This document shows, one piece after another, positions 1-64,000 of a stretch of 64,000 bases of DNA. Every line of letters begins with the position of its first letter. Within the stretch, counting starts at the first letter, position 1. The stretch spans positions 1 through 64,000 of the IMG/VR virus record IMGVR_UViG_3300035698_012962. The stretch is one strand, 5' to 3'. Source of the stretch: a virus. A model generated the notes under the pieces. That model searched no databases, was not told the origin of the DNA, and saw nothing but the letters and a program-made list of their open reading frames with translations. The position numbers were made by a program, and so were the translations under genes.

Positions 1-336
1 GGTGGCAAGGGAAGGTAGGGTGGCTTCTAAAGTAGTGTCTGTATAAGTGGTAGTCGTGACAGTAACCGATGTTGATGTTGTCCCCTGCACCACTTGGAGG
101 ATTTTAAACTTCTCATTCAACACCTTACCCTGATCGGAGCCGAGTGGCTTGTCAGTGGCGGTTGAGGTTAAGTTGTTGACAATATCATCTTCTTGTACAT
201 AATATTGTACAGTTCCTGACGGTGCTTTACTCCATAACTTTCCTTGCCAACTACCATATACAGTGAAAGATGTATTATAGGATAATCCCGAAGGATCTTT
301 CTCATCGAAAAATAGTTTGTCGTATACCATATTCAT
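1..336 (-). CDS. Tail fibre-like protein, 5' end only
   Basis: The gene starts at ATG 336 (a second in-frame ATG lies at 330) and runs off the left edge, so only about 112 residues are seen. The peptide contains TDKPLGSDQGKVLNEKF, a phrase typical of phage tail fibres and collars. It then turns into a Thr-rich, beta-type sequence. A phage promoter motif lies 21 bp upstream at 358-367. There is no Shine-Dalgarno sequence. It is divergent from the plus-strand gene at 396. I infer a fibre or adhesin by motif and by position next to the adhesin cluster. Confidence 0.7.
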   Translation of the reverse strand, partial: MNMVYDKLFFDEKDPSGLSYNTSFTVYGSWQGKLWSKAPSGTVQYYVQEDDIVNNLTSTATDKPLGSDQGKVLNEKFKILQVVQGTTSTSVTVTTTTYTDTTLEATLPSLAT

Positions 337-357
337 TTTTTGTTATGTATATATATA

Positions 358-367
358 TATAAGTATA
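358..367 (-). promoter_or_regulatory. Phage promoter motif (TATACTTATA)
   Basis: The coding strand reads TATACTTATA, 21 bp upstream of the ATG at 336. The same decamer precedes many other minus-strand units in this window, which is the reason for calling it a promoter. Confidence 0.6.
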
Positions 368-395
368 TTAAATTATATTTTTAAAAAGAACTGTT

Positions 396-821
396 ATGAC
401 ATATAAAAAACATTTAACTGATTTTGCCACAACTGAATTAAGACGAATTGGATTTTTGGATATTCCAATTGGTGAAACTATTTTAACTTTATTAGAACAA
501 TCGTCTGATATATCCAATGATGATCCAAAAGTAATTAAACAAATATTTGCAATGTTATCCAAATTGATTGATAATGAAGTGTTATCACCTATAACTGAAA
601 GTGATTTTGTAGATGAAGGTAATGAAATAAAAAGATGTACTCGATATCCGTATTTATACCAATCAGAAGATGGAAAATATTATGATGATCGTGCAATTGG
701 ATTTCGGAAAAAGGATAGTAATACTAATGATATTATGTATATCTATCAAAGTGGTAATAGTTCCAAACAAGAAGTAGACTTACCATACATTCCTATTACT
801 AAAATAGAACTTATTGATTAA
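396..821 (+). CDS. Hypothetical protein, 141 aa
   Basis: I do not recognise this protein. It is acidic and lacks a signal peptide or membrane segment. The C-terminal half holds the phrase KRCTRYPYLYQSEDGKYYDD, rich in aromatic and charged residues, which looks like a compact beta domain. It is one of only four plus-strand genes here and is convergent with the adhesin gene at 818-1924, overlapping it by 4 bp at the 3' ends. It shares an AT-rich 59-bp intergenic region with the divergent fibre gene at 336. Start ATG at 396 with no clear ribosome-binding site. A fibre chaperone or a cargo gene would both fit the position; nothing in the sequence decides. Confidence 0.6.
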   Translation: MTYKKHLTDFATTELRRIGFLDIPIGETILTLLEQSSDISNDDPKVIKQIFAMLSKLIDNEVLSPITESDFVDEGNEIKRCTRYPYLYQSEDGKYYDDRAIGFRKKDSNTNDIMYIYQSGNSSKQEVDLPYIPITKIELID

Positions 822-1924
822 CCTATTCTATATCTAATAACTACTATACCACTTCCACCATCGCCACCTTCGTTTGTTGCATTGTAATGGGCTCCACCAC
901 CACCTCCACCACCTGTGTTGGCTCCACCATCCCCGCCTGGGGTATTCGTTTGGGAACTTCTCGTTCCACCACCTCCTGCACTACCTGAATTAAATCCACT
1001 TCCACCAATGGTAGTTCCTACGGCACCTCCACCTCCACCACCTTCTCCACCATTACCGCCTGGAGTTGTACTATAAGATGCACTACCACCTCCACCGCCC
1101 CACATATATGTTGTTCCTAATATACTACAAGGAATTCCATATCCACCGAATGGTTGATTATTTGCATCAGGCCCTCGTTCTCCTGCACCTCCACCACCTC
1201 CAGACCAATATTGAGATGGGCCAGCATCACCACCTCTAAATCCTTGACCTGGAGTAGATTTCCCACCTTTTCCTGTTCCGGTATCACTACTATACGCACT
1301 TACTCCACCACCCGATGACCCATTTGCTCCATAGTGTCCTGGGGTATACCCATAATATGAACTACCGCCTCTACCGCCACCGAACGCATTTAATCCAAAA
1401 ACCGAACTAGTGTTTCCACTCGTAGCAGGTATAGTAAATTGATGAGCTGATGGTTGTGGGCCAGCTCCATCACCTCTATATCCTCCACCACCTGCGGGTG
1501 CTCCCCAACCACCTGCTCCAACAAATACATCATACGTTTGTGATATTACAGTAGTGGTTCCTTGTAAAACACCTCCACCTCCACCGCCAGCTCCCATATC
1601 CATACCGGCACCTCCGCCACCACCGACGATTAAGTATTCTACTTCACCACCTCTTGTAACTTCAAAACTTCCAGTTCCTACAGTAGTGAATTTATGGATT
1701 CGATATCCGTCAACATTTGTGACAGTTCCACCTGTTGCGATTGGTGGTAGATATCCCATTGAGTACCATTTAGAATACTCACCATCATAATGTTCTATTA
1801 TGTCTAAAGTAGTATTATAACGTACCATTCCATTGGTTGGATTAGTAGGTCTTTCCAATGTTGATCCTAAAGGTAATTGTAGTGAACCTGAATCGTTAAT
1901 TCTTGTATTTTTTAATTTCGCCAT
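818..1924 (-). CDS. Glycine-rich tail adhesin, 368 aa
   Basis: Residues 1-60 are an N-terminal attachment module (MAKLKNTRINDSGSLQLP, then RYNTTL) shared with the next two genes. A short beta module ends in TTVGTGSFEVTRGGEVEYLIV. From there to the end the protein is dominated by GGGGG-type runs broken by short loops. Such glycine-rich domains form polyglycine-II bundles in phage adhesins such as the S16 gp38 type (family knowledge). Unlike its two neighbours it lacks a LamG-like end. The ATG directly follows the TAA of the upstream gene, and the strong ribosome-binding sequence GGAGGTACGGAG lies inside that gene's last codons. Probable receptor-binding protein at the tail tip. Confidence 0.75.
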   Translation of the reverse strand: MAKLKNTRINDSGSLQLPLGSTLERPTNPTNGMVRYNTTLDIIEHYDGEYSKWYSMGYLPPIATGGTVTNVDGYRIHKFTTVGTGSFEVTRGGEVEYLIVGGGGGAGMDMGAGGGGGGVLQGTTTVISQTYDVFVGAGGWGAPAGGGGYRGDGAGPQPSAHQFTIPATSGNTSSVFGLNAFGGGRGGSSYYGYTPGHYGANGSSGGGVSAYSSDTGTGKGGKSTPGQGFRGGDAGPSQYWSGGGGGAGERGPDANNQPFGGYGIPCSILGTTYMWGGGGGSASYSTTPGGNGGEGGGGGGAVGTTIGGSGFNSGSAGGGGTRSSQTNTPGGDGGANTGGGGGGGAHYNATNEGGDGGSGIVVIRYRIG

Positions 1925-3730
1925 TTATACTCCGTACCTCCATCTCGTCATATTAAAACTTTGTTGGACTTCTTCTTCAGCTAATGAAGTATCATAAAAC
2001 CTTAACAATGCAATATCCCCTTTGAAATATCCTGTTGATCCTGTATAACCTCTTCCTAATGAATCTGGTGAAAAATAGTTTCCAGTTGCGATCGTTGAAT
2101 CACCATTTGTTACTTCACGTATTCCATTAATATACATATCACCAACATTTGATTTATTAATGTACATAATATGGAACCATTGACCGGTATCAATTTCTGT
2201 AGTAGAATCTATACCTTTCCAACTACCGTTATATGTCAACCAACGGACTTTAGCTTGATGGACTAATAAATTTGAATATATATCCCCATTATCCCTACCT
2301 ACTAAACCAGGGCCTTCATAGAGGTTTGCAGTACCTTCTCTTTGTGTAGTTCGTACCCATAATTCAATAGCAAAATGAGTTGCACTTACCCCAGTCATAT
2401 CACGATATGAAGATGGCATTGCTAATTGTGCGTCATCTTGTGATACTAAATCTATATATTGACTCGTTCCATTAAAATTAAAATATCCACCATATTCATT
2501 ATGAAATGTAGGTGTATTAACAGATACCCCATCATTAGAAAATTCGGTAAGATCATTGAAACTCGTTCCACTACCTTTATATGATAATGGATCAGTTGCA
2601 TCTAAATTCAATACTAACCAATTAGATATTGGTAATATTGGTGTAATTGCATCTAATGATAAAATATCACGATCAGATGATATGGTTGGTTGTTTGTTTC
2701 TACGATATCGTATTATTACTATCCCACTTCCGCCTGCTCCTGATGAACCACCCTCACCACTATAATAACCACCTCCACCTCCTCCACCTCCTGTGTTCGG
2801 TTTAGCATCAGATGGTTTGTATGCTACTCCAGATGTACTGCGGAAGGCACCTCTACCTCCACCACCATGCCCACCATATGTATATTGATTTACATTATTA
2901 TATTGATGCCCCCCTCCTCCACCGGCGAAAAATGTATTAATACCTGATATATTAGAAGCAAACCCACTTCCACCGTTTGGTGGTGTACCTATCACATTTG
3001 TATCTCTACTTTTTCCATCCTTTCCTTTGGCACCTGCTCCGCCCCCTGCACCGCCGGCATATGCTGCGAGATTTGATCCATAATCCCCAGAACCACCTGA
3101 AAATCCTTGTACTGTTGTTCCACTTCCAGCTGATGTAGCAGTAGTTCCGGCACTTCCACCACCACACCCACCATCGGCTCCATCTACATACACAGATCCA
3201 TTGTAACCTCCACCACCGCCGCCACCAATGGAAGTTAAACTAAATACAGAACTATTGCTTCCAGAATACCCAACCCCCCCATTTGTTGCTTGAGCGGTCA
3301 TACTTGCGCCACCTGCCCCTACAATTACATCGTACGTCTGTGGTGTTACAGTGGTAAATCCGTGTAAAACACCACCACCACCACCACCACCTGCGAGTCG
3401 TAAACCACCAGCCCCACCTCCTGCTACAATTAAATATTCTACTTCACCACCTCTTGTAACTTCAAAACTTCCAGTTCCTACAGTAGTGAAATAATGTAAT
3501 CTATAAGGTATCCCACCAATATCAGCATCTACAATAATCCCACCACTTGCTTCTGTAAATGAATCAGTTATGTTTTTCCAAGAATCCCCATTGTAAAATT
3601 CAGTTTCTTCTAATGTAGTATTATATCGGATTGAACCTGTAAGTGGAGTTGGTGGTCGTTGTGCAGTAGTTCCTTGTGGAAGTTCTAATGAACCTGAATC
3701 TGTTATTGTTGTGTTTTTTAAGTTTGCCAT
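1925..3730 (-). CDS. Glycine-rich adhesin with LamG-like C-terminus, 601 aa
   Basis: Domain order: shared N-terminal module (residues 1-60), beta module with TTVGTGSFEVTRGGEVEYL, glycine-rich domain (about 95-340), and a C-terminal concanavalin/LamG-like fold (about 370-595). The last has FNFNGTSQYIDL, FAIELWVRT, WFHIMYI and a closing FKGDIALLRFYD, the usual LamG_3 landmarks. It ends in RWRYGV, whose codons double as the ribosome-binding site for the next gene. A 56-bp block is identical in DNA to the next gene downstream (3435-3490 versus 1635-1690). It probably binds a host surface glycan; the specificity cannot be read. Confidence 0.78.
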   Translation of the reverse strand: MANLKNTTITDSGSLELPQGTTAQRPPTPLTGSIRYNTTLEETEFYNGDSWKNITDSFTEASGGIIVDADIGGIPYRLHYFTTVGTGSFEVTRGGEVEYLIVAGGGAGGLRLAGGGGGGGVLHGFTTVTPQTYDVIVGAGGASMTAQATNGGVGYSGSNSSVFSLTSIGGGGGGGYNGSVYVDGADGGCGGGSAGTTATSAGSGTTVQGFSGGSGDYGSNLAAYAGGAGGGAGAKGKDGKSRDTNVIGTPPNGGSGFASNISGINTFFAGGGGGHQYNNVNQYTYGGHGGGGRGAFRSTSGVAYKPSDAKPNTGGGGGGGGYYSGEGGSSGAGGSGIVIIRYRRNKQPTISSDRDILSLDAITPILPISNWLVLNLDATDPLSYKGSGTSFNDLTEFSNDGVSVNTPTFHNEYGGYFNFNGTSQYIDLVSQDDAQLAMPSSYRDMTGVSATHFAIELWVRTTQREGTANLYEGPGLVGRDNGDIYSNLLVHQAKVRWLTYNGSWKGIDSTTEIDTGQWFHIMYINKSNVGDMYINGIREVTNGDSTIATGNYFSPDSLGRGYTGSTGYFKGDIALLRFYDTSLAEEEVQQSFNMTRWRYGV

Positions 3731-5497
3731 TTAAATTCCGTACCTCCATTTTGTAACATTATAATTTTGTAGTACTTCAGATGCTGTAAGTTCTCTATCA
3801 TATATACGTACCATAGATATTCTTCCATTAAAATATACTGCACTATTAACAACTCTAGCACCAATATAATCAAATTCTGAATTTCCTTTGTTATTATAAC
3901 TCTCTTTTGGTGTGTGATCTGTTGTAGATGCACTTATTGTAGTAGTTACGGTTGCACCGTTTTGATACCATTGATACGTACCATTTATAAAATCCATTGT
4001 GAATGTAAAATGAGAATATGTATTTAATGAATTGGAAATAGTTCCTGATATATACCTATCAGATGTTGGATCGGTTGGTGTCCACGTAAATCGTATTTCG
4101 GAATCTGTTATGAAATAGACACCTCCTGAACCTTGGCCCGATGTGGAAGTTGTACCCATTATATGTTGTTGTCCTGTTGCTTCCTTTCTTACTATAAAAT
4201 CATATGTAATTTCTTTGGGTTGTCTAAAAGGTGAATGTGAATGGTGGATTGATATACTTCCATTTGATCCATCAAAACGGAAATTAGTGAAATTGGAACG
4301 CGGGTGTCCTATGGTGAGACCACCACCAGCTGCAATTCCATTAATTGGATATAATCGGGAATCGGATACGGATGTTCCCGACCCCTTGTATGAATTTGGA
4401 TTTCCTGGATCAATTTCCATTATCAAATTATTAGTTGTAAGTTTATCAGTTGTTTCCAATTGTTCTCCATATAACTTATAACGAATAATTACTATTCCAC
4501 TACCACCATCACCACCCTCTCCACCAACGGGTGAACCGAATGCACCACCACCTCCACCTCCTGTACTTGGGGCTCCGTCTTCCCCATTACCACTATATCT
4601 ACCATTTATACCACCAAATCCTCCTCCACCATCACCTCCGGTTCCTAGACTACCAAAGTTAGAGGTATCATAAAGTCCACCAGACCCTCCACCTGCATAA
4701 TATGTTATGGGGTTTGATATCATAGAAAAAATTCCATTTCCACCATCACCGCTTTGACCCGAAGTTCCATTTCCTCCTTTAGAACCACCACCTCCACCTG
4801 CCCCTCCTGTGTTTGGTGTACCTTGTAACCCAGCCCCTCCATCATATCCTTGTCCTGTTGTTCCACTTCCACCGAGACCTGCTACGGGGCCACCTCCACC
4901 TGATCCACCTCCACCTGAACCTCCGTTACTTCCGGATTCAGCGTTTTGTGGTTTTCCGCCTCCTCCACCAATGGAAGTTAAACTAAATACAGAACTATTC
5001 TCACCGTTCTCACCATTAGCGGATGTAGAGTTTGTGTTCCCGATTCCACTTGAACCACCATCTCCTACAATTACTTCATATGACTGAGAGGTTACGGTAG
5101 TAGTTCCTTGTAAAACACCACCTGCTCCACCACCACCTGCTCCACCACAAGTATTACAATTCCCGCCTCCTTGTCCACCACCAGCTACAATTAAATATTC
5201 TACTGTCCCTCCTCTAGTTACGTCAAAACTTCCCGTACCTACAGTAGTGAAATAATGTACTCTATACCTTTCTCCATTTTGGGTTATATCAAGTGTGTGA
5301 TTACTACCCGTGGCGATTACGCCAGCTGTTGATAAATCTGTCCAATCGGTAACCGTAGAATCATAATATTCCATTCTCTTTAATGAAGTATTATATCTCA
5401 TTTGGGCACTTGATGATACGGGTCGTTCTGCTGTAGAACCTGTAGGGAATAGTAGGTAACCTGTATCGTTTATTTCTGAATTCTTTAGATCGGCCAT
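3731..5497 (-). CDS. Glycine-rich adhesin with LamG-like C-terminus, 588 aa
   Basis: This is a paralogue of the 1925-3730 product with the same order: attachment module, TTVGTGSFDVTRGGTVEYLIV beta module, glycine-rich domain (about 105-345) and a LamG-like domain ending FNGRISMVRIYDRELT. It ends RYGI. A CNTCGG motif near the start of the glycine-rich part is not present in the paralogues. The LamG parts of the two genes have diverged much more than the N-terminal parts, as expected of a specificity domain. Its ATG follows the stop of the long fibre gene by one base, without a clear Shine-Dalgarno sequence. Likely a tail-tip adhesin. Confidence 0.78.
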   Translation of the reverse strand: MADLKNSEINDTGYLLFPTGSTAERPVSSSAQMRYNTSLKRMEYYDSTVTDWTDLSTAGVIATGSNHTLDITQNGERYRVHYFTTVGTGSFDVTRGGTVEYLIVAGGGQGGGNCNTCGGAGGGGAGGVLQGTTTVTSQSYEVIVGDGGSSGIGNTNSTSANGENGENSSVFSLTSIGGGGGKPQNAESGSNGGSGGGGSGGGGPVAGLGGSGTTGQGYDGGAGLQGTPNTGGAGGGGGSKGGNGTSGQSGDGGNGIFSMISNPITYYAGGGSGGLYDTSNFGSLGTGGDGGGGFGGINGRYSGNGEDGAPSTGGGGGGAFGSPVGGEGGDGGSGIVIIRYKLYGEQLETTDKLTTNNLIMEIDPGNPNSYKGSGTSVSDSRLYPINGIAAGGGLTIGHPRSNFTNFRFDGSNGSISIHHSHSPFRQPKEITYDFIVRKEATGQQHIMGTTSTSGQGSGGVYFITDSEIRFTWTPTDPTSDRYISGTISNSLNTYSHFTFTMDFINGTYQWYQNGATVTTTISASTTDHTPKESYNNKGNSEFDYIGARVVNSAVYFNGRISMVRIYDRELTASEVLQNYNVTKWRYGI

Positions 5498-5498
5498 T

Positions 5499-8400
5499 TT
5501 ACTTATTTTTTAATTCAGTTATCTCATCATTTAATGTTTTGATGGATTCAATTAAATATGCAATTAATTTAGTATATTTCAAACCTACCACACTACCATC
5601 TTCATTTTTAGTAACTAAATCAGGTAGGATTTCATTTACTGATTCTGCTATTAATCCTGCTTCGTTTATTTTAGTATCCTTACGGGTATAAGTAACCCCT
5701 GATAGTTTTGTTATCGTATTTAATGCATCAAATATTGGATTGATATTTTCTTTCACTAATATAGTAGATGTTTCTACAATTTCGTCAGCCGTTAATGTGC
5801 CATTTACAGTTAAATTACCTGTTATTGTATCTCCAGTTTTTGATACATACGTATCAGTTTCATCATATAAATTACCTTCTTGTACCCAACCATCAGTCGT
5901 TGGATTATATGTCACTGCCTGTTGGACACCTACTATCACATCTCGATCTTTTCCATTTATAAACTGTGAACCACTTGTTTCAACAAAAACTGTGTTTGCT
6001 GAATAATCGTTTTTGTAAATTAAAATAGAACGTTGATCTTCAGTACCTACAATAGTTGTCAAATCAGGCAAATTTACAGAAACAGAGCCCGAAATAGAAT
6101 TTACTATAACAATGGTTTGATTTGTTATCGTATACGGTGAATCTGTGTCATCTATTTGTACAGTAATAGGGGCGGAAAAACTTGCAACTCCTGTTAACTG
6201 TGAACCATCTCCGTAATATACTGAACCTGATATGGTTCCGTTTACAGCAAGATTATCATTAAATGTTTTAAGTCCACTTATCGTTTGAGCACCTGTTGTT
6301 CTCACTACTGAAGAATCTACTGCTAATCCAGATGCTTCTTGTGTTAATCCATCCCCACCTGCTACAGAAAAAGTAGTACCTGATAAGGATATTCCATTTC
6401 CTGCAGAATATGTTGTATTCGTAAATGATGAATTAATTGTAACAATTCCACCTGCACCATAAGATGTAGTTACATTAGTCCCACCTACAATATCTAACGT
6501 GCCCCCACTTGTAACAGTTGTCCGTTGTGTACCTTCAGTTTTTAAATTCCATGAACTATAATTATCAGCAGATGTTGCTATCCCATCTAATTTAGTCTTA
6601 TCAGATGAAGTCATTACTCCTGCCAAAGTCGTACTTACGGCGGATAGTGTTGCATTAGTTCCAGTTGAAGATGTGATTGGTACAGTTGTAGTTGTACGAG
6701 TACCTTCTGCTATATTTGTACCTGGAACTGAAATTGTTCTATCGGTAGTAAGGTTACCACCACCTGTAGCAATACCCGATGCGGAAATACTACGATCTGC
6801 TCTAACTGCATGAGAAGTGGTTGTTCCAGCTGTAGATAAAACAACGGCGGATGAAAATGTCTTTGTTCCAGCCCATGTCTGTGAACCTGTCGTTACTACC
6901 CCTGAAATCGTTCCACTTGCAGTTGGAATTATTGCATTCGTACCTGTTGATGAATTTATTTGTGGGCCTGATGTCGTTCCGTTTGTCCACGATAAATCAG
7001 TTCCAACATTTACATCAGCTCCTGCTTCAATACCATCAAGTTTTGTTTTAGCAGATGAACCATTCCACCAAGAAGCTACAGATTGAAATACTCTAAGAGC
7101 TGTCCAAGCTCTTCTAGTCGTAGCAGTACCTGTTTCAGCTTCTACCTGTGTAACTGTATCAGCCGTCCACTCTCTAGAATCTGATAATCTAGAATCATTA
7201 CCTTGTGTAACAGTACCTGAAGTGGTACCAAAATTCTTGTTGAAACCGGTGTTCTTTGAAAATGAAGGTTCTGCTCCAATATCCGTTGTAGTATATGTAA
7301 TGCTTGTATTAGTTCCTGTTGAAGATGTAATTGTTCTCGTTCCACCTGTTCCACTTGAACCTAAATTAGTTGCAACATTGACATCAGCTCCAGCCTCAAT
7401 TCCATCTAATTTAGATTTATCAGTATGTGACATAAAACCTGCCACAGTAGTAGTTACAACAGGCACAGTAACATTATTCCCTGTTGAAGATGTGATTGAC
7501 CTACTATTTGTTGAAACTACAGCAGTTCCTAAATTTGTTCCTACATTAACATCAGCCCCTGCTTCAATACCATCCAATTTAGTCTTATCAGATGTAGATA
7601 ACCAACCTGCTAAAGTATTCGTTGCTACAGGTATCGTTACATTTGTACCTGTAGAAGAAGTGATTGTTCGTGTATCCCCTGTTCCCGTAACTCCGATGTT
7701 TGTTGCAGGAACACTTACTGTGAATGTTGAGTTGGAAGTTTGGTTTGATGAAAATGTCTGATCTCCTGTTGCAATTCCACTTGTAGCTAATGTAAGTGTT
7801 CCATTACCAAGAACTACTCCTGCTGATTTTATAAGTTTCCCTGAAGTTCCATCGAATAACGCAACATGTTCGTTTACTACAGAACTTGGGCCGATAACAG
7901 CTCCATCAATATTTGCTTGGAATACATGCCAATCGGAATCTACGTTACCCGTTCCTGAACGTGATACAACGGATATATACATATCTCCAATTTCTGCTAC
8001 TTTTCCTGCATATGTACCAGCTGTAATAACCTTTACAGTCCAACCAATATTATGTGTAGTTGGAAGTGAAGTATACGTTCCACCCGTACCTAACGATCCT
8101 TTATATATCATTGCATCATTAGAAGCAAGTAAAGAATCTACATATGCTTTTACTGCATCTGCTCTTACCAAATGAGTTGATGCACCTGATAGTGAAGTTT
8201 CTACTCCATATCCATCGTTTAGTTGGTCGCCAGTTATACCATTCCACGTCGGAACATATCCACTTGTAGATGATGAAAGTTTCCTAACCTGTGTGTGATC
8301 TGTTACATTACCAAGACCAACATCTGTTTTAGTTGTAGCTTGTGCTCTTAAATTTAAATAGGTTCCTGAATTATCAAATACATCACCAACATTAACTTGA

Positions 8401-9419
8401 GCACCTGCCTCAATTCCATCTAATTTATTCTTTAACGTAGTTGTAAATTGTTCGTCGGTAAGTGAAAAGGTAGTTCCTGTTAAGGTTATTCCTGTTCCAG
8501 CTGAATAAGTAGTGTTAGTAAATGATGAATTAATGGTTACTACCCCACCTGCCCCATAAGATGTAGTTACATTCGTTCCGCCTACGATATCTAAAATTCC
8601 TGCACTACCAATAGTAGTACGTTGTACTCCCTCTGTTCTTAAATTCCATGAACTATAATTATCTGCAGATGTTGCTATCCCATTTAATTTAGTTTTATCG
8701 GTGTGAGCCATAAAACCTGCCACAGTAGTTGTAGCCGTTGGAACTGTTATATTCGTTCCTGTTGAAGATGTGATAGCTCTACTGTTAGTAGATACAATAG
8801 ATGTTCCTAAATTCGTTGCAACATTAACTTGAGCCCCACTTTCTATTCCATCAAGTTTAGATTTATCACTTGCAATCATCGCACCTGCCAAAGTAGTACT
8901 TACGGCAGATAATGTAGCATTAGTCCCTGTAGATGAATTAAGTGGTACTGTAGTTGAAGTTCGTGTACCTTCTGATAAGTTTGTCCCAGGTACGTTTACT
9001 GTGAATGTAGAATTAGAACCTTGATTAGCTGTCCATGCGTCCGAACCTGTTGCAATTCCCGATGTGGCAAGTGTAAGTGTATTATTATTAACTCCTATAT
9101 CCGAAAGAGTCCACGTGTAAGTAGTAGAACCATCGACCGAACGAGTAGTTCCACCAATAGTAACGTTTCTTGCAGTACCCCAATTTCCAATTTGGTTGTT
9201 TAAGGTTGAAAAATCCCGTTGATTAATATTACCGACACCATCAACTACTAATACATTAGTTTCGGTTGATCCCGTTGGTGTGGTAGGTAACTTTAGAGTA
9301 GAACCTGTTGGCGAGTCTGTAATAGAAAGGAGTTGTCCGGTTGCTCCCTGTATATCCACAATCACCGAGCCTGAACCCTCTACTAATAAACCCTTCCTTA
9401 CCTTAAATGCATTATTCAT
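5499..9419 (-). CDS. Long tail fibre with C-terminal Peptidase_S74 chaperone, about 1306 aa
   Basis: The body is a string of beta repeats marked by seven KLDGI/KLNGI units (KLDGIEAGAQVNV or KLDGIATSADNYSSWN) separated by SSTGTN-rich stretches. The last 85 residues match the Peptidase_S74 intramolecular chaperone: KENINPIFDAL, YTRKD, EAGLIAESVNEILPDLV, GLKYTKLIAYLIESIK and a closing coiled coil. The usual catalytic Ser-Asp start of that domain reads STILVKENI here, so Ser is kept and Asp is replaced by Thr. I chose ATG 9419 (MNNAFKVRKG, with AGGA upstream); a TTG at 9446 in the same frame would add nine residues and lies closer to the promoter-like motif. Trimeric side or long fibre. Confidence 0.82.
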   Translation of the reverse strand: MNNAFKVRKGLLVEGSGSVIVDIQGATGQLLSITDSPTGSTLKLPTTPTGSTETNVLVVDGVGNINQRDFSTLNNQIGNWGTARNVTIGGTTRSVDGSTTYTWTLSDIGVNNNTLTLATSGIATGSDAWTANQGSNSTFTVNVPGTNLSEGTRTSTTVPLNSSTGTNATLSAVSTTLAGAMIASDKSKLDGIESGAQVNVATNLGTSIVSTNSRAITSSTGTNITVPTATTTVAGFMAHTDKTKLNGIATSADNYSSWNLRTEGVQRTTIGSAGILDIVGGTNVTTSYGAGGVVTINSSFTNTTYSAGTGITLTGTTFSLTDEQFTTTLKNKLDGIEAGAQVNVGDVFDNSGTYLNLRAQATTKTDVGLGNVTDHTQVRKLSSSTSGYVPTWNGITGDQLNDGYGVETSLSGASTHLVRADAVKAYVDSLLASNDAMIYKGSLGTGGTYTSLPTTHNIGWTVKVITAGTYAGKVAEIGDMYISVVSRSGTGNVDSDWHVFQANIDGAVIGPSSVVNEHVALFDGTSGKLIKSAGVVLGNGTLTLATSGIATGDQTFSSNQTSNSTFTVSVPATNIGVTGTGDTRTITSSTGTNVTIPVATNTLAGWLSTSDKTKLDGIEAGADVNVGTNLGTAVVSTNSRSITSSTGNNVTVPVVTTTVAGFMSHTDKSKLDGIEAGADVNVATNLGSSGTGGTRTITSSTGTNTSITYTTTDIGAEPSFSKNTGFNKNFGTTSGTVTQGNDSRLSDSREWTADTVTQVEAETGTATTRRAWTALRVFQSVASWWNGSSAKTKLDGIEAGADVNVGTDLSWTNGTTSGPQINSSTGTNAIIPTASGTISGVVTTGSQTWAGTKTFSSAVVLSTAGTTTSHAVRADRSISASGIATGGGNLTTDRTISVPGTNIAEGTRTTTTVPITSSTGTNATLSAVSTTLAGVMTSSDKTKLDGIATSADNYSSWNLKTEGTQRTTVTSGGTLDIVGGTNVTTSYGAGGIVTINSSFTNTTYSAGNGISLSGTTFSVAGGDGLTQEASGLAVDSSVVRTTGAQTISGLKTFNDNLAVNGTISGSVYYGDGSQLTGVASFSAPITVQIDDTDSPYTITNQTIVIVNSISGSVSVNLPDLTTIVGTEDQRSILIYKNDYSANTVFVETSGSQFINGKDRDVIVGVQQAVTYNPTTDGWVQEGNLYDETDTYVSKTGDTITGNLTVNGTLTADEIVETSTILVKENINPIFDALNTITKLSGVTYTRKDTKINEAGLIAESVNEILPDLVTKNEDGSVVGLKYTKLIAYLIESIKTLNDEITELKNK

Positions 9420-9464
9420 ATATCCTATTCTTTTTTCATTGTCCAAAAGAAATCTGGTACTTTA

Positions 9465-9474
9465 TATAAATACT
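9465..9474 (-). promoter_or_regulatory. Promoter-like motif, variant (AGTATTTATA)
   Basis: The coding strand reads AGTATTTATA, a variant of the TATACTTATA motif that is also found before the 2230-residue tail gene (57346-57355). It lies in the 94-bp gap before the long fibre gene. Confidence 0.4.
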
Positions 9475-9513
9475 ATTTTATTATTTTTTCAATGATTATT
9501 ATTAATATTTATT

Positions 9514-12369
9514 TTACAACCCTCGTGTTAACGTTTTTACCACCCACTCATTAGTAACCGTTTCTGCTAATAATCTTAAATTACCACCTGATAAATCAAC
9601 CGATAATACTACTTCAGCGGTATCACCAATATCCTGTGTTGAAGTTTCTGTAAATTCAACAGTCGTTCCATCATGAACTGAATATACAGTACCAGCTCTT
9701 AAATTACTTCCCTTACTTATAACGAAATCGAAAAATCCTGCGGAATATGTTGCCGATGGAATAGTTGCAATAACTCGTAACGCACCCGTGTCAACATCAA
9801 TGTTTTGTTGATTGGAAAGTTGAGTGTTACCTATACTCACATTTCCACTGAATATAGAATCAGAACTAAATGTTTTAACACCACCAATTGTTTGTATACC
9901 CGAAGTCCGAACAACCGTAGAATCAACCGTTAAATTCCAAGTCCGATCTCCTGCCAATGTTTGCCCTGCTCCGCCCGATAATCCATCACCTGAATTAATT
10001 GTGATTGTTCTTGTAGTTGGAACTGCACCTAAATCACCTACTGTGTAAGTAATAGATGTATCAGTTCCCGTTGAAGATGTAATTGTTCTAGTTCCACCTG
10101 TTCCACTTGAACCTAAATTAGTTGCAACATTGACTTGAGCGCCTGCTTCTATACCATCTAATTTATTCTTTAAAATAGTTGTGAATTGTTCATCAGTAAG
10201 TGAAAATGTAGTTCCCGATAATGTAATACCCGTTCCAGCTGAATAAGTAGTATTCGTATCCGTTGAGGATATATTTACTACCCCAGGTGATGGATATGTC
10301 ACAGTTATATTAGTACCTTGTACAATATCTAAATCACCACCACTTCCAATAGTAATTCTCTGTGTACCATTAGTTTTTAAATTCCATGAACTATAATTGT
10401 CGGCCGAAGTTGCTATCCCATCCAATTTAGTTTTATCAGATGAAGTCATCACACCTGCTAAAGTAGTACTTACAGCACTTAATGTAGCATTGGTTCCTGT
10501 TGATGATGCGATTGGTACAGTTGTAGTTGTTCTTGTGCCTTCTGATATATTTGTACCTGGCACATTTACTGTAAACGTTGAATCAACTCCTTGATTTGCT
10601 GTCCATGTGTCCGAACCTGTTGCAATTCCAGAAGTTGCAAGTGTAAGTGTATTATTATTAACACCAATATCCCCAAGTGTCCAAGCATATGTAGTAGACC
10701 CATTTACAGAACGAGTAGTCCCTCCAATAGTAATATTTCTAGCCGTGCCCCAAGTAGATGTTGTGATACCCGCCGAACCATCAAACGATGTACCGTTTAT
10801 AGTTCTTGCAGTTTGTAAAACAGTTGATGTACCTGCATTTCCTGATATACTTACACCTGATAATGTTTGTGATGCTGAAGTACGATTTATTGGAATGGAA
10901 GTTGTACCAACAAACATTGTTTGATCTACGTTAGCTTTACCATTCAATTCATTTTGTAAATCTGTTTGATTTGAAAGCGTTCCACTAATTTGTCCCCAAA
11001 TTGCAGTCTGATCTGTTAGTTGTATGTATTCAGTACCACTCCAACGATACATGAATCCCGTATCAATTGCAATATATACTTTATTCGCTTCACCCGTTAC
11101 AGGAAAATCACCCAAAGTATTATATGAATTAACTTCTTCAAGTACCGATAAATCTGGAGTATTTTGAATACCATTATAATCTATTTGAGCAGACCCACTA
11201 ACTAATGTTGGTTTATTTAATATTGAACTAAATTCAGGATCAACATTAACTTGAGCACCTGATTCAATACCACTTAATTTTGTACTTGCATCCGATCCAC
11301 TCCACCACGATAATGTACCTTGTCTTACTCTTTGTGATGTCCATGCTCTTCTCGTAGTTGAAGTTCCTGTTTCAGCTTCCAATTGTGATACAGTTGAAGC
11401 TGTCCATTCTCTTGCATCGGATAATCTTATGTCATTTCCTTGTGTAACTGTATCTGATATAGTTCCGAAATTCTTATTGAAAGCAGTATTCTTTGAAAAT
11501 GAAGGTTCAGCGCCAATTTCTGGAAGTGTCCAAGTAACATTACTCCCACCATTTACAGATTTTCCCGTAGTACCGATTGTAATAGTACGTGAAGTTCCCC
11601 AATTTGTAGTAGTAATATTTTGGGAACCATTAAAAGACGTACCATTAATCGTACGAGCGGTTTGTAAAATTGTAGCAGTAGATGCATTCCCATCAAGTGA
11701 GCCGGAAAAAGATCCAGTGTTATATGTTTGTGTAAAGTCAGTAAAATCGGTTCGTATGCTTCCACTCTCTGTTTCTAACGAGTCCAATCTACCATATTGG
11801 ATAGTTTGTTGATTATTTAGAGATGATGTGTAAGAAGTGAATTCTGAACGTATTGATCCACTCTCTGTTTCCAACTCACCTAATCTATAATTTTGAGTAG
11901 ATTGTTCTAAATTAACAGATGATGTGTAAGAATTGAAGGATGATGTTGTATTAAATCCAAGGTTTATTATTTGGAAAGAACTAGATACAACATTTTCAAT
12001 ATCTAATTTTTGTTTAATACCATCTGTGAAATGTAATGAACCTGTTTGTAATGTTAATGTTATATTTCCTGATGATCCGCCACCTGATATTCCAAGACCA
12101 GCATCTACTCCAGTGATTGCACCTGCTTCCGTAACCGCTTGATTAACTCTATCTTCTACTGCCTTTGCAGTTGGTATTTGATTATCGGTTGATGAGCTAC
12201 TAACTTCAGTTGTTATATTATTTAACGAACTGATTCCAATATTTGTGAGATTATTCCCATCACCGTTAAATGATCCTGTGAAAGATGAAGCAATAACGTT
12301 CTCATTAACTTGTAATGAATTTAGACTAGCATCTGATCCAGATGTGATAAGCTTTTTCCAATTTGGCAC
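9514..12369 (-). CDS. Long tail fibre repeat protein, 951 aa
   Basis: It starts at GTG 12369 with PNWKKLITSGSDASLNSL, which aligns with the start of the 12779-13783 product (MAQWKKVIISGSSAELESL); the next in-frame codons upstream include a stop, so GTG is the best start. The body has coiled segments with ELETESGSIRSEFTSYTSSL and three KLxGI repeats, plus a block nearly identical to part of the 5499-9419 fibre (ARNITIGGTTRSVNGSTTY). The C-terminus is a beta domain without Peptidase_S74. The 188 bp upstream (12370-12557) hold only a short hairpin near 12450 and no gene. Fibre or fibre-connector protein. Confidence 0.78.
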   Translation of the reverse strand: MPNWKKLITSGSDASLNSLQVNENVIASSFTGSFNGDGNNLTNIGISSLNNITTEVSSSSTDNQIPTAKAVEDRVNQAVTEAGAITGVDAGLGISGGGSSGNITLTLQTGSLHFTDGIKQKLDIENVVSSSFQIINLGFNTTSSFNSYTSSVNLEQSTQNYRLGELETESGSIRSEFTSYTSSLNNQQTIQYGRLDSLETESGSIRTDFTDFTQTYNTGSFSGSLDGNASTATILQTARTINGTSFNGSQNITTTNWGTSRTITIGTTGKSVNGGSNVTWTLPEIGAEPSFSKNTAFNKNFGTISDTVTQGNDIRLSDAREWTASTVSQLEAETGTSTTRRAWTSQRVRQGTLSWWSGSDASTKLSGIESGAQVNVDPEFSSILNKPTLVSGSAQIDYNGIQNTPDLSVLEEVNSYNTLGDFPVTGEANKVYIAIDTGFMYRWSGTEYIQLTDQTAIWGQISGTLSNQTDLQNELNGKANVDQTMFVGTTSIPINRTSASQTLSGVSISGNAGTSTVLQTARTINGTSFDGSAGITTSTWGTARNITIGGTTRSVNGSTTYAWTLGDIGVNNNTLTLATSGIATGSDTWTANQGVDSTFTVNVPGTNISEGTRTTTTVPIASSTGTNATLSAVSTTLAGVMTSSDKTKLDGIATSADNYSSWNLKTNGTQRITIGSGGDLDIVQGTNITVTYPSPGVVNISSTDTNTTYSAGTGITLSGTTFSLTDEQFTTILKNKLDGIEAGAQVNVATNLGSSGTGGTRTITSSTGTDTSITYTVGDLGAVPTTRTITINSGDGLSGGAGQTLAGDRTWNLTVDSTVVRTSGIQTIGGVKTFSSDSIFSGNVSIGNTQLSNQQNIDVDTGALRVIATIPSATYSAGFFDFVISKGSNLRAGTVYSVHDGTTVEFTETSTQDIGDTAEVVLSVDLSGGNLRLLAETVTNEWVVKTLTRGL

Positions 12370-12557
12370 GTTGTAGTTATTTTATTAGTTTAATGCGGGC
12401 GAGCCAAATACAACAATAAAGTGTATGTATAGTTTATTATCTATATAACAGACAAAACTGTTAGTATATATATTATTCTAAATACGTTTATCATCGCGGT
12501 TGGTTACAATATTATTATTGCCCACTTCCCTATATATTATATAAGGCCAACAATCAT

Positions 12558-12755
12558 TTATTTTCTGTATTTATTTACGTATTGATTTTGTAATTTTGAT
12601 ACAATGTTATATAATAATTCTACACTCTCTCCTTTAAAAGAAGTGGTTTTAATTATTTCAAACAAAAATTCATATTCGTTTTTAGCCAATTCAAAATTTG
12701 GCTCTTGCTTCTTTGTTACCTTTGATTCGTCTTTTTTCTTTTCTATTAATCCCAT
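12558..12755 (-). CDS. Small hypothetical protein, 65 aa
   Basis: Not recognised. The N-terminus is lysine-rich (MGLIEKKKDESKVTKKQ); the rest is predicted helical, with EYEFLFEIIKTTSFKGESVELLYNIVSKLQ. It lies 23 bp behind the fibre gene at 12779 in the same direction, so is probably co-transcribed from the promoter at 13821. The helical pattern and tight spacing support a real gene; the function is unknown. Confidence 0.55.
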   Translation of the reverse strand: MGLIEKKKDESKVTKKQEPNFELAKNEYEFLFEIIKTTSFKGESVELLYNIVSKLQNQYVNKYRK

Positions 12756-12778
12756 TTTATAACCAAACTTTTATTATT

Positions 12779-13783
12779 TTATGTCCAAATAAATATATCT
12801 CCCTGAGCATCTACTCTTATGTTACCTACTTTATCATACTTACCACCGAATTGTCCAGAAGCGCCTGTTGTTACGGTAGCTACATACGCTTCAGATGTAA
12901 TACCCACCTGATTGTTTGCATCTGTAGCTTCGTTAAATCCCCATCTATCATCTGATGAATTATATATAAAACCAGCTCCAATACCATTTGATTCATCAAT
13001 AACAATACCACCTTTTTGTGTTGCAGATTGATTAGAACCAGAATTTAAAAGAATGAACCTATCAGAAATCTCTAAATTAGTAGTATTTATAGCAGTTACA
13101 TCACCACTTACTATTAAGTCACCACCTATTGAAGCATTTCCACCTACGATTAAATTATTTAAACCTGATACGGTTACATCATCATTAAATGTAGAAGTGC
13201 CTGTAACAGTTAAATTACCACCGACACCTGCATTTGTAGTAATGTCCAAAACGTTACCAGCGATTGTCCCTTGAATAGTAACATTTGTTGGCAACCCGAT
13301 AGTTACTGTTCCATTTGTTCTACTAACTGTTGTTTGATTGGCTGTACCTGCGATAGATAATACGGCACCAGTAGCTGAATTTGCTAAACTTACATTACCG
13401 CTTGTTACAGTAAACCCATCTGAATTAAATGATGAAATACCTTTTTGGGATGTACTACCATCTTGAACATTAATAGTAACTATTGGATCTACACCTACAC
13501 CACTAACAGTAGTAGTTACTGCAGTTCCACCTAAAATTGATAGTGATCCTTCCAATAAACCAACTTCTCCATTAGTTGAAGAACCTGACACCCTCAGTTC
13601 TACAGGGAGTCCAATTATTCCTGAGCCATCTCCTGTAAACGAGCCTGAAAACGAGCCTGATAATTTAGTATCTTCCGAACCACTGATAATTTGAGTTGTA
13701 CCAACTCGCACTACGTTATCTACGTTTAAACTTTCTAGTTCTGCTGAAGAACCAGAAATGATAACCTTTTTCCATTGCGCCAT
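12779..13783 (-). CDS. Tail fibre protein, 334 aa
   Basis: The N-terminus MAQWKKVIISGSSAELESLNV is a T4-superfamily fibre attachment motif shared with the 951-residue fibre. The middle is beta-rich with GSFSGSFTGDGSGI. The C-terminal part, ISDRFILLNSGSNQ to GGIVIDESNGIGAGFIYN, is a conserved module of marine phage fibres that normally ends in a short beta strand, here NIRVDAQGDIFIWT. No chaperone domain is seen. It is the first gene after the promoter motif at 13821. A short fibre or baseplate-associated protein is likely. Confidence 0.72.
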   Translation of the reverse strand: MAQWKKVIISGSSAELESLNVDNVVRVGTTQIISGSEDTKLSGSFSGSFTGDGSGIIGLPVELRVSGSSTNGEVGLLEGSLSILGGTAVTTTVSGVGVDPIVTINVQDGSTSQKGISSFNSDGFTVTSGNVSLANSATGAVLSIAGTANQTTVSRTNGTVTIGLPTNVTIQGTIAGNVLDITTNAGVGGNLTVTGTSTFNDDVTVSGLNNLIVGGNASIGGDLIVSGDVTAINTTNLEISDRFILLNSGSNQSATQKGGIVIDESNGIGAGFIYNSSDDRWGFNEATDANNQVGITSEAYVATVTTGASGQFGGKYDKVGNIRVDAQGDIFIWT

Positions 13784-13820
13784 ATAATTTTTATTTAATA
13801 GTTACTGTACATAACATACT

Positions 13821-13830
13821 TATAAGTATA
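13821..13830 (-). promoter_or_regulatory. Phage promoter motif (TATACTTATA)
   Basis: Exact decamer on the coding strand, 37 bp upstream of the ATG at 13783. Confidence 0.6.
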
Positions 13831-13854
13831 ATTATAATATTTTTTTAAAACCTT

Positions 13855-14607
13855 TTATCCTCCATTAATTCCGACAAAAAATGCACCATCTGTTGAATAA
13901 TACACTCCACCAGAAATTGGTGTTGGTGGGATAGAATGCGGTTCCAATATTAATATCCCGTCTTTTGTAACCTTCATTGAACCTGATACAACTACTTCCG
14001 CATTTTTAAATGTTGTTTTTTGTTTATATTCATAATCGTTATGAGAGTTCCCAACCGTTAATTCAGTATCATTTGGTTTTTGGGAAATTAAAAAATTAGA
14101 TGATGCATCCCATAATATTGTATCTTTTATAATAAATGATTCAAAATTTCCATTACCTTGAAATGAACCTGAAAATGAACCTATTACATTATCAGTTAGT
14201 GTGAAATCAACTACTCCACCTGATACGATCAATGAAGATGAAAAGAAAAGTTGATTAAGCGTTGCCGATCCTGATACAATTAAATCTCCATTGACATTTA
14301 CAGTATCATCAACTATAGAAAATATATTGGTAAAATCATCAAAAGATGCTGTATATGAATTAAAATCATTTCGTATACTTCCACTTTCTATCTCTAATTG
14401 ATCAACTCTTCCATAAATAATTGATGATTCGTCTTTAAATTCTTGAATAAGTAAACTAGCCCTTGCACGTTCTGCAGATATTGTAGTTGTATCAAATCTT
14501 AATAGATAAGGTGATACATTATCTGGAACTACAACGTTATATGTAGAGTTATTTGCTGGTAATGAAAAATTAACACTACCACTTAATTCAGGTATTCTAA
14601 TTATCAT
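13855..14607 (-). CDS. Tail fibre/baseplate-associated protein, 250 aa
   Basis: The protein starts MIIRIPELSGSVNFSLPAN and carries a coiled segment QLEIESGSIRNDFNSYTASF, very close to segments in the 951-residue fibre. It then has GSFSGSFQGNGNF as in the 334-residue fibre, and ends in ISGGVYYSTDGAFFVGINGG. It therefore combines fibre motifs in a short protein. It lies 2 bp behind the 142-residue protein and is co-transcribed with it from the promoter at 15061. Its exact place in the tail cannot be read. Confidence 0.65.
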   Translation of the reverse strand: MIIRIPELSGSVNFSLPANNSTYNVVVPDNVSPYLLRFDTTTISAERARASLLIQEFKDESSIIYGRVDQLEIESGSIRNDFNSYTASFDDFTNIFSIVDDTVNVNGDLIVSGSATLNQLFFSSSLIVSGGVVDFTLTDNVIGSFSGSFQGNGNFESFIIKDTILWDASSNFLISQKPNDTELTVGNSHNDYEYKQKTTFKNAEVVVSGSMKVTKDGILILEPHSIPPTPISGGVYYSTDGAFFVGINGG

Positions 14608-14609
14608 AA

Positions 14610-15038
14610 TTATGTATATTCTATATCACGAGTAATATCTGGCTGTAGTGTGAAATTTCCTCGAATTGGTGTGATTATAGTACCATCTGGTTGTTTCATT
14701 TCTAAATCATACAAATATACATTTGCATTAAATTTCATGTCCGCCGCTGGTACTAAAATATATAACTCATCATTTGTTGTACCTGTTGGATCGCCGTTAT
14801 CAATATCATATTGCTCAGCTGTTGTTGAACTACCTGAATAAAAATTAGAATCACTAAAATGAATAACTGGTTCAGTAGATTTCAAATTTAATCTGAGTTG
14901 CATATTAAATTCATAGTCAGATAAATCCAATGGTATTTCAACACCATTTAAATCATAATCACTTATTACAAACAATTGTCTAGAAAATGTGTCACCTCTA
15001 TATGCGGTAAGTGGAAGGTCTATAATATTAAGTTCCAT
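14610..15038 (-). CDS. Probable tail accessory protein, 142 aa
   Basis: Starts MELNIIDLPLTAYRGDTFSR, followed by a beta-rich domain with IPLDLSDYEFNMQLRLN and a C-terminal YDLEMKQPDGTIITPIRGNF. The phrase about a gift of polarised, Asp- and Gly-containing beta strands resembles the N-terminal domain of BppU-type baseplate proteins, but the likeness is weak. It is the first gene after a promoter motif 22 bp upstream and a terminator of the preceding neck operon. Confidence 0.55.
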   Translation of the reverse strand: MELNIIDLPLTAYRGDTFSRQLFVISDYDLNGVEIPLDLSDYEFNMQLRLNLKSTEPVIHFSDSNFYSGSSTTAEQYDIDNGDPTGTTNDELYILVPAADMKFNANVYLYDLEMKQPDGTIITPIRGNFTLQPDITRDIEYT

Positions 15039-15060
15039 AGTATTGTATATTTATTATATG

Positions 15061-15070
15061 TATAAGTATT
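15061..15070 (-). promoter_or_regulatory. Phage promoter motif (AATACTTATA)
   Basis: One mismatch from the consensus at the distal base, 22 bp upstream of the ATG at 15038. It lies just after the terminator of the neck operon, as expected for a new transcription start. Confidence 0.6.
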
Positions 15071-15090
15071 AGAAAAAGAGAAAAGGATGA

Positions 15091-15124
15091 ATAAAAAAGG
15101 GAACCTAAATTAATAAGTTCCCTT
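15091..15124 (-). terminator. Rho-independent terminator after gp15
   Basis: On the minus strand an 8-bp stem AAGGGAAC/GTTCCCTT with an 11-base loop is followed by a run of six T. It lies 24 bp past the stop of the gp15 gene and closes the gp13-gp14-gp15 unit. Confidence 0.8.
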
Positions 15125-15147
15125 GGTAGTATATAGATATGAAACTG

Positions 15148-15891
15148 TTATTTAAGTGTTTTATCTATTTCTGTAGATATTATCGTTTGTTTTGTTGTAT
15201 ATCCAGTTGATGTAGTTGGTTTATTATTAAACATTTCAGGTAATAAATATCCATTTACTTCTAATGAAAACATTGTCTTAATCACTCGTTCCGACCCTTC
15301 TGCCATTGATTGTTCTGTATCAAATGAGTCAATTTTAGTTTTAAATTTGAACCTATCCTTATCACCCCAATATTCATTACCAGCAAACTGTACAGCTTCT
15401 ATTAGCTTATTCATATGTTCTGTATAATTTGTCCACATAATAGATTCATATGTAATCGTAACATACGTTGGCATTGTGATATTATACACTTCATATTCTG
15501 GATTGATATTATTCAATAAAGAAAATCTATCATATCTATTTCGTTTTGAATATTTTTTAATAGAAGGATAGGTTACATTTCTATCAAAGAGTTGCATACT
15601 ATCATCTCTATTTAAGTTATTCCGTTTTATCATCACTAATGGAATTTGGATTTGTCCTCTTTGATCTCTCAAAAATCCATCTCTTCTTGCAGATACCCAT
15701 CGTTCTGCATTTCCATAAATCACAGGAACGGTTAGTGTTTTCCCATCCAATTGTAAAGTAGGAATTACTATATTTTCTAAATACCCTATAATAGCTCCAT
15801 CAATATCCTCTAATACAATTCCCAATTGTTTATCTTCAGGTGTAGTTATATTATGTGCTCTATTTTCTATATTATCTAATGGAGATTTCAT
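15148..15891 (-). CDS. gp15: gp15-like tail sheath stabiliser/completion protein, 247 aa
   Basis: Resembles T4 gp15 along the length: VPVIYGNAERWVSARRDGF matches the gp15 opening block, PTYVTITYESIMWTNYTEHM the central tail-binding block, and IKTMFSLEVNGYLLPE the late strand (T4: WSLTFEVNGWMYP). In T4, gp15 caps the tail tube and sheath and joins the tail to the neck. Here the size (247 aa) is close to T4 (272 aa). It is the last gene of the gp13-gp14-gp15 unit, one base behind gp14, in the same order as T4. Confidence is high because the order and three sequence blocks agree. Confidence 0.85.
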   Translation of the reverse strand: MKSPLDNIENRAHNITTPEDKQLGIVLEDIDGAIIGYLENIVIPTLQLDGKTLTVPVIYGNAERWVSARRDGFLRDQRGQIQIPLVMIKRNNLNRDDSMQLFDRNVTYPSIKKYSKRNRYDRFSLLNNINPEYEVYNITMPTYVTITYESIMWTNYTEHMNKLIEAVQFAGNEYWGDKDRFKFKTKIDSFDTEQSMAEGSERVIKTMFSLEVNGYLLPEMFNNKPTTSTGYTTKQTIISTEIDKTLK

Positions 15892-15892
15892 A

Positions 15893-16366
15893 TTATTCTA
15901 CCCTTTCTTCTATATTCAAACTACTTCTTCTTACTAAGAACGTTTCACATACAATTGAAAATCGTTCATTTGGATTCACTTTACCTGTTTGTCCACCTAT
16001 ATACTGATCATCTCTTATATTGGATATTTCAAAGTAACTTTCATTATGAAATATTACATCGCCGATTTCAGGATATATTTCTTTCTCTTTTAACGTTTTT
16101 CTATGTAATTTATACTCAACCGTTTGTGAACTATCTGGTCCAAATTCTTCGTATCCTGTAATTGTGTTATCTCTTGCTATTAATCCAGTTACTTTAACGC
16201 CTGGTAAATACCATTTATTTAAACTCTCCCCATATAAATTTGTTTTCGTTTCATTCATAGAAAGTTTAAATATAATCAATGGTGTATCAACGACATCATC
16301 CACCAGTTCTCTTGCAATAGAGTTAAAAAAGCTGATATCTCTTTCTAAGTTAAACCTTGGAGCCAT
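15893..16366 (-). CDS. gp14: gp14-like neck protein, 157 aa
   Basis: Recognised by the blocks TNLYGESLNKWYLPGVKVTGLI, EIGDVIFHNESYFEISNI and FSIVCETFLVRRSSLNIE, which correspond to the T4 gp14 strands (NLYGES..., VGDIIMWNEDYYEV, ILCETFLTR). It is shorter than T4 gp14 (256 aa), lacking the insertions between these blocks. In T4, gp14 forms the neck with gp13 and joins head and tail. It sits between gp13 and gp15 with one-base gaps. Confidence 0.83.
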   Translation of the reverse strand: MAPRFNLERDISFFNSIARELVDDVVDTPLIIFKLSMNETKTNLYGESLNKWYLPGVKVTGLIARDNTITGYEEFGPDSSQTVEYKLHRKTLKEKEIYPEIGDVIFHNESYFEISNIRDDQYIGGQTGKVNPNERFSIVCETFLVRRSSLNIEERVE

Positions 16367-16367
16367 A

Positions 16368-17522
16368 TTATCCTATGTAAATTGCCATTGGTACTTTTCG
16401 TAGCATTTCTTGGTGGTATTCAGATTCTTGAGCTCTCTGTTCCATTCTATTTTTTCTAGAAAGTTCTTCTAAATTTTCTCTTAGTTGTTCTAATAGTTGC
16501 GTCTTTTCTTCAGATGCCTCAGACCGTAATGCCGCACCATCTAATGAAACTTCTGAATCAGGTATTGGAATTGATGAGTATTTTTCTCTAACGGCTCCTA
16601 ATAATTCTTTGGATAGCGCTAATGTATATTTACGTATCCATTGCTTACCAACATCATTTATTTTTGAATATGGTATATTAGAATAACCAATATTAGAATA
16701 GTCTGAAACGACATTATCTTGTACGTGAATTTGCCCATCTCTTATTTCATCACCTATATAATATTCAAAATACAATTCTCTGGGACCACTTGGTATCGGA
16801 AATATTTGTAATTTATTATTAACAATATTAAATGAAAATGTGGATTTTCTAATTTGGTCATTAAATTCGATTGCCTGTATTCTCAATAAATCTTCATAAA
16901 GTGGCATCATCACGAATTGAGTTGCAGGTGAGAACCCACTAAATCCAAATTCTCCCATCATATTCATTGTACCCATACCTGATGTAACCATTGGATCAAA
17001 AAAACGAGATATTGCAGGAGTTCCTTCATGGAACACTCTATTAACTATAAGCCTACATCCATTTTCTTCTACATCTCCATATAATTTCTGTAAATCATAT
17101 ATTTGTTTCCCAGCTTCTAATGAAATACTTCCACGTTTAATATCTGTTTTACCACCTACACCTGCTAATGTACCATATGAATCTGCTAGTTCTACTAAAA
17201 ATTGTAAGTTAGTTCCTTCAACTAATTTACCAGAAAGTTGTTCGTTAGAAGATCTTCCTTGAACTGAATCTAAATTGTTTCGAATGTTGAATTGATTTAC
17301 TTGTGCTGAATATTCGGTAATAGATTCTTCAAAACACGCATAAAAATTAAGATCAACCAATTCGATGTTCTGTATAGGATATCCTAATCTAGTTGCACAC
17401 CACGAAGCTACTTTCGGTGCATCTCTTTGAAATGTTGGTTCCTTATCATAAAACCCAAAAGGAGTTTTTCCTTCTTCAATTACCGAACCCGAACCTTGCC
17501 ATATTTTTTCTGTATCACTCAT
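16368..17522 (-). CDS. gp13: gp13-like neck protein, 384 aa
   Basis: The C-terminal 110 residues align with T4 gp13: WIRKYTLALSKELLGAVRE (T4 WVKRYATALAKELNGQIL), PDSEVSLDGAALRSEASEEK (T4 GGVTIDGQRLIEEARLEK), and a final MAIYIG (T4 FGILVG). The N-terminal part has FYACFEESITEYSAQVNQF, the equivalent of the gp13 helix. A charged helical insert (about 340-375) is extra. It is the first gene of the neck operon, with a promoter motif 22 bp upstream. It forms the head-tail connector collar with gp14. Confidence 0.85.
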   Translation of the reverse strand: MSDTEKIWQGSGSVIEEGKTPFGFYDKEPTFQRDAPKVASWCATRLGYPIQNIELVDLNFYACFEESITEYSAQVNQFNIRNNLDSVQGRSSNEQLSGKLVEGTNLQFLVELADSYGTLAGVGGKTDIKRGSISLEAGKQIYDLQKLYGDVEENGCRLIVNRVFHEGTPAISRFFDPMVTSGMGTMNMMGEFGFSGFSPATQFVMMPLYEDLLRIQAIEFNDQIRKSTFSFNIVNNKLQIFPIPSGPRELYFEYYIGDEIRDGQIHVQDNVVSDYSNIGYSNIPYSKINDVGKQWIRKYTLALSKELLGAVREKYSSIPIPDSEVSLDGAALRSEASEEKTQLLEQLRENLEELSRKNRMEQRAQESEYHQEMLRKVPMAIYIG

Positions 17523-17544
17523 AGTTTTATATATTGATTATATG

Positions 17545-17554
17545 TATAAGTATT
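17545..17554 (-). promoter_or_regulatory. Phage promoter motif (AATACTTATA)
   Basis: 22 bp upstream of the gp13 ATG, in the same spacing as the motif before the gene at 15038. Confidence 0.6.
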
Positions 17555-17598
17555 AATTTCCTAATAAATAACCATTTTTATTTGAATAGATAAAAAAA

Positions 17599-17632
17599 TT
17601 GATTTTAAAATTTATATTTCGTATATTTATTG
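17599..17632 (+). promoter_or_regulatory. Bacteroidota-type promoter of the zinc-ribbon gene
   Basis: TTG at 17599-17601, a 20-base spacer, then TATATTTATTG at 17622-17632. This fits the Bacteroidota pattern of TTTG-like and TAnnTTTG boxes about 20 bases apart. The stretch TTTCGTATATTTAT is identical in the promoter of the endonuclease unit at 21926-21955. Confidence 0.55.
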
Positions 17633-17735
17633 TTATATATCAACATTTATAAGTTCTGAGTCATTATGGCTTAAAATAGTATATCATGTACTGTAAAAGA
17701 ATTTGTGAATATAACTAAACATTAAGAGGTATATT

Positions 17736-18587
17736 ATGAAAAATGATAAAAAAACCACGTCTTGCTCAAGCGGCAATATTAATTTTAACAACACAACAAC
17801 CTCATCATATTATTACCAAGTATTCCACGATTTACCATCAGCGGATATTTGTGTAAATAACAACCGATTAAAGTATTACGATGATGAAAAATGCTTTCTC
17901 AATGGTGGAGATGAATTCCAAATTGAGTTAACTAACAATTCTGATTTTAGGTACTTAGTAAAAATCAAAATAAATGGAAAATTCATATCAACATCTGGAT
18001 TAATTATAGAACCACAATCACATCATTATTTGGATAGATTTATTGATAAGAATAAAAAATTCAAATTCAATACATTTATGGTAGATGATGTAGATGAAAC
18101 GAAAGAACAACGAGAACGAAATGGTAAAGTTGAGATTTTATTTTACAAAGAAATTCAACAATGGGCTACCATTTGTCCGCCGAATATTACATATACTGGC
18201 AGTCATACATACGATCCAGGTGTATATTTTGGAGGTGGTGTTAATACAAATTCATTAGGTGGTGGAGGTGGTGGTTCTTGGACAACTAATGCGGGAACTG
18301 CTAATATGGAAAATGTAAGTAATACTACATGCAACTTTTCCAACACATCACTTTCACAAGTAGAAACAGGCAGAGTTGATGAAGGTAGTAAATCCAATCA
18401 AAAATTCAAGAGTAGTAGTGGTAACTTCTCATCCTTTAGTGATAAACATCAAGTATTTCACATACTGCCAATATCACAACGTCCACCTGAAGAAATAAAG
18501 AAGATTAGAACATACTGTGAAGAATGTGGATTAAGAATCCGTAAATCCTCATGGAAGTTCTGTCCAAAATGCGGACATAAGTTTTAA
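17736..18587 (+). CDS. Zinc-ribbon protein with beta-type N-terminal domain, 283 aa
   Basis: Function unknown. The N-terminal domain (about 25-140) is beta-rich: GDEFQIELTNNSDFRYLVKI, NGKFISTSGLIIEP, HHYLDRFIDKNKKFKFNTF, then KVEILFYKE. A low-complexity linker rich in Gly, Ser and Asn follows, with a GGGGGGS run. The final 25 residues form a zinc ribbon, CEECGLRIRKSSWKFCPKCG. The phrase YQVFHDLP near residue 28 recurs as HQVFHILP near residue 236. It has its own promoter, an AGAGG ribosome-binding site and its own terminator, and points against its neighbours, so it is a self-contained cargo (moron-like) gene between gp13 and the homing endonucleases. Confidence 0.72.
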   Translation: MKNDKKTTSCSSGNINFNNTTTSSYYYQVFHDLPSADICVNNNRLKYYDDEKCFLNGGDEFQIELTNNSDFRYLVKIKINGKFISTSGLIIEPQSHHYLDRFIDKNKKFKFNTFMVDDVDETKEQRERNGKVEILFYKEIQQWATICPPNITYTGSHTYDPGVYFGGGVNTNSLGGGGGGSWTTNAGTANMENVSNTTCNFSNTSLSQVETGRVDEGSKSNQKFKSSSGNFSSFSDKHQVFHILPISQRPPEEIKKIRTYCEECGLRIRKSSWKFCPKCGHKF

Positions 18588-18600
18588 ACTAAACCGCATT

Positions 18601-18635
18601 AAAAAACCCTCTACTATTTAAAGCGAGGGTTTTTT
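18601..18635. terminator. Bidirectional terminator
   Basis: A perfect 11-bp inverted repeat, AAAAAACCCTC and GAGGGTTTTTT, with a 13-base loop. A-runs and T-runs on both sides let it work in both directions. It lies 13 bp after the zinc-ribbon stop codon. Confidence 0.88.
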
Positions 18636-18703
18636 GTTCCTTTTCGTAATATTAGTTTTGCCATCTAAAAAAATGATTAAATAAATTATTAATGTCTATA
18701 TTA

Positions 18704-18713
18704 TATAAGTATA
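18704..18713 (-). promoter_or_regulatory. Orphan copy of the phage promoter motif
   Basis: Exact TATACTTATA on the minus strand. The next minus-strand gene (gp13) is over 1 kb away and has its own copy, and the terminator at 18601 lies in between. It may be a remnant left when the cargo genes were inserted, or may drive a short RNA. Confidence 0.35.
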
Positions 18714-18737
18714 ATATTTTTTAATTATTAGACACAA

Positions 18738-20117
18738 CTATTTTTTGTACCATTCAAATTTATAGTTACCAGTATTCCATATTTTATAATATCCACGATT
18801 ATACATAATTTCAGATTCAGTTAATATTGGATCTTCGCCTTCTTCAACCAGCTTATGTTTTTGAAATTTATATCTATGATATTTTCGTTTACCCTTTACA
18901 TAGAAATATCCAGGTGTTGTAAATTTAATGAACTTAAATCCTAATTTTTCATATACATTTCCCGTTGCCCAATCTTTGTTTGCAAATGATAATACATACA
19001 TTGGATTATGGTTATTAATGAAAAAAGTAAATAATTTACTAGCACCACCGACTACTGAATAATTTTGTTTAGAACAAAATCGTAATAACTCAAAACTTCC
19101 TTCTTTTGAAATTTGACCAGTTGCTTTTCTTAATTTACCAAATGTCATTACTTGTATCAATTCATCATTGAAATATAGTCCGCAACGAATTGATGAAACT
19201 GAATTTCCCTGTAAATGATTTTTAATCAAAAATCGTTTTGTTGTTTGGAAATCTAATTCTTTAAGTTCACATTGCCGTGCATATACCCTATGTTTGTTAT
19301 TATTTAACTGAGATAATAAAATTGATTTTACAATATCTTTGTTTTTTATCCAATCAGGTTCCCATATATGAATTAAATGAATATCATTTTCATTACATTC
19401 TTTTGTTTTATTCAAATGATATCGCTTTTCTTTAAATTCAGTAGAATGAAAGCGAGATCCATTATATTCAATAGCAAGTTTTTTATCGGGTACATAAATA
19501 TCCAATTCTAATCCAGATAAAATCGTAGTATTATTTTGTATAACTTCACCATCATAATTTTCACAAATGAAATCACATATAGACTGTTCTGCTTTAGATG
19601 GTCCGTGGTTATGAAAAATAGAATCTCCTTCTTTTAAATATTTTATTCTGGATCTTCTCATTTTCATTCTTGATTTTTTACTTCTCTTAGAGCCTAAATG
19701 AGTATCATAAATATTGTGACCAGATATGTACTCACTATGATACGGATATTGATTTTTTAATGTTACTAATTCTCCACAACCACATTTACAAGTTGGAAGT
19801 TTATTTTGAAAAATATGCTGGATAATATACTCACGTTTTGATAACCCATAATTCATACGGACATAATATGATAAATGTCGTTCTGAAGCACATTCTTTAC
19901 CATCTATTTTACATTTATATTTACTATCAGATCGTTCTTCATAATCTAATTGTTTGGGTCTATATTCACCATATTTATTACGATAATCAACACATGATAT
20001 ATTGTGTTTGTGTTTCAGATGTGAATCAAATCCATTTAACTTTAAGTTTGATTTACATATTTTACATTTAACAGTTGATATTTTCCTTTTTCCGTTTTTC
20101 GGTATTCCTTTTGGCAT
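18738..20117 (-). CDS. Vsr-like (EDxHD) homing endonuclease, 459 aa
   Basis: The N-terminus has a Cys2-His2 finger (CKIC...HLKHKH, residues 18-38) and a further cysteine cluster CKCGCGE (110-116), typical of phage homing endonucleases. Residues 170-260 carry a very-short-patch-repair-like nuclease core: SKAEQSICDFI, LELDIYVPDKKLAIEYNGSRFHS and HLIHIWEPDW. The C-terminal 170 residues, with ELLRFCSKQNYSVVGGASKLF and LSFANKDWATGNVYEKLGFKF, form a second domain common to such phage proteins and of unknown role. The ATG overlaps the upstream stop (TAATG), so the two proteins are translationally coupled. A selfish or mobility gene that cleaves an intronless target site. Confidence 0.78.
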   Translation of the reverse strand: MPKGIPKNGKRKISTVKCKICKSNLKLNGFDSHLKHKHNISCVDYRNKYGEYRPKQLDYEERSDSKYKCKIDGKECASERHLSYYVRMNYGLSKREYIIQHIFQNKLPTCKCGCGELVTLKNQYPYHSEYISGHNIYDTHLGSKRSKKSRMKMRRSRIKYLKEGDSIFHNHGPSKAEQSICDFICENYDGEVIQNNTTILSGLELDIYVPDKKLAIEYNGSRFHSTEFKEKRYHLNKTKECNENDIHLIHIWEPDWIKNKDIVKSILLSQLNNNKHRVYARQCELKELDFQTTKRFLIKNHLQGNSVSSIRCGLYFNDELIQVMTFGKLRKATGQISKEGSFELLRFCSKQNYSVVGGASKLFTFFINNHNPMYVLSFANKDWATGNVYEKLGFKFIKFTTPGYFYVKGKRKYHRYKFQKHKLVEEGEDPILTESEIMYNRGYYKIWNTGNYKFEWYKK

Positions 20118-21892
20118 TATTTTAATTTAATTAAAAGTTCATAATTTTCTTTAGTAGAATTAAAGGGCGATCTATTTTTATTTATTTTACCACATATATC
20201 AAATTTGTCTGACAAAAGATTATAAGTGTCAATATCTACATTTAATATTAAATTATCTAATTGGAATAATGAGTTAATAAAGGTGTCCATCCAATCATCA
20301 ACTGTTGAATAATTAAACATATTATTATAATCTTCTTTATTATAATATGGTATCGAGGTAAATGTAAAATCATAATCAATAGGAATTATTGCATTTTCTA
20401 TTTTATCATTAATAAGAATAACATTTTTAAATCCAAATAATTCCACTATTTTTTTTAATCCATTATATGTATCAATATTTGGCTCTACTCCAATATAAGT
20501 ACCCTTTGGATATTTACACTTAAATCCAACTAACCTTCCACCAAATCCTGCACAAGGATCTAAAACTATTGGCGTTTCCGTTTCCCCTAAATAATGAGTA
20601 TAAATTGCGGATGCTAACGCTGGTTTGAAAAAAGAAACACAATACCTATTAACATTAAGAGCATAAACTAAATTACGTAAGCTAAAATCAGAAATATGAT
20701 TATCATTATTAATTCCTATCCTATATTTGATCAAGTTATACATTATTTTATCATCATCCCAAGCTTCTATTGGACTTAGCCTACTATTAAATGAACTATC
20801 CCAATATGAATCAAAAATACTTTTTAATAATGATACACCTTTATTAAATGCATTATTTTTAAATGTATCGTTTCCAATATATATTCTATTTACATCCAAC
20901 TCTCTAATATATTTAATAACATCATTTGGAGACTCATTGGAAACTATTGTTGGAAAATTAGGTGAAAACGTTCTCACAAATTTTAATAACATCGGTATAT
21001 ATTTTTCTAATTTATCTTTTCCATATTTATTAATATAATCAGTTAAATATTCTTTATTAATAATAATATCATTATATCCTAATTTAAAATCATTATTATA
21101 TGATTCATTAATGATATTATCTAATGTGATATCATTTGGTATTTCAGATGTTTTTATTCTAATTAACGAATATTCATCATTATTATCTATAAGTAAATCT
21201 TTTTCATAATCATTTAATACGCTATTTATTTGTGTTAAAGATAAATTTACTAATTGATTAGGATGATAATAGTCGCCATCTACATCAATAAGAAGATTTC
21301 CAACTTTAATATCAAATTCTTTACCATCTACTATAATTGATTGTTTTCCATTTAATTTTTCAGTTAAGAGTTTTTCATATTTAGATTTCTTTTTAATATG
21401 CTTTTTTCTAAAAACTGGATCTAAAAAAATATTAGAATATCCAAATCGTTCTATACAAGTTTTCTTCAATTTTTCTTGTACATTTCTACATTTCGCTGGA
21501 TTATCAACACCATATTTCTTCTGGTTTGTTTTTTTTATTTTATGTTTAAACTTATCTAATTGGAATACATTTTCTACTCCATATTTATCTTTAATCGCTT
21601 TTTTTGTATTTAATTTTATTTTTTCTTTAGTTTCTTTTGTATGTGGTTTTCGTGGAAAATGATTGGTAGTATATTCTGAATATCGTATTATGTCTTTATG
21701 TAATGTTGTTTTCTTAACAGGTGTACCACATCCACATTTACACATCGGTATATCATCTAAAAAATATTTAACTATATATTCTTTTAATGTAAGACCATGA
21801 GACTGAATACATTTATTTCGTGCATGTGCAGATTTATATGAAGTATCACATACTCTACACAATAACTCATTTTCTATTTTTATTTCTACCAT
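20117..21892 (-). CDS. Endonuclease-DNA methyltransferase fusion, 591 aa
   Basis: Residues 1-165 contain CRVC, CKCGCGTPV and repeated DNA-binding units (YGVENVFQLDKFKHKIKKT, YGVDNPAKC). Residues 170-250 hold a Vsr-like core, KYEKLL...EFDIKVGNLLIDVDGDYYHP. Residues 400-590 are a Rossmann methyltransferase: CVSFFKPALASAIY, motif I DPCAGFGGR (445-453), YIGVEPN and a catalytic-type TSIPYYN (512-518). The last normally reads S/N/D-PP-Y; here the first Pro is Ile. A nuclease and a methylase on one chain look like a compact modification-coupled homing element. It is driven by its own Bacteroidota-type promoter and inserted between gp23 and gp13. Confidence 0.75.
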   Translation of the reverse strand: MVEIKIENELLCRVCDTSYKSAHARNKCIQSHGLTLKEYIVKYFLDDIPMCKCGCGTPVKKTTLHKDIIRYSEYTTNHFPRKPHTKETKEKIKLNTKKAIKDKYGVENVFQLDKFKHKIKKTNQKKYGVDNPAKCRNVQEKLKKTCIERFGYSNIFLDPVFRKKHIKKKSKYEKLLTEKLNGKQSIIVDGKEFDIKVGNLLIDVDGDYYHPNQLVNLSLTQINSVLNDYEKDLLIDNNDEYSLIRIKTSEIPNDITLDNIINESYNNDFKLGYNDIIINKEYLTDYINKYGKDKLEKYIPMLLKFVRTFSPNFPTIVSNESPNDVIKYIRELDVNRIYIGNDTFKNNAFNKGVSLLKSIFDSYWDSSFNSRLSPIEAWDDDKIMYNLIKYRIGINNDNHISDFSLRNLVYALNVNRYCVSFFKPALASAIYTHYLGETETPIVLDPCAGFGGRLVGFKCKYPKGTYIGVEPNIDTYNGLKKIVELFGFKNVILINDKIENAIIPIDYDFTFTSIPYYNKEDYNNMFNYSTVDDWMDTFINSLFQLDNLILNVDIDTYNLLSDKFDICGKINKNRSPFNSTKENYELLIKLK

Positions 21893-21925
21893 TTATATTA
21901 AAAAATTAATTATACCTATGACCAT

Positions 21926-21955
21926 AAATATACGAAAATTAATTATTAAACACAA
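21926..21955 (-). promoter_or_regulatory. Bacteroidota-type promoter of the endonuclease unit
   Basis: On the minus strand TTG, a 20-base spacer and TATATTTATGG. The core TTTCGTATATTTAT is identical to the promoter of the zinc-ribbon gene at 17599-17632. Confidence 0.55.
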
Positions 21956-21970
21956 CTATTTTTTGACATA

Positions 21971-22004
21971 AAAAAAAGGAACCACCGTTTCGGATGATTC
22001 CTTT
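21971..22004 (-). terminator. Rho-independent terminator after the major capsid gene
   Basis: Minus strand: AAAGGAATCATCC, a short loop, GGTGGTTCCTTT, then T8. It lies 41 bp past the gp23 stop and separates the capsid unit from the inserted endonuclease unit. Confidence 0.82.
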
Positions 22005-22044
22005 AAGTTTTTAACACGACTACGTATTAAAGATTACTTAATGC

Positions 22045-23688
22045 TTACACATTTTGTAGGTCTTTAACATAGATCTTACCATAAAATTCAGGTCTCACTA
22101 TTTTTTTAGCGTAACGGGTCATGACCCCCCGACGGGGGGTAAAATTAGTCGGATCATACACTAATGGTGTCATAATCAACGGTACATATGGTGCATATAC
22201 AGCTCCTGTCTCAAGGAAGTTGTTACCTTTATATCCCATTAAGATTTCGTTAGAAGTCATATATGGGTTTTTGTAAACAGTGTATCTGTTTGCAATTGCA
22301 CCTACTGCAGTTACTCCAGCAGCGAATTCCATAGCATCCTTATCAGAATTCACGTGGAATCCTGGGATTGATTCAAGAATTGTACATACATCAGGTGATG
22401 CAACTAAGAAGTTAGCTCCACCTCTAAGTGTCAATGTGTGAATTTTGTTAGAAACTTTATTCAACTTAACACCTAATGTTTGGAACCATGTGTTCTTTTG
22501 GTATGCTACAGCGTTTGCTGAATTTACCCACGTTCCGGCATTAGAGTTATACTCTTGTCCGATTGTTGCTGACCAGTAGTCTACTGTCAATGCGTTTGAT
22601 TTCAACATATCCAAAATTTCCAAGTCAATCTCAAGAGAGATATACTCAGATAACATTGATGTCAATTCTGCTTCCGCATCAATTGAGTGATATGCGTTTA
22701 AATCTTGCGCTAATTCAGGAGTCCAAACTGCTTTCAACTTACGTGTTTTCGCAACGATTGGCTCAGAACGTAGTTCCAAGTCAATTTCTGGAATTGCTAA
22801 ATCAGTACCAGCATCATAACCTGCATCGGCGTTTTCACCACGAATTGGGCTTCTGTCTTCAAAATCACCACGATCGAAATCAGTTGGTTGTTCTGAATAA
22901 GTAACAGAGAAATTTGATCCTGAGATTGCTGAACCTCTTACCACGAAATCTACAGTTGATGATCCTAATGCTACATCAGTGTATTGTGGGTAGAAAGCTG
23001 CCGGATCTGCCATTGCTGAACCAGAGATGTGGAAACTTTTTGAACCTTCCTTATCAAGTGGTCGTCCGCCTGCGTTTTCAATATCTGCAATATCGAAACT
23101 AACGATAAATACTTCACCTGCTTCCACAGATGCACTAAGTGCAGAGTTGAAACCAATTGCTTCGTGAGAAGCGCTTGTTACTGTTGATGGAACAATGTTA
23201 CTAACTGTTCTTTGGTTGATTGAGTATCCCCATCTACCGTCACCGTATGCACCTGAAACAGCTGCATCAGTTGAACCCAATTTTTTCCCTGTTCCACCGA
23301 AAACGGATGAACCTAAAAATCCTGGGTTTCCTTCTTGGTTGCTTCCATATTTGAAGTCCAAGTAAAATATCAAACCAGATGGTAAGTTCATTGGTTGAAC
23401 TGATACGAATTCCTTCGATGCAATTTCACCAAAAATACGTCTTACCAATGGTAACGCAACACCAGCCCATTCTTCTGAACCAGAAGTTGTACCTGTTTGA
23501 GTTGCTTCGTCAAGCAATTGTTTTGCTTGGTTTTCTAAGAGAACTGCCATTGAATGTTGTTCTCTTTCTCGTAATCCTTCTAGAAGACCTGTTTCTGACC
23601 ATTTGCCTTTTAATCCTCGAGTTTCCTCTAGCATTACAGCTTGTGGGTTTTTAGCCTCCATAAGTTTGTTTAAATTAAAATTTGCCAT
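22045..23688 (-). CDS. gp23: Major capsid protein, gp23-like, 547 aa
   Basis: HK97-fold capsid protein of the T4 type. Landmarks are FVSVQPMNLPSGLIFYLDFKYG (T4 CGVQPMNSPTGQVFALRAVYG), KLKAVWTPELAQDLNAYHSIDAEAEL (T4 RQLKAAYSIELAQDLRAVHGMDADAEL), and the C-terminal GYKGNNFLETGAVYAPYVPL. The N-terminal propeptide probably ends at QLLDE-61, an L-x-E site like the T4 gp23 cleavage at LTE-65. AAGGA lies upstream of the ATG as ribosome-binding site. Expressed from the promoter at 25051 together with gp22. Confidence 0.95.
   Translation of the reverse strand: MANFNLNKLMEAKNPQAVMLEETRGLKGKWSETGLLEGLREREQHSMAVLLENQAKQLLDEATQTGTTSGSEEWAGVALPLVRRIFGEIASKEFVSVQPMNLPSGLIFYLDFKYGSNQEGNPGFLGSSVFGGTGKKLGSTDAAVSGAYGDGRWGYSINQRTVSNIVPSTVTSASHEAIGFNSALSASVEAGEVFIVSFDIADIENAGGRPLDKEGSKSFHISGSAMADPAAFYPQYTDVALGSSTVDFVVRGSAISGSNFSVTYSEQPTDFDRGDFEDRSPIRGENADAGYDAGTDLAIPEIDLELRSEPIVAKTRKLKAVWTPELAQDLNAYHSIDAEAELTSMLSEYISLEIDLEILDMLKSNALTVDYWSATIGQEYNSNAGTWVNSANAVAYQKNTWFQTLGVKLNKVSNKIHTLTLRGGANFLVASPDVCTILESIPGFHVNSDKDAMEFAAGVTAVGAIANRYTVYKNPYMTSNEILMGYKGNNFLETGAVYAPYVPLIMTPLVYDPTNFTPRRGVMTRYAKKIVRPEFYGKIYVKDLQNV
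22124..22140. repeat. GC-rich perfect hairpin inside gp23
   Basis: ACCCCCC, a 3-base loop, GGGGGGT: a seven-base perfect inverted repeat of almost pure GC in an AT-rich gene. It encodes TPRRGV near the capsid C-terminus, using codons CCC, CGG and GGG that are otherwise uncommon here. Confidence 0.7.
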
Positions 23689-23717
23689 TCTATTTTTTCC
23701 TTTGTTTAATTAATGTG

Positions 23718-24884
23718 TTATTTGTTAATACCTGCTAACTGTTTGAACCGATGAGCCATATCATTTGTATTCTCTGTAATGATGTTTGTTGATTCCTTTG
23801 AAGGTTTAGTTGAAGCAGTTGCTCTTGAAGCAAGCCCTTCAGTTATTTTCTTCACTTTCTTTCTTTCAACACCATTAGCAAATGTCATTGATTCAGCTAA
23901 AGTTGCATAAACTAGTTTTACTTCTCTAACAGAATTTGTTCTGTCAAGTGATTCTACTACTTTCACTTTTTGAGAGTTATCAAGATCATAAGATCTAAAT
24001 ATTTTGTTTGTGTAAAGAAGTTTTGCGTTTAATAGGTTCACTTCATTGATTGTTGATTTCAATTCACGAATTGTTGAATAAGCTTGTGCTAACTCTGCTT
24101 GTACTTCTGCAGATGCTTCATCTTCTTCTTCTTCGGAACCTTCTTCTTCATCATCTCCGTATCCCATTTCACGTAGAATTTCGTCTAAGTCGATTTCATC
24201 ATCAAACTCAAATTCATCATCATCATCTTCTTGTTCACTTTCTTCGATTTCTCCTTCATCATCAAGATCAAATTCTATTTCATCATTTTCTCCCAATGCA
24301 TCAAAGTCAACTTCTTCATCATCCTCTTCACCTTCTTCGGATTCGAATACATCTTCTTCTTCGTCATCATCTAAGTCTGCTTCCAATTCTTTGATAATAG
24401 ATTCTAAATCTAAATCATCTTCGAACTCATCTTCTTCTTCACCATCGAATTCTTCTTCTTCATTTACATCATAAGTTGCGCCTGTTACATCTTCGTCGTC
24501 ATCTTCTTCTGTAGTTTCAGTCAAATCATCAACGACTGTTCCTTGATTATAATCTGAGTCCGACGGGGCTTTAGCCTTGCCTGTCTCAGGATCTAAATCA
24601 GTATGTGCTGTATTTGCATCAGCTGCTGGTTGCTTACCATCGGTTCCACTTTCATCTTTTCCATCTCCTTTTCCGATTGCGGATGAATCTACAGTTTCTT
24701 CGATTTCATCTTCGTCTTCAAACTCGTCTTCACCTTCCATTTCAGCTTGTAGCTTTTTAGAAAGTAATGATTGTAATTTTGGAGTGAATGCTTCTTCCAA
24801 AGCGATTCTTGCGTTTTCGATAGCAGTTTTACGTACAGCTTTAGCATCAGCTATTGCTTCTTTAAGTAATTTTGATTCTGCCAT
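23718..24884 (-). CDS. gp22: Prohead core scaffold, gp22-like, 388 aa
   Basis: A highly acidic protein: residues 50-265 are runs of Asp and Glu, flanked by helical ends. It sits directly upstream of gp23, as T4 gp22 does. The C-terminus MAHRFKQLAGINK matches the conserved gp22 tail. Several I/L-x-E sites (INE, ITE-GLAS, ITE-NTND) fit gp21-type proteolysis of the core. It assembles the prohead and is then degraded. The long 166-nt leader from the promoter at 25051 contains two hairpins, AACTCAT/ATGAGTT and GAGATA/TATCTC, which may act on this abundant message. Confidence 0.83.
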   Translation of the reverse strand: MAESKLLKEAIADAKAVRKTAIENARIALEEAFTPKLQSLLSKKLQAEMEGEDEFEDEDEIEETVDSSAIGKGDGKDESGTDGKQPAADANTAHTDLDPETGKAKAPSDSDYNQGTVVDDLTETTEEDDDEDVTGATYDVNEEEEFDGEEEDEFEDDLDLESIIKELEADLDDDEEEDVFESEEGEEDDEEVDFDALGENDEIEFDLDDEGEIEESEQEDDDDEFEFDDEIDLDEILREMGYGDDEEEGSEEEEDEASAEVQAELAQAYSTIRELKSTINEVNLLNAKLLYTNKIFRSYDLDNSQKVKVVESLDRTNSVREVKLVYATLAESMTFANGVERKKVKKITEGLASRATASTKPSKESTNIITENTNDMAHRFKQLAGINK

Positions 24885-25050
24885 GTGTATTTTTACCTTT
24901 TAGTTTTCTGAAGTTATTTAGGTAAACTTCAATATTGGTTTAAAAATTGGCTTGTCGGTTACTACACATTAATTGGAGATATTCTCTATCTCAGGTGAGT
25001 ATTCATTGTACCAAATGTAAAAACTCATATATAAATGAGTTATTATATAA

Positions 25051-25060
25051 TATAAGTATA
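25051..25060 (-). promoter_or_regulatory. Phage promoter motif of the capsid unit (TATACTTATA)
   Basis: Exact decamer 166 bp upstream of the gp22 ATG. It is the only copy with such a long leader. Confidence 0.6.
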
Positions 25061-25100
25061 AGAAAATTTAGGAAAACGATAAAAAAACTTAAATTAATTA

Positions 25101-25307
25101 TTATTTATTGTTTTTATCCGCAATTTTTTGCTTATATTTTGCTTCTTTTTTCTTTAATCTCTTTTCAGTAGATGGTTTTGTGAATTCTTGGTTGTTACGG
25201 AATTCATATAATATACCAGATGATTTGACCATCTTTGTGAAAATATTAATTGCCTTATCAACATTTCCCTTTCGTACCGTAACACCTATTCTATTTTTAT
25301 TTGCCAT
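25101..25307 (-). CDS. rpsU: Ribosomal protein bS21, 68 aa
   Basis: VRKGNVDKAINIFTKMVKSS is the bS21 start and EFTKPSTEKRLKKKEAKYKQ its basic C-terminal helix; the FTKPS-EKR phrase is of the Bacteroidota type. Length is normal for the family. In Bacteroidota ribosomes bS21 helps hide the anti-Shine-Dalgarno of 16S rRNA, so a phage copy could change which messages are initiated (known for the host family; inference for the phage). No ribosome-binding site precedes its ATG. It is the last gene of the unit that includes the prohead protease. Phage-encoded bS21 is known in other marine phages. Confidence 0.88.
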   Translation of the reverse strand: MANKNRIGVTVRKGNVDKAINIFTKMVKSSGILYEFRNNQEFTKPSTEKRLKKKEAKYKQKIADKNNK

Positions 25308-25333
25308 ATAACTATTGTTATTTTTATTTTTAA

Positions 25334-25732
25334 TTATTTCCCAATGGTAGTTGGTGGTTTAAATTCTTGTGCACTTTTTTTCATATACATTATGAATTTT
25401 TTTGGATCTGTAAATGATTTAAACAAACTACTACTATAAAATACTGCACCACTATAATAAACTTTACCGTTTCTATCCATAGTTCCAGTAGCTCTAACAA
25501 CTCCATTTTCAAACTCACCAGATAAATATATTTCTCGTTTTCCACCAAGAGCTGGCTTTTCCTCTATATCTGTAATCCATCTAACTTTAACCTTTTTTTT
25601 AGATAATTCTCTGATTACTTCTTTCTTAACTTTTGATAATGTATCTTTAATTTCATCTATATACGATTCGGATATTACATTAGAAATTTCTTCTTGTATA
25701 ATTTCTCGTAATTCTTTTTTAGTTATTTTCAT
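25334..25732 (-). CDS. Tagged internal-type protein, 132 aa
   Basis: Starts with the shared tag MKITKKELREIIQEEISNVI and a candidate cleavage site ISE at 20-22. The rest is basic and helical (KKEVIRELSKKKVKVRW), then a beta part with YLSGEFENGVVRATGTMDRN. Function unknown; the tag suggests packaging inside the capsid. It overlaps the next upstream gene by 4 bp. Confidence 0.65.
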   Translation of the reverse strand: MKITKKELREIIQEEISNVISESYIDEIKDTLSKVKKEVIRELSKKKVKVRWITDIEEKPALGGKREIYLSGEFENGVVRATGTMDRNGKVYYSGAVFYSSSLFKSFTDPKKFIMYMKKSAQEFKPPTTIGK

Positions 25733-26442
25733 TTTATTTTAGTATCATTATTATGAGTAAACTGTAATACAGTACCATCTTTGAAATAAATTTGTACGGT
25801 TCCATCATTTAAAATTGTAGACATTTTAACAGATTTGCCTTCTAATTTATGAATTTCTCCTTTTTTTAACGTTTCGTTTACATTCCCTAATCGTTGTCTC
25901 ATCACCTCTGGATCAATATCACTTATTTCATAATATCGGTTTAGAATCAAACCCATTTCTTCGTATAGTGCTTGCATCCTGGAATCTAATACTTTCGCAT
26001 CTTTTGCTACCTTATCAAATGAACCTTCCAATTTTTCCAATTGTTTCATGTTACGTTTAATAGTAACTTTATCGAACCAATCTTCTGCTTCATTCAATGT
26101 TAATTCTCTAGCCGCCTCTACAATACCACCAAGTGTTTCTGCAACTTCTATAATATCAGATGATCGCTTCATTTGAGAATTGTAAGTATTATAAGAAGAG
26201 ATAATTTCTAAGAAATGTTTTTTAACTTCAGTTGATAATGATTTTCTTTCTTCATTACCTCCGTTTTTTGATTCTTTAATACTGAATTTACCATCCTTAA
26301 TTTTTACTTCTTCTATTACAGTCTTACGGATATCATTATATCCTTTGAATGTCTTAGTTGCCTTTAAAATTGGTTTCGTTGATTTCATTGTAATTTTGTT
26401 ATTTGAAACAAAATCTGCAATATCAAATGGTTTATTTTTCAT
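25729..26442 (-). CDS. Internal-type protein with C-terminal LEGK domain, 237 aa
   Basis: No N-terminal tag (starts MKNKPFDIADFVSNNKITMK). The middle is a long helix (ILNRYYEISDIDPEVMRQRL). The last 50 residues, LKKGEIHKLEGKSVKMSTIL followed by NDGTVQIYFKDG, form a beta module almost the same as the end of the next gene (26447-27013). Function not known. Its place between protease and scaffold suggests a core or head-maturation protein. It overlaps the 25334-25732 gene by 4 bp. Confidence 0.62.
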   Translation of the reverse strand: MKNKPFDIADFVSNNKITMKSTKPILKATKTFKGYNDIRKTVIEEVKIKDGKFSIKESKNGGNEERKSLSTEVKKHFLEIISSYNTYNSQMKRSSDIIEVAETLGGIVEAARELTLNEAEDWFDKVTIKRNMKQLEKLEGSFDKVAKDAKVLDSRMQALYEEMGLILNRYYEISDIDPEVMRQRLGNVNETLKKGEIHKLEGKSVKMSTILNDGTVQIYFKDGTVLQFTHNNDTKIK

Positions 26443-26446
26443 AATT

Positions 26447-27013
26447 TTATTTTTTTATTTTAACATATTTATTATTCATAAATTCAATTGATGCACCATC
26501 TTTAAAATGAATTTGAATAGTTCCATCGTTTAATATAACAGAATATTTAACTTGCTTCCCTTCTAATGAATGTATTTCACCTTTTTTTAATTCTTCTTTG
26601 ATATTAATTGGTGAATTTTCTAATAATGTTTCAATTTTTTTACCTGCTGAATCATTAATTCTCATAGATGCTACATATGAAAATGCATTAATAATATCAA
26701 ACCCATCCCACTTAGCCCATTTAGCTATCATAATTCCTTTATCTTCTATTACACTTTCCAATTCCTTTGTATACGGAGATCCATCTTTACCAGATGGTCT
26801 ACTTGATCTAGGAAATAATTTATCTACTTTCTTAACTTCGCTATGAAAATTAGCATCAGTCAGAGCCCCTTTTAATATAGTTTTAAATACCCATTGATAT
26901 TCGGATAACCCTTTTGGTAAATTAATGTACCCATCGAAAAACTTTAATACTTTTTTATTTAACCGGGTATTTTCAGATTCTTTTAATAATTCTTTTAATT
27001 TTATTGATTTCAT
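26447..27013 (-). CDS. Tagged internal-type protein with LEGK domain, 188 aa
   Basis: A short tag MKSIKLKELLKES with an LKE site at 10-12. The C-terminal module LKKGEIHSLEGKQVKYSVIL and NDGTIQIHFKDG is a paralogue of the end of the preceding gene's product. The N-terminal half is unrelated to that neighbour, so the shared module was added to two different proteins. Unknown function; candidate packaged protein. Confidence 0.65.
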   Translation of the reverse strand: MKSIKLKELLKESENTRLNKKVLKFFDGYINLPKGLSEYQWVFKTILKGALTDANFHSEVKKVDKLFPRSSRPSGKDGSPYTKELESVIEDKGIMIAKWAKWDGFDIINAFSYVASMRINDSAGKKIETLLENSPINIKEELKKGEIHSLEGKQVKYSVILNDGTIQIHFKDGASIEFMNNKYVKIKK

Positions 27014-27027
27014 AGTTTTATATTATT

Positions 27028-27240
27028 TTAATTAAGGTCTGGCATATGTTTTCTTAATACAGATTCAATTACACGAGGTGGATTACTAAATGCCAATTCT
27101 CTAATCACAGATTCTAATGCTTTATCTTTAATACGTAAATCTCTAATCATTTTACTTAATATTTCTTCAGCTTTTGATTCTTGTAAAGTATGAAGTTCTT
27201 TACGAACGATTTCTCTTAGTTGTTTTTTAGTTATTTTCAT
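27028..27240 (-). CDS. Small tagged protein, 70 aa
   Basis: Starts MKITKKQLREIVRKELHTLQ with an LQE site at 19-21. The remaining 49 residues are two helices with SVIRELAFSNPPRVIESVLR. It overlaps the upstream gene by 4 bp. Short, basic and tagged, as would fit a DNA-associated internal protein. Not otherwise recognised. Confidence 0.65.
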   Translation of the reverse strand: MKITKKQLREIVRKELHTLQESKAEEILSKMIRDLRIKDKALESVIRELAFSNPPRVIESVLRKHMPDLN

Positions 27241-27992
27241 ATCACTGTTTCATTTTTAATTTTTAATTTCGGTGAAGTAACTTTAATCGTCATCCACATT
27301 CCAGTACCACCAACATATGTAACATCAAATAAATCATTATATTTATCATTTATAAATTTAGATAATCTGAACTTTTTATGTATATCACGTTTTAATTGTT
27401 TTATATATTTGTCAAAATCTTTCTTACGTTGTGATTTTGGTACATCTGTATCAATCCATCCTATATCAAATGTATGTATATAATATTCAGATCTTAGACC
27501 TAAATCCATATTAAAGAATTGTTCATATTTAGATTCTGTTTTTTCTAAATAATCAGTTTTTTTCAATTCTTTACCTACTGCGTTTTCAGTACTTAAATGT
27601 GGTAAATTATTTACAATATGATCTTCTACAAATTTTTCAATATTAGAAATTTGGTTTTTGTATTCTTTACCTGATACTCTATTTAATTCTATTTGATGTT
27701 TTTCTGATTCCGAAAAATCAACACGAAGATCTGTCCATTCATCAATAGTATCAATGGTTACCTTTATATCTTTATAATCACGTTCTAATTGCTTCTTTAA
27801 CCGTTGTGCTTCTTTATAATCTTCTTGTCCCGGTGTTTCATCACCTACAGATCCATTTTCACGTGTAACAAAATGAATTTGATGTTCGGATTTATCCGAT
27901 ACTTCAAAATATGAATTACGTTCTACGTATTGTTCAATATCATTAATTTCTTTAGAAAAGGTTTCAAATAATAAATCTATTAATTTTATCAT
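27237..27992 (-). CDS. Tagged hypothetical protein, 251 aa
   Basis: Short tag MIKLIDLLFETF with an LFE site at 8-10. The body alternates charged helices (EAQRLKKQLERDYKDIKVTI) and beta strands, ending YVGGTGMWMTIKVTSPKLKI. Charge is mixed and there is no membrane segment. Function unknown. It directly follows the prohead protease gene (3-bp gap). Confidence 0.62.
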   Translation of the reverse strand: MIKLIDLLFETFSKEINDIEQYVERNSYFEVSDKSEHQIHFVTRENGSVGDETPGQEDYKEAQRLKKQLERDYKDIKVTIDTIDEWTDLRVDFSESEKHQIELNRVSGKEYKNQISNIEKFVEDHIVNNLPHLSTENAVGKELKKTDYLEKTESKYEQFFNMDLGLRSEYYIHTFDIGWIDTDVPKSQRKKDFDKYIKQLKRDIHKKFRLSKFINDKYNDLFDVTYVGGTGMWMTIKVTSPKLKIKNETVI

Positions 27993-27995
27993 TTT

Positions 27996-28583
27996 TTATC
28001 CAAGTTCTGTTATGATTTCTCTCATTAAATGTTGTGCTCTACACCAATCACCACATACATCGGTTCCTATTTGTTTCATTATAGATTCGTTCATAGGTGA
28101 CATAAATGCTCCGTGAGTTGATGGGTTAGATACAAAATCCCAACCTATTAGTTCAAAATCTTCTCCAACTTTCACTTTGTTCTCACCTAATGGTGTCGTT
28201 GAACCCATACCTCTAGATGATATACCTAAAAGTATTTCTGCTCTAATCAATTCCTTTAGAATATTTCCTGAAGGAGTATTTAAAATTTCTACAGTTCCTA
28301 TTAAATCATCACCATCCCAGTGGATTTCTCTGATATTATGTGAAACATTTTTTAAGTTAATTACAGAAGAATCAGGGTGATCTAATTCACCTAACGCTCT
28401 TCGTTCTTTTATAAGAGTTTCGTATTTTTTACATTCTCTTTCCAGAATATTTCTTGGGTATATTCGTCCGTTCTGATTTTCTTTACCAGCTCTTTGTAAA
28501 ACACCTCGTACTAAAACTCGACCTGACGAATCTTCTTGTAATTTTCCTTCGAATAATTGTGTTTCAATTAATAGTTTTTTCAT
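27996..28583 (-). CDS. gp21: Prohead maturation protease, gp21-like, 195 aa
   Basis: A herpesvirus-type serine protease fold. Landmarks are RGVLQRAGKENQNGRIYPR, GELDHP with the catalytic His near 69, GISSRGMGS with the catalytic Ser near 123, and FELIGWDFVSNPSTHGAF. It is close to T4 gp21 in length (212 aa). In T4 it lies in the prohead core and cuts scaffold, capsid and internal proteins after (L/I)-x-E. Its place among twelve tagged genes fits that role. Its own N-terminus has LFE-GKLQE, a possible self-cleavage site. Confidence 0.9.
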   Translation of the reverse strand: MKKLLIETQLFEGKLQEDSSGRVLVRGVLQRAGKENQNGRIYPRNILERECKKYETLIKERRALGELDHPDSSVINLKNVSHNIREIHWDGDDLIGTVEILNTPSGNILKELIRAEILLGISSRGMGSTTPLGENKVKVGEDFELIGWDFVSNPSTHGAFMSPMNESIMKQIGTDVCGDWCRAQHLMREIITELG

Positions 28584-28623
28584 GATGTTAATTCTGTTTT
28601 AATTAAATTTGGTTCTAGTAGAT

Positions 28624-29856
28624 TCATTTTAAATTCCGTTTGATATACTCTCGTGCAGATTTTTCAGAAATAAACCAATATGTTGAAATATCCATCAATG
28701 TTTTCTTTCTCCATTTATTATCTTTATGGTGATACACCTTACCTTCAGCGTCTGAAATGTAATAATAAGTCTCAACTGCTCCCTTTCTCAACAGTTGGTT
28801 ACTGACAATCCAATAGTTTCCTTCTTTTGGCTCTTTTTTCAAGAAACTCCTTTCCTCATTTACTGATTCTGGTAATGGTCGACCTCTCTTTATATTATAA
28901 ACATATGAATCATATGCAGTTTTAATATCAATACTTTTTGAATTTTTTCTCCCATGTTTGAAATATCGGATTCTACTTGAGTATTTATCATATTTTGGTT
29001 TGTACACTGCATCCCGTTCACTCACATACGGACTGAAAACATCAGGTTTTTTTTTCTTAAATTCATCAAATGACATTGCACTAACTTCGTTTATTGATTC
29101 TATCATATAAGATGATGACCAATTAATTTGATCTATGATATCATCCATTGCGTCACCTCTACTATAATCTTCGATTTTCTCGTTTACATTTTGTTCGAAA
29201 AAATCTGCATCATACCAATCTTGAGCTCGATCATCATCGTTGAATTCCATACCTTTTAATACTGCCTTCATTTGGTCCTTGAATTTTTGATTATCCGTTT
29301 TTGTTTTCAGTTTATCTTTTTGATGTTTTAATTTCTTTAACTTTCTCATTTTGGTACGGTCAGCTTCAGTTAACGATTCGCTAAATTGAGTTACAATTTT
29401 CTTCTGAAATTTATTATTTGGTTTACCTGAAAGAGCAGTTGCAAAATCCATTCTGTCTTTTAGTGTACCTTTTCGTATATAATCAAAAAGTTTCTTTGAA
29501 TCTAAATTATGAGTATTGATAAATTTTTCAACTGCATCTGCGCGTGTACCAGAAAATCTTGCAATTCCTTGGGCATCTGAATTTATTGATTCACTTACGG
29601 CTCTTTTGGGATATGATTTACCAAATACTTTAAATTCATCTTCTACTGGAATATCTCCTTTTTGGTGATATTCATTTTTAGTCGACCATCCTTTGTCAAT
29701 AACATTAAAGAATTTCTTTTTGGTTTCATCATCCATATCAACGGGTGAATCAAATCCAAATTTATCCAATACCTTTTTGAAGAATACTTGATATTCAGAT
29801 TCTTCTTGTATTGTAGATTTAATAAGTTCTTTTAATTTTGATTTTGTAATTTTCAT
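28624..29856 (-). CDS. Tagged protein with several candidate internal cleavage sites, 410 aa
   Basis: Tag MKITKSKLKELIKSTIQEES with IQE at 16-18. Unusually, the short linker type ES-[LIV]-[TN]-E recurs inside: SLTE-A at about 164, SINE-VSAM at 257, LPE-SVNE at 330-334. Each lies between a helical and a beta region. These match the gp21 consensus, so the protein may be cut into four or more pieces in the prohead. The final segment, GNYWIVSNQLLRKGAVETYYYISDA, looks like a separate beta domain. Function of the pieces is unknown. Confidence 0.65.
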   Translation of the reverse strand: MKITKSKLKELIKSTIQEESEYQVFFKKVLDKFGFDSPVDMDDETKKKFFNVIDKGWSTKNEYHQKGDIPVEDEFKVFGKSYPKRAVSESINSDAQGIARFSGTRADAVEKFINTHNLDSKKLFDYIRKGTLKDRMDFATALSGKPNNKFQKKIVTQFSESLTEADRTKMRKLKKLKHQKDKLKTKTDNQKFKDQMKAVLKGMEFNDDDRAQDWYDADFFEQNVNEKIEDYSRGDAMDDIIDQINWSSSYMIESINEVSAMSFDEFKKKKPDVFSPYVSERDAVYKPKYDKYSSRIRYFKHGRKNSKSIDIKTAYDSYVYNIKRGRPLPESVNEERSFLKKEPKEGNYWIVSNQLLRKGAVETYYYISDAEGKVYHHKDNKWRKKTLMDISTYWFISEKSAREYIKRNLK

Positions 29857-29860
29857 ATTT

Positions 29861-30127
29861 TTACTTTTTTAAATACACCCAAAATTCCTTTGGATTTTGT
29901 AGTTTCGTAACTCCACTTTGTAAGATACCTTTAATAATTGTTCCTAATATTTCACCATCGGAATACTTATCATATGCACGTGAATCAACTCCCTTTCTAT
30001 TCTTTACATCGTCTACTAAATCTTTAAATGCTTTATCAAATTTTTTAACATTTGAAACTGCATCTTCATTAATATTTGATAATTCTTCTCTAATAATTTC
30101 TTGTAATTGTTTTTTTGTTAATTTCAT
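29861..30127 (-). CDS. Tagged small protein, 88 aa
   Basis: Tag MKLTKKQLQEIIREELSNIN with INE at 19-21, then a compact helical domain AFKDLVDDVKNRKGVD and TKLQNPKEFWVYLKK. The first 45 bases of the gene are identical to those of the next gene upstream. The two genes overlap by one base (TAATG type). Candidate packaged protein. Confidence 0.65.
   Translation of the reverse strand: MKLTKKQLQEIIREELSNINEDAVSNVKKFDKAFKDLVDDVKNRKGVDSRAYDKYSDGEILGTIIKGILQSGVTKLQNPKEFWVYLKK
30083..30127 (-). repeat. 45-bp tag-encoding repeat, copy 1
   Basis: Identical over 45 bases to 30376-30420. It encodes the first 15 residues of two adjacent proteins, which then diverge at once. Confidence 0.9.
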
Positions 30128-30420
30128 TATTTTATCATTCCTTTAAGTTCTGTTTTTATTCTTTTAGCAGTTTCACCTTTCCAAGTGTGTGCATTTGATA
30201 AGAAATATACTACAATAGATTTTGCACTATCCATAAGGTATTTATCATTAATAGATGTTAATGAATGCATTGCTTCCAAATATGGCTTGGCCGCGTAATT
30301 TACCTTTTTCCAATCTTTACTGATCTCATTTGCTATTACATATAAAGGCCTCTGACCTTCAGTTAATCGTTGGATTTCTTCTCTAATAATTTCTTGTAAT
30401 TGTTTTTTTGTTAATTTCAT
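30127..30420 (-). CDS. Tagged small protein, 97 aa
   Basis: Tag MKLTKKQLQEIIREEIQRLT with LTE at 19-21. The mature part, GQRPLYVIANEISKDW, followed by helices, is unrelated to the body of the 88-residue neighbour, although the tags are near identical. This means the tag was spread as a module. Unknown role. The ATG overlaps the upstream stop by 4 bases. Confidence 0.65.
   Translation of the reverse strand: MKLTKKQLQEIIREEIQRLTEGQRPLYVIANEISKDWKKVNYAAKPYLEAMHSLTSINDKYLMDSAKSIVVYFLSNAHTWKGETAKRIKTELKGMIK
30376..30420 (-). repeat. 45-bp tag-encoding repeat, copy 2
   Basis: Second copy of the tag-encoding block at 30083-30127, with no mismatch. Confidence 0.9.
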
Positions 30421-31427
30421 ACCATTTTATTTATTAATGTTGTAATAAATTCTGCACTTATTGATTTTTTCTTTACTTTCTTTTTCTTTCCACCTACTTC
30501 AATCTCTAATACAGCATTCCGTCTGTCCCACTTTAATACAACATCCTTGGGATGAACTTTTGTATTATTGATGATAGACTTAACCACAACTGCTGCGAAT
30601 GTGCCTTCAATCCCATCCCAATGTTTTACTTTTGTTCCTCTGTACTTTTGTGAGAATGATAGTAAATCATTTGGGGATACTTCAGTCAATGATTCTGTTA
30701 GAAATTCGTTATAAAGGGTTTCCATCTGTTTCATTAAATCTGGAAGTTGATCACCCAATGTTTTATACTTACGAATATTTAGCCCAACATCTCCTGATAT
30801 AAAATCAATTATTCTAACATTCTTAACATCATTACCATTACCCAATTTTTCTAAAAATGATTCTACTTTTTTAGAATCCCATTTTGCTTTAAGTAATTGA
30901 TGAATTGCTTTTCCGTATTTAGAATCTTCAAAAAAGTCAGTAGCTCTACGGGATGATTCATTCACTGATTCATTTATATCATCTAATGATGTGTCTAATG
31001 TTTGTAGCTTCCCTACTAATTTCACTACTCGTTCTTTTATTTTTTTAATATGACTTTGTGTCCGTTTCCAATAGGCATCTTTAGGTACTTCATTTTCCAT
31101 TCGGATTCTGTTGTACCAATTTAGAAATTTATCCATTTCTTGTAGTTCATATCGGATCTTACGAATTCCACAACCTATTTTTTGATTTGGAGTTGCTTCA
31201 CTATTTTTTAACTCTAACCATCGGTTTGTGTATTCTTCATTTACTCTTGTATATCCAGTAGACTTATTTAACCTATCTACATATTCATCATCAGTAGAAT
31301 CCCCTTTTGCAAAAGCGTGTGGAGTTTGATACCCTGCTACATTTCCCGTAGCGGACATTTCTTCCAATTCTTCTTCTTCTTCTTTTATTAATTCTCTAAT
31401 AAGTTTTCTTAATTGGGATTTTTTCAT
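30417..31427 (-). CDS. Tagged virion-type protein with several internal cleavage sites, 336 aa
   Basis: Tag MKKSQLRKLIRELIKEEEEE with sites IKE-16 and LEE-23. The segment MSATGNVAGYQTPHAFAKG that follows, and a helical domain NQKIGCGIRKIRYELQEMDK, are shared by hypothetical proteins near the portal in marine T4-like phages (from memory). Internal sites are INE-153 before SVNE, and LTE-245 and LTE-249 before VSPND. The C-terminal domain is basic and beta-type with GGKKKKVKKKS. It looks like a polyprotein in which each piece starts after an I/L-x-E site. Confidence 0.68.
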   Translation of the reverse strand: MKKSQLRKLIRELIKEEEEELEEMSATGNVAGYQTPHAFAKGDSTDDEYVDRLNKSTGYTRVNEEYTNRWLELKNSEATPNQKIGCGIRKIRYELQEMDKFLNWYNRIRMENEVPKDAYWKRTQSHIKKIKERVVKLVGKLQTLDTSLDDINESVNESSRRATDFFEDSKYGKAIHQLLKAKWDSKKVESFLEKLGNGNDVKNVRIIDFISGDVGLNIRKYKTLGDQLPDLMKQMETLYNEFLTESLTEVSPNDLLSFSQKYRGTKVKHWDGIEGTFAAVVVKSIINNTKVHPKDVVLKWDRRNAVLEIEVGGKKKKVKKKSISAEFITTLINKMV

Positions 31428-31429
31428 TA

Positions 31430-31777
31430 TTATTTCATTGCCTTAAATATTGGTTTTAGTAACTTAAAATAAGTTACTTCATCTTTTTTAACATCATATG
31501 ATGGTTTAAATCGTTTAGATGTTTGGTATATATAATCACCAGATCCTTTTTCTAATACATCAATTGGTAGATTTTCTTCACCTTCCCAAAATGGAGTAGC
31601 GTAAATAAGATGTTTTCCACTTACCCACATAAACGTTCCTGCCATTGCTTCGTAATCCGGTTGCCAACCATCTACTTTTTTATTTTTATATTTATTTCTT
31701 AAATGTGAAATGAATTCATATTGGTAATCATAATCTACAGATTCTTTTAGTAATGATTTTAATTTAATATTTTTCAT
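31430..31777 (-). CDS. Tagged hypothetical protein, 115 aa
   Basis: Short tag MKNIKLKSLLKES with LKE at 10-12, the same type as in the 188-residue protein. The mature part, YEAMAGTFMWVSGKHLIYAT and PFWEGEENLPIDV, is a small beta domain with an amphipathic end. Function unknown. It overlaps the upstream gene by 4 bp. Confidence 0.65.
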   Translation of the reverse strand: MKNIKLKSLLKESVDYDYQYEFISHLRNKYKNKKVDGWQPDYEAMAGTFMWVSGKHLIYATPFWEGEENLPIDVLEKGSGDYIYQTSKRFKPSYDVKKDEVTYFKLLKPIFKAMK

Positions 31778-32661
31778 AATTTTTTTAGTTTTTTCTTTAG
31801 TTCCTGAATCAACTCATAAGATATCATCATTGTAGATACATACTTATCAGGTATTCGTTGTTTTACTTTAAATCTTTCTAGTAGCTGAATGATTTCATCC
31901 AATTTAATAGATGTTACTTTATCTTTTACCTTTGGTGATATCTTTTTAAGTTCACCTAATACTTTCTTACGTTCAGTATCAATAAAAGTAGAAAAATCAT
32001 TTGTATTAGATATATTATTGATGTAGTTTTTTAATACCGATTTTTGGTCTGTATTTAGTGTATTGTACTTTTTATTAAAGTTTTCCACTAAAATTTTATA
32101 AGTAAGTAAACGTAAATCTTTTTCTTGTTCCTTATATTCTTTGAACATTATCTCATTTAACTTCTCTCCTTTATTTTGAATGGATGATGACATTACGTGT
32201 TCTACGATGGTATACTTCGAATTAAATATATCTTTGATATCATATCCAGATTCATGCTTAGCTTCAAACAATTTATATACAGATGCTAGTTCTTTATAGT
32301 TAGTTATATTAGATGAAAAGAATTTATCCGTATCGAATGATTCTTTTATTTTTTTAACCAACTCATACTTTTCTCTAGTAACTTTCTTTAAATCTACTTT
32401 ACGTAAATGTTCTTCGGTTACAAGATCAATAAACTTTTCAGCTCTGTTTTCAGAATTATACTTTTCATTCATCAATAGATGGTATAATTTAAGTTCCTTA
32501 GCCAATTCAGTTTTTGACCCAAAATGCTCTTGTAGAATAGATTGGGCGTTTTGGTCTTTATTATTAAGAATCTCTAATGTTATTTGTCGTACTAATAATT
32601 CAAATAAAATCCCAGTATTTTTGTACTTACTATGTTTTATTTGTGATTTACGGTTTTTCAT
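31774..32661 (-). CDS. Conserved head-region protein, 295 aa
   Basis: An all-helical, basic protein starting MKNRKSQIKHSKYKNTGILF and continuing ELLVRQITLEILNNK. This opening is shared by a protein near the portal of marine T4-like phages (recalled, not checked). It has no tag. It is the first gene of the unit that includes the protease, with a promoter variant 41 bp upstream. A role in the prohead core is likely from context only. Confidence 0.65.
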   Translation of the reverse strand: MKNRKSQIKHSKYKNTGILFELLVRQITLEILNNKDQNAQSILQEHFGSKTELAKELKLYHLLMNEKYNSENRAEKFIDLVTEEHLRKVDLKKVTREKYELVKKIKESFDTDKFFSSNITNYKELASVYKLFEAKHESGYDIKDIFNSKYTIVEHVMSSSIQNKGEKLNEIMFKEYKEQEKDLRLLTYKILVENFNKKYNTLNTDQKSVLKNYINNISNTNDFSTFIDTERKKVLGELKKISPKVKDKVTSIKLDEIIQLLERFKVKQRIPDKYVSTMMISYELIQELKKKLKKL

Positions 32662-32702
32662 ATTGTTGTTTATTAAATGTAAATAAAGAATATCCTATAC
32701 AG

Positions 32703-32712
32703 TATAAATATA
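32703..32712 (-). promoter_or_regulatory. Phage promoter motif, variant (TATATTTATA)
   Basis: CTTATATTTATAC on the coding strand, one base from consensus, 41 bp upstream of the ATG at 32661. It lies in the 80-bp gap after the portal gene. Confidence 0.55.
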
Positions 32713-32741
32713 AGATAAAATTAGTTTTCATATTATTTTCT

Positions 32742-35570
32742 TTAAGTTATAATATCTTTGCTCTTTTTCTTCATATTTTTAGCCACTCTCAATGAAGAAA
32801 GTTTATCCTTTTTACTGTAACCCTCTGTTTCTCTGTTTCTTGGTTTTTCATTTTCTTTATTTCCTAATGGATCTCTTCCATATGCGTGATCATCTCTACC
32901 ATAATTTCCACCTTCTTTTGGTCTACCCCCTTTATTGGAAAATTCACTTTTTATATTTTCCAATTCACCTTCAACATCAACGGGGTCGGGTTGTTCAGCT
33001 GGGTCTTCACCTAATGTAGAAATTTGCTCATGTCTAAATTGATCTTTTAAATCTTGGATAATTTTAACTTTTTGTTTATCTTTCTCTTCTTCAGATAGAT
33101 TAAACACTTTTTCATAAATATAATCAGTTGAAAACATCTTCAGTCGTTTCATATCATCTGCCAGTCTTACTTTTTCAGACCATAAATTTATTTTCTCTTG
33201 TTCATAAATGGTAGATGGGTTTGTCAATTTCAATTCAAAATTAGTAATATCTCTCTCTGGTACACCTATTGAATATAAATGTAGAATAGCGATCTTAGTT
33301 AATTCAGATACAACGATTCTCTGAATTCTTTCAATAGTTCTTGCAAATCGAACATCTTCTGCGGCGATCGTAGCTTTACCCGAGTTATGTATAATAACAC
33401 CAGCATCTGTACCAAAGTTATGATATTTTGCTATACGAACATCACACGTATCAATACGTTCATTTAATATCTCAACCGATTTAACCTTATGATTTTTAAA
33501 ATTATTTATAAAACCTTTATTATTCTGTGATAAAGGCATATGTTCCATTATAAAATCAAGTTTATCTATTTTATGAAAATTAAAAATTCTATTTAAAGTA
33601 TTTCTATCTACATTTAATTTATTTTCAAGTTCCTTAAATGATTTTGAAAGTGTCGCATATTTTACAATAGTTCCTAATTCAAATTTGTCATATTTTGTAT
33701 TATATAATTCTAAATCTTCATCAGTATAACAACAATTATTACTACAATATAATTGATCACTACTACTTGTTATATAAATTTCATTATCACAATTGACATT
33801 TTTACATTTTATATATTCACCAGTTCTGGTTCCTTTGTTCCATGGACCATTAGTTTGTACCCATTCTCCTAATTTTTTAGATGATTTTATTCCTCCAATT
33901 CTACCGTTTTTTGATTGGTTTTCTAAAAACGTATCACTGTTTCTATACAGTTCCATTGCTAACGAATTATTTCCTTCTCTAGCCAATTGAATATGATAAT
34001 TTCTATGTTCATTCCAATCCATAGAACAATCAAAATTATCAGGATTATTATTCCATTTATTTAAATCAATGTGGTGTATGACTTTTCCCTTCTTCCGTTT
34101 ATTAAAATATTCTGCGACAAGTTGATGAACTAGTTTATATTTATTATCAGATGGATTATAAACAGTAGTATAATCTTTAATAAATTTATTGTCACTTCTA
34201 TCTAAATATAGTGGCATAAGAGAATCATCTTTTTTTAGTTCTATTGCGTCTACCCATTCACCATCTCTCTTTAAAAACTTATGATCAGGTGTACAAGTTA
34301 TAAACTTATCATTATCTAACCATACTTTAACAACTTTAGCATCTTTTCTTGTCATACCTGCCCATTCTAATTTACCAGGTACAATATTATTTGTTTCTTC
34401 ATCCAATGAATAAACATAATGTTGAATTCCATTTTCAAAATCTTCTATAATCTCTTCTGCTGTTTTAGTTTCACCAGACAGTAAAGGAATTTTTGTGTCA
34501 GGTGATATACATACGTCTTCCTCGTATCCTAAATACGCTTTTGGAATTTTCAATGCAGCAAATAACTTAGCTTTAAGATAATCAATATCCTCAATCGCGT
34601 TATATTCTAAACCTGGTAATGAATCAATCTTAGTTCCACTATCAGATCCCCTAACTGGAAGAAAGAAATCTTCAGTTAGATTTTGCATATTATATTTTAA
34701 GTTGTAATCTCCAGATTTTTTATCTAAAAATGGAATTTTCTTCATCTTATTAATAATCTTCTGCATGTAATTATCAATCTCATTTGGATTGACATTACCG
34801 ATATCAATAGAAAAGATTCTCTTCTCTGGAGCTCTCATTATTCTATGGATTAACATAGCATCTTCCATTAATGTTAATTGTTTCCACAATCTTCTTGCGT
34901 TTTCAATCATTGCTTTACCATAAGGAAGGAAGTTAGTATCTGAAAGTAAACGAAAATGAGCCATTTCGTAATTTTCATATTCACTCTTTATTGTATTCTC
35001 TACTTTAAATTTAACATAGTTCGGATTTTCAGGATCAGTATCCTCTAATCGTTCTACATTATAAACAGAAAGTGGTTGTACATTTACAACTCCGGCGCCT
35101 TCTGCCATTTCTAATGAAAGATAAAAATCACCATACTTTGATAAATTGCGAACCCAAGGCCAAATGTTGAATTCAATATTTAATATGTCATAAAATAGAT
35201 TCTCTAAATTTTCCCGTATTGTTTGATTTGGGGATTTGATTGTTAATACGTCACCAAATTCAGATTGTAATGTAGATTCATCTGCATATATATCTAATGC
35301 AGAACTGATAATAGCATCCATATCCATACTATCATAATCTCTAAATAATTCTCTACGTATTTGTTGATATGCTAATGAATTATTTTGCCCCAGTTGATCA
35401 TAGAATGATTTTTGTAATCTTGAATATCTATCAGTAGATGAACGTAAATTTGTAATTTGCCGTTTATCCAAATCAGTTACATTACGTTTACCATCCGCAT
35501 CAACTGTTATAATCGTTTGTGTTGAAAATAATTTCTTTAACCTATCAAAAAATGATTTGTTATCTGCCAT
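32742..35570 (-). CDS. gp20: Portal protein, gp20-like, interrupted by an in-frame intein, 942 aa precursor
   Basis: The exteins are residues 1-353 and 730-942. Portal landmarks include FRDYDSMDMDAIISSALDIY, ALKIPKAYLGYEEDV before the insertion, and SGKATIAAEDVRFARTIERIQRIV after it. Joined, they make 566 aa, close to T4 gp20 (524 aa), with the highly conserved phrase GYEEDV-SGKATIAAEDVRF restored. Residues 354-729 are the intein described separately. In T4 the portal dodecamer nucleates the prohead and passes DNA. Splicing is needed for a functional portal, so the intein is likely active. Confidence 0.92.
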   Translation of the reverse strand: MADNKSFFDRLKKLFSTQTIITVDADGKRNVTDLDKRQITNLRSSTDRYSRLQKSFYDQLGQNNSLAYQQIRRELFRDYDSMDMDAIISSALDIYADESTLQSEFGDVLTIKSPNQTIRENLENLFYDILNIEFNIWPWVRNLSKYGDFYLSLEMAEGAGVVNVQPLSVYNVERLEDTDPENPNYVKFKVENTIKSEYENYEMAHFRLLSDTNFLPYGKAMIENARRLWKQLTLMEDAMLIHRIMRAPEKRIFSIDIGNVNPNEIDNYMQKIINKMKKIPFLDKKSGDYNLKYNMQNLTEDFFLPVRGSDSGTKIDSLPGLEYNAIEDIDYLKAKLFAALKIPKAYLGYEEDVCISPDTKIPLLSGETKTAEEIIEDFENGIQHYVYSLDEETNNIVPGKLEWAGMTRKDAKVVKVWLDNDKFITCTPDHKFLKRDGEWVDAIELKKDDSLMPLYLDRSDNKFIKDYTTVYNPSDNKYKLVHQLVAEYFNKRKKGKVIHHIDLNKWNNNPDNFDCSMDWNEHRNYHIQLAREGNNSLAMELYRNSDTFLENQSKNGRIGGIKSSKKLGEWVQTNGPWNKGTRTGEYIKCKNVNCDNEIYITSSSDQLYCSNNCCYTDEDLELYNTKYDKFELGTIVKYATLSKSFKELENKLNVDRNTLNRIFNFHKIDKLDFIMEHMPLSQNNKGFINNFKNHKVKSVEILNERIDTCDVRIAKYHNFGTDAGVIIHNSGKATIAAEDVRFARTIERIQRIVVSELTKIAILHLYSIGVPERDITNFELKLTNPSTIYEQEKINLWSEKVRLADDMKRLKMFSTDYIYEKVFNLSEEEKDKQKVKIIQDLKDQFRHEQISTLGEDPAEQPDPVDVEGELENIKSEFSNKGGRPKEGGNYGRDDHAYGRDPLGNKENEKPRNRETEGYSKKDKLSSLRVAKNMKKKSKDIIT
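33384..34511 (-). other. HNH intein in the portal gene, 376 aa
   Basis: Boundaries are sharp: Cys-354 opens block A (CISPDTKIPLLSG), TPDH at 427-430 is block B, and VRIAKYHNFGTDAGVIIHN ends at Asn-729, followed by Ser-730 as the +1 nucleophile. An HNH homing nuclease is inserted (VHQLVAEYFN at 481-490, IHHIDLN at 498-504, NNNPDNF) and a Cys-rich knuckle follows (CKNVNC...CSNNCC, 589-614). All residues needed for splicing (Cys1, His-Asn end, Ser+1) are present. Confidence 0.92.
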
Positions 35571-35579
35571 AATTTATAA

Positions 35580-36107
35580 TTATATATTTTTTCTATTTTT
35601 CCAAAAATTGGTTGCATCCTTTGATTGAGGACTTGCAGGTTTGAACTTTTTCTTAAAGTATCGCTCTGCTAAATTATACATCTCCGTTGCTACTTTTTGT
35701 CGTCTATATGTTGGGTGAACTTGTACAGCTCCTTCTAATTCAGTATCACTAATTCCACTCCATTTGGCAATATCTAAATCACCTGCATATAATCCTGATG
35801 GAATATGGAAGGAAGTTACTGCTCCATAAAAATCATCATCTGACTTATTTCTATCTGTTAATATAAACTCAAAATCTTTTTTCTTAACTTTCTTTAATAC
35901 CTTTTCTTTTTTTAATTGAGTTCTGTAATATTCAGTAATTTTATCATGATCAATATTATCAAATTTACCAGTTTCAAATAAAATATCCATTAACTTAGGG
36001 CTTTCATTTGTTGGAAGAAACGCATTATGAAATGGATTAGAGTATACTCTTCCCAAATCGAATGTTTGATTTCCTATTTTAACTGTTTTAATATTAGGTG
36101 GTCTCAT
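35580..36107 (-). CDS. GNAT-type acetyltransferase-like protein, 175 aa
   Basis: The C-terminal third has VQVHPTYRRQKVATEMYNLA, the GNAT motif A that binds acetyl-CoA (V-x-P-x-YR-x-x-x-VA-x-x-M-x), ending in FKPASPQSKDATNFWKNR. Inside the N-terminal part, PKLMDILFETGKFD (residues 37-50) resembles the short tags, although it is not at the start. It begins directly at the end of the 129-residue gene. It is next to the portal gene, so it may modify a head protein, but the target is unknown. Confidence 0.6.
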   Translation of the reverse strand: MRPPNIKTVKIGNQTFDLGRVYSNPFHNAFLPTNESPKLMDILFETGKFDNIDHDKITEYYRTQLKKEKVLKKVKKKDFEFILTDRNKSDDDFYGAVTSFHIPSGLYAGDLDIAKWSGISDTELEGAVQVHPTYRRQKVATEMYNLAERYFKKKFKPASPQSKDATNFWKNRKNI

Positions 36108-36497
36108 TTATATTAATTTACTTTGTAATTTATTTAGTTTATCTTGTTCCCGCTTTGTTTGTGTCAATACTTTGTTCATTTCAGTTCCGATTCGATCTGC
36201 AATCGGCCCACCCTCGATTTCAGCAGTTTGTTCCATTTCGAAATTCAAGTCGTGAAATTGGTTTTTTAAATCACTTATCTTTTCTTCAACATCAGCTATT
36301 TGTCCTAATAACTTATAATATTGTGATGGAGTTAATCTTCTTGTTTTCGTTTGTGGTGGATCGGTCTTCTTTTTCATTGATCTAGTAGTAGAATCTCTCC
36401 ACTTATTAGCTAATACTGGAGGTAATGGGGCGTAAGAAACTTCATTGATTTTTTTAATTTCTTCTCGTATAATTTGAATTAATTCTGATTTTTTCAT
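36108..36497 (-). CDS. Tagged helical protein, 129 aa
   Basis: Tag MKKSELIQIIREEIKKINEV with INE at 17-19. The mature part starts SYAPLPPVLANKW, followed by a long coiled coil (YYKLLGQIADVEEKISDLK, LTQTKREQDKLNKLQSKL). Coiled-coil dimer or trimer is likely; function unknown. It overlaps the HAD gene by 4 bp and precedes the GNAT gene. Confidence 0.65.
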   Translation of the reverse strand: MKKSELIQIIREEIKKINEVSYAPLPPVLANKWRDSTTRSMKKKTDPPQTKTRRLTPSQYYKLLGQIADVEEKISDLKNQFHDLNFEMEQTAEIEGGPIADRIGTEMNKVLTQTKREQDKLNKLQSKLI

Positions 36498-37003
36498 AAT
36501 CCTAATTGTTTTAATTGTTTTATTGTATCAGATGCGGATTTATGTAAAATTCCAATTCCATCTTTTAATCTCCAATCTTTGATGTTTGATTCTCTATCAT
36601 CTATAAGAATTGATGTAGGTGTAGCCCATTTCTTTTTTTCAAATGAACGTGCTAAAATTAATGGAGTATTTGATAATTCACGTTTCACCCATATCTTTTT
36701 TCCTTCTGCTGATGTCTTTTCTTTTGAAGGCGAAGATAAAAGTGTAGGATTATATTTTTTAATATAGTTCCATAATTTTTTGCCATCTGGCATCCATTCC
36801 ATATTAGCCCACCAATCTTTCCCAGCATCTGAAATGGGTTTCCAAAAATCTGGCTTAGAAAGTTTATCAGTTGCAATATGGGATTTCGTACCTGTCAATT
36901 CATAATATGCTTTGTCAAAATCCGTGAGACATCCGTCCATGTCTTGATAAATATTATATTTAATATTTTTATTTTCACTAATCAAATCTCTTAATCTTAT
37001 CAT
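36494..37003 (-). CDS. Tagged HAD-type phosphatase, 169 aa
   Basis: Tag MIRLRDLISEN with ISE at 8-10; the enzyme starts right after it. Motif I DMDGCLTDFD (21-30) holds the nucleophile Asp and the acid Asp; LLSSPSKEK holds the motif II Ser; SILIDDRESNIKDW (about 131-144) is motif IV. The pattern is of the 5'(3')-nucleotidase type used by phages. The tag would place the phosphatase inside the capsid. Directly follows the promoter motif at 37056 as first gene of the portal unit. Confidence 0.75.
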   Translation of the reverse strand: MIRLRDLISENKNIKYNIYQDMDGCLTDFDKAYYELTGTKSHIATDKLSKPDFWKPISDAGKDWWANMEWMPDGKKLWNYIKKYNPTLLSSPSKEKTSAEGKKIWVKRELSNTPLILARSFEKKKWATPTSILIDDRESNIKDWRLKDGIGILHKSASDTIKQLKQLGL

Positions 37004-37055
37004 TTTTAAATATAATCTGTTTATTAAACCACATGAATGGTTTGATTTATATAAC

Positions 37056-37065
37056 TATAAGTATA
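37056..37065 (-). promoter_or_regulatory. Phage promoter motif (TATACTTATA)
   Basis: Exact decamer on the coding strand, 52 bp upstream of the ATG at 37003, in the gap after the terminase gene. Confidence 0.6.
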
Positions 37066-37089
37066 GGTTTTGAATAAAAAAGAAATTAT

Positions 37090-38691
37090 TTAGAATAACC
37101 AACGTATATCTTCTTCATCATCTTCACCAACTCTCATTGTATATGGATTTTCTCTTACATCAGTTCCACCATAAATACCTGGGTTAAACTCTGTTGTCTG
37201 TGTAGTAATAGAATCTAATGATGATTTTATCAAATCCTGCCCTTCTTGTCGTAAACGAAGTGCCGTATCCCTTACCCATAAACCTATAGCTAATGGGATT
37301 ACTAAATCATCATTGTAACCTTTCATTGCCTCAGCGCGTGATGTTTTCCATATGAATGTGAATAATTCATCTATTGTTCTTCTAGATTGGATTATAACTG
37401 ATTTTTCTCTGAAATATGCATCCAGTTTTGATATGATAAGTGGTCTTGTTCTTGCAGTTGTAGAAAACCCTGCAACCATTTTTCTCTCTTCTCTGTAATA
37501 CTTATTATGTAATTGTCGTTGTGTATCTACATATTTTAGATCTTTGGACATATAGAAAAGATTTGGATAATCCCTATCTATAATTTGTTGTATGGTTGCC
37601 CAACCCACATTAGCATTTTCAACTACTAATAATGCATTATTATATTCTGTTGATATAGAAACTAAGAAATTACCGAAATCTTTCGTATTCATCATTCCTT
37701 TATATTCTGCAACTTGTGTAACTGTTTCTAAATCTATCACATGGAATGCGGAGTAATCTGCACCATCTCCCCTAGACACATCAGCTATTACCATATATGA
37801 TTTATTATAATCAGGATATTCCCATATCCACAAATTCCCATCTATACCACGTTTTTCTATTGGATCTTTTACATACGTATCCATATAAAATTGAAGAATT
37901 TGCGCATCAATTACTGATTGTCCAGATGAAATAAACGAACAATCACATTCTTGAGCCGCTTTTTTATGTCCAAGTAAATTATCTTGCTCATCTCTCCATT
38001 CTTGACCACGTTCAGGATGAAGTGTCCAATGTAATTTAATTGGATTGAACGGATTAGAACCCTCTTCTGCACCGACCCATAATTGATGAAATGTATTACC
38101 AACACCATTTGGTGTAGAAAGAATTATTGCTCCACCACCAGTTGATAATGTAGATTGTGCGGATGTCCAAATTTCTTCAGCGTGTTCTACGAATGCTGCT
38201 TCATCAATAATAAGAAGAGAAAGTGCCTCAGATCTACCTGCATCTGGAGAAGATGAAATAGCTTTAATATGAGAACCATTTGATAATTTAAGTGAAAGTT
38301 TGTTATCTTCTAAAGAACCTTCCTTTAACCACGATGGTAAGTTCTCATACATTAAACGTACCTTTGTAATCAAATTCTTTGCTACATCTTGTTTAATAGC
38401 GATTACCAAAATATTAAAATCTTCTTGAAATAATAATTTCCATAATGAATAAGCCGCAACAAGTGTGGAAATTCCCATCTGTCTTGCTTTCAATATAATA
38501 TTATATCTATTTTCTACTAATTGCTCAATGGTTGATTCCTGAAATGGGTATAGATGAAATCCTATCCTTCCCCTCGTAGGATGTTGAATCTTACAGTACT
38601 TCTTCATAAAGTGAATATAATCTGTGGCGCATAATTTATATTCACTAGCTATGATTTCTTTAAGGGATTTTGTGGATTTTGTGTTTTGCAT
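37090..38691 (-). CDS. gp17: Large terminase subunit, gp17-like, 533 aa
   Basis: ATPase: KARQMGIST (68-76) is the Walker A of the terminase family; LLIIDEAAF (159-167) is Walker B with catalytic Glu; the coupling motif LSTPNG follows. Nuclease: VIADVSRGDGADYSAFHVID (first Asp near 304), VVENANVGW and NDDLVIPLA supply the RNase H-like acidic residues. It packages DNA through the portal. I chose ATG 38691, which follows the upstream stop by one base; an in-frame upstream start would run into the previous gene and add 14 residues without similarity. The small subunit is not identified with certainty. Confidence 0.93.
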   Translation of the reverse strand: MQNTKSTKSLKEIIASEYKLCATDYIHFMKKYCKIQHPTRGRIGFHLYPFQESTIEQLVENRYNIILKARQMGISTLVAAYSLWKLLFQEDFNILVIAIKQDVAKNLITKVRLMYENLPSWLKEGSLEDNKLSLKLSNGSHIKAISSSPDAGRSEALSLLIIDEAAFVEHAEEIWTSAQSTLSTGGGAIILSTPNGVGNTFHQLWVGAEEGSNPFNPIKLHWTLHPERGQEWRDEQDNLLGHKKAAQECDCSFISSGQSVIDAQILQFYMDTYVKDPIEKRGIDGNLWIWEYPDYNKSYMVIADVSRGDGADYSAFHVIDLETVTQVAEYKGMMNTKDFGNFLVSISTEYNNALLVVENANVGWATIQQIIDRDYPNLFYMSKDLKYVDTQRQLHNKYYREERKMVAGFSTTARTRPLIISKLDAYFREKSVIIQSRRTIDELFTFIWKTSRAEAMKGYNDDLVIPLAIGLWVRDTALRLRQEGQDLIKSSLDSITTQTTEFNPGIYGGTDVRENPYTMRVGEDDEEDIRWLF

Positions 38692-38692
38692 T

Positions 38693-39487
38693 TTATTTAA
38701 TTCGTAGTATATTGTATGTAACTCCCATACCAAATATAGCTATACTGTTTAATTCATAGTCCCAACCTACTCCAATAAAAGGTCCAAATACTAATCTAAC
38801 CTTATCCTTTGCAGGGCTTCTTGTAAAGAACGATGGATCTACTATAGCCGCATTTAAATTATTGAATCGTATATTTGGATATGAGGATTCTACATACGCT
38901 CTTAACATTCCATCATCTGTTTGTCTGAAACCTGTTGTAATGTTTATAGATAGAACATCTCTAGTGATACTTGTGTTTACATTCTTAACTTCTTCTAAAG
39001 ATACTATTTCAAATCTACTAACACCCTCTAACAATCTATTGCCCCAATGACCTTCTTCAGAATGTGACCAAGATAATTGAAAACGGCTGTCACCTAAAAA
39101 TTCACTTTCTGTATCTACATATATTGTATCCCTTTCCACTACTGTTTCTATAATAGTTACTGTGATAGGATCATTTTCCAATTGTTTTATTTTTTCTCCA
39201 AGTTCTTTATTAACTTCACTTAATCTTCTTTTATCTACTTGTAACGCTCCTTTTTCGCTCAATATAGCCCCATAATCAGTCCGTACGGTACGTAATGTAT
39301 CTGTTAATGCTATCTCATTACTTTGTGCTATGTGTTCCCTCTGCTCCAACTCAGCTATCTTATTATGTTGATAAAATAGACCAGCACCCATCAGTACGAT
39401 TCCGATAATACCAGCATATATCATATTTTGTTGTGTAAAAATTGTTTTTACAAAAGCAAAAAGCGATTCAATTCCTAATATTCCCAT
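38693..39487 (-). CDS. Membrane-anchored coiled-coil protein, 264 aa
   Basis: An N-terminal membrane segment (QNMIYAGIIGIVLMGAGLFY, 20-39) is followed by a coiled coil (about 45-105) and then ERDTIYVDTESEF. The C-terminal half is beta-rich, ending in FGPFIGVGWDYE and GVTYNILRI, as in outer-membrane-associated domains. This arrangement, membrane anchor plus coil plus distal beta domain, resembles a spanin-like lysis protein of Bacteroidota phages, but no lysin or holin is next to it. Placement directly before the terminase gene. Function is a guess. Confidence 0.55.
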   Translation of the reverse strand: MGILGIESLFAFVKTIFTQQNMIYAGIIGIVLMGAGLFYQHNKIAELEQREHIAQSNEIALTDTLRTVRTDYGAILSEKGALQVDKRRLSEVNKELGEKIKQLENDPITVTIIETVVERDTIYVDTESEFLGDSRFQLSWSHSEEGHWGNRLLEGVSRFEIVSLEEVKNVNTSITRDVLSINITTGFRQTDDGMLRAYVESSYPNIRFNNLNAAIVDPSFFTRSPAKDKVRLVFGPFIGVGWDYELNSIAIFGMGVTYNILRIK

Positions 39488-40186
39488 TTATATTCCCATT
39501 AATAATTCATTTACCAATTGATAGTTTTTATCTTTTAGTGTATGTATATAACTATTACGTTTTTCAATTATCTCATTTAATTTATCTTTCGTATTATCTA
39601 TATCTTTTTGGATGTCGATTTTTACATCATCTACAGATTTTTCAAGTTCCCATTTTGTAACCTTTCCATCCGCATCTACAAATTCCACAACTTCATCTAC
39701 TTCATCCATTGCTTGATTAAGATTATCCATAAACGATACACCATCTTTATATAATTGATGGAATAATTTTAATTTAGAGTAATCTTCCCAATCACCGTTA
39801 ATACGAATTTCAATTTCTAGTTCAGCTAAGCAATCAGTACAGTATCCAGCTTGTTTTATTAATTGTTGATCCGTATATCCATATTTTTTCTTTTTACAAT
39901 CACCTTTACAATTATATTCTAATGACTTACGCACGGATTGAAAAGTTTCTGTGTTTTTAGATTTCTTTATCTTATAACCTGATTTCTGTACCCATACATT
40001 TCCTTTATCATCTTCCCATTCATCACCCATTTCTCTATCTGTTGTTTTCTTTTCTTCTGGAGAGGATATAACTGTATTTTTATCATAACCTTTATTATTA
40101 AGAACCATATCTACAAGTTTACGGTTTTTTGGGTGCATATATTTCTTTTGAAACTTGTATTCTTTATTGTTTTTTTGTTCACTCAT
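39488..40186 (-). CDS. Conserved hypothetical protein with Cys cluster, 232 aa
   Basis: N-terminal basic part, then EMGDEWEDDKGNVWVQKSGY, a phrase I recall from proteins near the terminase of marine T4-like phages. Cysteines at CKGDCKKKKYG and YCTDC could bind zinc. The C-terminal half is a long coiled coil (VDDVKIDIQKDIDNTKDKLN). A small terminase (gp16) role is possible from position and the coiled coil, but is not shown. Confidence 0.6.
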   Translation of the reverse strand: MSEQKNNKEYKFQKKYMHPKNRKLVDMVLNNKGYDKNTVISSPEEKKTTDREMGDEWEDDKGNVWVQKSGYKIKKSKNTETFQSVRKSLEYNCKGDCKKKKYGYTDQQLIKQAGYCTDCLAELEIEIRINGDWEDYSKLKLFHQLYKDGVSFMDNLNQAMDEVDEVVEFVDADGKVTKWELEKSVDDVKIDIQKDIDNTKDKLNEIIEKRNSYIHTLKDKNYQLVNELLMGI

Positions 40187-40201
40187 ATTGTATAACTTAT
40201 A

Positions 40202-40867
40202 TTATTCAAATTTTAATGTGCCATCTTCTTGGCGAATTGCTCTTACTTTATTATGATACTTATTTCCATTTCTGCCCATCCAGTGATACTTCTCCTTTGA
40301 TATATCAAGCGAATCGGCTTTTGGAAAATCAGTTTGTTGGTAACCTGATAACGATGGTATATTTAATTCTCTTTGTTTTCCTGGTACAGTCCATCTTGCA
40401 GAGTTATTACCACCTGATAACCCATCAATATCTGCACCCTCTTTTAACATAACATTAGAATAGAATTCTTCAGTTGAATGTACATTTATCGGAATGGTTG
40501 TTGAATCACCTACCTTTTTAACCATTATTTCTAAATTACCAATAGTTCCTTTAATATCATCTACTATATACTTATAACCTTTTTTTATTTTCCCAAAAGT
40601 ATTATTAGCCACAAATTTAAAACCTTTCTTCAATCTAAATGGTGAAAATTCTCCTAATACTACCTCTGTTATATTTTCATCTTTTTCATCTTTAGCCATT
40701 CTGAATGTAACTACCTTTCTTCCATTTATAGTGGGCATCCCATGTTCATCATTACTAATAGTTTTAACCACCGTTTTTTTATTTTTAAATCTTCCTGTTA
40801 AAATAGTATCACCTATTTTTACTGGGATTACTATATTCTCTGGTAATAAGTTTATTAATCGTATCAT
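40202..40867 (-). CDS. Tagged hypothetical protein, 221 aa
   Basis: Short tag MIRLINLLPEN with LPE at 8-10. The body has several beta strands, VPVKIGDTILTGRFKNKKTV and FKFVANNTFGKIKKGYKYIV, as in a small barrel, then a linker ending LKEGADIDGLSGGNNSA. Not recognised. It lies three bases behind the ParB/CCA fusion, in the same unit. Confidence 0.62.
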   Translation of the reverse strand: MIRLINLLPENIVIPVKIGDTILTGRFKNKKTVVKTISNDEHGMPTINGRKVVTFRMAKDEKDENITEVVLGEFSPFRLKKGFKFVANNTFGKIKKGYKYIVDDIKGTIGNLEIMVKKVGDSTTIPINVHSTEEFYSNVMLKEGADIDGLSGGNNSARWTVPGKQRELNIPSLSGYQQTDFPKADSLDISKEKYHWMGRNGNKYHNKVRAIRQEDGTLKFE

Positions 40868-40870
40868 TTT

Positions 40871-43060
40871 TTACTTTCCATTTAAGAACTTCTCAGTTTC
40901 CATTTTGGATATTTGTTGCCCAATTTCTTTTCCTTTATATCCCATTTTCATTACCTCTTCGCCTTTCACTGATAATTTAAATCGGATGAACTTACTAAAA
41001 TCAGTTCCAATGAGTTTACCCCATTCCTTTATCTCACTATCAGTAAGTGTTACATTCTCTTGAAGCCGTTTATAAATAAATATATTATCTGGTGTAAAGT
41101 GTTGTAACATTAATAAAAATTTAATATCATTAGCTTCATCACTTGTATATTTACGATTCGTTAAATATTTATACAATTGTTTAGGTGTTCTACTTCTAAA
41201 TAAATAAGCAATAATAAATCTGTGATCATTATTATCAATAAAATCTCTTTTACTATATTGTTGATTCGGAAATATCTGTTCTAAAATTTTTACTTTGTCC
41301 GCTAATAATAAATATTGTTTAGTGGATTTTGCAGACTGAATAGATTTTATAAATTCATCTCTAATCCGTTCAGGTGATACTCCATTTAACGATGGATCTG
41401 CTATTAATGCATCCATAGTCGTTTTTTCTATTTTACCACCTAATCTTGAAGCAAACCGTAGTGTTCTTAATTTTCGTAATGGATCTTCATTAAACCTATC
41501 AATTGCCTTACCTACCGTTCGAATAGAGTTATTTTCTAAATCTTTGATACCACCTACTAAATCTACAATTTCTTCTCTATCTAAATCATAGAATAAAGCA
41601 TTGATAGTTAAATCCCGTCTTTTTACATCACCCTCAATATCCGTGTAATCTACAGCATCGGGACGTCTACCCTTTCCTATATCTTTACGAAACGTAGCCA
41701 CCTCTTCGCCGTTAACTACTACCACCCCAAATGCTTTACCTACTTCAGTTGATTGCATCTTATATTTTTTAGCAATCTGTAATACTTCATCAGGTTTAGC
41801 ATCTGTAGCTAAATCAAAATCTTTTGGTTTTTTCCCTAATATAGCATCTCGTACTGCTCCACCTACTATATATAATTTCTTTCCTTCTTTTTTAAAGGCA
41901 GAATGTATATCTTTTACATTTTTAGGGATTGTGAGTTTGAGTTTTTTTTTACTTTCGGTAATTACATTTTCATTCACCGATTTAAATGATACCTTTGGGT
42001 ATTCCTTTGTGATTTCTAATAATTCTTTGATTGATAAATCTACCCAAATCGTTGTTAATCTATATGATGAATCAATATTAAGAATCGCAACCACTCTATG
42101 ATGACCATCTAATATATAATTATCATTTGAAATGACTACAGGTTTATCTAAATTTTTAATCTCTGCGCCCATTAGATCCTTAATCTTATCAGTATTGATC
42201 TCCTTTTGAGTCATATAAACACTTTTGACAGGCATTCGTTTTGATTTTACAGTTACACCATTTTTCTTTAAAAAACTAACGTAATCTTTCATGTCCTTTG
42301 AAAATATTTGGGGCATTTTATGTCTTGGTACGTTTAATGATTTTTTAATGAATTTGATATCTTCCTTTATAGGTGTATATTTTTCATTACCTGTTTTTGT
42401 ATTATCTAATTTTTTTTGCAGTGTTTTTAATTTTTCCTTTCTAACTTCTTGATCTTCTTTTCCTTCATAACCCATCATTAATTCATCCATGATGTCTGTA
42501 GTTATATCATCAATGTCTTCTTCTGATAAAAATGATGTGGATTCTTTAACCCTTTCTTTTGGTTTAGCTGTAATATCTTTTTTCAAATTTCTTCCCGAGA
42601 ATTTTATATGTTTTTGATCTTCTTTATTTGATAGATTTAACTGAAGGAGTTCATACCCAGCTAATGCCATTGTTCGGGTAACATGATCAAACCACTTTTC
42701 ATACGCAAATCCACCATTGGTAATATCTGCCTGATTAGTGGTTGTTAACTTACCAATAACTCCCGCAGGAAAATAAGAATTTGAACCTACAGGGCCAGTT
42801 GGATATATTGGATATTCATTATAATCTTCTAATTTATCATCCATTATTTGTGAAAACACTGTATATCCAATTTCTTCTGCTCTCTTCTTTGATGTATTAT
42901 TAAAAGCTGAAAATGAACCAAAGAATGAATTCGGTCCATCATCTGGAAACCCTTGAGTAACAGCTACTTCTTTAATAAATTCAGGAAACCTATTACTTAT
43001 CCATTCCTCTATTATTTCCTTTGGAATGTGTATAGGTTTATTTAATTGATCAATTTTCAT
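40871..43060 (-). CDS. ParB-like / CCA-type nucleotidyltransferase fusion, 729 aa
   Basis: Four parts. Residues 1-150 are a domain whose first 47 residues recur in the 81-residue gene at 49217. Residues 165-245 are a charged helical linker. Residues 245-350 are ParB/sulfiredoxin-like (PVVISNDNYILDGHHRVVAI). Residues 385-729 are a class II tRNA nucleotidyltransferase/poly(A) polymerase head and body: YIVGGAVRDAILGKKPKDFD with the DxD pair at 414 and 416, and RRDLTINALFYDLD. Between the last two parts lies NVITE-S (369), an I/L-x-E site. The ParB part could bind or nick DNA and the other could add nucleotides to RNA ends; the joint role is not known. Confidence 0.82.
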   Translation of the reverse strand: MKIDQLNKPIHIPKEIIEEWISNRFPEFIKEVAVTQGFPDDGPNSFFGSFSAFNNTSKKRAEEIGYTVFSQIMDDKLEDYNEYPIYPTGPVGSNSYFPAGVIGKLTTTNQADITNGGFAYEKWFDHVTRTMALAGYELLQLNLSNKEDQKHIKFSGRNLKKDITAKPKERVKESTSFLSEEDIDDITTDIMDELMMGYEGKEDQEVRKEKLKTLQKKLDNTKTGNEKYTPIKEDIKFIKKSLNVPRHKMPQIFSKDMKDYVSFLKKNGVTVKSKRMPVKSVYMTQKEINTDKIKDLMGAEIKNLDKPVVISNDNYILDGHHRVVAILNIDSSYRLTTIWVDLSIKELLEITKEYPKVSFKSVNENVITESKKKLKLTIPKNVKDIHSAFKKEGKKLYIVGGAVRDAILGKKPKDFDLATDAKPDEVLQIAKKYKMQSTEVGKAFGVVVVNGEEVATFRKDIGKGRRPDAVDYTDIEGDVKRRDLTINALFYDLDREEIVDLVGGIKDLENNSIRTVGKAIDRFNEDPLRKLRTLRFASRLGGKIEKTTMDALIADPSLNGVSPERIRDEFIKSIQSAKSTKQYLLLADKVKILEQIFPNQQYSKRDFIDNNDHRFIIAYLFRSRTPKQLYKYLTNRKYTSDEANDIKFLLMLQHFTPDNIFIYKRLQENVTLTDSEIKEWGKLIGTDFSKFIRFKLSVKGEEVMKMGYKGKEIGQQISKMETEKFLNGK

Positions 43061-43083
43061 ATAATACTGATTTGTTTATATTG

Positions 43084-43093
43084 TATAAGTATA
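43084..43093 (-). promoter_or_regulatory. Phage promoter motif (TATACTTATA)
   Basis: Exact decamer, 23 bp upstream of the ATG at 43060. Confidence 0.6.
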
Positions 43094-43142
43094 AGAAATG
43101 AAAAGATTATCTTAAAAATTGACGAGAGGTGGGATTTTCCTA

Positions 43143-43275
43143 TAGTGTCTACACTATATAGTGTCTATAGTATTCATGTATATTATCTTTATTATTTTTA
43201 ATATATTATAAAGAATATTTAATCATAAACACGTAAACATTTTAAGTGGGGCACTAAATAGTGTCTACACTATAG
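43143..43275. promoter_or_regulatory. Operator-like inverted half-site array A
   Basis: Two clusters built from the half-site TAGTGT/ACACTA. Site A1 (43143-43167) reads TAGTGTCTACACTA followed by TATAGTGTCTA; site A2 (43251-43275) reads CACTAAATAGTGTC then ACACTATAG and is the inverse of A1. An AT-rich stretch of 83 bases lies between. The array has the form of a dimeric regulator or initiator site. A TTGACG-N16-TATAGT box overlaps A1 on the plus strand. Confidence 0.65.
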
Positions 43276-43344
43276 AAGTATTCCAAAAAAATAAAAACGG
43301 ATGAAGTTTTACATCTTTTTACAAATATTAATATATAATAATTA

Positions 43345-43373
43345 TTGACTTTTATTATATTTTTCTATACAAT
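43345..43373 (+). promoter_or_regulatory. Sigma70-like promoter of phoH
   Basis: TTGACT at 43345-43350, a 17-base spacer and TACAAT at 43368-43373, 74 bp before the phoH ATG. This differs from the motif used by minus-strand units, which suggests early expression from host polymerase. Confidence 0.5.
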
Positions 43374-43447
43374 ATCCATTATCAATTGATAATTTCCATA
43401 TTTATTAAAACAAGTCATACTAATACATAAACTTCTAAATAATAAAT

Positions 43448-44170
43448 ATGAGTAAGAATATACCAACTCACCAAAAAAGTTTAAAGATTAAAAAATTAAG
43501 TTATGTTATAAATCAGTTTTATAAAGATAAATTAAACGATGAACAAAAAGAATGTTATAATCTAATAGAAAATAGAACATTAACTATAGTAACAGGTAAA
43601 GCTGGTTCAGGTAAAACATTAGTTGCCTGTTATTCAGCTTTAAAAGATCTAGCTTCCCGTAAGATAGATAAAATTATTATAAACAGACCAACAGTTTCCA
43701 CGGAAGATAATGGATTCTTACCAGGTGGAATAGAAGATAAATTAGATCCTTGGATGGCTCCTATTTATGGAAACATAAAAACTATTACAGGCCCAGATAT
43801 TTGTCAACAACTTGTATCTGAAGGTCTTATTGAAATTGTACCACTTACTTATATGAGAGGTAGAACCTTCACAGAATCTACAATTATAGTTGATGAGGCT
43901 CAAAATATGACAGATGGGCAATTATTAATGGTTATCAGTAGAATAGGTGTCCAATCTAAAATGATTATTTGTGGAGATGATAAACAAATAGATTTAAAAA
44001 GAAAAGAACAATCTGGTATTCCCTTTTTATCATCCATTACAGATGAAGATATTGGATCGTTTAGGTTAAAAGAAAATCATAGACACCCAATTGTTGATAA
44101 AATACTTACTATTTATGAGAATGAATTCAGTTCAAATAGAATAAATAAAGTATTAGAATTACGTAAATGA
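43448..44170 (+). CDS. phoH: PhoH-like ATPase, 240 aa
   Basis: Walker A GKAGSGKT (50-57), Walker B TIIVDEAQN, and the PhoH-specific RPTVSTEDNGFLPGGIEDKL and ICGDDKQIDL. It is a single-domain PhoH ATPase of the type common in marine phages; the cellular family acts on RNA. The N-terminal 35 residues are a lead-in. It is on the plus strand with its own promoter and overlaps the glf gene by 12 bp at the 3' ends. Substrate in phage infection is not known. Confidence 0.9.
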   Translation: MSKNIPTHQKSLKIKKLSYVINQFYKDKLNDEQKECYNLIENRTLTIVTGKAGSGKTLVACYSALKDLASRKIDKIIINRPTVSTEDNGFLPGGIEDKLDPWMAPIYGNIKTITGPDICQQLVSEGLIEIVPLTYMRGRTFTESTIIVDEAQNMTDGQLLMVISRIGVQSKMIICGDDKQIDLKRKEQSGIPFLSSITDEDIGSFRLKENHRHPIVDKILTIYENEFSSNRINKVLELRK

Positions 44171-45247
44171 TTTCTTTAAAAAAGATAATGCAGATAATAT
44201 AACCTTATCCATATCATAATATTTATATTCTGCTAAACGTCCTCCGAAATGAGTATTTTTTAGTTTATCAGATTCAAGTTTGTATTTTTTGTATTTATTA
44301 TTATTTTCTAAATCATTAACAGGATAGAACGGTTCTGTTTTATTAGCAATATATTCTATAGGGTACTCCCACGTAACCCATGTACTATCAGTATCTACAG
44401 TTTGGAAATGTTTGTGTTCTATTATTCTTGTATATGGAATGTCTACATCTGTATAATTCATTACAGGTGTACCTTGATAGTTTTCAGTATTTATATGTTT
44501 ATGTTTAAATTCAGTAGTTTTATATTCTAATTCACCATATTTATAATTAAAATACCTATCAACTGGGCCTGTGTATATTACATTTTTAGAATCAGGTATA
44601 TCATCATTAAAGAAATCCGTATTCAATTTCACTTCAATATCTTTTAATAATTTGTCAAAGATTGGAGTATATCCATTAATAGGTATACCTTGATATTTAT
44701 CATTGAAATAGTTATTATCATACGTAAATCGAACAGGTAACCTCTGTATAATCTCTTTAGGTAACTCTGTTGCAGATTTCTTCCATTGCTTTTCAGTATA
44801 CCCTTTAATCAATTTATTATATACATCCGTTCCTACTAATTTTATTGCTTGTTCTTCTAGGTTAGTAGGTGTTTGTATATTTCCACTCTGTTCTTTTATT
44901 ATCTGTCTTGCTTGTTCAGGTGTTGTAATATCCCACATTTTTGAGAATGTCCACATATTAAACGGTAATGAATACACTTTATCTTTATAAAATGCAACTG
45001 GACTGTATATGAAATTATTAAATTCAGTAAATTGATTTATCCAATTCCACACTTCCTCATTTGACGTGTGAAATATATGTGGGCCAAATTCATGGATATT
45101 GATACCATTTTTATTTGATGTGTAACAATTCCCACCGATATGATCTCTCTTTTCTATAACACATACATTATACCCCTTCTTATTAAGAGTATATGCACAT
45201 ATAGAACCGTAAAACCCTGCTCCAACTATTAAGTAATCGTATTTCAT
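44159..45247 (-). CDS. glf: UDP-galactopyranose mutase, 362 aa
   Basis: The FAD-binding start YDYLIVGAGFYGSICAYTLN and IEKRDHIGGNCY are diagnostic, with GINIHEFGPHIFHTSNEEVW, YTEKQWKKSATELP, and GGRLAEYKYYDMDKVI with the substrate Arg near the end. Length is normal for the family. It converts UDP-galactopyranose to UDP-galactofuranose for a galactofuranose-containing glycan. It is the last gene of the five-gene glycan operon, overlapping the previous one by 4 bp. Confidence 0.93.
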   Translation of the reverse strand: MKYDYLIVGAGFYGSICAYTLNKKGYNVCVIEKRDHIGGNCYTSNKNGINIHEFGPHIFHTSNEEVWNWINQFTEFNNFIYSPVAFYKDKVYSLPFNMWTFSKMWDITTPEQARQIIKEQSGNIQTPTNLEEQAIKLVGTDVYNKLIKGYTEKQWKKSATELPKEIIQRLPVRFTYDNNYFNDKYQGIPINGYTPIFDKLLKDIEVKLNTDFFNDDIPDSKNVIYTGPVDRYFNYKYGELEYKTTEFKHKHINTENYQGTPVMNYTDVDIPYTRIIEHKHFQTVDTDSTWVTWEYPIEYIANKTEPFYPVNDLENNNKYKKYKLESDKLKNTHFGGRLAEYKYYDMDKVILSALSFLKKSFT

Positions 45248-46080
45248 TTTATTAAGTCTATAAATCCATTATTCCATTTTGTGGGAACTTGTATCCAATT
45301 TTCACAGTAAATATCGTCTGAAACTATATTTTCCCGTTCCATATCAGGGCCGAACCAAGTAGATGGAACTATAACTGTTTTATCAGGTGTGTTACTTAAA
45401 TATGCTCCCCACCATGAAAAGGTAGAATTTGATATTACATAATGGTCACAAAGTGATAACAACCAAAGACCCATTTCATCTTTCCATTCAACGAAAAAGG
45501 AATTTTCATAATTCAAGTTATCTTTACACCATTGTAAATCATCACTCATAATTAAAAGATGATCGTGTGGTGGTAATAACGTAACTGCATGATCCAAAAA
45601 TTCTTTTGTTACTACAGGATGTCTATTAGGAAATGTTAAATAATCCCCTCTTCTTACATTGACTGCTGCAACTGTAGATGATTTGAATTGTGGATATTCC
45701 GATTCTACTTTATTTAAAAACTGTTGAGTTGGGGAAAATAGATCTTTTACTTTTTGAGAGTAATTTTTAAAAAACTTTTCACTTTGAAAATACCCCTCTA
45801 TATAAGTTGGTTTATCATTATTTGGAATTATATCACAATATGTAAATGTTCCTTTAGTAAGTTCAACATCTCTAGTAGAATCAATATAAAAATCTATTTT
45901 ACGAAATATTGTATCTTTGAACTGATCACTACATGAATCTAATTTAGGAACCACTAATTGTCTATCATGTTCCAACGACATCACATACGCATGAGCAATT
46001 TGAAACATCATGTTCCCCAATCTACCTACTAATCTTGGTGCTACAAAATCCTTTGTTAATAATGTATTAATTTTTCTCAT
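45244..46080 (-). CDS. Alpha-1,2-fucosyltransferase-like (GT11), 278 aa
   Basis: GRLGNMMFQIAHAYVMSLEH is the GT11 start; VNVRRGDYLTFPNRH holds the donor-binding VRRGDY motif; HYVISNSTFSWWGAYLS is the third GT11 motif. GT11 transfers fucose (or another 6-deoxyhexose) from GDP-sugar in alpha-1,2 linkage. Acceptor cannot be read; the glf neighbour suggests a galactofuranose-containing chain. Overlaps the GT25-type gene by 14 bp. Confidence 0.87.
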   Translation of the reverse strand: MRKINTLLTKDFVAPRLVGRLGNMMFQIAHAYVMSLEHDRQLVVPKLDSCSDQFKDTIFRKIDFYIDSTRDVELTKGTFTYCDIIPNNDKPTYIEGYFQSEKFFKNYSQKVKDLFSPTQQFLNKVESEYPQFKSSTVAAVNVRRGDYLTFPNRHPVVTKEFLDHAVTLLPPHDHLLIMSDDLQWCKDNLNYENSFFVEWKDEMGLWLLSLCDHYVISNSTFSWWGAYLSNTPDKTVIVPSTWFGPDMERENIVSDDIYCENWIQVPTKWNNGFIDLIK

Positions 46081-46741
46081 ACTTTTTTAATGGTTTCAAA
46101 TATCCTTTAGTATAATCTTCCAATGGAGCTCCCGTTCCATATTTATTTATATCACTTTCATCCGATGTTTGTGTTATTGCCAATGGATATGTTACATATT
46201 TATTAAGTTCATAATTTTCACCTATCCAATCATCAAACGAACCTGCTGGAATTTTATAATGGGATTCTCTTTTGATATTTGGGTGTTCTATTATTTTCTT
46301 CATTGCTGATCTACTATACCCAATAGCATGTGCAGTCAATAGACGATATTGTTTAAGTAAGTGTGGGCTAACTAAATTTAATTCTGGATCCAATATCATA
46401 CTTCCGAAATAAATCAAATCCCAATCATCAATTTTACTTAAACTTTCTAATGACTTTTCAATATTATCAATAGCATTTTCCATTAGCAATATATCATCTT
46501 CAAATACTAATATCCTTTCAAATCCCAAACTATAAGCGTGTTTGATAACATATATATGACTTCTATTACAGGCACTATAAATATCATAATACTCTTTTTC
46601 ATTGTATTCAAATGCTGATATTCGTTCAAAAAATCCGGAAAGGTTTAATGACTGTACTGTTTTTTGGAATTGGATATCTCTATCTTTTCTTTTATCTAAA
46701 TTGATATAGTATCCTTTTTGGAAAAAATCTTGTATTTTCAT
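46067..46741 (-). CDS. GT25-type glycosyltransferase, 224 aa
   Basis: YYINLDKRKDRDIQFQKTV is the LPS glycosyltransferase (GT25) opening; ILVFEDDILLMENAIDNIE has the acidic metal site EDD; DWDLIYFGS follows. It belongs to the family that adds hexose (often galactose) to lipooligosaccharide or protein. The length is near the family norm. Acts in the cytoplasm. Third of five in the glycan operon. Confidence 0.85.
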   Translation of the reverse strand: MKIQDFFQKGYYINLDKRKDRDIQFQKTVQSLNLSGFFERISAFEYNEKEYYDIYSACNRSHIYVIKHAYSLGFERILVFEDDILLMENAIDNIEKSLESLSKIDDWDLIYFGSMILDPELNLVSPHLLKQYRLLTAHAIGYSRSAMKKIIEHPNIKRESHYKIPAGSFDDWIGENYELNKYVTYPLAITQTSDESDINKYGTGAPLEDYTKGYLKPLKKYEKN

Positions 46742-46752
46742 TTAATATTAAA

Positions 46753-47913
46753 TTATATGGAATTTATGATAACCTCCCATTGACTCCCAATATTGTTTAT
46801 AGAAAACTTATTTAATATGTACTGTTTACCTTGCTCTTTAATAGTATCTTTAAATTTATGATCACCTTCTAATTTATTGATGTTCTGAATTATTGTGGAA
46901 ATGTTATCTTTAAATTCACCCTTCAAATCTTTAGTTAATGGTTCCTTTTGTAACTCTTCAATTTTAATTCCATTAGGAACATCTAACCATATACAAAAAT
47001 CATTAAAATTCTCTGGTAGTGCACCCAACGGATATGTAAGTGGTATTGTACCAAATGCAATAGCTTCTGCCACTACACATGAAAATGTATCTTTATGTAC
47101 ATCTTTATATGGTGTATATAATGGATATATAAAATACTCACTTTCAGCTAAGTGTTTAAATAATGTAAGTTTATCCACTCCATCATGTCTATGGAACCAT
47201 GAATCTTTATAATCATGGATAGTCATTAAATAATCAAATACGTGAAACTCTTTATTGGGAAATTCCAATTTTTTAATTGTATTATACGCAACATCACCAC
47301 CTCTTGCCCAAGATGCATGAAAAATGAATTTGTGTTTTTTCTTTTCTATGTTTAAATTTAATACTTCTTCAATGATATCGCATTGAATGGGATTTGATAT
47401 TACAACCGAAGTGAAATCATCAGAGTCCTTTTTCATTCTATCTAATGTAGGTTGGTTCATTGACTTTTCCCAATTAGATATATTTACAACTCTCAATTTT
47501 AAATTATTATTTTTCACAAATGATAACATGTCATCTATTGAATAAATCCATTGCATATGTGACCAATAAATTAATGATTTTGTTACTGTAATCGGTAATG
47601 TATCATAATCAGAAAACCATAAACTTGTAATAAGGATATCAAATTCTACATTGTCAATACTATCGAACTTCAAATTTGTATAACATACACCTCTTATTAT
47701 ATCCCCATGTTGGTATTTTTTATGTTCCTCTTTTGGTTCTTCTAATTCGTCTGTAGCAATAACTACGTCATGCCCAATGGATGATAAGTATTCAGCTACT
47801 AATATGGTACTACTATCCGTTCCTGATACCCCAGATCCTCCATATCGCATCGTATCTCCATTGATATATGTACTTCTCCTACCATTCCCGATTAAAATAA
47901 ATGCGATTCTCAT
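46753..47913 (-). CDS. GT-B glycosyltransferase, 386 aa
   Basis: MRIAFILIGNGRRSTYINGD is followed by GSGVSGTDSSTILVAEYLSS, a GT4-like N-domain start. The C-domain has HASWARGGDVAYNTIKKL and then CVVAEAIAFGTIPLTYPLGA, the GT-B nucleotide-sugar motif with Glu. Retaining or inverting type cannot be told. Overlaps the upstream GT60-like gene by 4 bp. Confidence 0.78.
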   Translation of the reverse strand: MRIAFILIGNGRRSTYINGDTMRYGGSGVSGTDSSTILVAEYLSSIGHDVVIATDELEEPKEEHKKYQHGDIIRGVCYTNLKFDSIDNVEFDILITSLWFSDYDTLPITVTKSLIYWSHMQWIYSIDDMLSFVKNNNLKLRVVNISNWEKSMNQPTLDRMKKDSDDFTSVVISNPIQCDIIEEVLNLNIEKKKHKFIFHASWARGGDVAYNTIKKLEFPNKEFHVFDYLMTIHDYKDSWFHRHDGVDKLTLFKHLAESEYFIYPLYTPYKDVHKDTFSCVVAEAIAFGTIPLTYPLGALPENFNDFCIWLDVPNGIKIEELQKEPLTKDLKGEFKDNISTIIQNINKLEGDHKFKDTIKEQGKQYILNKFSINNIGSQWEVIINSI

Positions 47914-49172
47914 AATTCCATTTCAAGTGGATCTGTCCATTGATCATTTGATAACATACCGAACATGACAACTCTAGATCCTTTCACTTTTCCTTTTTTT
48001 ATCTTAACAACGTGTGAGTTTACTTTATAATTGAATACATCCTTATCCTTATCAGGTGTGAAATCGTTTCTATATATTTCTTTCTCATCCTTATCAATAA
48101 CACCAAATGTTATGAATTTATAACTATTATCTTTTACCCTTTCCTTAAAATGATCAACATCCCAAAAAACCTTGACATCAATCTCTTTATCATCTTCAGT
48201 TTCGATTGGATTTGGCGGTTGTTTGACTTTTAATGTATAATCTTGTATTTTACAATTTTTAAAATCAAGTCCTGTATATATTTCATAATCTCGTAATGAA
48301 CGAACTTTACCTAATCCATATTTTCGTGATATATCTATTTCATTATCTTCTTGTCCAAATAACTGTCTAGTCTTTTTCCTCGCAAATCCATCTCGTTCAT
48401 TACTAAGAGTTCCTGTTTTGGATTCCGTACCATGATCTTCCCAATGTTTAGGTCTACCTTCTCTTGTATACTCATGCCAAATATATTGTCGATATGGACT
48501 GAAAAAATCATATCCATGTGTCCAAGCCCTCACACTCATTGTAGCTTCTTCACAATAACCACCAAAATAAATTTCAGGATCATAAGGTACTCTATTAATA
48601 AAATCACTATCTGCTAAGTAAAAATGTCCACTTATAGTTCTTGCTTTAATTACAGAAGTTCGTTCTTTATAATCTTGTATATACCACGGCATTGACATTA
48701 GTAATTTATCATTACTAAATTCATACTGTGACATTAATGTAGGTGTTGGATTTATATTCTGTGGTTCATTTTCCCAATCCGACACTTGAAATGGTGTAAG
48801 ATATGTAGTTAATATTGGATAATCTGAATATTCCCAGCATTGAGCGTAATCATCTAACATCATAACATCCCAATTTTTTAGAAATCTATGGTGAGAATCA
48901 AATTGTAATGTCAATCCCTCATTGTTCCATAATTTAGACACTTCAGATCTTGCCCACCCTAAACCTTGACTATCACTATAATGATAATCTAAATACGTAA
49001 CATTTGGGTGATCTTCAAATTCTTCTAATGATTCGGTTTCATCGTGTTGCCAACAAATCCCAATATTAAACCGCTCTGGATGTTTAGCATTTTCAAATAA
49101 ACTCCGAAGGGTCGGTACTAATTGTGGATCTCTATAACTTGCTATCTGTACAAATATTTTATCTGTTTTCAT
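47910..49172 (-). CDS. GT60/GlcNAc-transferase-like protein, 420 aa
   Basis: IFVQIASYRDPQLVPTLRSL and FNIGICWQHD are the opening of the GlcNAc family (Skp1-type polypeptide alpha-N-acetylglucosaminyltransferases, GT60). QFDSHHRFLKNWDVMMLDD supplies the DSH metal site, and EIYFGGYCEEATMSVRAWTHGY the acceptor region. Residues 305-420 are an additional beta domain. This family can glycosylate protein directly, so the operon could decorate a virion protein. It is the first gene of the operon; a TATAAATA (49188-49195) lies 15 bp upstream. Confidence 0.82.
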   Translation of the reverse strand: MKTDKIFVQIASYRDPQLVPTLRSLFENAKHPERFNIGICWQHDETESLEEFEDHPNVTYLDYHYSDSQGLGWARSEVSKLWNNEGLTLQFDSHHRFLKNWDVMMLDDYAQCWEYSDYPILTTYLTPFQVSDWENEPQNINPTPTLMSQYEFSNDKLLMSMPWYIQDYKERTSVIKARTISGHFYLADSDFINRVPYDPEIYFGGYCEEATMSVRAWTHGYDFFSPYRQYIWHEYTREGRPKHWEDHGTESKTGTLSNERDGFARKKTRQLFGQEDNEIDISRKYGLGKVRSLRDYEIYTGLDFKNCKIQDYTLKVKQPPNPIETEDDKEIDVKVFWDVDHFKERVKDNSYKFITFGVIDKDEKEIYRNDFTPDKDKDVFNYKVNSHVVKIKKGKVKGSRVVMFGMLSNDQWTDPLEMEL

Positions 49173-49216
49173 ATTAACTTATTTCGTTATTTATATATAT
49201 TATATATTATATATTT

Positions 49217-49462
49217 TTAACATAAATCCGTAGTCATTACACCACCGCTATTATTAATTTGATGCACAGTACCACCATTCGCAAACCAATTACTATTTCC
49301 AGTTAAAGTTGTAGTTAATGATGAATTTGGACCATCATCTGGAAATCCCTTAGTTACAGCAATTTCTTGAATAAATTCAGGGAAGCGGATTTCAATCCAT
49401 TCTTCTATAATTTTCTTTGGAATAAAGATAGGATCATTAAAATTATTTAAATTCACAGTCAT
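49217..49462 (-). CDS. Short paralogue of the ParB/CCA-fusion N-terminus, 81 aa
   Basis: FIPKKIIEEWIEIRFPEFIQ and EIAVTKGFPDDGPNS match residues 11-45 of the 729-residue protein at 40871-43060. The rest (LTTTLTGNSNWFANGG to MTTDLC) is unrelated to it. It has the same promoter and upstream repeats as that gene. It may be a truncated duplicate or a small regulator of the same domain. The reading frame is open from its ATG to the stop. Confidence 0.65.
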   Translation of the reverse strand: MTVNLNNFNDPIFIPKKIIEEWIEIRFPEFIQEIAVTKGFPDDGPNSSLTTTLTGNSNWFANGGTVHQINNSGGVMTTDLC

Positions 49463-49483
49463 ATTAATATATTAATTATATAA

Positions 49484-49493
49484 TATAAGTATA
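49484..49493 (-). promoter_or_regulatory. Phage promoter motif (TATACTTATA)
   Basis: Exact decamer, 21 bp upstream of the ATG at 49462, in the same context as the copy at 43084. Confidence 0.6.
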
Positions 49494-49540
49494 AGAAAAG
49501 TTGTTTTTAAATAACTTTTTGACAAGATGGGAATTTATCG

Positions 49541-49652
49541 CTAGTGTCGACACTATATAGTGTCTAAGTTATCATGTTTAATTTTTAAAATATATATTAA
49601 TATTCATTTAATCACTTTTAAGTGTGGCACTATGTAGTGTCTGCACTAGAGG
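49541..49652. promoter_or_regulatory. Operator-like inverted half-site array B
   Basis: B1 (49541-49566) has the perfect 14-bp palindrome TAGTGTCGACACTA followed by TATAGTGTCTA. B2 (49627-49652) reads GCACTATGTAGTGTC then GCACTAGAGG and is the inverse of B1. It matches array A in order and spacing. The gap 49463-49858 holds no gene; beyond the array it is AT-rich and I see nothing else in it. Confidence 0.65.
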
Positions 49653-49858
49653 TATAGAATTTTTTTTTAATGCGCCAACGATTTTACATTCTTTTACAAA
49701 TATTTACAATTGTAAAATAGTTCTGAAATTTCATTAAAAATGATCTTAACTTATAGGTTTCTATACATTTTTTGATATTATATTTTATATTTTTTTAAAA
49801 TAAGTTGTATTTTATCTGATATTGTAATTGTAGGAATAAAACTAAGTATGAGTAATCT

Positions 49859-50626
49859 TTAACAACTACTTTGTCCAGATAATAATTCTCCACTACCCCC
49901 ACTAACTTGTCTGTAAAAATCAGCTGATAAGAAATTACCTTCCGTACCACGAGCATAATAACCATTAGGTGCAGGATTTGTTTCAGCATTTGTTGTATAA
50001 AGAAAATCAGCATCACTAAATGTACCATTTGGTGAGTACCAATATTGTACATAATTATTTGGATCTGCCCATGCACTACATGCGGTTGATGCAGTACTGG
50101 CGTGATATGTGAGAAATATTGATTGCAATCCTGTAGTATTTATTCCATATGTAGTAGAAACTAAATGATCTCCTGTTTCTCTATTGAATCCATTATAATA
50201 AAGTAATTGAAATTGATAATTGGTTCCTGGTTGTAAACCGGTTGATGTATGAGGTCTGTTATTATTATTTGTAATAGTATCTATTGTTTCAATTGTTGTA
50301 AAACCACCACTACTTCCTACTCTTCGTTGCACAATTATAACCATTTTTGCACCAAATCCAACCGGAAAGTTTCCCCATTGACTTACTATAATATCAAATG
50401 ATATAGAATTATTTAATGGAACTACATTACTTGCCCAATTAACTGGGATAGATGGACTATCTGTATTTGCAAAAAACAAACGTGTATATTGATTCCCTGT
50501 AGAAAATGTAGCTGCATCATATATATCCCGTAATCCTTTTTGAGTTGCATTAATACGTGCAGATTTAGTACTTGATCCAAATTGATTATAAATTTCTAAA
50601 CGTGTTGGGGTAGAACTTAAAGCCAT
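49859..50626 (-). CDS. Tail-associated protein with Fn3-like part, 255 aa
   Basis: N-terminal MALSSTPTRLEIYNQFGSST, then a fibronectin-III-like domain (about 55-165; TGLQPGTNYQFQLLYYNG). The C-terminal 85 residues (ACSAWADPNNYVQYW, NGTFSDADFLYTT, NGYYARGTEGNFLSAD) end in a Cys and hold a second Cys for a disulphide; they resemble small end modules of Bacteroidota surface and phage proteins. Its ATG overlaps the stop of the 2230-residue gene (TAATG), so the two are coupled and probably form one structure. Confidence 0.65.
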   Translation of the reverse strand: MALSSTPTRLEIYNQFGSSTKSARINATQKGLRDIYDAATFSTGNQYTRLFFANTDSPSIPVNWASNVVPLNNSISFDIIVSQWGNFPVGFGAKMVIIVQRRVGSSGGFTTIETIDTITNNNNRPHTSTGLQPGTNYQFQLLYYNGFNRETGDHLVSTTYGINTTGLQSIFLTYHASTASTACSAWADPNNYVQYWYSPNGTFSDADFLYTTNAETNPAPNGYYARGTEGNFLSADFYRQVSGGSGELLSGQSSC

Positions 50627-53600
50627 TATTTAATCCTTTCTTCTAATTTTTTGATTCTTTCTTCAAGTTGTTTAACTTTTTCTTGTTCTTCTTTCAACTT
50701 CATATGTAATTCATTTACACTTACTGCCGCTACACCTGCAAGGGATAATCCTGATACTGTTAGTATTTCACCAAATTCTTCATCTTTAATTGAACTTACT
50801 AAATCAGGATCATTTTGTTCTAATTCTTGTGCAATAATACCCCATTCTTTATATTCACTTCCTCGTTTTGTAAAGTTATATAATTTTACATTTTCTAATA
50901 ATTTTAATCCGCTACCTTCTTTATGTATGGTTTTAACACGTTTATCTGATGGTGATATATGATTTGGAGCAATATTATTTCCTGTTGTTTGTATTACTCC
51001 ATTAGTCCCAATTGCCGCAACTGGAACTAATCCGGCTTTCCCCCATGTCCACCCACGACCTACAGTACCATCCATTGAATTTTTAATACTATAATCAGTT
51101 ACAGGACCATATTTATAATCAGTACCTGTTCCCATACTAATTTTATATGATTCATTTGACCACAACCTTATACCATTTCCTTCAGCCGGGACAATATCCA
51201 GTTTTGTGACAGTAGGTATAGAAAAAGTAGGACTATCAGTGGTGCCAACAGATTGACCAATAGCAATAGATGGATTACCACTTACACCATTTCCATTACT
51301 AACTGTTACGCCCGCTTCACCTATAATTGTTCTTGCTGAGAATGCATTAGATGATGTTCGAGTTAATATACCATTTGAATTAAAATTATGAAGTGTTAAT
51401 GCTTGTCCTGTTAATGAAATTGTACCTGAAGTAGTTATTGTACCGCCTGTCAACCCCGTTCCTGTTCCAATTGATGTAACTCCACTACTTACTGACCAAG
51501 ACCGATTAGCACTTAAATCATATCCGACCCCATTAATAGTCAATATTCTTCCAGTAGGTACGGCACCTATTTGAGTAGTAGTTACTGAATGAGGATTATT
51601 TGTTGTAGATACGTGATTATATCCACTATCCCAATTTGTCGATTTAGTTGAATCAATATTAAGTGTAATCGTTTGGTTAGATGATTGGTTTAATGAAAAA
51701 TTACCACCGTCTGATAAATTAGTGCCTGCTGATATCGTTATTGTAGAGTTATTTGGAATGGAGGTTCCTGTGCCACCTGTAGAACCACCTAATACACTTG
51801 CCAATGATAGTAATTCACCAGTACCTAATTTTACAAACAATCCGTTTTGATTTAATAATACGTGCTGTTCTACTTGCTGCACTGTATATGAAAAATCTGC
51901 AGCAGTTGCACCCACTACACTTGGATCGCCATGCGAAATACCAAATTTTAATGTATAATTGTTTTGTATAGGTATGAAACTTATTACACCGTGACTAATG
52001 TTTGTTGGTTCTCCTGAAGTAGCAAACTCAGTATCATCTATTGAAAATGTCCATCCTTGTGCCGTATTAGTAGTTCCAGATGTTACTGTTACTGAATTAA
52101 TTTTTACTATAATGATACTATTTTGGTATGCACTTAAATCAATAGAAGTTGTTTCAGTTGAATATGTAGAACCAGCCGTTCCGCTATTAACTTCATGAAC
52201 TGTAGTAATTATTGTATTTGTTGTAGGAGTTCCCTGTGGAAAATCAGGAATACCAAAATTTGCATCGGGGCCGATCACCACTGAAGGTGTTGATTTCGTT
52301 GGGAGTGAGATGTTATTTACTACTGTTAAGTTACCTAATTCACCATCTGTTGCTATTATACTACCTGAGATTTCTAAGTTTTGACCTGTCCATAGTAATG
52401 AACCTGATGCTCCAGCAAGAGACATTTTATAATCAGTATCTACCTTCCCAATGAATATCCCTTCATTTCCATAGATACCTTGAACCGGATCTTGTCCTAA
52501 TGAGAAAAATGGCCCTGAAACTCCATTTGATCCTGATATTGGATCTCCACCGTATAATGTAATATTAGCAGTCGCCGGAGCGGTTGTTGCATTATTCCCA
52601 ATATTAATAGTATTTCGTACAAACGATTCATCGAATATAGCTATTTTAGCAGCAACAAAGAAATCTTCCGTACCTAAATCCTGCCAATAAGTAGTATTAG
52701 TTGGTAAATTACCTTGCGTTTGTTGTAATGTAGCATAATATCTTTCATTATATAAAACTGCATCTCTTCTAGCACCTGCTCCTGTTGTGAATTGATATGT
52801 TCTTGCATTATCATATTCACCTGTAAATACCACACCAGGGCCGGTATTCCCATCTAATACGATGTATAAGATATGTTCTAATCCACTTATAGTTACAGTC
52901 GTTCCATCTGTTGTTTTATATTCTACATCAAATGATATTGTTATTGGTGAAAACCCTGTTGGTGTAGATGGTGTTACACTTCCATTATTATTATTAGTTC
53001 CATTTGTAATATTTACAATTCTAAATCTTCTATTATCAGCTAAAGTTGATTGGTATATAAAAGTACCACTTTTATCAAATACTTTTAAGGAAAATATAGA
53101 TGGTGTTGAATATGTTTCATCAATAGGATCGTAAACAACCTGTGAAGTTGCAGGTACAATATTTACAGTTACCCCATCCGACCCGTCTGCACCATCACCG
53201 CCATCTGTTGAAACTTTAATAGTGTGTATTAAACTTGTAGAATTAGAATTACCTTCAGAATCTTTGTATGTTATCGGTATAGTTAACGTAATACCACTTG
53301 CCCCTACATCTGCAGGATAAATTGTATCACCTACTACGGAAGCACCTGTAATCGAGCCTATTTGAAATTGACTATTACCAGTACCAATTGTGTATGTTGT
53401 TTCACCTTCCTTTACAGTTACAGTAAATGACTGTGGAGATTCAATTACACTAGTATTTGATTGGTTAACAGTTTGTGAATATGACGATAATTGAGCTGTA
53501 ACAGATGGAACCCCAGCGGTAGCGGCTGAAACAGAAAACTCAATCCCACCTGTATCAGTTTCACCAATTGAATTCATCCATTGAATAGAAATATTCCCAT

Positions 53601-56600
53601 TTACTTGTTTTCCTGTTACAATAGTAGGTGTAGTAGGTTGAACCGTTGTATTAGTAGTGGCGCCACCAACTGTACCAGATGAAGATAATATTTTAAACGT
53701 ATTTGATGTTAATGTAGTACCAAAAGAAACACCTGTATAATTAGCACCACCTTCATTTACAAATACTGTAATTGGATTTGGAGTATTTACACTTGTTAAG
53801 TTTGAATTTGATTCAACTGTCTGTGAAATTGGCTCTCCATAATATATAGTTGTAGGTTTCGCTTCTTTAGAAACACTAACATTGAATATTACTGATTCAT
53901 TAGTAAACTCTACACCTTCAGAGTTCATATAATTTACTAATGCAGATCCTGTTATTCCTAAATTAGTAGATGGTGTATCTGGTTGAATAATTGTATCAGT
54001 TACTAATGTACCACCTTCTACATTTGTATTTACTTTAAATTGATTTGGTTGTAATGTTGAAGCAAATGGAATAGATGAATATAAACTTCCACCTTCAGTT
54101 ACTTTAATTTCTATTTCTCTTGGTGTATCAACATCTGAAAAATTATCATTTGCTCTAACACTCTGAGTGGATGGATCTGCACGTAATGCTATTAAAGGTT
54201 TTGCATCTTTTGTTTTTGATAATGATAAATTATCTGTAATATTTCTTACAACATTTTCAGTATCTTGAACCTGAATATCCAGATCTATTTTGGAAAAATC
54301 AACTCCTCCATCAATGACACTGCCTGTTAAATTAATTAACACAGTATCCGTACCTTCACCTGAAATTGAAACTGGTGAAATTGAAGAAGAAACTAAATTT
54401 ATATTACTAATTGTAGCAAATTGTGAAGAACCTTCGTATATTTCCTGTACCCTCACTTCTACAATAGATAAGTTACTTGATGGTTTTTGTATTCCAGTTG
54501 AAAATGAATTTACTGTTTGATTTCTTGGTGAAATGAATGGTGTTAATATAGGTGCGGCGATCTTTGCCTTGGAATAGTTTATACTTCTATTAACAACTTC
54601 TATTTTACCAGCCCCATCTTTATAAGTTATTTCCAAATTAATAACAGCTTCTGTCTGTGAAGCAGGAAATGATGAAAGCCCAACGGTTGCAGTAGTACCA
54701 CTTTGATTTGGAGGTATTGGTAATAATGTAGATGAAGCACCTCCACCGTTTCCATTTATTAATGTATAACCTGTTATTTCCCAACTATTTGGAAGTTGTG
54801 TAGGTGAAGTATTATATTGGATACTATCATCACTTACTGTGACAGATAAATTTACATTTCCATCTACAACATTATCTATCAAAACACCAGTAGATTTAGA
54901 ATTAAATGTATGAGTTTCTTTTGTTAATTTTACATTTACCGCATCATCTATAATTACTGGATCAATTTTCACTGAATCCGTATATGGAATACCCCTAACA
55001 TCATTCACAGAGAATGTATATCTTGTAGTTCCATCTAATGCTTGATATGTATTATTACCAGTTCCCGCAGTTAATATATAAGTTTCAGTTGGTGTAGGTG
55101 GACTGACCGCAGTAAACTCTCTTCCCGATGGATCTGTAGAACTTGTAGTTTCATTACCTACAGGTAAATTTTCTTTTGTTAATTCTATTTGAATTGTTTG
55201 ATTTGCTGGATAAGGTCGTAAATCAGTTCTTTTATATGTAAATTGATTTTTATCTGCACTTACTTTTAATTGTTTCGCCGAATCTCCAACATCTTGTCGA
55301 TATATAGTGAATACAGATTCCACAGGAAAATCAGTTTGTGTTGGATCTTCTTGAACGGAATACACAATACTACCTACAATATTTCTATAATCTGTGATTG
55401 GGTTTTCGTGATAAGAGCCAGTGAAATTTGCAATGGGTAATGTGTATACTTCTCTATTACTTGTATTTGTTTGTTCTATTAACTCTCCGGGGTAATCAAA
55501 CGAAGATCCAGTATATTTTCCTTCTGGTATTATACTTCCAGTAATATCATATACTTCTCTATTTATTAACAAATCACCAAATATTTTATTTTTTAAAATA
55601 GTGATTGTCTTTAATTGGTTTTCAGGTGTTGGTAAATCTTCAGCATCAAATGCAAAGAATGGATTTGGGTTAAAGTTTATTTGTAAACTCTTATCAATAG
55701 ATTGAACATTACCCGCGCTGAATGTTTGGGTTTTGAATATATTAACGGGAATATAATTATTATTGATATCGTAAAACTCAAATTTAAAATCAAACGTTTC
55801 AATTTCTAATTCTCGTCTAATTGGAACCGTAAATGAGATATCGTCAGGAGAAAATGAAGTTTCTTGTGAAGATTTAAAAGAAACTTTACCAAAATCCCAT
55901 CTCTCTCCTGCTATTTCAAATATTAATGTATATTCACCCGTTTCTTTAATTTTTACATTTCTAGCAATAGTTTGAACATTTTTTAGTATACTTGTAGGTT
56001 TGAACTTTACTATATCAGTTTTTACAGTGCTCCCTGAATCTCGGTCTGTTTCTAAATAAACATATACTAATTCCTTTGGAGTAATGTCACCTGTAAATTT
56101 CATATCAAACTCAAGTGTATACTCACCATTTTCAAATAAACGTACTTTTTTATCTAATGATATTTTTTGTGGTACGGTTTCACTTAATCCACCCTCAATT
56201 TTTAAACCGCCTAATACATTTTCATTTGTTTGGGTAACTGTATAATTCCCAGTAGTACTCCAATAATTTTGCCAATCTTGTGTGAATAATCCAATAGGTA
56301 CTATGGAGCCACTTTCTACTACTTGTAAATATTCTTTGGACTCAAGTAACATATCCTCAATTAATTCGTAGTCAGAAATGGATAGTGCTGGTTTGGATAA
56401 TATTTTAACCCTAGCAACATCACCAACGAATGTTCGTAATTGTTGCATATCAAATTGAGCGAATGAGGCGAGAACTGAAGATTCATTTGTTACTTCAACT
56501 GTTTCATATGCTAATTCATAATTTGTAGCATCAAATGAAGCAACTTTACCATTTATGACATACGGTTGTCTTATAATTAATTCTTTATCATTGATGAAAC

Positions 56601-57318
56601 TATCAACTGGTTGGTTATTAATTCCAACACCACTTACTGTAATAGATGTATTTCTAGGTGAGATTGGAGTTGGAAATATACCATCTGTCTTTCTTAATTT
56701 ATAAAATACAGAACCAGGAAACTTATTTAACGTAGTACCCTCTTCAGGTTGAACTGGAATACCTCGTATTGAGCCTGAATCTATACTTGTTTCAAATCTC
56801 CGATTAAATAACGAACCACTTAATTCAGTAATATCAATTTCTGGTCTTCTATAAAATCTAACTTTATCTTCATTAGCTAAATTTCTGTTTATTTTAAATG
56901 TTTTTTCCCATTTAATATTATATATTCCCTTCCATTCATCAGGTACTTCTACAGTATCACCAGATTCATCTACATAAGTTTTTAATTCACCAAAAATACG
57001 AATAGTTGCTTCACCGATTGGTGTATCTCCGTAAATATGAACAGAAACTACTTTAGATAGCCCTTCATAATATTCAGGAACACCATCCCCTGGTTCGTGA
57101 TAAACAGGAGTTCCATTAACATCTAAAATTTCAATTTGAAGTTCTGTGGATTCCTTTAAAAATTTAGTACCTTCAATTAAAAATCCGTTCTTTCCGCCAG
57201 TGAATACATCTTTAAACTCATCTACTTTAAAATAAAAAGATTTTGGATCGGTATCCGTTATAAACGTTTTATACGATTCTAAATTTAATCTCGGTGAGAA
57301 TGATTTTATTATAGGCAA
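50626..57318 (-). CDS. Giant tail protein with Ig-like repeats and Peptidase_S74 end, 2230 aa
   Basis: Starts at TTG 57318 (MPIIKSFSPRLNLESYKTFI); no ATG occurs in-frame for nearly 300 residues, so TTG is required. Residues 1-180 are a baseplate-type N-domain. A long beta region carries several Ig-like units of about 95 residues with SQTV and P-rich joints (about 950-1330), then GGDGADGSDGVTVNI, a chitin-binding-like segment (YQFTTGAGARRDAVLY to YWQDLG, about 1480-1540) and fibre repeats. The last 109 residues are Peptidase_S74 with the full SPSDKRVKTI start, WGIIAQELEQNDP and a coiled-coil end; the chaperone is expected to cut itself off. A central tail fibre or hub extension. Confidence 0.85.
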   Translation of the reverse strand: MPIIKSFSPRLNLESYKTFITDTDPKSFYFKVDEFKDVFTGGKNGFLIEGTKFLKESTELQIEILDVNGTPVYHEPGDGVPEYYEGLSKVVSVHIYGDTPIGEATIRIFGELKTYVDESGDTVEVPDEWKGIYNIKWEKTFKINRNLANEDKVRFYRRPEIDITELSGSLFNRRFETSIDSGSIRGIPVQPEEGTTLNKFPGSVFYKLRKTDGIFPTPISPRNTSITVSGVGINNQPVDSFINDKELIIRQPYVINGKVASFDATNYELAYETVEVTNESSVLASFAQFDMQQLRTFVGDVARVKILSKPALSISDYELIEDMLLESKEYLQVVESGSIVPIGLFTQDWQNYWSTTGNYTVTQTNENVLGGLKIEGGLSETVPQKISLDKKVRLFENGEYTLEFDMKFTGDITPKELVYVYLETDRDSGSTVKTDIVKFKPTSILKNVQTIARNVKIKETGEYTLIFEIAGERWDFGKVSFKSSQETSFSPDDISFTVPIRRELEIETFDFKFEFYDINNNYIPVNIFKTQTFSAGNVQSIDKSLQINFNPNPFFAFDAEDLPTPENQLKTITILKNKIFGDLLINREVYDITGSIIPEGKYTGSSFDYPGELIEQTNTSNREVYTLPIANFTGSYHENPITDYRNIVGSIVYSVQEDPTQTDFPVESVFTIYRQDVGDSAKQLKVSADKNQFTYKRTDLRPYPANQTIQIELTKENLPVGNETTSSTDPSGREFTAVSPPTPTETYILTAGTGNNTYQALDGTTRYTFSVNDVRGIPYTDSVKIDPVIIDDAVNVKLTKETHTFNSKSTGVLIDNVVDGNVNLSVTVSDDSIQYNTSPTQLPNSWEITGYTLINGNGGGASSTLLPIPPNQSGTTATVGLSSFPASQTEAVINLEITYKDGAGKIEVVNRSINYSKAKIAAPILTPFISPRNQTVNSFSTGIQKPSSNLSIVEVRVQEIYEGSSQFATISNINLVSSSISPVSISGEGTDTVLINLTGSVIDGGVDFSKIDLDIQVQDTENVVRNITDNLSLSKTKDAKPLIALRADPSTQSVRANDNFSDVDTPREIEIKVTEGGSLYSSIPFASTLQPNQFKVNTNVEGGTLVTDTIIQPDTPSTNLGITGSALVNYMNSEGVEFTNESVIFNVSVSKEAKPTTIYYGEPISQTVESNSNLTSVNTPNPITVFVNEGGANYTGVSFGTTLTSNTFKILSSSGTVGGATTNTTVQPTTPTIVTGKQVNGNISIQWMNSIGETDTGGIEFSVSAATAGVPSVTAQLSSYSQTVNQSNTSVIESPQSFTVTVKEGETTYTIGTGNSQFQIGSITGASVVGDTIYPADVGASGITLTIPITYKDSEGNSNSTSLIHTIKVSTDGGDGADGSDGVTVNIVPATSQVVYDPIDETYSTPSIFSLKVFDKSGTFIYQSTLADNRRFRIVNITNGTNNNNGSVTPSTPTGFSPITISFDVEYKTTDGTTVTISGLEHILYIVLDGNTGPGVVFTGEYDNARTYQFTTGAGARRDAVLYNERYYATLQQTQGNLPTNTTYWQDLGTEDFFVAAKIAIFDESFVRNTINIGNNATTAPATANITLYGGDPISGSNGVSGPFFSLGQDPVQGIYGNEGIFIGKVDTDYKMSLAGASGSLLWTGQNLEISGSIIATDGELGNLTVVNNISLPTKSTPSVVIGPDANFGIPDFPQGTPTTNTIITTVHEVNSGTAGSTYSTETTSIDLSAYQNSIIIVKINSVTVTSGTTNTAQGWTFSIDDTEFATSGEPTNISHGVISFIPIQNNYTLKFGISHGDPSVVGATAADFSYTVQQVEQHVLLNQNGLFVKLGTGELLSLASVLGGSTGGTGTSIPNNSTITISAGTNLSDGGNFSLNQSSNQTITLNIDSTKSTNWDSGYNHVSTTNNPHSVTTTQIGAVPTGRILTINGVGYDLSANRSWSVSSGVTSIGTGTGLTGGTITTSGTISLTGQALTLHNFNSNGILTRTSSNAFSARTIIGEAGVTVSNGNGVSGNPSIAIGQSVGTTDSPTFSIPTVTKLDIVPAEGNGIRLWSNESYKISMGTGTDYKYGPVTDYSIKNSMDGTVGRGWTWGKAGLVPVAAIGTNGVIQTTGNNIAPNHISPSDKRVKTIHKEGSGLKLLENVKLYNFTKRGSEYKEWGIIAQELEQNDPDLVSSIKDEEFGEILTVSGLSLAGVAAVSVNELHMKLKEEQEKVKQLEERIKKLEERIK

Positions 57319-57345
57319 AATATTATTATTTTAAGTGTATTCGTA

Positions 57346-57355
57346 TATAAATACT
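57346..57355 (-). promoter_or_regulatory. Promoter-like motif, variant (AGTATTTATA)
   Basis: AGTATTTATA on the coding strand, 27 bp upstream of the TTG start; same variant as at 9465. Confidence 0.4.
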
Positions 57356-57527
57356 CAAAAAATGAAAAATGTATATATATTAATATAGAATTTTATAGAA
57401 TTGTATAGTTATTCAAATTTTGATTGTAACGAAGTGAATTAAAATAGAGAAGTATGTTTTACACCTTACCCTATTGAACACCGTAGAATTGAAATTTGAT
57501 GGGTTAATGTTAAAATAAATAAGTAGA

Positions 57528-57695
57528 ATGGAAAAGAGATATACAACATTACAAATAAACAAAGAATTGCACAGAGAATTAAAAGAATATTGTAAAAAAC
57601 GGGGATTTAAGATATCCGGTTTGGTAGAAACTATTATAAAAAATAAAATAACACCTTCCCGATCAAACGAAAAGGTGTTAAAGGTTAAACGTTGA
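57528..57695 (+). CDS. Small ribbon-helix-helix (Arc/MetJ-like) protein, 55 aa
   Basis: MEKRYTTLQINKELHRELKE is a beta strand with alternating polar residues plus helix A, and GFKISGLVETIIKNKI is helix B, the classic RHH fold with a G-x-S/T turn. The C-terminal 15 residues are basic. RHH dimers bind short inverted half-sites, so it is a candidate regulator for the arrays at 43143 and 49541. Plus-strand, convergent with the Mre11-Rad50 gene, overlapping it by 11 bp. I see no convincing promoter for it in the 209-bp AT-rich gap 57319-57527. Confidence 0.7.
   Translation: MEKRYTTLQINKELHRELKEYCKKRGFKISGLVETIIKNKITPSRSNEKVLKVKR
57638..57680 (-). terminator. Rho-independent terminator after the Mre11-Rad50 gene
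   Basis: On the minus strand TAACACCTT and AAGGTGTTA form a 9-bp stem with a 14-base loop, followed by ATTTTATTTTTT. It lies inside the 3' part of the plus-strand RHH gene. Confidence 0.75.
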
Positions 57696-60600
57696 CTTTA
57701 GAGAATCCTTTTTCTTTCCTAATCTCAATTAATTGGTCAGCAAAGTCCCTTGAAGTATCCAAATGGGATATTAATACAACAAATTCAAATTGAGTCTTTA
57801 AATAGTTAAATAACATAAATACTGATTGTAAGTTTTCACTGTCTAATGAACCTAACCCTTCATCAATAATTAAGAATGTAGGATGTGGTAAATTACAAAT
57901 GTTAATTAACGCCACTCTAATTGCAAGACCTGAAATGAACCTCTCCATTCCACTACATAATTCCAATGCCCATCGTTGGTCATCATAATTAATATATGCA
58001 TTTATATTTTTACCATCCATCTCTAATTCCATTGAAAATTCAACAATTTGTGATAATATATTGTTAATTTCCCCTTCAATTGATGGTATGGACTGTTTAA
58101 TTAACTCATATGGAACACCATCTCTCTTTACAGCCTCAATATAAAGTTCTAATGCCTTTTGATCCTCTTCTAACTTTTTAATTTTATCTATTTGTGATAA
58201 AATATATTGTTTATCATTTTTTAATGTAGAAATTTTACCATTTAACTCTAAAACATCTTTATTATAATCGGCTAATGATTGTTTTATATTAGATAAATCA
58301 TCCTTATAATCAGCTATCTCTAACTTAATTACTTTGTTTTTCTCAATATCTGTTTCAAATTTGTAATATTCTTCGATATTTTTCTTATTTTCCTTGATTT
58401 TTTCATCAATTCGCTGTATATTGTTAGTTTGTGTTAGTATAAACTCTTTATTTTGTTGGATTTTACGTTCTTTTTCATAAATAGAGTTTTTTAAATCTAA
58501 ATATCCACTCCATTTCTCCTCAGCAGATTTTACATCACTAATATCAGCGTTAATATCGTCTAATTGATTAATTAATTTATTTAAATGGGTATTTAACCTA
58601 TTTATTTCGTTTGTTGAGTTTTCTCTTGTTTTTATAACCGTTTCTGCATTTTCTACACAAAAATCACAACTATCATCGTATTCATACCCCTCAACTTCCT
58701 TTAATCTACCTTGAAAACCTTCAATCTTTAAATTAATTTTATCTTTTTCATGTTTTAACTTAGTTTTATTAGTATTTAAAGTTTTTAATGTATTAAAATT
58801 ACGTTTTAGATCATCTTCATCTAATTTATTGAATATTTCCTTTAATGTATTATATTCAGTAACAGTAGGTTTTATTTTTTCTTGTTCTTTTTCTATTTTA
58901 TCTTCAATAGATGATACCTCCGACTTTAATAACTCCTTTTCTTGTTCTAAAACCTTAATATCTTGAACATCTGTCGATAAATTAATTAATTTTTCATTCA
59001 ATTCTTCAATTTTATCAATGATACTATCTTTTTCTTTCTCCAACTCCACAACATCATCATTTATTTGTTGATATTGTAATTCCAGCATTGAAATATCAGA
59101 TGTAAGATCGGATAATTTCTCTGAATAGTTCTCCGTATTGAAATTTTTAATTAACGTTTGGTTTTCCTTATTAATATCCAATGCAATAGTGGATAATTTA
59201 TCAAAAATATCAACGCCTGTGAATTGAGAAAGAATATCTTTACGTTCTGTTTGAGATTTATCAATAAATAAGGCATTATTACCTTGTAATGATAAAGCAG
59301 TTAAGATAAAGTCATCATATGTACCTAAATAAGTTTCAATAATTGAATTAGTATCTCTTCGTTGCTCACCGTTAAGATTTACATGATCCCCTAATGTGTT
59401 TATTTTCCAAAAATCGACATCTACCTTTACAGTAGTACCTTTTTTGTTCATTTTTGCTATTCTCTCAATAAAATAATCTTCGTTATTGATTCTGAACTGA
59501 AATTTACATCTAAAATTCTTTTTTTGGTTGTTTAATATTTGAATAGCTTTAAATGCTCTTTCAGATTTATCAAAAATACAAAAAGATAGGGCTGAGAACA
59601 AACTACTCTTTCCAGATGCGTTTGGGGCAAATATACCAATTAAACCTTTTAAATTTTCAAATTCAACAGAGTTACCTTCACCATAAGAGAACATATTAGA
59701 AAATTCAAACTTAACTGGTTCCCATAATATGTTTTTATCTACAATATCGGATGATGTTAGTTCATTATTTAATCTATTATTTAAATCAGTGATTATCTCT
59801 TTAGCTTCATTATCTATTCCGAAATTTCTTTCCAAATAATCAGTAATAAGTTCATTTTGTGAAGTAATATCCTTAATATTGTTAAATATATTAGACTCAT
59901 TTACCCCATCGCTAAATTTTAGTTTAGAAATTGTATCTGTTCTTGAGTATGATATTGAATCAATCGAAAACAGTGATTGAAGTTCTGTCAATCGTAACTT
60001 CATATCAGATGTTTCCGTATTAGTAAACCGTACTCTCATTCTTGGGTATTTTGGGAGTTTATTATCCCTTTCATCATATACCCATTGAGGTATTTTATTA
60101 TCTACAACATCAACGGTAACATATCCCCAATCATTTTTTATATCACGTTCGGTAAAGGTACGTTTTTTAATATCCCATAATAAGTAACCATGATTTTCTA
60201 ATAATTCTCCATGGTTTTGTTGGATCATCGAACCACAGTATTGTATTATTGGTTTTTTTTCTTTCTCATTATATTCTTGTACAGTTTGTCGTTTGTGGAT
60301 ATCTCCAAGCATAGCCATATGCCACCCATCAAATGTCATCTGATTAAAATGTCTAGATACTACTTCGTACCCAATATCAGTCTTTACTCTATTGAGAGGT
60401 CCGTGAAAGAAACAAATTTTATGCTCTCCTTCAACATCCATCCCATCAGGCCAGTTTTCTTTTTCATCTAAAATAGAATATACTCCTGTTGTTAGATTTC
60501 CAATCTCATATACTCCAGTATCTCGTAAGTACACTACGTTTGGGTTGTTAATATTTTCTACTATAGGAGTTAATACATCAAGTCTGGATGGATTCTTATG

Positions 60601-60891
60601 GTTGCAATCATGATTACCTGTAATTAATACAGTTGGTCTTAAATTTCCACATTCATTTAAAAACCAACTTATCATCTGTACTAACTCAGGTGACATTTCA
60701 GTTTTAGCATGAGCGATATCTCCACCGATATAAATAAGTGAATTTTTTAGCTTATCTTTTTTAACAGTACTGAGAAATCGTTTGAAAACAGTTCTATATT
60801 CAGCATGTCTTTTTAAGTTTCTTATATGCAAATCCGCTAAGTGATAGACATAATCGAATTGTTGATCTTCAAAATATTTTAAATGTGTCAT
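57685..60891 (-). CDS. Single-chain Mre11-Rad50 (gp47-gp46) recombination nuclease, 1068 aa
   Basis: Residues 1-390 are an Mre11/SbcD-type nuclease: DLHIRN (20-25), GGDIAHAK, GNHD (92-95), HGPLN (163-167), GDIHKR (196-201). Residues 395-1068 are a Rad50/SbcC-type ATPase: Walker A GIFAPNASGKSS (419-430), long coiled coils, a zinc-hook CDFC (742-745), signature CSGMERF (979-985), Walker B FLIIDEGLGSLD (1006-1017) and LISHLD. In T4 these are two genes, 47 and 46; here one frame covers both without a break. The complex resects DNA ends for recombination-driven replication. It overlaps the primase gene by 4 bp. Confidence 0.92.
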   Translation of the reverse strand: MTHLKYFEDQQFDYVYHLADLHIRNLKRHAEYRTVFKRFLSTVKKDKLKNSLIYIGGDIAHAKTEMSPELVQMISWFLNECGNLRPTVLITGNHDCNHKNPSRLDVLTPIVENINNPNVVYLRDTGVYEIGNLTTGVYSILDEKENWPDGMDVEGEHKICFFHGPLNRVKTDIGYEVVSRHFNQMTFDGWHMAMLGDIHKRQTVQEYNEKEKKPIIQYCGSMIQQNHGELLENHGYLLWDIKKRTFTERDIKNDWGYVTVDVVDNKIPQWVYDERDNKLPKYPRMRVRFTNTETSDMKLRLTELQSLFSIDSISYSRTDTISKLKFSDGVNESNIFNNIKDITSQNELITDYLERNFGIDNEAKEIITDLNNRLNNELTSSDIVDKNILWEPVKFEFSNMFSYGEGNSVEFENLKGLIGIFAPNASGKSSLFSALSFCIFDKSERAFKAIQILNNQKKNFRCKFQFRINNEDYFIERIAKMNKKGTTVKVDVDFWKINTLGDHVNLNGEQRRDTNSIIETYLGTYDDFILTALSLQGNNALFIDKSQTERKDILSQFTGVDIFDKLSTIALDINKENQTLIKNFNTENYSEKLSDLTSDISMLELQYQQINDDVVELEKEKDSIIDKIEELNEKLINLSTDVQDIKVLEQEKELLKSEVSSIEDKIEKEQEKIKPTVTEYNTLKEIFNKLDEDDLKRNFNTLKTLNTNKTKLKHEKDKINLKIEGFQGRLKEVEGYEYDDSCDFCVENAETVIKTRENSTNEINRLNTHLNKLINQLDDINADISDVKSAEEKWSGYLDLKNSIYEKERKIQQNKEFILTQTNNIQRIDEKIKENKKNIEEYYKFETDIEKNKVIKLEIADYKDDLSNIKQSLADYNKDVLELNGKISTLKNDKQYILSQIDKIKKLEEDQKALELYIEAVKRDGVPYELIKQSIPSIEGEINNILSQIVEFSMELEMDGKNINAYINYDDQRWALELCSGMERFISGLAIRVALINICNLPHPTFLIIDEGLGSLDSENLQSVFMLFNYLKTQFEFVVLISHLDTSRDFADQLIEIRKEKGFSKVNV

Positions 60892-61829
60892 ACTAGTTCT
60901 AATCTTGATAATAACATATCATCCCAATATGTTTCCTTTGATGATTTCATTAACGAAACCATTCCCCCAAATCCAATTTTACTTGGATCTTTATCATTTA
61001 ATTTTAGATGTGTAATTTTTATTCCATTATCTGAAAAGTAAGTAGCATATTTCATACTACTTTCAATAGCTTTAGCTTCATTATCAAATGCAAAAAATAA
61101 ATGTTTTACTTCCTTATTAAATATTGTTTCTCTTAAACTTGGTTGTATAATTATACCTAACAACGGTATTGCGTTTCTACGAATAGCTATCGCATCCAAA
61201 GCCCCTTCACATAATACTATTGGCAAATTCCAATTGATTTGATTTCCGAACATTATTACATCTTTGGAAAATGGTGGATTTTTATACTTCATACCTTCAT
61301 CAGAAGTTGTTCTACTAACAAAATAGTTTAAATCACCTTCTTCATCGTAAGATGGTATAATTATCATTCCGTCATATTCTCCACCATCACTAATACCTAT
61401 ATTATACTTTCGTATTAATCGTTCATCAATATCTCTACCTTTTAAATAATATAAAGCTTGTTTATATATAGGATTTTTACTATCTTGTTTATCATATAGC
61501 TGAACGAATTCCTTTGGTAAGAATATTTTAGGTTTTTCTTCTTTATGTTTATGATAGGAAGATGTAACATCTTTATAAACATTTTTTACTTTTTTTATGG
61601 ATTCATAATCCGTGCCAACTTTTTTTAATAGGTTGTGGATTTTTAGACCTGCGGTATTACATACCCAGCAGTTCCACTTTTGGTTTTCCACATGAACTTC
61701 TAATTTTTTCTTATGATGATTACAGAAAGGACAATGAAACTTATAATTTTGGTCGGACGCCTTTTCGTATGAACCTAATTTAGAAAACAAAATAGATAAT
61801 ATCGTTTTCTTATCTCTATATGAAATCAT
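60888..61829 (-). CDS. DNA primase, gp61-like (zinc finger plus TOPRIM), 313 aa
   Basis: The zinc finger is CPFCNHHKKKLEVHVENQKW and CWVC, the CHC2-type fold; TOPRIM has IVLCEGALDAIAIRR with the catalytic Glu and FFAFDNEAK with Asp. Between them is FVSRTTSDEGMKYKNPP, a conserved primase linker. It makes primers for the lagging strand. I chose ATG 61829 (MISYRDKKT) over an in-frame ATG 30 bases upstream because similarity begins there. It lies between the GIY-YIG-like gene and Mre11-Rad50 in one unit. Confidence 0.85.
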   Translation of the reverse strand: MISYRDKKTILSILFSKLGSYEKASDQNYKFHCPFCNHHKKKLEVHVENQKWNCWVCNTAGLKIHNLLKKVGTDYESIKKVKNVYKDVTSSYHKHKEEKPKIFLPKEFVQLYDKQDSKNPIYKQALYYLKGRDIDERLIRKYNIGISDGGEYDGMIIIPSYDEEGDLNYFVSRTTSDEGMKYKNPPFSKDVIMFGNQINWNLPIVLCEGALDAIAIRRNAIPLLGIIIQPSLRETIFNKEVKHLFFAFDNEAKAIESSMKYATYFSDNGIKITHLKLNDKDPSKIGFGGMVSLMKSSKETYWDDMLLSRLELV

Positions 61830-61868
61830 ATGTTTTATTATATAACATATAATATACAAAATAATATA

Positions 61869-62336
61869 TTAAATGTCAATTAAATCTTTTTTGAAGAACT
61901 TAGATAGTATGTTACCATTTAGTGATTTTTCATCTCGAAGAACATCTCTTTTAACTTGTTCCTCTATCTCACCATAAGTTAGTGATTTTTTTGTAGGATA
62001 TGCTTGTAGTATTTCTCTCTTGAAATCTTTTTTATTTCCTTTTTTAATTTCAGCCTTTATCCAATCATTTGAGCTCCAATAATCTGCCCATTTTGATTCT
62101 TTCACTACTCTTTTTTTAGATGGTGGTCTACCACCTATACCTTTCTCTTTTCGTTCTTCTTTTATTTTAGCGAGTTCTCGTTTCCCAATCTTAACGTTAC
62201 GAATAGAGATAATAGATTTTTTTCCGATATAGTAATTCCCGGTTGGTATATGAGTTATTTTATATACAAACCCTTGTGTATCTTTTGGAAAATCATCTAT
62301 TGATGAAACTTCCTTGTTATTGTATAACCAATTCAT
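61869..62336 (-). CDS. GIY-YIG-like protein, 155 aa
   Basis: FVYKITHIPTGNYYIGKKSI has the GIY-YIG form (Y-K-I...YIGKK). The rest is basic, with an interdomain KEKGIGGRPPSKKRVVKESK and ESKWADYWSSNDWIKAEIKK. Members of this fold cut DNA; here a proper catalytic Arg/Glu pair is not certain, so it may be a DNA-binding relative. Start ATG 62336 lies one base after the upstream stop; an upstream in-frame start would overlap the 56-residue gene and has no sequence support. Confidence 0.6.
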   Translation of the reverse strand: MNWLYNNKEVSSIDDFPKDTQGFVYKITHIPTGNYYIGKKSIISIRNVKIGKRELAKIKEERKEKGIGGRPPSKKRVVKESKWADYWSSNDWIKAEIKKGNKKDFKREILQAYPTKKSLTYGEIEEQVKRDVLRDEKSLNGNILSKFFKKDLIDI

Positions 62337-62337
62337 T

Positions 62338-62508
62338 TTAACCTCTAGGTGTATCTGAATATCTTGTTGTTGGTACAGCGCCATTTCGTGCTTGCTCTAA
62401 TTCCTTGTCGGAAAGTTTTGATTTTGTTATAGGTGTTTTACTTTTACTTTTATCAATTTTTGATGATAAATCTGAAGCGTTATAGATATCTAATATTGTT
62501 TTTGCCAT
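62338..62508 (-). CDS. Small hypothetical protein, 56 aa
   Basis: MAKTILDIYNASDLSSKIDK, then basic repeats (SKSKTPITKSKLSDKELEQA) and RNGAVPTTRYSDTPRG. I do not recognise it with certainty. It starts 17 bp after a promoter motif and stops one base before the next ATG, so it is probably real. A disordered, positively charged chain. It is the first gene of the replication unit. Confidence 0.6.
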   Translation of the reverse strand: MAKTILDIYNASDLSSKIDKSKSKTPITKSKLSDKELEQARNGAVPTTRYSDTPRG

Positions 62509-62525
62509 AATTTATTTCCCTTTAG

Positions 62526-62535
62526 TATAAGTATA
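62526..62535 (-). promoter_or_regulatory. Phage promoter motif of the replication unit (TATACTTATA)
   Basis: Exact decamer, 17 bp upstream of the ATG at 62508. Shows that the same motif is used for replication genes as for structural genes. Confidence 0.6.
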
Positions 62536-62548
62536 AGGTTTTTTAAAA

Positions 62549-63661
62549 TTACGTATCTAATCGTATAACAAAGTTTACTGGGTAATCGGGAAGAGATTTT
62601 ATCGGTTGAGTTAATTTACCAATAGCTAACAATTCTCTATTATTGTTATATAATCCAATAGTTGTAATATAAGGAGCTAAAAAGGAACCTGTTTGGTCTA
62701 ATATTCCTATTTTCTCATAATCATTAAATGAGCCTGAAACCGATGGGTTAAAATCAGATATAAATGAACGTTTTACAATTGGTATTGTTTTTGTAGTTTC
62801 TTCACCAAATACACCCAAAATTGGTATCTGTTCTATTGCAGTTGGGTTTTGTGAAACATTAAATTCGTCTTCTTCTACGGTTAAAAAATACTCCAATTCG
62901 TAAATAGTCTTTGTACTATTCAATTCAATATTGAATTCACTAAGAAAACTTAATACATTACTACTAACTACATTTATTACAACTATTCCCGATTCATAAA
63001 ATATATTTCCAATTTGTTCGGAATAAAGTGTAAGGCCGCCTATACTTAATTCCGGTTCCTCTATAATTAAAATATTTTCATTTGTATCCAATTCTAATAA
63101 TGTGAACTCTTTTGTTTCATTTTCATATGTTAAAATAATAGAGTTTGCATTAATATCTATTGAATTTATTTCAAATGTATAATCAATAGTATTATTAGTT
63201 AATATGAGAATATTATCATCTAAATTAACTAATTTTGTTTTATAGATGGTATGGGTATTACTATATAAGTTAGAGTAACCGTCATCTGTTATAGTTATAT
63301 TTTCTACAGAATTTGAAAGTTTAAATGTAGTTCTTCTTATCCCCTCACCATAAATCATTGGCGGAACAGAAAATACAATAGCATCTTCAAATAAAGTACG
63401 TTCAATATTTATCCCTCTATACTTTCTATCTCCTAAATCTGTTATACTACCTATATCATCACTGTAGTATTGTTTTTTTATTGATTGGTATAACGGATAT
63501 TGGTACACACCATTTGTAGTTGGGGCAGTAGTTGGATCAAATTCCCCACCGATTAACTTTTGTATTCTAAATACAGGTAAATCATTTTCATCCAATAACC
63601 ATCTCTTATATACTTGAAATGGTCTAATTGAGCTATCGGTATCTGGTATTTGTTTATACAT
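62549..63661 (-). CDS. Virion structural protein, 370 aa
   Basis: Starts MYKQIPDTDSSIRPFQVYKR. The middle is beta-rich with IEEPELSIGGLTLYSEQIGN. The C-terminus YITTIGLYNNNRELLAIGKL with TQPIKSLPDYPVNFVIRLD is the same module as the end of the partial gene at 63741 (VFITSIGLYDSSNEMLAIAK). This module is common to baseplate or tail proteins of marine T4-like phages (recalled). A tail or wedge protein is likely. Confidence 0.65.
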   Translation of the reverse strand: MYKQIPDTDSSIRPFQVYKRWLLDENDLPVFRIQKLIGGEFDPTTAPTTNGVYQYPLYQSIKKQYYSDDIGSITDLGDRKYRGINIERTLFEDAIVFSVPPMIYGEGIRRTTFKLSNSVENITITDDGYSNLYSNTHTIYKTKLVNLDDNILILTNNTIDYTFEINSIDINANSIILTYENETKEFTLLELDTNENILIIEEPELSIGGLTLYSEQIGNIFYESGIVVINVVSSNVLSFLSEFNIELNSTKTIYELEYFLTVEEDEFNVSQNPTAIEQIPILGVFGEETTKTIPIVKRSFISDFNPSVSGSFNDYEKIGILDQTGSFLAPYITTIGLYNNNRELLAIGKLTQPIKSLPDYPVNFVIRLDT

Positions 63662-63693
63662 TTATTGATCCTATAAAAAAGTTCCTTATATAA

Positions 63694-63704
63694 TTAAATA
63701 TAAG
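63694..63704 (-). promoter_or_regulatory. Possible promoter motif, divergent variant (CTTATATTTAA)
   Basis: TTTCTTATATTTAATTATA on the coding strand, 32 bp upstream of the ATG at 63661. It is further from consensus than the others. Confidence 0.35.
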
Positions 63705-63740
63705 AAACTTTAATTTTATACTTTTAATTAATATCCTCTA

Positions 63741-64000
63741 TTAAAATGAAATTTTCACCTTGACCAAAACTTCTTTATCGAAGGATTTAGCCACAGGTTG
63801 AGATGTTTTAGCAATCGCCAACATTTCATTCGAACTATCATAAAGACCAATAGAAGTTATAAACACTTTTGGATCTCTTTCAAATGATTCTTCTACAAAT
63901 TCACCTGTCGTTCTATCCGCAAATGTAGGATTATTTGAAAAATTAAATTCTCTATTAGTAGCTCTTACAAAATAATGAGAAGTTGATATGTTTTCTTTTC
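63741..64000 (-). CDS. Virion structural protein, 3' end only
   Basis: The C-terminal 86 residues are seen, the start lies beyond the right edge. HYFVRATNREFNFSNNPTFA and VFITSIGLYDSSNEMLAIAK are shared with the 62549-63661 product and with tail proteins of marine T4-like phages. The last residues are DKEVLVKVKISF. Probably a tandem paralogue of its neighbour. Confidence 0.7.
   Translation of the reverse strand, partial: KENISTSHYFVRATNREFNFSNNPTFADRTTGEFVEESFERDPKVFITSIGLYDSSNEMLAIAKTSQPVAKSFDKEVLVKVKISF

Follow-up and report, generated by a model that had tools for sequence, protein, structure and literature searches.

The window, that is the whole 64,000-nucleotide stretch of DNA that was analysed, from an uncultured T4-like phage (positions 1 to 64,000 of IMG/VR record IMGVR_UViG_3300035698_012962), contains a cluster of head genes on its minus strand. 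The gp21-type prohead protease (Peptidase_S77; 27996..28583, minus strand, 195 aa) is identified by Pfam PF03420 (E=4.4e-28 over 28086-28526), by its GELDHP and GISSR motifs and by tblastn matches to annotated prohead proteases, and its own N-terminus contains LFE/G and LQE/D (a slash denotes the predicted bond). The major capsid protein (gp23 type; 22045..23688, minus strand; phrog_138, E=3.8e-72) has the propeptide site LLDE61/A, and LLDE/[AS] is invariant in 18 distinct relatives. A probable scaffold (23718..24884, minus strand) had no PHROG match and is assigned by its gp22 position, its acidic composition and its many gp21 motifs. A core-like protein (25729..26442, minus strand) carries the internal site GKFSIKE57/S, where IKE57/S separates an FDI..NDIRKT module from an EVKKHFLE domain; in this family [IL]xE/[SN] is present at all 27 distinct junctions, and both fused and split orthologues retain it. 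Neither the capsid site nor this one had been listed in the earlier note. A GNAT-like protein (35580..36107, minus strand; Pfam Acetyltransf_1 at E=0.004, below the cut-off) combines a VYSNPxxxAF module, found in other proteins too, with the internal tag-like sequence LMDILFE45/T, also absent from that list. The gene at 40871-43060 encodes a protein with a PolyA_pol match (E=6e-32) and a ParBc_2 match below the cut-off (E=0.007), and has no N-terminal tag.

Twelve genes of this region had been proposed, in the earlier note, to encode products that begin with a long or a short tag ending in [I/L]-x-E. The ORF check confirmed all twelve, each with an ATG start on the minus strand, and the ending is present in 12/12 products, with the glutamate at residues 10-23. 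Long tags open the products of 25334..25732 (MKITKKELREIIQEEISNVISE/S, E22; mature protein of 110 aa), 27028..27240 (MKITKKQLREIVRKELHTLQE/S, E21; mature 49 aa), 28624..29856 (MKITKSKLKELIKSTIQE/E, E18; 410 aa, with an EYQVFFKKVL module after the tag), 29861..30127 (MKLTKKQLQEIIREELSNINE/D, E21; mature 67 aa), 30127..30420 (MKLTKKQLQEIIREEIQRLTE/G, E21) and 36108..36497 (MKKSELIQIIREEIKKINE/V, E19; mature 110 aa). The opening 45 nt of 29861..30127 are the same as those of the neighbouring gene's tag while the bodies are unrelated, and the body of the 30127..30420 product belongs to phrog_13953, the match beginning at residue 20 and leaving the tag outside. Short tags are carried by 26447..27013 (MKSIKLKELLKE/S, E12), whose C-terminal 51 aa are common with the 25729-26442 product (65%), by 27237..27992 (MIKLIDLLFE/T, E10; 251 aa), for which relatives among named phages were not found, by 31430..31777 (MKNIKLKSLLKE/S, E12; mature 103 aa) and by 40202..40867 (MIRLINLLPE/N, E10; mature 211 aa). 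The short-tagged product of 36494..37003 (MIRLRDLISE/N, E10) is a 5'(3')-deoxyribonucleotidase-like HAD enzyme (phrog_2643, E=9.5e-24, match from residue 12). Finally, the 30417..31427 product (336 aa) begins with MKKSQLRKLIRELIKEEEEELEE/M (E23) followed by SATGNVAGY, and in nearly all of its 25 distinct relatives [ILVM]-x-E abuts the conserved TGxVxGY motif. The bodies of the twelve proteins are unrelated, as no similarity at E<0.01 was detected among them; Pfam and PHROGs gave clear families only for the HAD nucleotidase and phrog_13953, most of the others being without a match. At P1' the predicted sites have S, N, T, D, G, E, V or M, a wider choice than in E/A, the best-known T4 bond, and this is a point against the propeptide reading given below.

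The clustering of these genes with gp21, portal and terminase, as claimed earlier, is borne out by counting. When any [IL]xE with its glutamate between residues 8 and 24 is accepted, a loose criterion, 12/12 tagged products are recovered together with 3/8 other ORFs of the region and 30/166 ORFs elsewhere in the genome. By a strict pattern in the T4 register (phi-x-x-phi-[ILVM]-x-E, with E at 8-14), the region contributes 10/20 ORFs against 0.35 expected from shuffles, and the rest of the genome 3/166 against 1.6 expected (Fisher 4e-9). The register of IPIII (hydrophobic residues at 4, 7 and 8, E10) is exact in the genes starting at 27992, 37003 and 40867, and seven others show this spacing shifted to E12 or E14. 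As a control in T4, the pattern recovers IPII, IPIII and gp24, the last of which is annotated as cut by gp21. A further tag-like start, which the earlier note had not listed, lies away from the head-gene cluster at 112380-112634.

Since the strict pattern was composed after the window and T4 had been seen, held-out relatives provide the fair test. In four of them it was found in 20/102 ORFs near gp21 and in 8/394 far from it (p=2.7e-9), so that the enrichment near gp21 predicted for other phages holds there. The pattern is essentially absent from the relatives' portal, neck, tail, spanin, capsid and terminase families (for terminase, 3/38 distinct N-termini fit). On homologous modules, long tags, T4-style tags and internal cut sites replace one another: the EYxxFF module has a long tag in the window, the T4-style MKQTFREFLNE/K in Vibrio phage Va1 and the internal site GINE/S in pT24. 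Similarly, the HAD nucleotidase is tagged in the window, L127, Flavobacterium phage immuto and Melnitz and lacks the tag in Cr30, Atu_ph07 and XacN1. An AlphaFold model of the HAD protein, built on four sequences, was poor (pLDDT 61.5, below 50 in the tag region), and a PDB fold search with it returned weak HAD-like matches only; for these reasons neither is counted as evidence.

The long tag recurs in viral DNA, and the proteins that carry it on other contigs provide a second, independent test. A search for MKITKxxLxxIIxEE, which fixes residues 1-15 alone, retrieved it in more than 119 stretches, against 0 for a reversed-codon control, and 104 of the bodies fell into 97 unrelated groups. Positions 7, 9, 10 and 13 are conserved though unconstrained in the search. 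Beyond the searched residues, [ILMV]-x-E peaks at residues 21-22, and 79/110 long-tag proteins have a site at residues 17-24 (26.7+-4.3 in shuffles), the other 31/110 being without one. An S77 protease is encoded in 24/35 long-tag contigs and in 12/13 of those of at least 100 kb, as raw shares. In contigs of 100-210 kb, long tags lie closer to gp21 than a uniform distribution would place them (22/33 against 8.4 expected); as counter-evidence, two jumbo contigs (G019 and G025) have 13-14 long tags distant from gp21. A bacterial origin of the tag was rejected, as it is nearly missing from prokaryotes, with 11 stretches in 84,980 genomes; the two genomes with the most clustered tags also contain S77. 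Pfam matched 2/69 long-tag cargo proteins scanned, and almost all of this cargo is therefore unexplored. A tblastn search with a 22-residue consensus, whose letters were composed by us, had a single match, at E=2, to an uncultured phage and thus did not identify a cultured long-tag phage, and the tag letters had no match in open PMC text.

Evidence at the level of particles comes from cyanophage S-CREM2. In its published virion mass spectrometry, 5/5 of the coding sequences examined that carry T4-style tags, none of them a long tag, were detected in purified particles, although the authors state that co-purification could not be excluded (PMC10665884). Within the 82/221 annotated features that the comparison spans, the strict pattern occurs in 4/25 virion and 0/57 other coding sequences (p=0.007), and in 5/25 and 0/57 (p=0.002) when F is allowed at P3, a post hoc loosening.

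All in all, the earlier reading of tag and site as a T4-type capsid-targeting propeptide is supported by the clustering with gp21, portal and terminase, the unrelated bodies and the conserved site position, and further by the swap with T4-style tags and the S-CREM2 virion data. We regard it as very probable that the tags are propeptides of this kind, representing an expanded and diversified form of internal-protein targeting; the packaging and clipping of the tagged proteins are predictions strongly supported by inference. The tag, probably an amphipathic helix, would dock the protein on the prohead core during head assembly. gp21 would then cleave after [I/L]-x-E, as we infer from the conservation of the site and the presence of the gp21 gene, thus freeing the mature protein in the head and making space for DNA. 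T4 IPI and Alt suggest by analogy that some or all of the cargo would probably be delivered into the host with the DNA; its targets there could be nucleotides, NAD, tRNA, proteins or defences. The tags are modular: one and the same module can occur with either type of tag or with an internal cut site.

The alternative that survives best, though we consider it unlikely, is that the tagged proteins are components of the prohead core, which serve in scaffold construction and are lost afterwards by degradation or expulsion, rather than cargo delivered to the host. Their genes surround gp21, portal and scaffold, as do those of T4 gp67 and gp68, and several products are small proteins with a high content of lysine and glutamate. 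The TGNVAGY and EYxxFF families are conserved across many relatives and may therefore be assembly parts, and some tagged proteins may indeed be structural core parts. However, gp22-type scaffolds are enriched in [IL]xE[ASG] (15.3 per 1000 aa against 6.1 in shuffles), whereas long-tag bodies have fewer cut motifs than expected (1.6 per 1000 aa against 2.7 in shuffles) and the window's own twelve bodies are at chance level. This density supports the view that the bodies would be retained as cargo, unlike the chopped-up scaffold. Moreover, several are enzymes, including the HAD nucleotidase and, in relatives, NMNAT-like nucleotidylyltransferases, and tagged enzymes are present in S-CREM2 virions. 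It is far less probable that the tag addresses the membrane, the nucleoid, degradation or a phage compartment, with an incidental [IL]xE. The amphipathic moment of long tags (0.27-0.50, genome mean 0.22) exceeds that of most N-termini, and the scatter in the jumbo contigs would fit such a destination, but the fixed position of the site, the fact that T4-style tags can take its place on homologous modules, the association with the S77 protease and the capsid protein's site of the same consensus all argue for the prohead. Lastly, initiation or codon bias, or chance, was rejected as extremely improbable: the genome is AT-rich with numerous ATG-AAA starts, but its other late genes lack the pattern, conserved tag positions differ synonymously from tag to tag, the shuffled and reversed-codon controls stay at background, and both the unconstrained tag positions and the recurrent [ILMV]xE are conserved.

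To our knowledge, proteins injected with phage DNA have been described for few phages; the internal proteins of T4 include anti-restriction factors. As one tag type is found on about 100 unrelated viral proteins, it could be used to predict which proteins lie inside the particle, so that injected effectors could be listed from metagenomes without cultures. We favour, with less assurance than the propeptide assignment itself, the broader proposal that uncultured T4-like phages generally use the lysine-rich M-K-[IL]-T-K-x-x-L-x-x-I-I-x-E-E...[IL]-x-E/ as a transferable address code, by which a very large number of small proteins and enzymes, mostly unknown, would enter the head and be delivered upon infection. 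If this reading is true, such injected effectors could, as an entire class, be read straight from metagenomes. Such a code would also provide a simple reason for the NMNAT, SAM hydrolase and kinase of cyanophage virions, and the tags, which are short, are candidates for loading proteins into heads.

The closest known system is that of T4, where IPI, IPII, IPIII and Alt share with the window a short N-terminal propeptide, an S77 protease and the use of one tag type for unrelated bodies. In T4 the propeptides have 10-19 residues, and in IPIII targeting depends on residues 4 and 7 and processing on residues 8 and 10 (PMC9026906); several short tags of the window share this register, with hydrophobic residues at 4, 7 and 8 and E at 10. 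Unlike T4, with its three internal proteins and Alt, the window groups twelve or more tagged genes within a single cluster of 15 kb, adds a second, lysine-rich tag type of 18-23 residues, includes enzymes in its cargo, and has internal sites in fused proteins. In phiKZ and SPN3US, N-terminal propeptides of packaged proteins are removed by the prohead protease after glutamate, and giant-phage head and ejection proteins have identical N-termini on diverged proteins (PMC5694885), but several of these propeptides exceed 100 residues, with motifs of the AxE/SxE type. Purified cyanophage virions contain NMNAT, SAM hydrolase and an APH/ChoK kinase (PMC10665884, PMC9602691); these, too, are non-structural virion proteins, and those named in S-CREM2 have T4-style tags, whereas the long lysine-rich tag of the window is absent from the stretches covered and the S-CREM2 paper is silent on targeting sequences. 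Finally, the polyvalent proteins of phages (Iyer et al. 2017; PMC5512222) combine several domains, among them GNAT, ParB-like and nucleic-acid ones, and their packaging and injection have been predicted; the 40871-43060 product, with PolyA_pol and a weak ParB-like match, resembles them, though without an N-terminal tag, whereas most tagged proteins of the window are single small domains.

All twelve tagged ORFs (minus-strand starts at 25732, 27013, 27240, 27992, 29856, 30127, 30420, 31427, 31777, 36497, 37003 and 40867) are present in the 136,266-base virus record, of which the window is bases 1-64,000, and start where the earlier note had placed them. As that note had also proposed, their tags end in [IL]-x-E, found at residues 10-23 in 12/12 N-termini, against a background of 30/166 ORFs elsewhere in the record with the motif at residues 8-24. 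A gp21-type prohead protease is encoded at 27996-28583 (Pfam Peptidase_S77, E=4.4e-28). When the T4 IPIII tag is written as a pattern (hydrophobic-x-x-hydrophobic-[ILVM]-x-E, with E at residue 8-14), it is matched by 10 of the 20 ORFs of the head cluster (0.35 expected from shuffles) and by 3/166 elsewhere in the record (Fisher 4e-9); the T4 genome itself gives nine matches, including IPII, IPIII and gp24, with 3.5 expected from shuffles. The T4 proteins gp61.1 (18966-19130, MKTFKEFIKE/D, the slash marking the predicted gp21 cut) and gp2 (76061-76885, MAIFQIINE/S) also match. Beyond the window and distant from the head cluster, an 84-aa protein (record 112380-112634) has the short-tag-like start MKLTNLIPE/T, possibly extra cargo or chance.

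The long tag, M-K-[ILFM]-T-K-x-x-L-x-x-I-I-x-E-E, was written as degenerate DNA and searched for in 2.9 million viral contigs; more than 119 stretches matched, and the control with its codons in reverse order matched 0. The 121 matches listed lie at ORF starts, frequently in tandem runs, and among them the bodies form 97 unrelated groups among 104. Although the pattern sets no constraint beyond residue 15, [ILMV]-x-E peaks among these matches at residues 21-22; it occurs at 17-24 in 79/110 long-tag proteins versus 26.7 (s.d. 4.3) in shuffled ones, and at 8-14% in windows further downstream. This position, after unconstrained residues, is the cleanest confirmation of the site first read from the sequence. 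Among the same matches, 22 of 33 long tags on contigs of 100-210 kb lie within 20 kb of gp21 (8.4 expected); on two jumbo contigs they are not close to it. S77 proteases occur on 24/35 long-tag contigs examined and on 12/13 of those of at least 100 kb, as raw counts. In 84,980 prokaryote genomes the pattern appears in only 11 stretches, and the contigs rich in long tags belong to two genomes, both also with an S77 protease, and are most likely misbinned phage contigs.

Since the IPIII pattern was composed after the window had been seen, held-out sets are the fair tests. In four related viral contigs, the pattern is present in 20/102 ORFs within 13 kb of gp21 versus 8/394 farther away (p=2.7e-9). 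In 80 loci collected by gp21 similarity, tags are borne by head-cluster cargo families and never by portal, MCP or neck families; the pattern also occurs in 3/38 distinct terminase N-termini and in a small family close to the neck genes (MNIKTLKNIMKE/V). Among the compared contigs, a distal nuclease-like protein gene (VLIIDGLNTFIRSW; G001:173365-174411, G004:7204-8247) carries the T4-style tag MKDLYKNILNE/V away from gp21. In relatives, proteins of 639-1225 aa (L062:381-3197, G005:38739-42176, L007:10209-12128) start with a tag of the MNELSQFLVESILGE/A type, after which comes an NMNAT-like domain (GRFQPxxxGH), in agreement with NMNATs reported from cyanophage virions.

For the cyanophage S-CREM2, a published virion proteome gives the coordinates of 52 proteins (PMC10665884); 82 CDSs in two stretches were read at their N-termini and compared with it. 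The strict pattern is present in 4/25 virion CDSs versus 0/57 others (p=0.007), namely the SAM hydrolase (MKDFDSFLEE), ORF13 (MKDLHSFLTE), the APH/ChoK kinase (MKRFDAFLTE) and NMNAT (MKNFSSFLTE); allowing F adds the virion protein ORF136 (MQTFSMFFSE), giving 5/25 versus 0/57 (p=0.002). Co-purification is possible by the authors' own caution (PMC10665884), and neither capsid targeting nor internal proteins came up when the paper was searched by word.

Tags and sites are exchangeable. Genes 30127 and 30420 share identical first 45 nucleotides and have unrelated bodies, suggesting that the tag was recently copied by itself. The EYxxFF module is preceded by the long tag in the window, by the T4-style MKQTFREFLNE/K in Vibrio phage Va1 and, in Tenacibaculum phage pT24, by an internal GINE/S within a protein of 936 residues. 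In most relatives the EVKKHFLE domain comes fused after a GKFS[IL]xE/[SN] junction, and in others it is a separate gene starting MKLTQLLKE/NE; all 27 distinct junctions read [IL]xE/[SN], 25 at the same position and 2, as LQE/N, a few residues on. A HAD nucleotidase bears a tag in the window, contig L127 and Flavobacterium phage immuto, has SINE/E in Melnitz, and begins as enzyme from the first residue, untagged, in Cr30 (where it adjoins ribonucleotide reductase), Atu_ph07 and XacN1. Immediately upstream of the tagged nucleotidase of L127 lies a tagged P-loop protein (2038-2850, MESTIHEILKQLIREELGLLRE/SNFG...GGPSGAGKST). The major capsid protein site LLDE/[AS] does not vary in 18 distinct relatives, which backs the cut consensus for the window's protease lineage. 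In the window family, a TGNVAGY protein and the MCP both have LDE/AT-TG around the site, as if by mimicry. S-CREM2 ORF145 and ORF160 correspond to 18481-19851 and 28342-29235 of its stretch L269; ORF160, a virion protein, repeats GFTGAAAPxGPxAG[YF]DP from the region just past the capsid protein's likely cut site.

Other neighbours in the window include the portal gene (32742-35570), 942 aa long versus a median of 585 in relatives, with an internal block (CISPDTKIPLL ... HNSG) that looks like an intein. A small protein similar to ribosomal protein bS21 (MANKNRIGVTVRKGNVDKAINIF..., 25101-25307) adjoins the scaffold and capsid genes, and an S21 is also annotated in the equivalent neighbourhood of Mel-JY01. 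An 81-aa ORF (49217-49462) copies the N-terminal segment of a 729-aa CCA-adding-enzyme-like protein (40871-43060) and is apparently a partial duplicate.

Density of the cut motif bears on whether tagged proteins are cargo. [IL]xE[ASG] occurs 15.3 times per 1000 residues in the gp22-like scaffold family (6.1 shuffled), 1.6 times in long-tag bodies among the matches listed, below the 2.7 expected, and at chance level in the window's own twelve tagged bodies. These densities fit cargo that would survive maturation, and they leave room for certain tagged families to be core parts instead.

Collectively, the present analysis establishes the tags, their site, distribution and exchangeability, and the protease gene; the tag finding is real, and the reading of tagged proteins as packaged cargo is supported. 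We infer that the tag would dock a protein on the core and be cleaved by gp21, and that the protein would be kept in the head and could be delivered to the host. T4 offers precedent for docking, cleavage, retention and delivery: packaging of IPIII needs no more than its first ten residues, of which 4 and 7 serve targeting and 8 and 10 processing, and IPI, once injected, blocks a restriction enzyme (PMC9026906, PMC3012670). By mechanism, the window system groups with T4 capsid targeting, and what is new in comparison is its scale, a second tag type that uncultured phages carry on about a hundred unrelated bodies, and the variants with internal sites.
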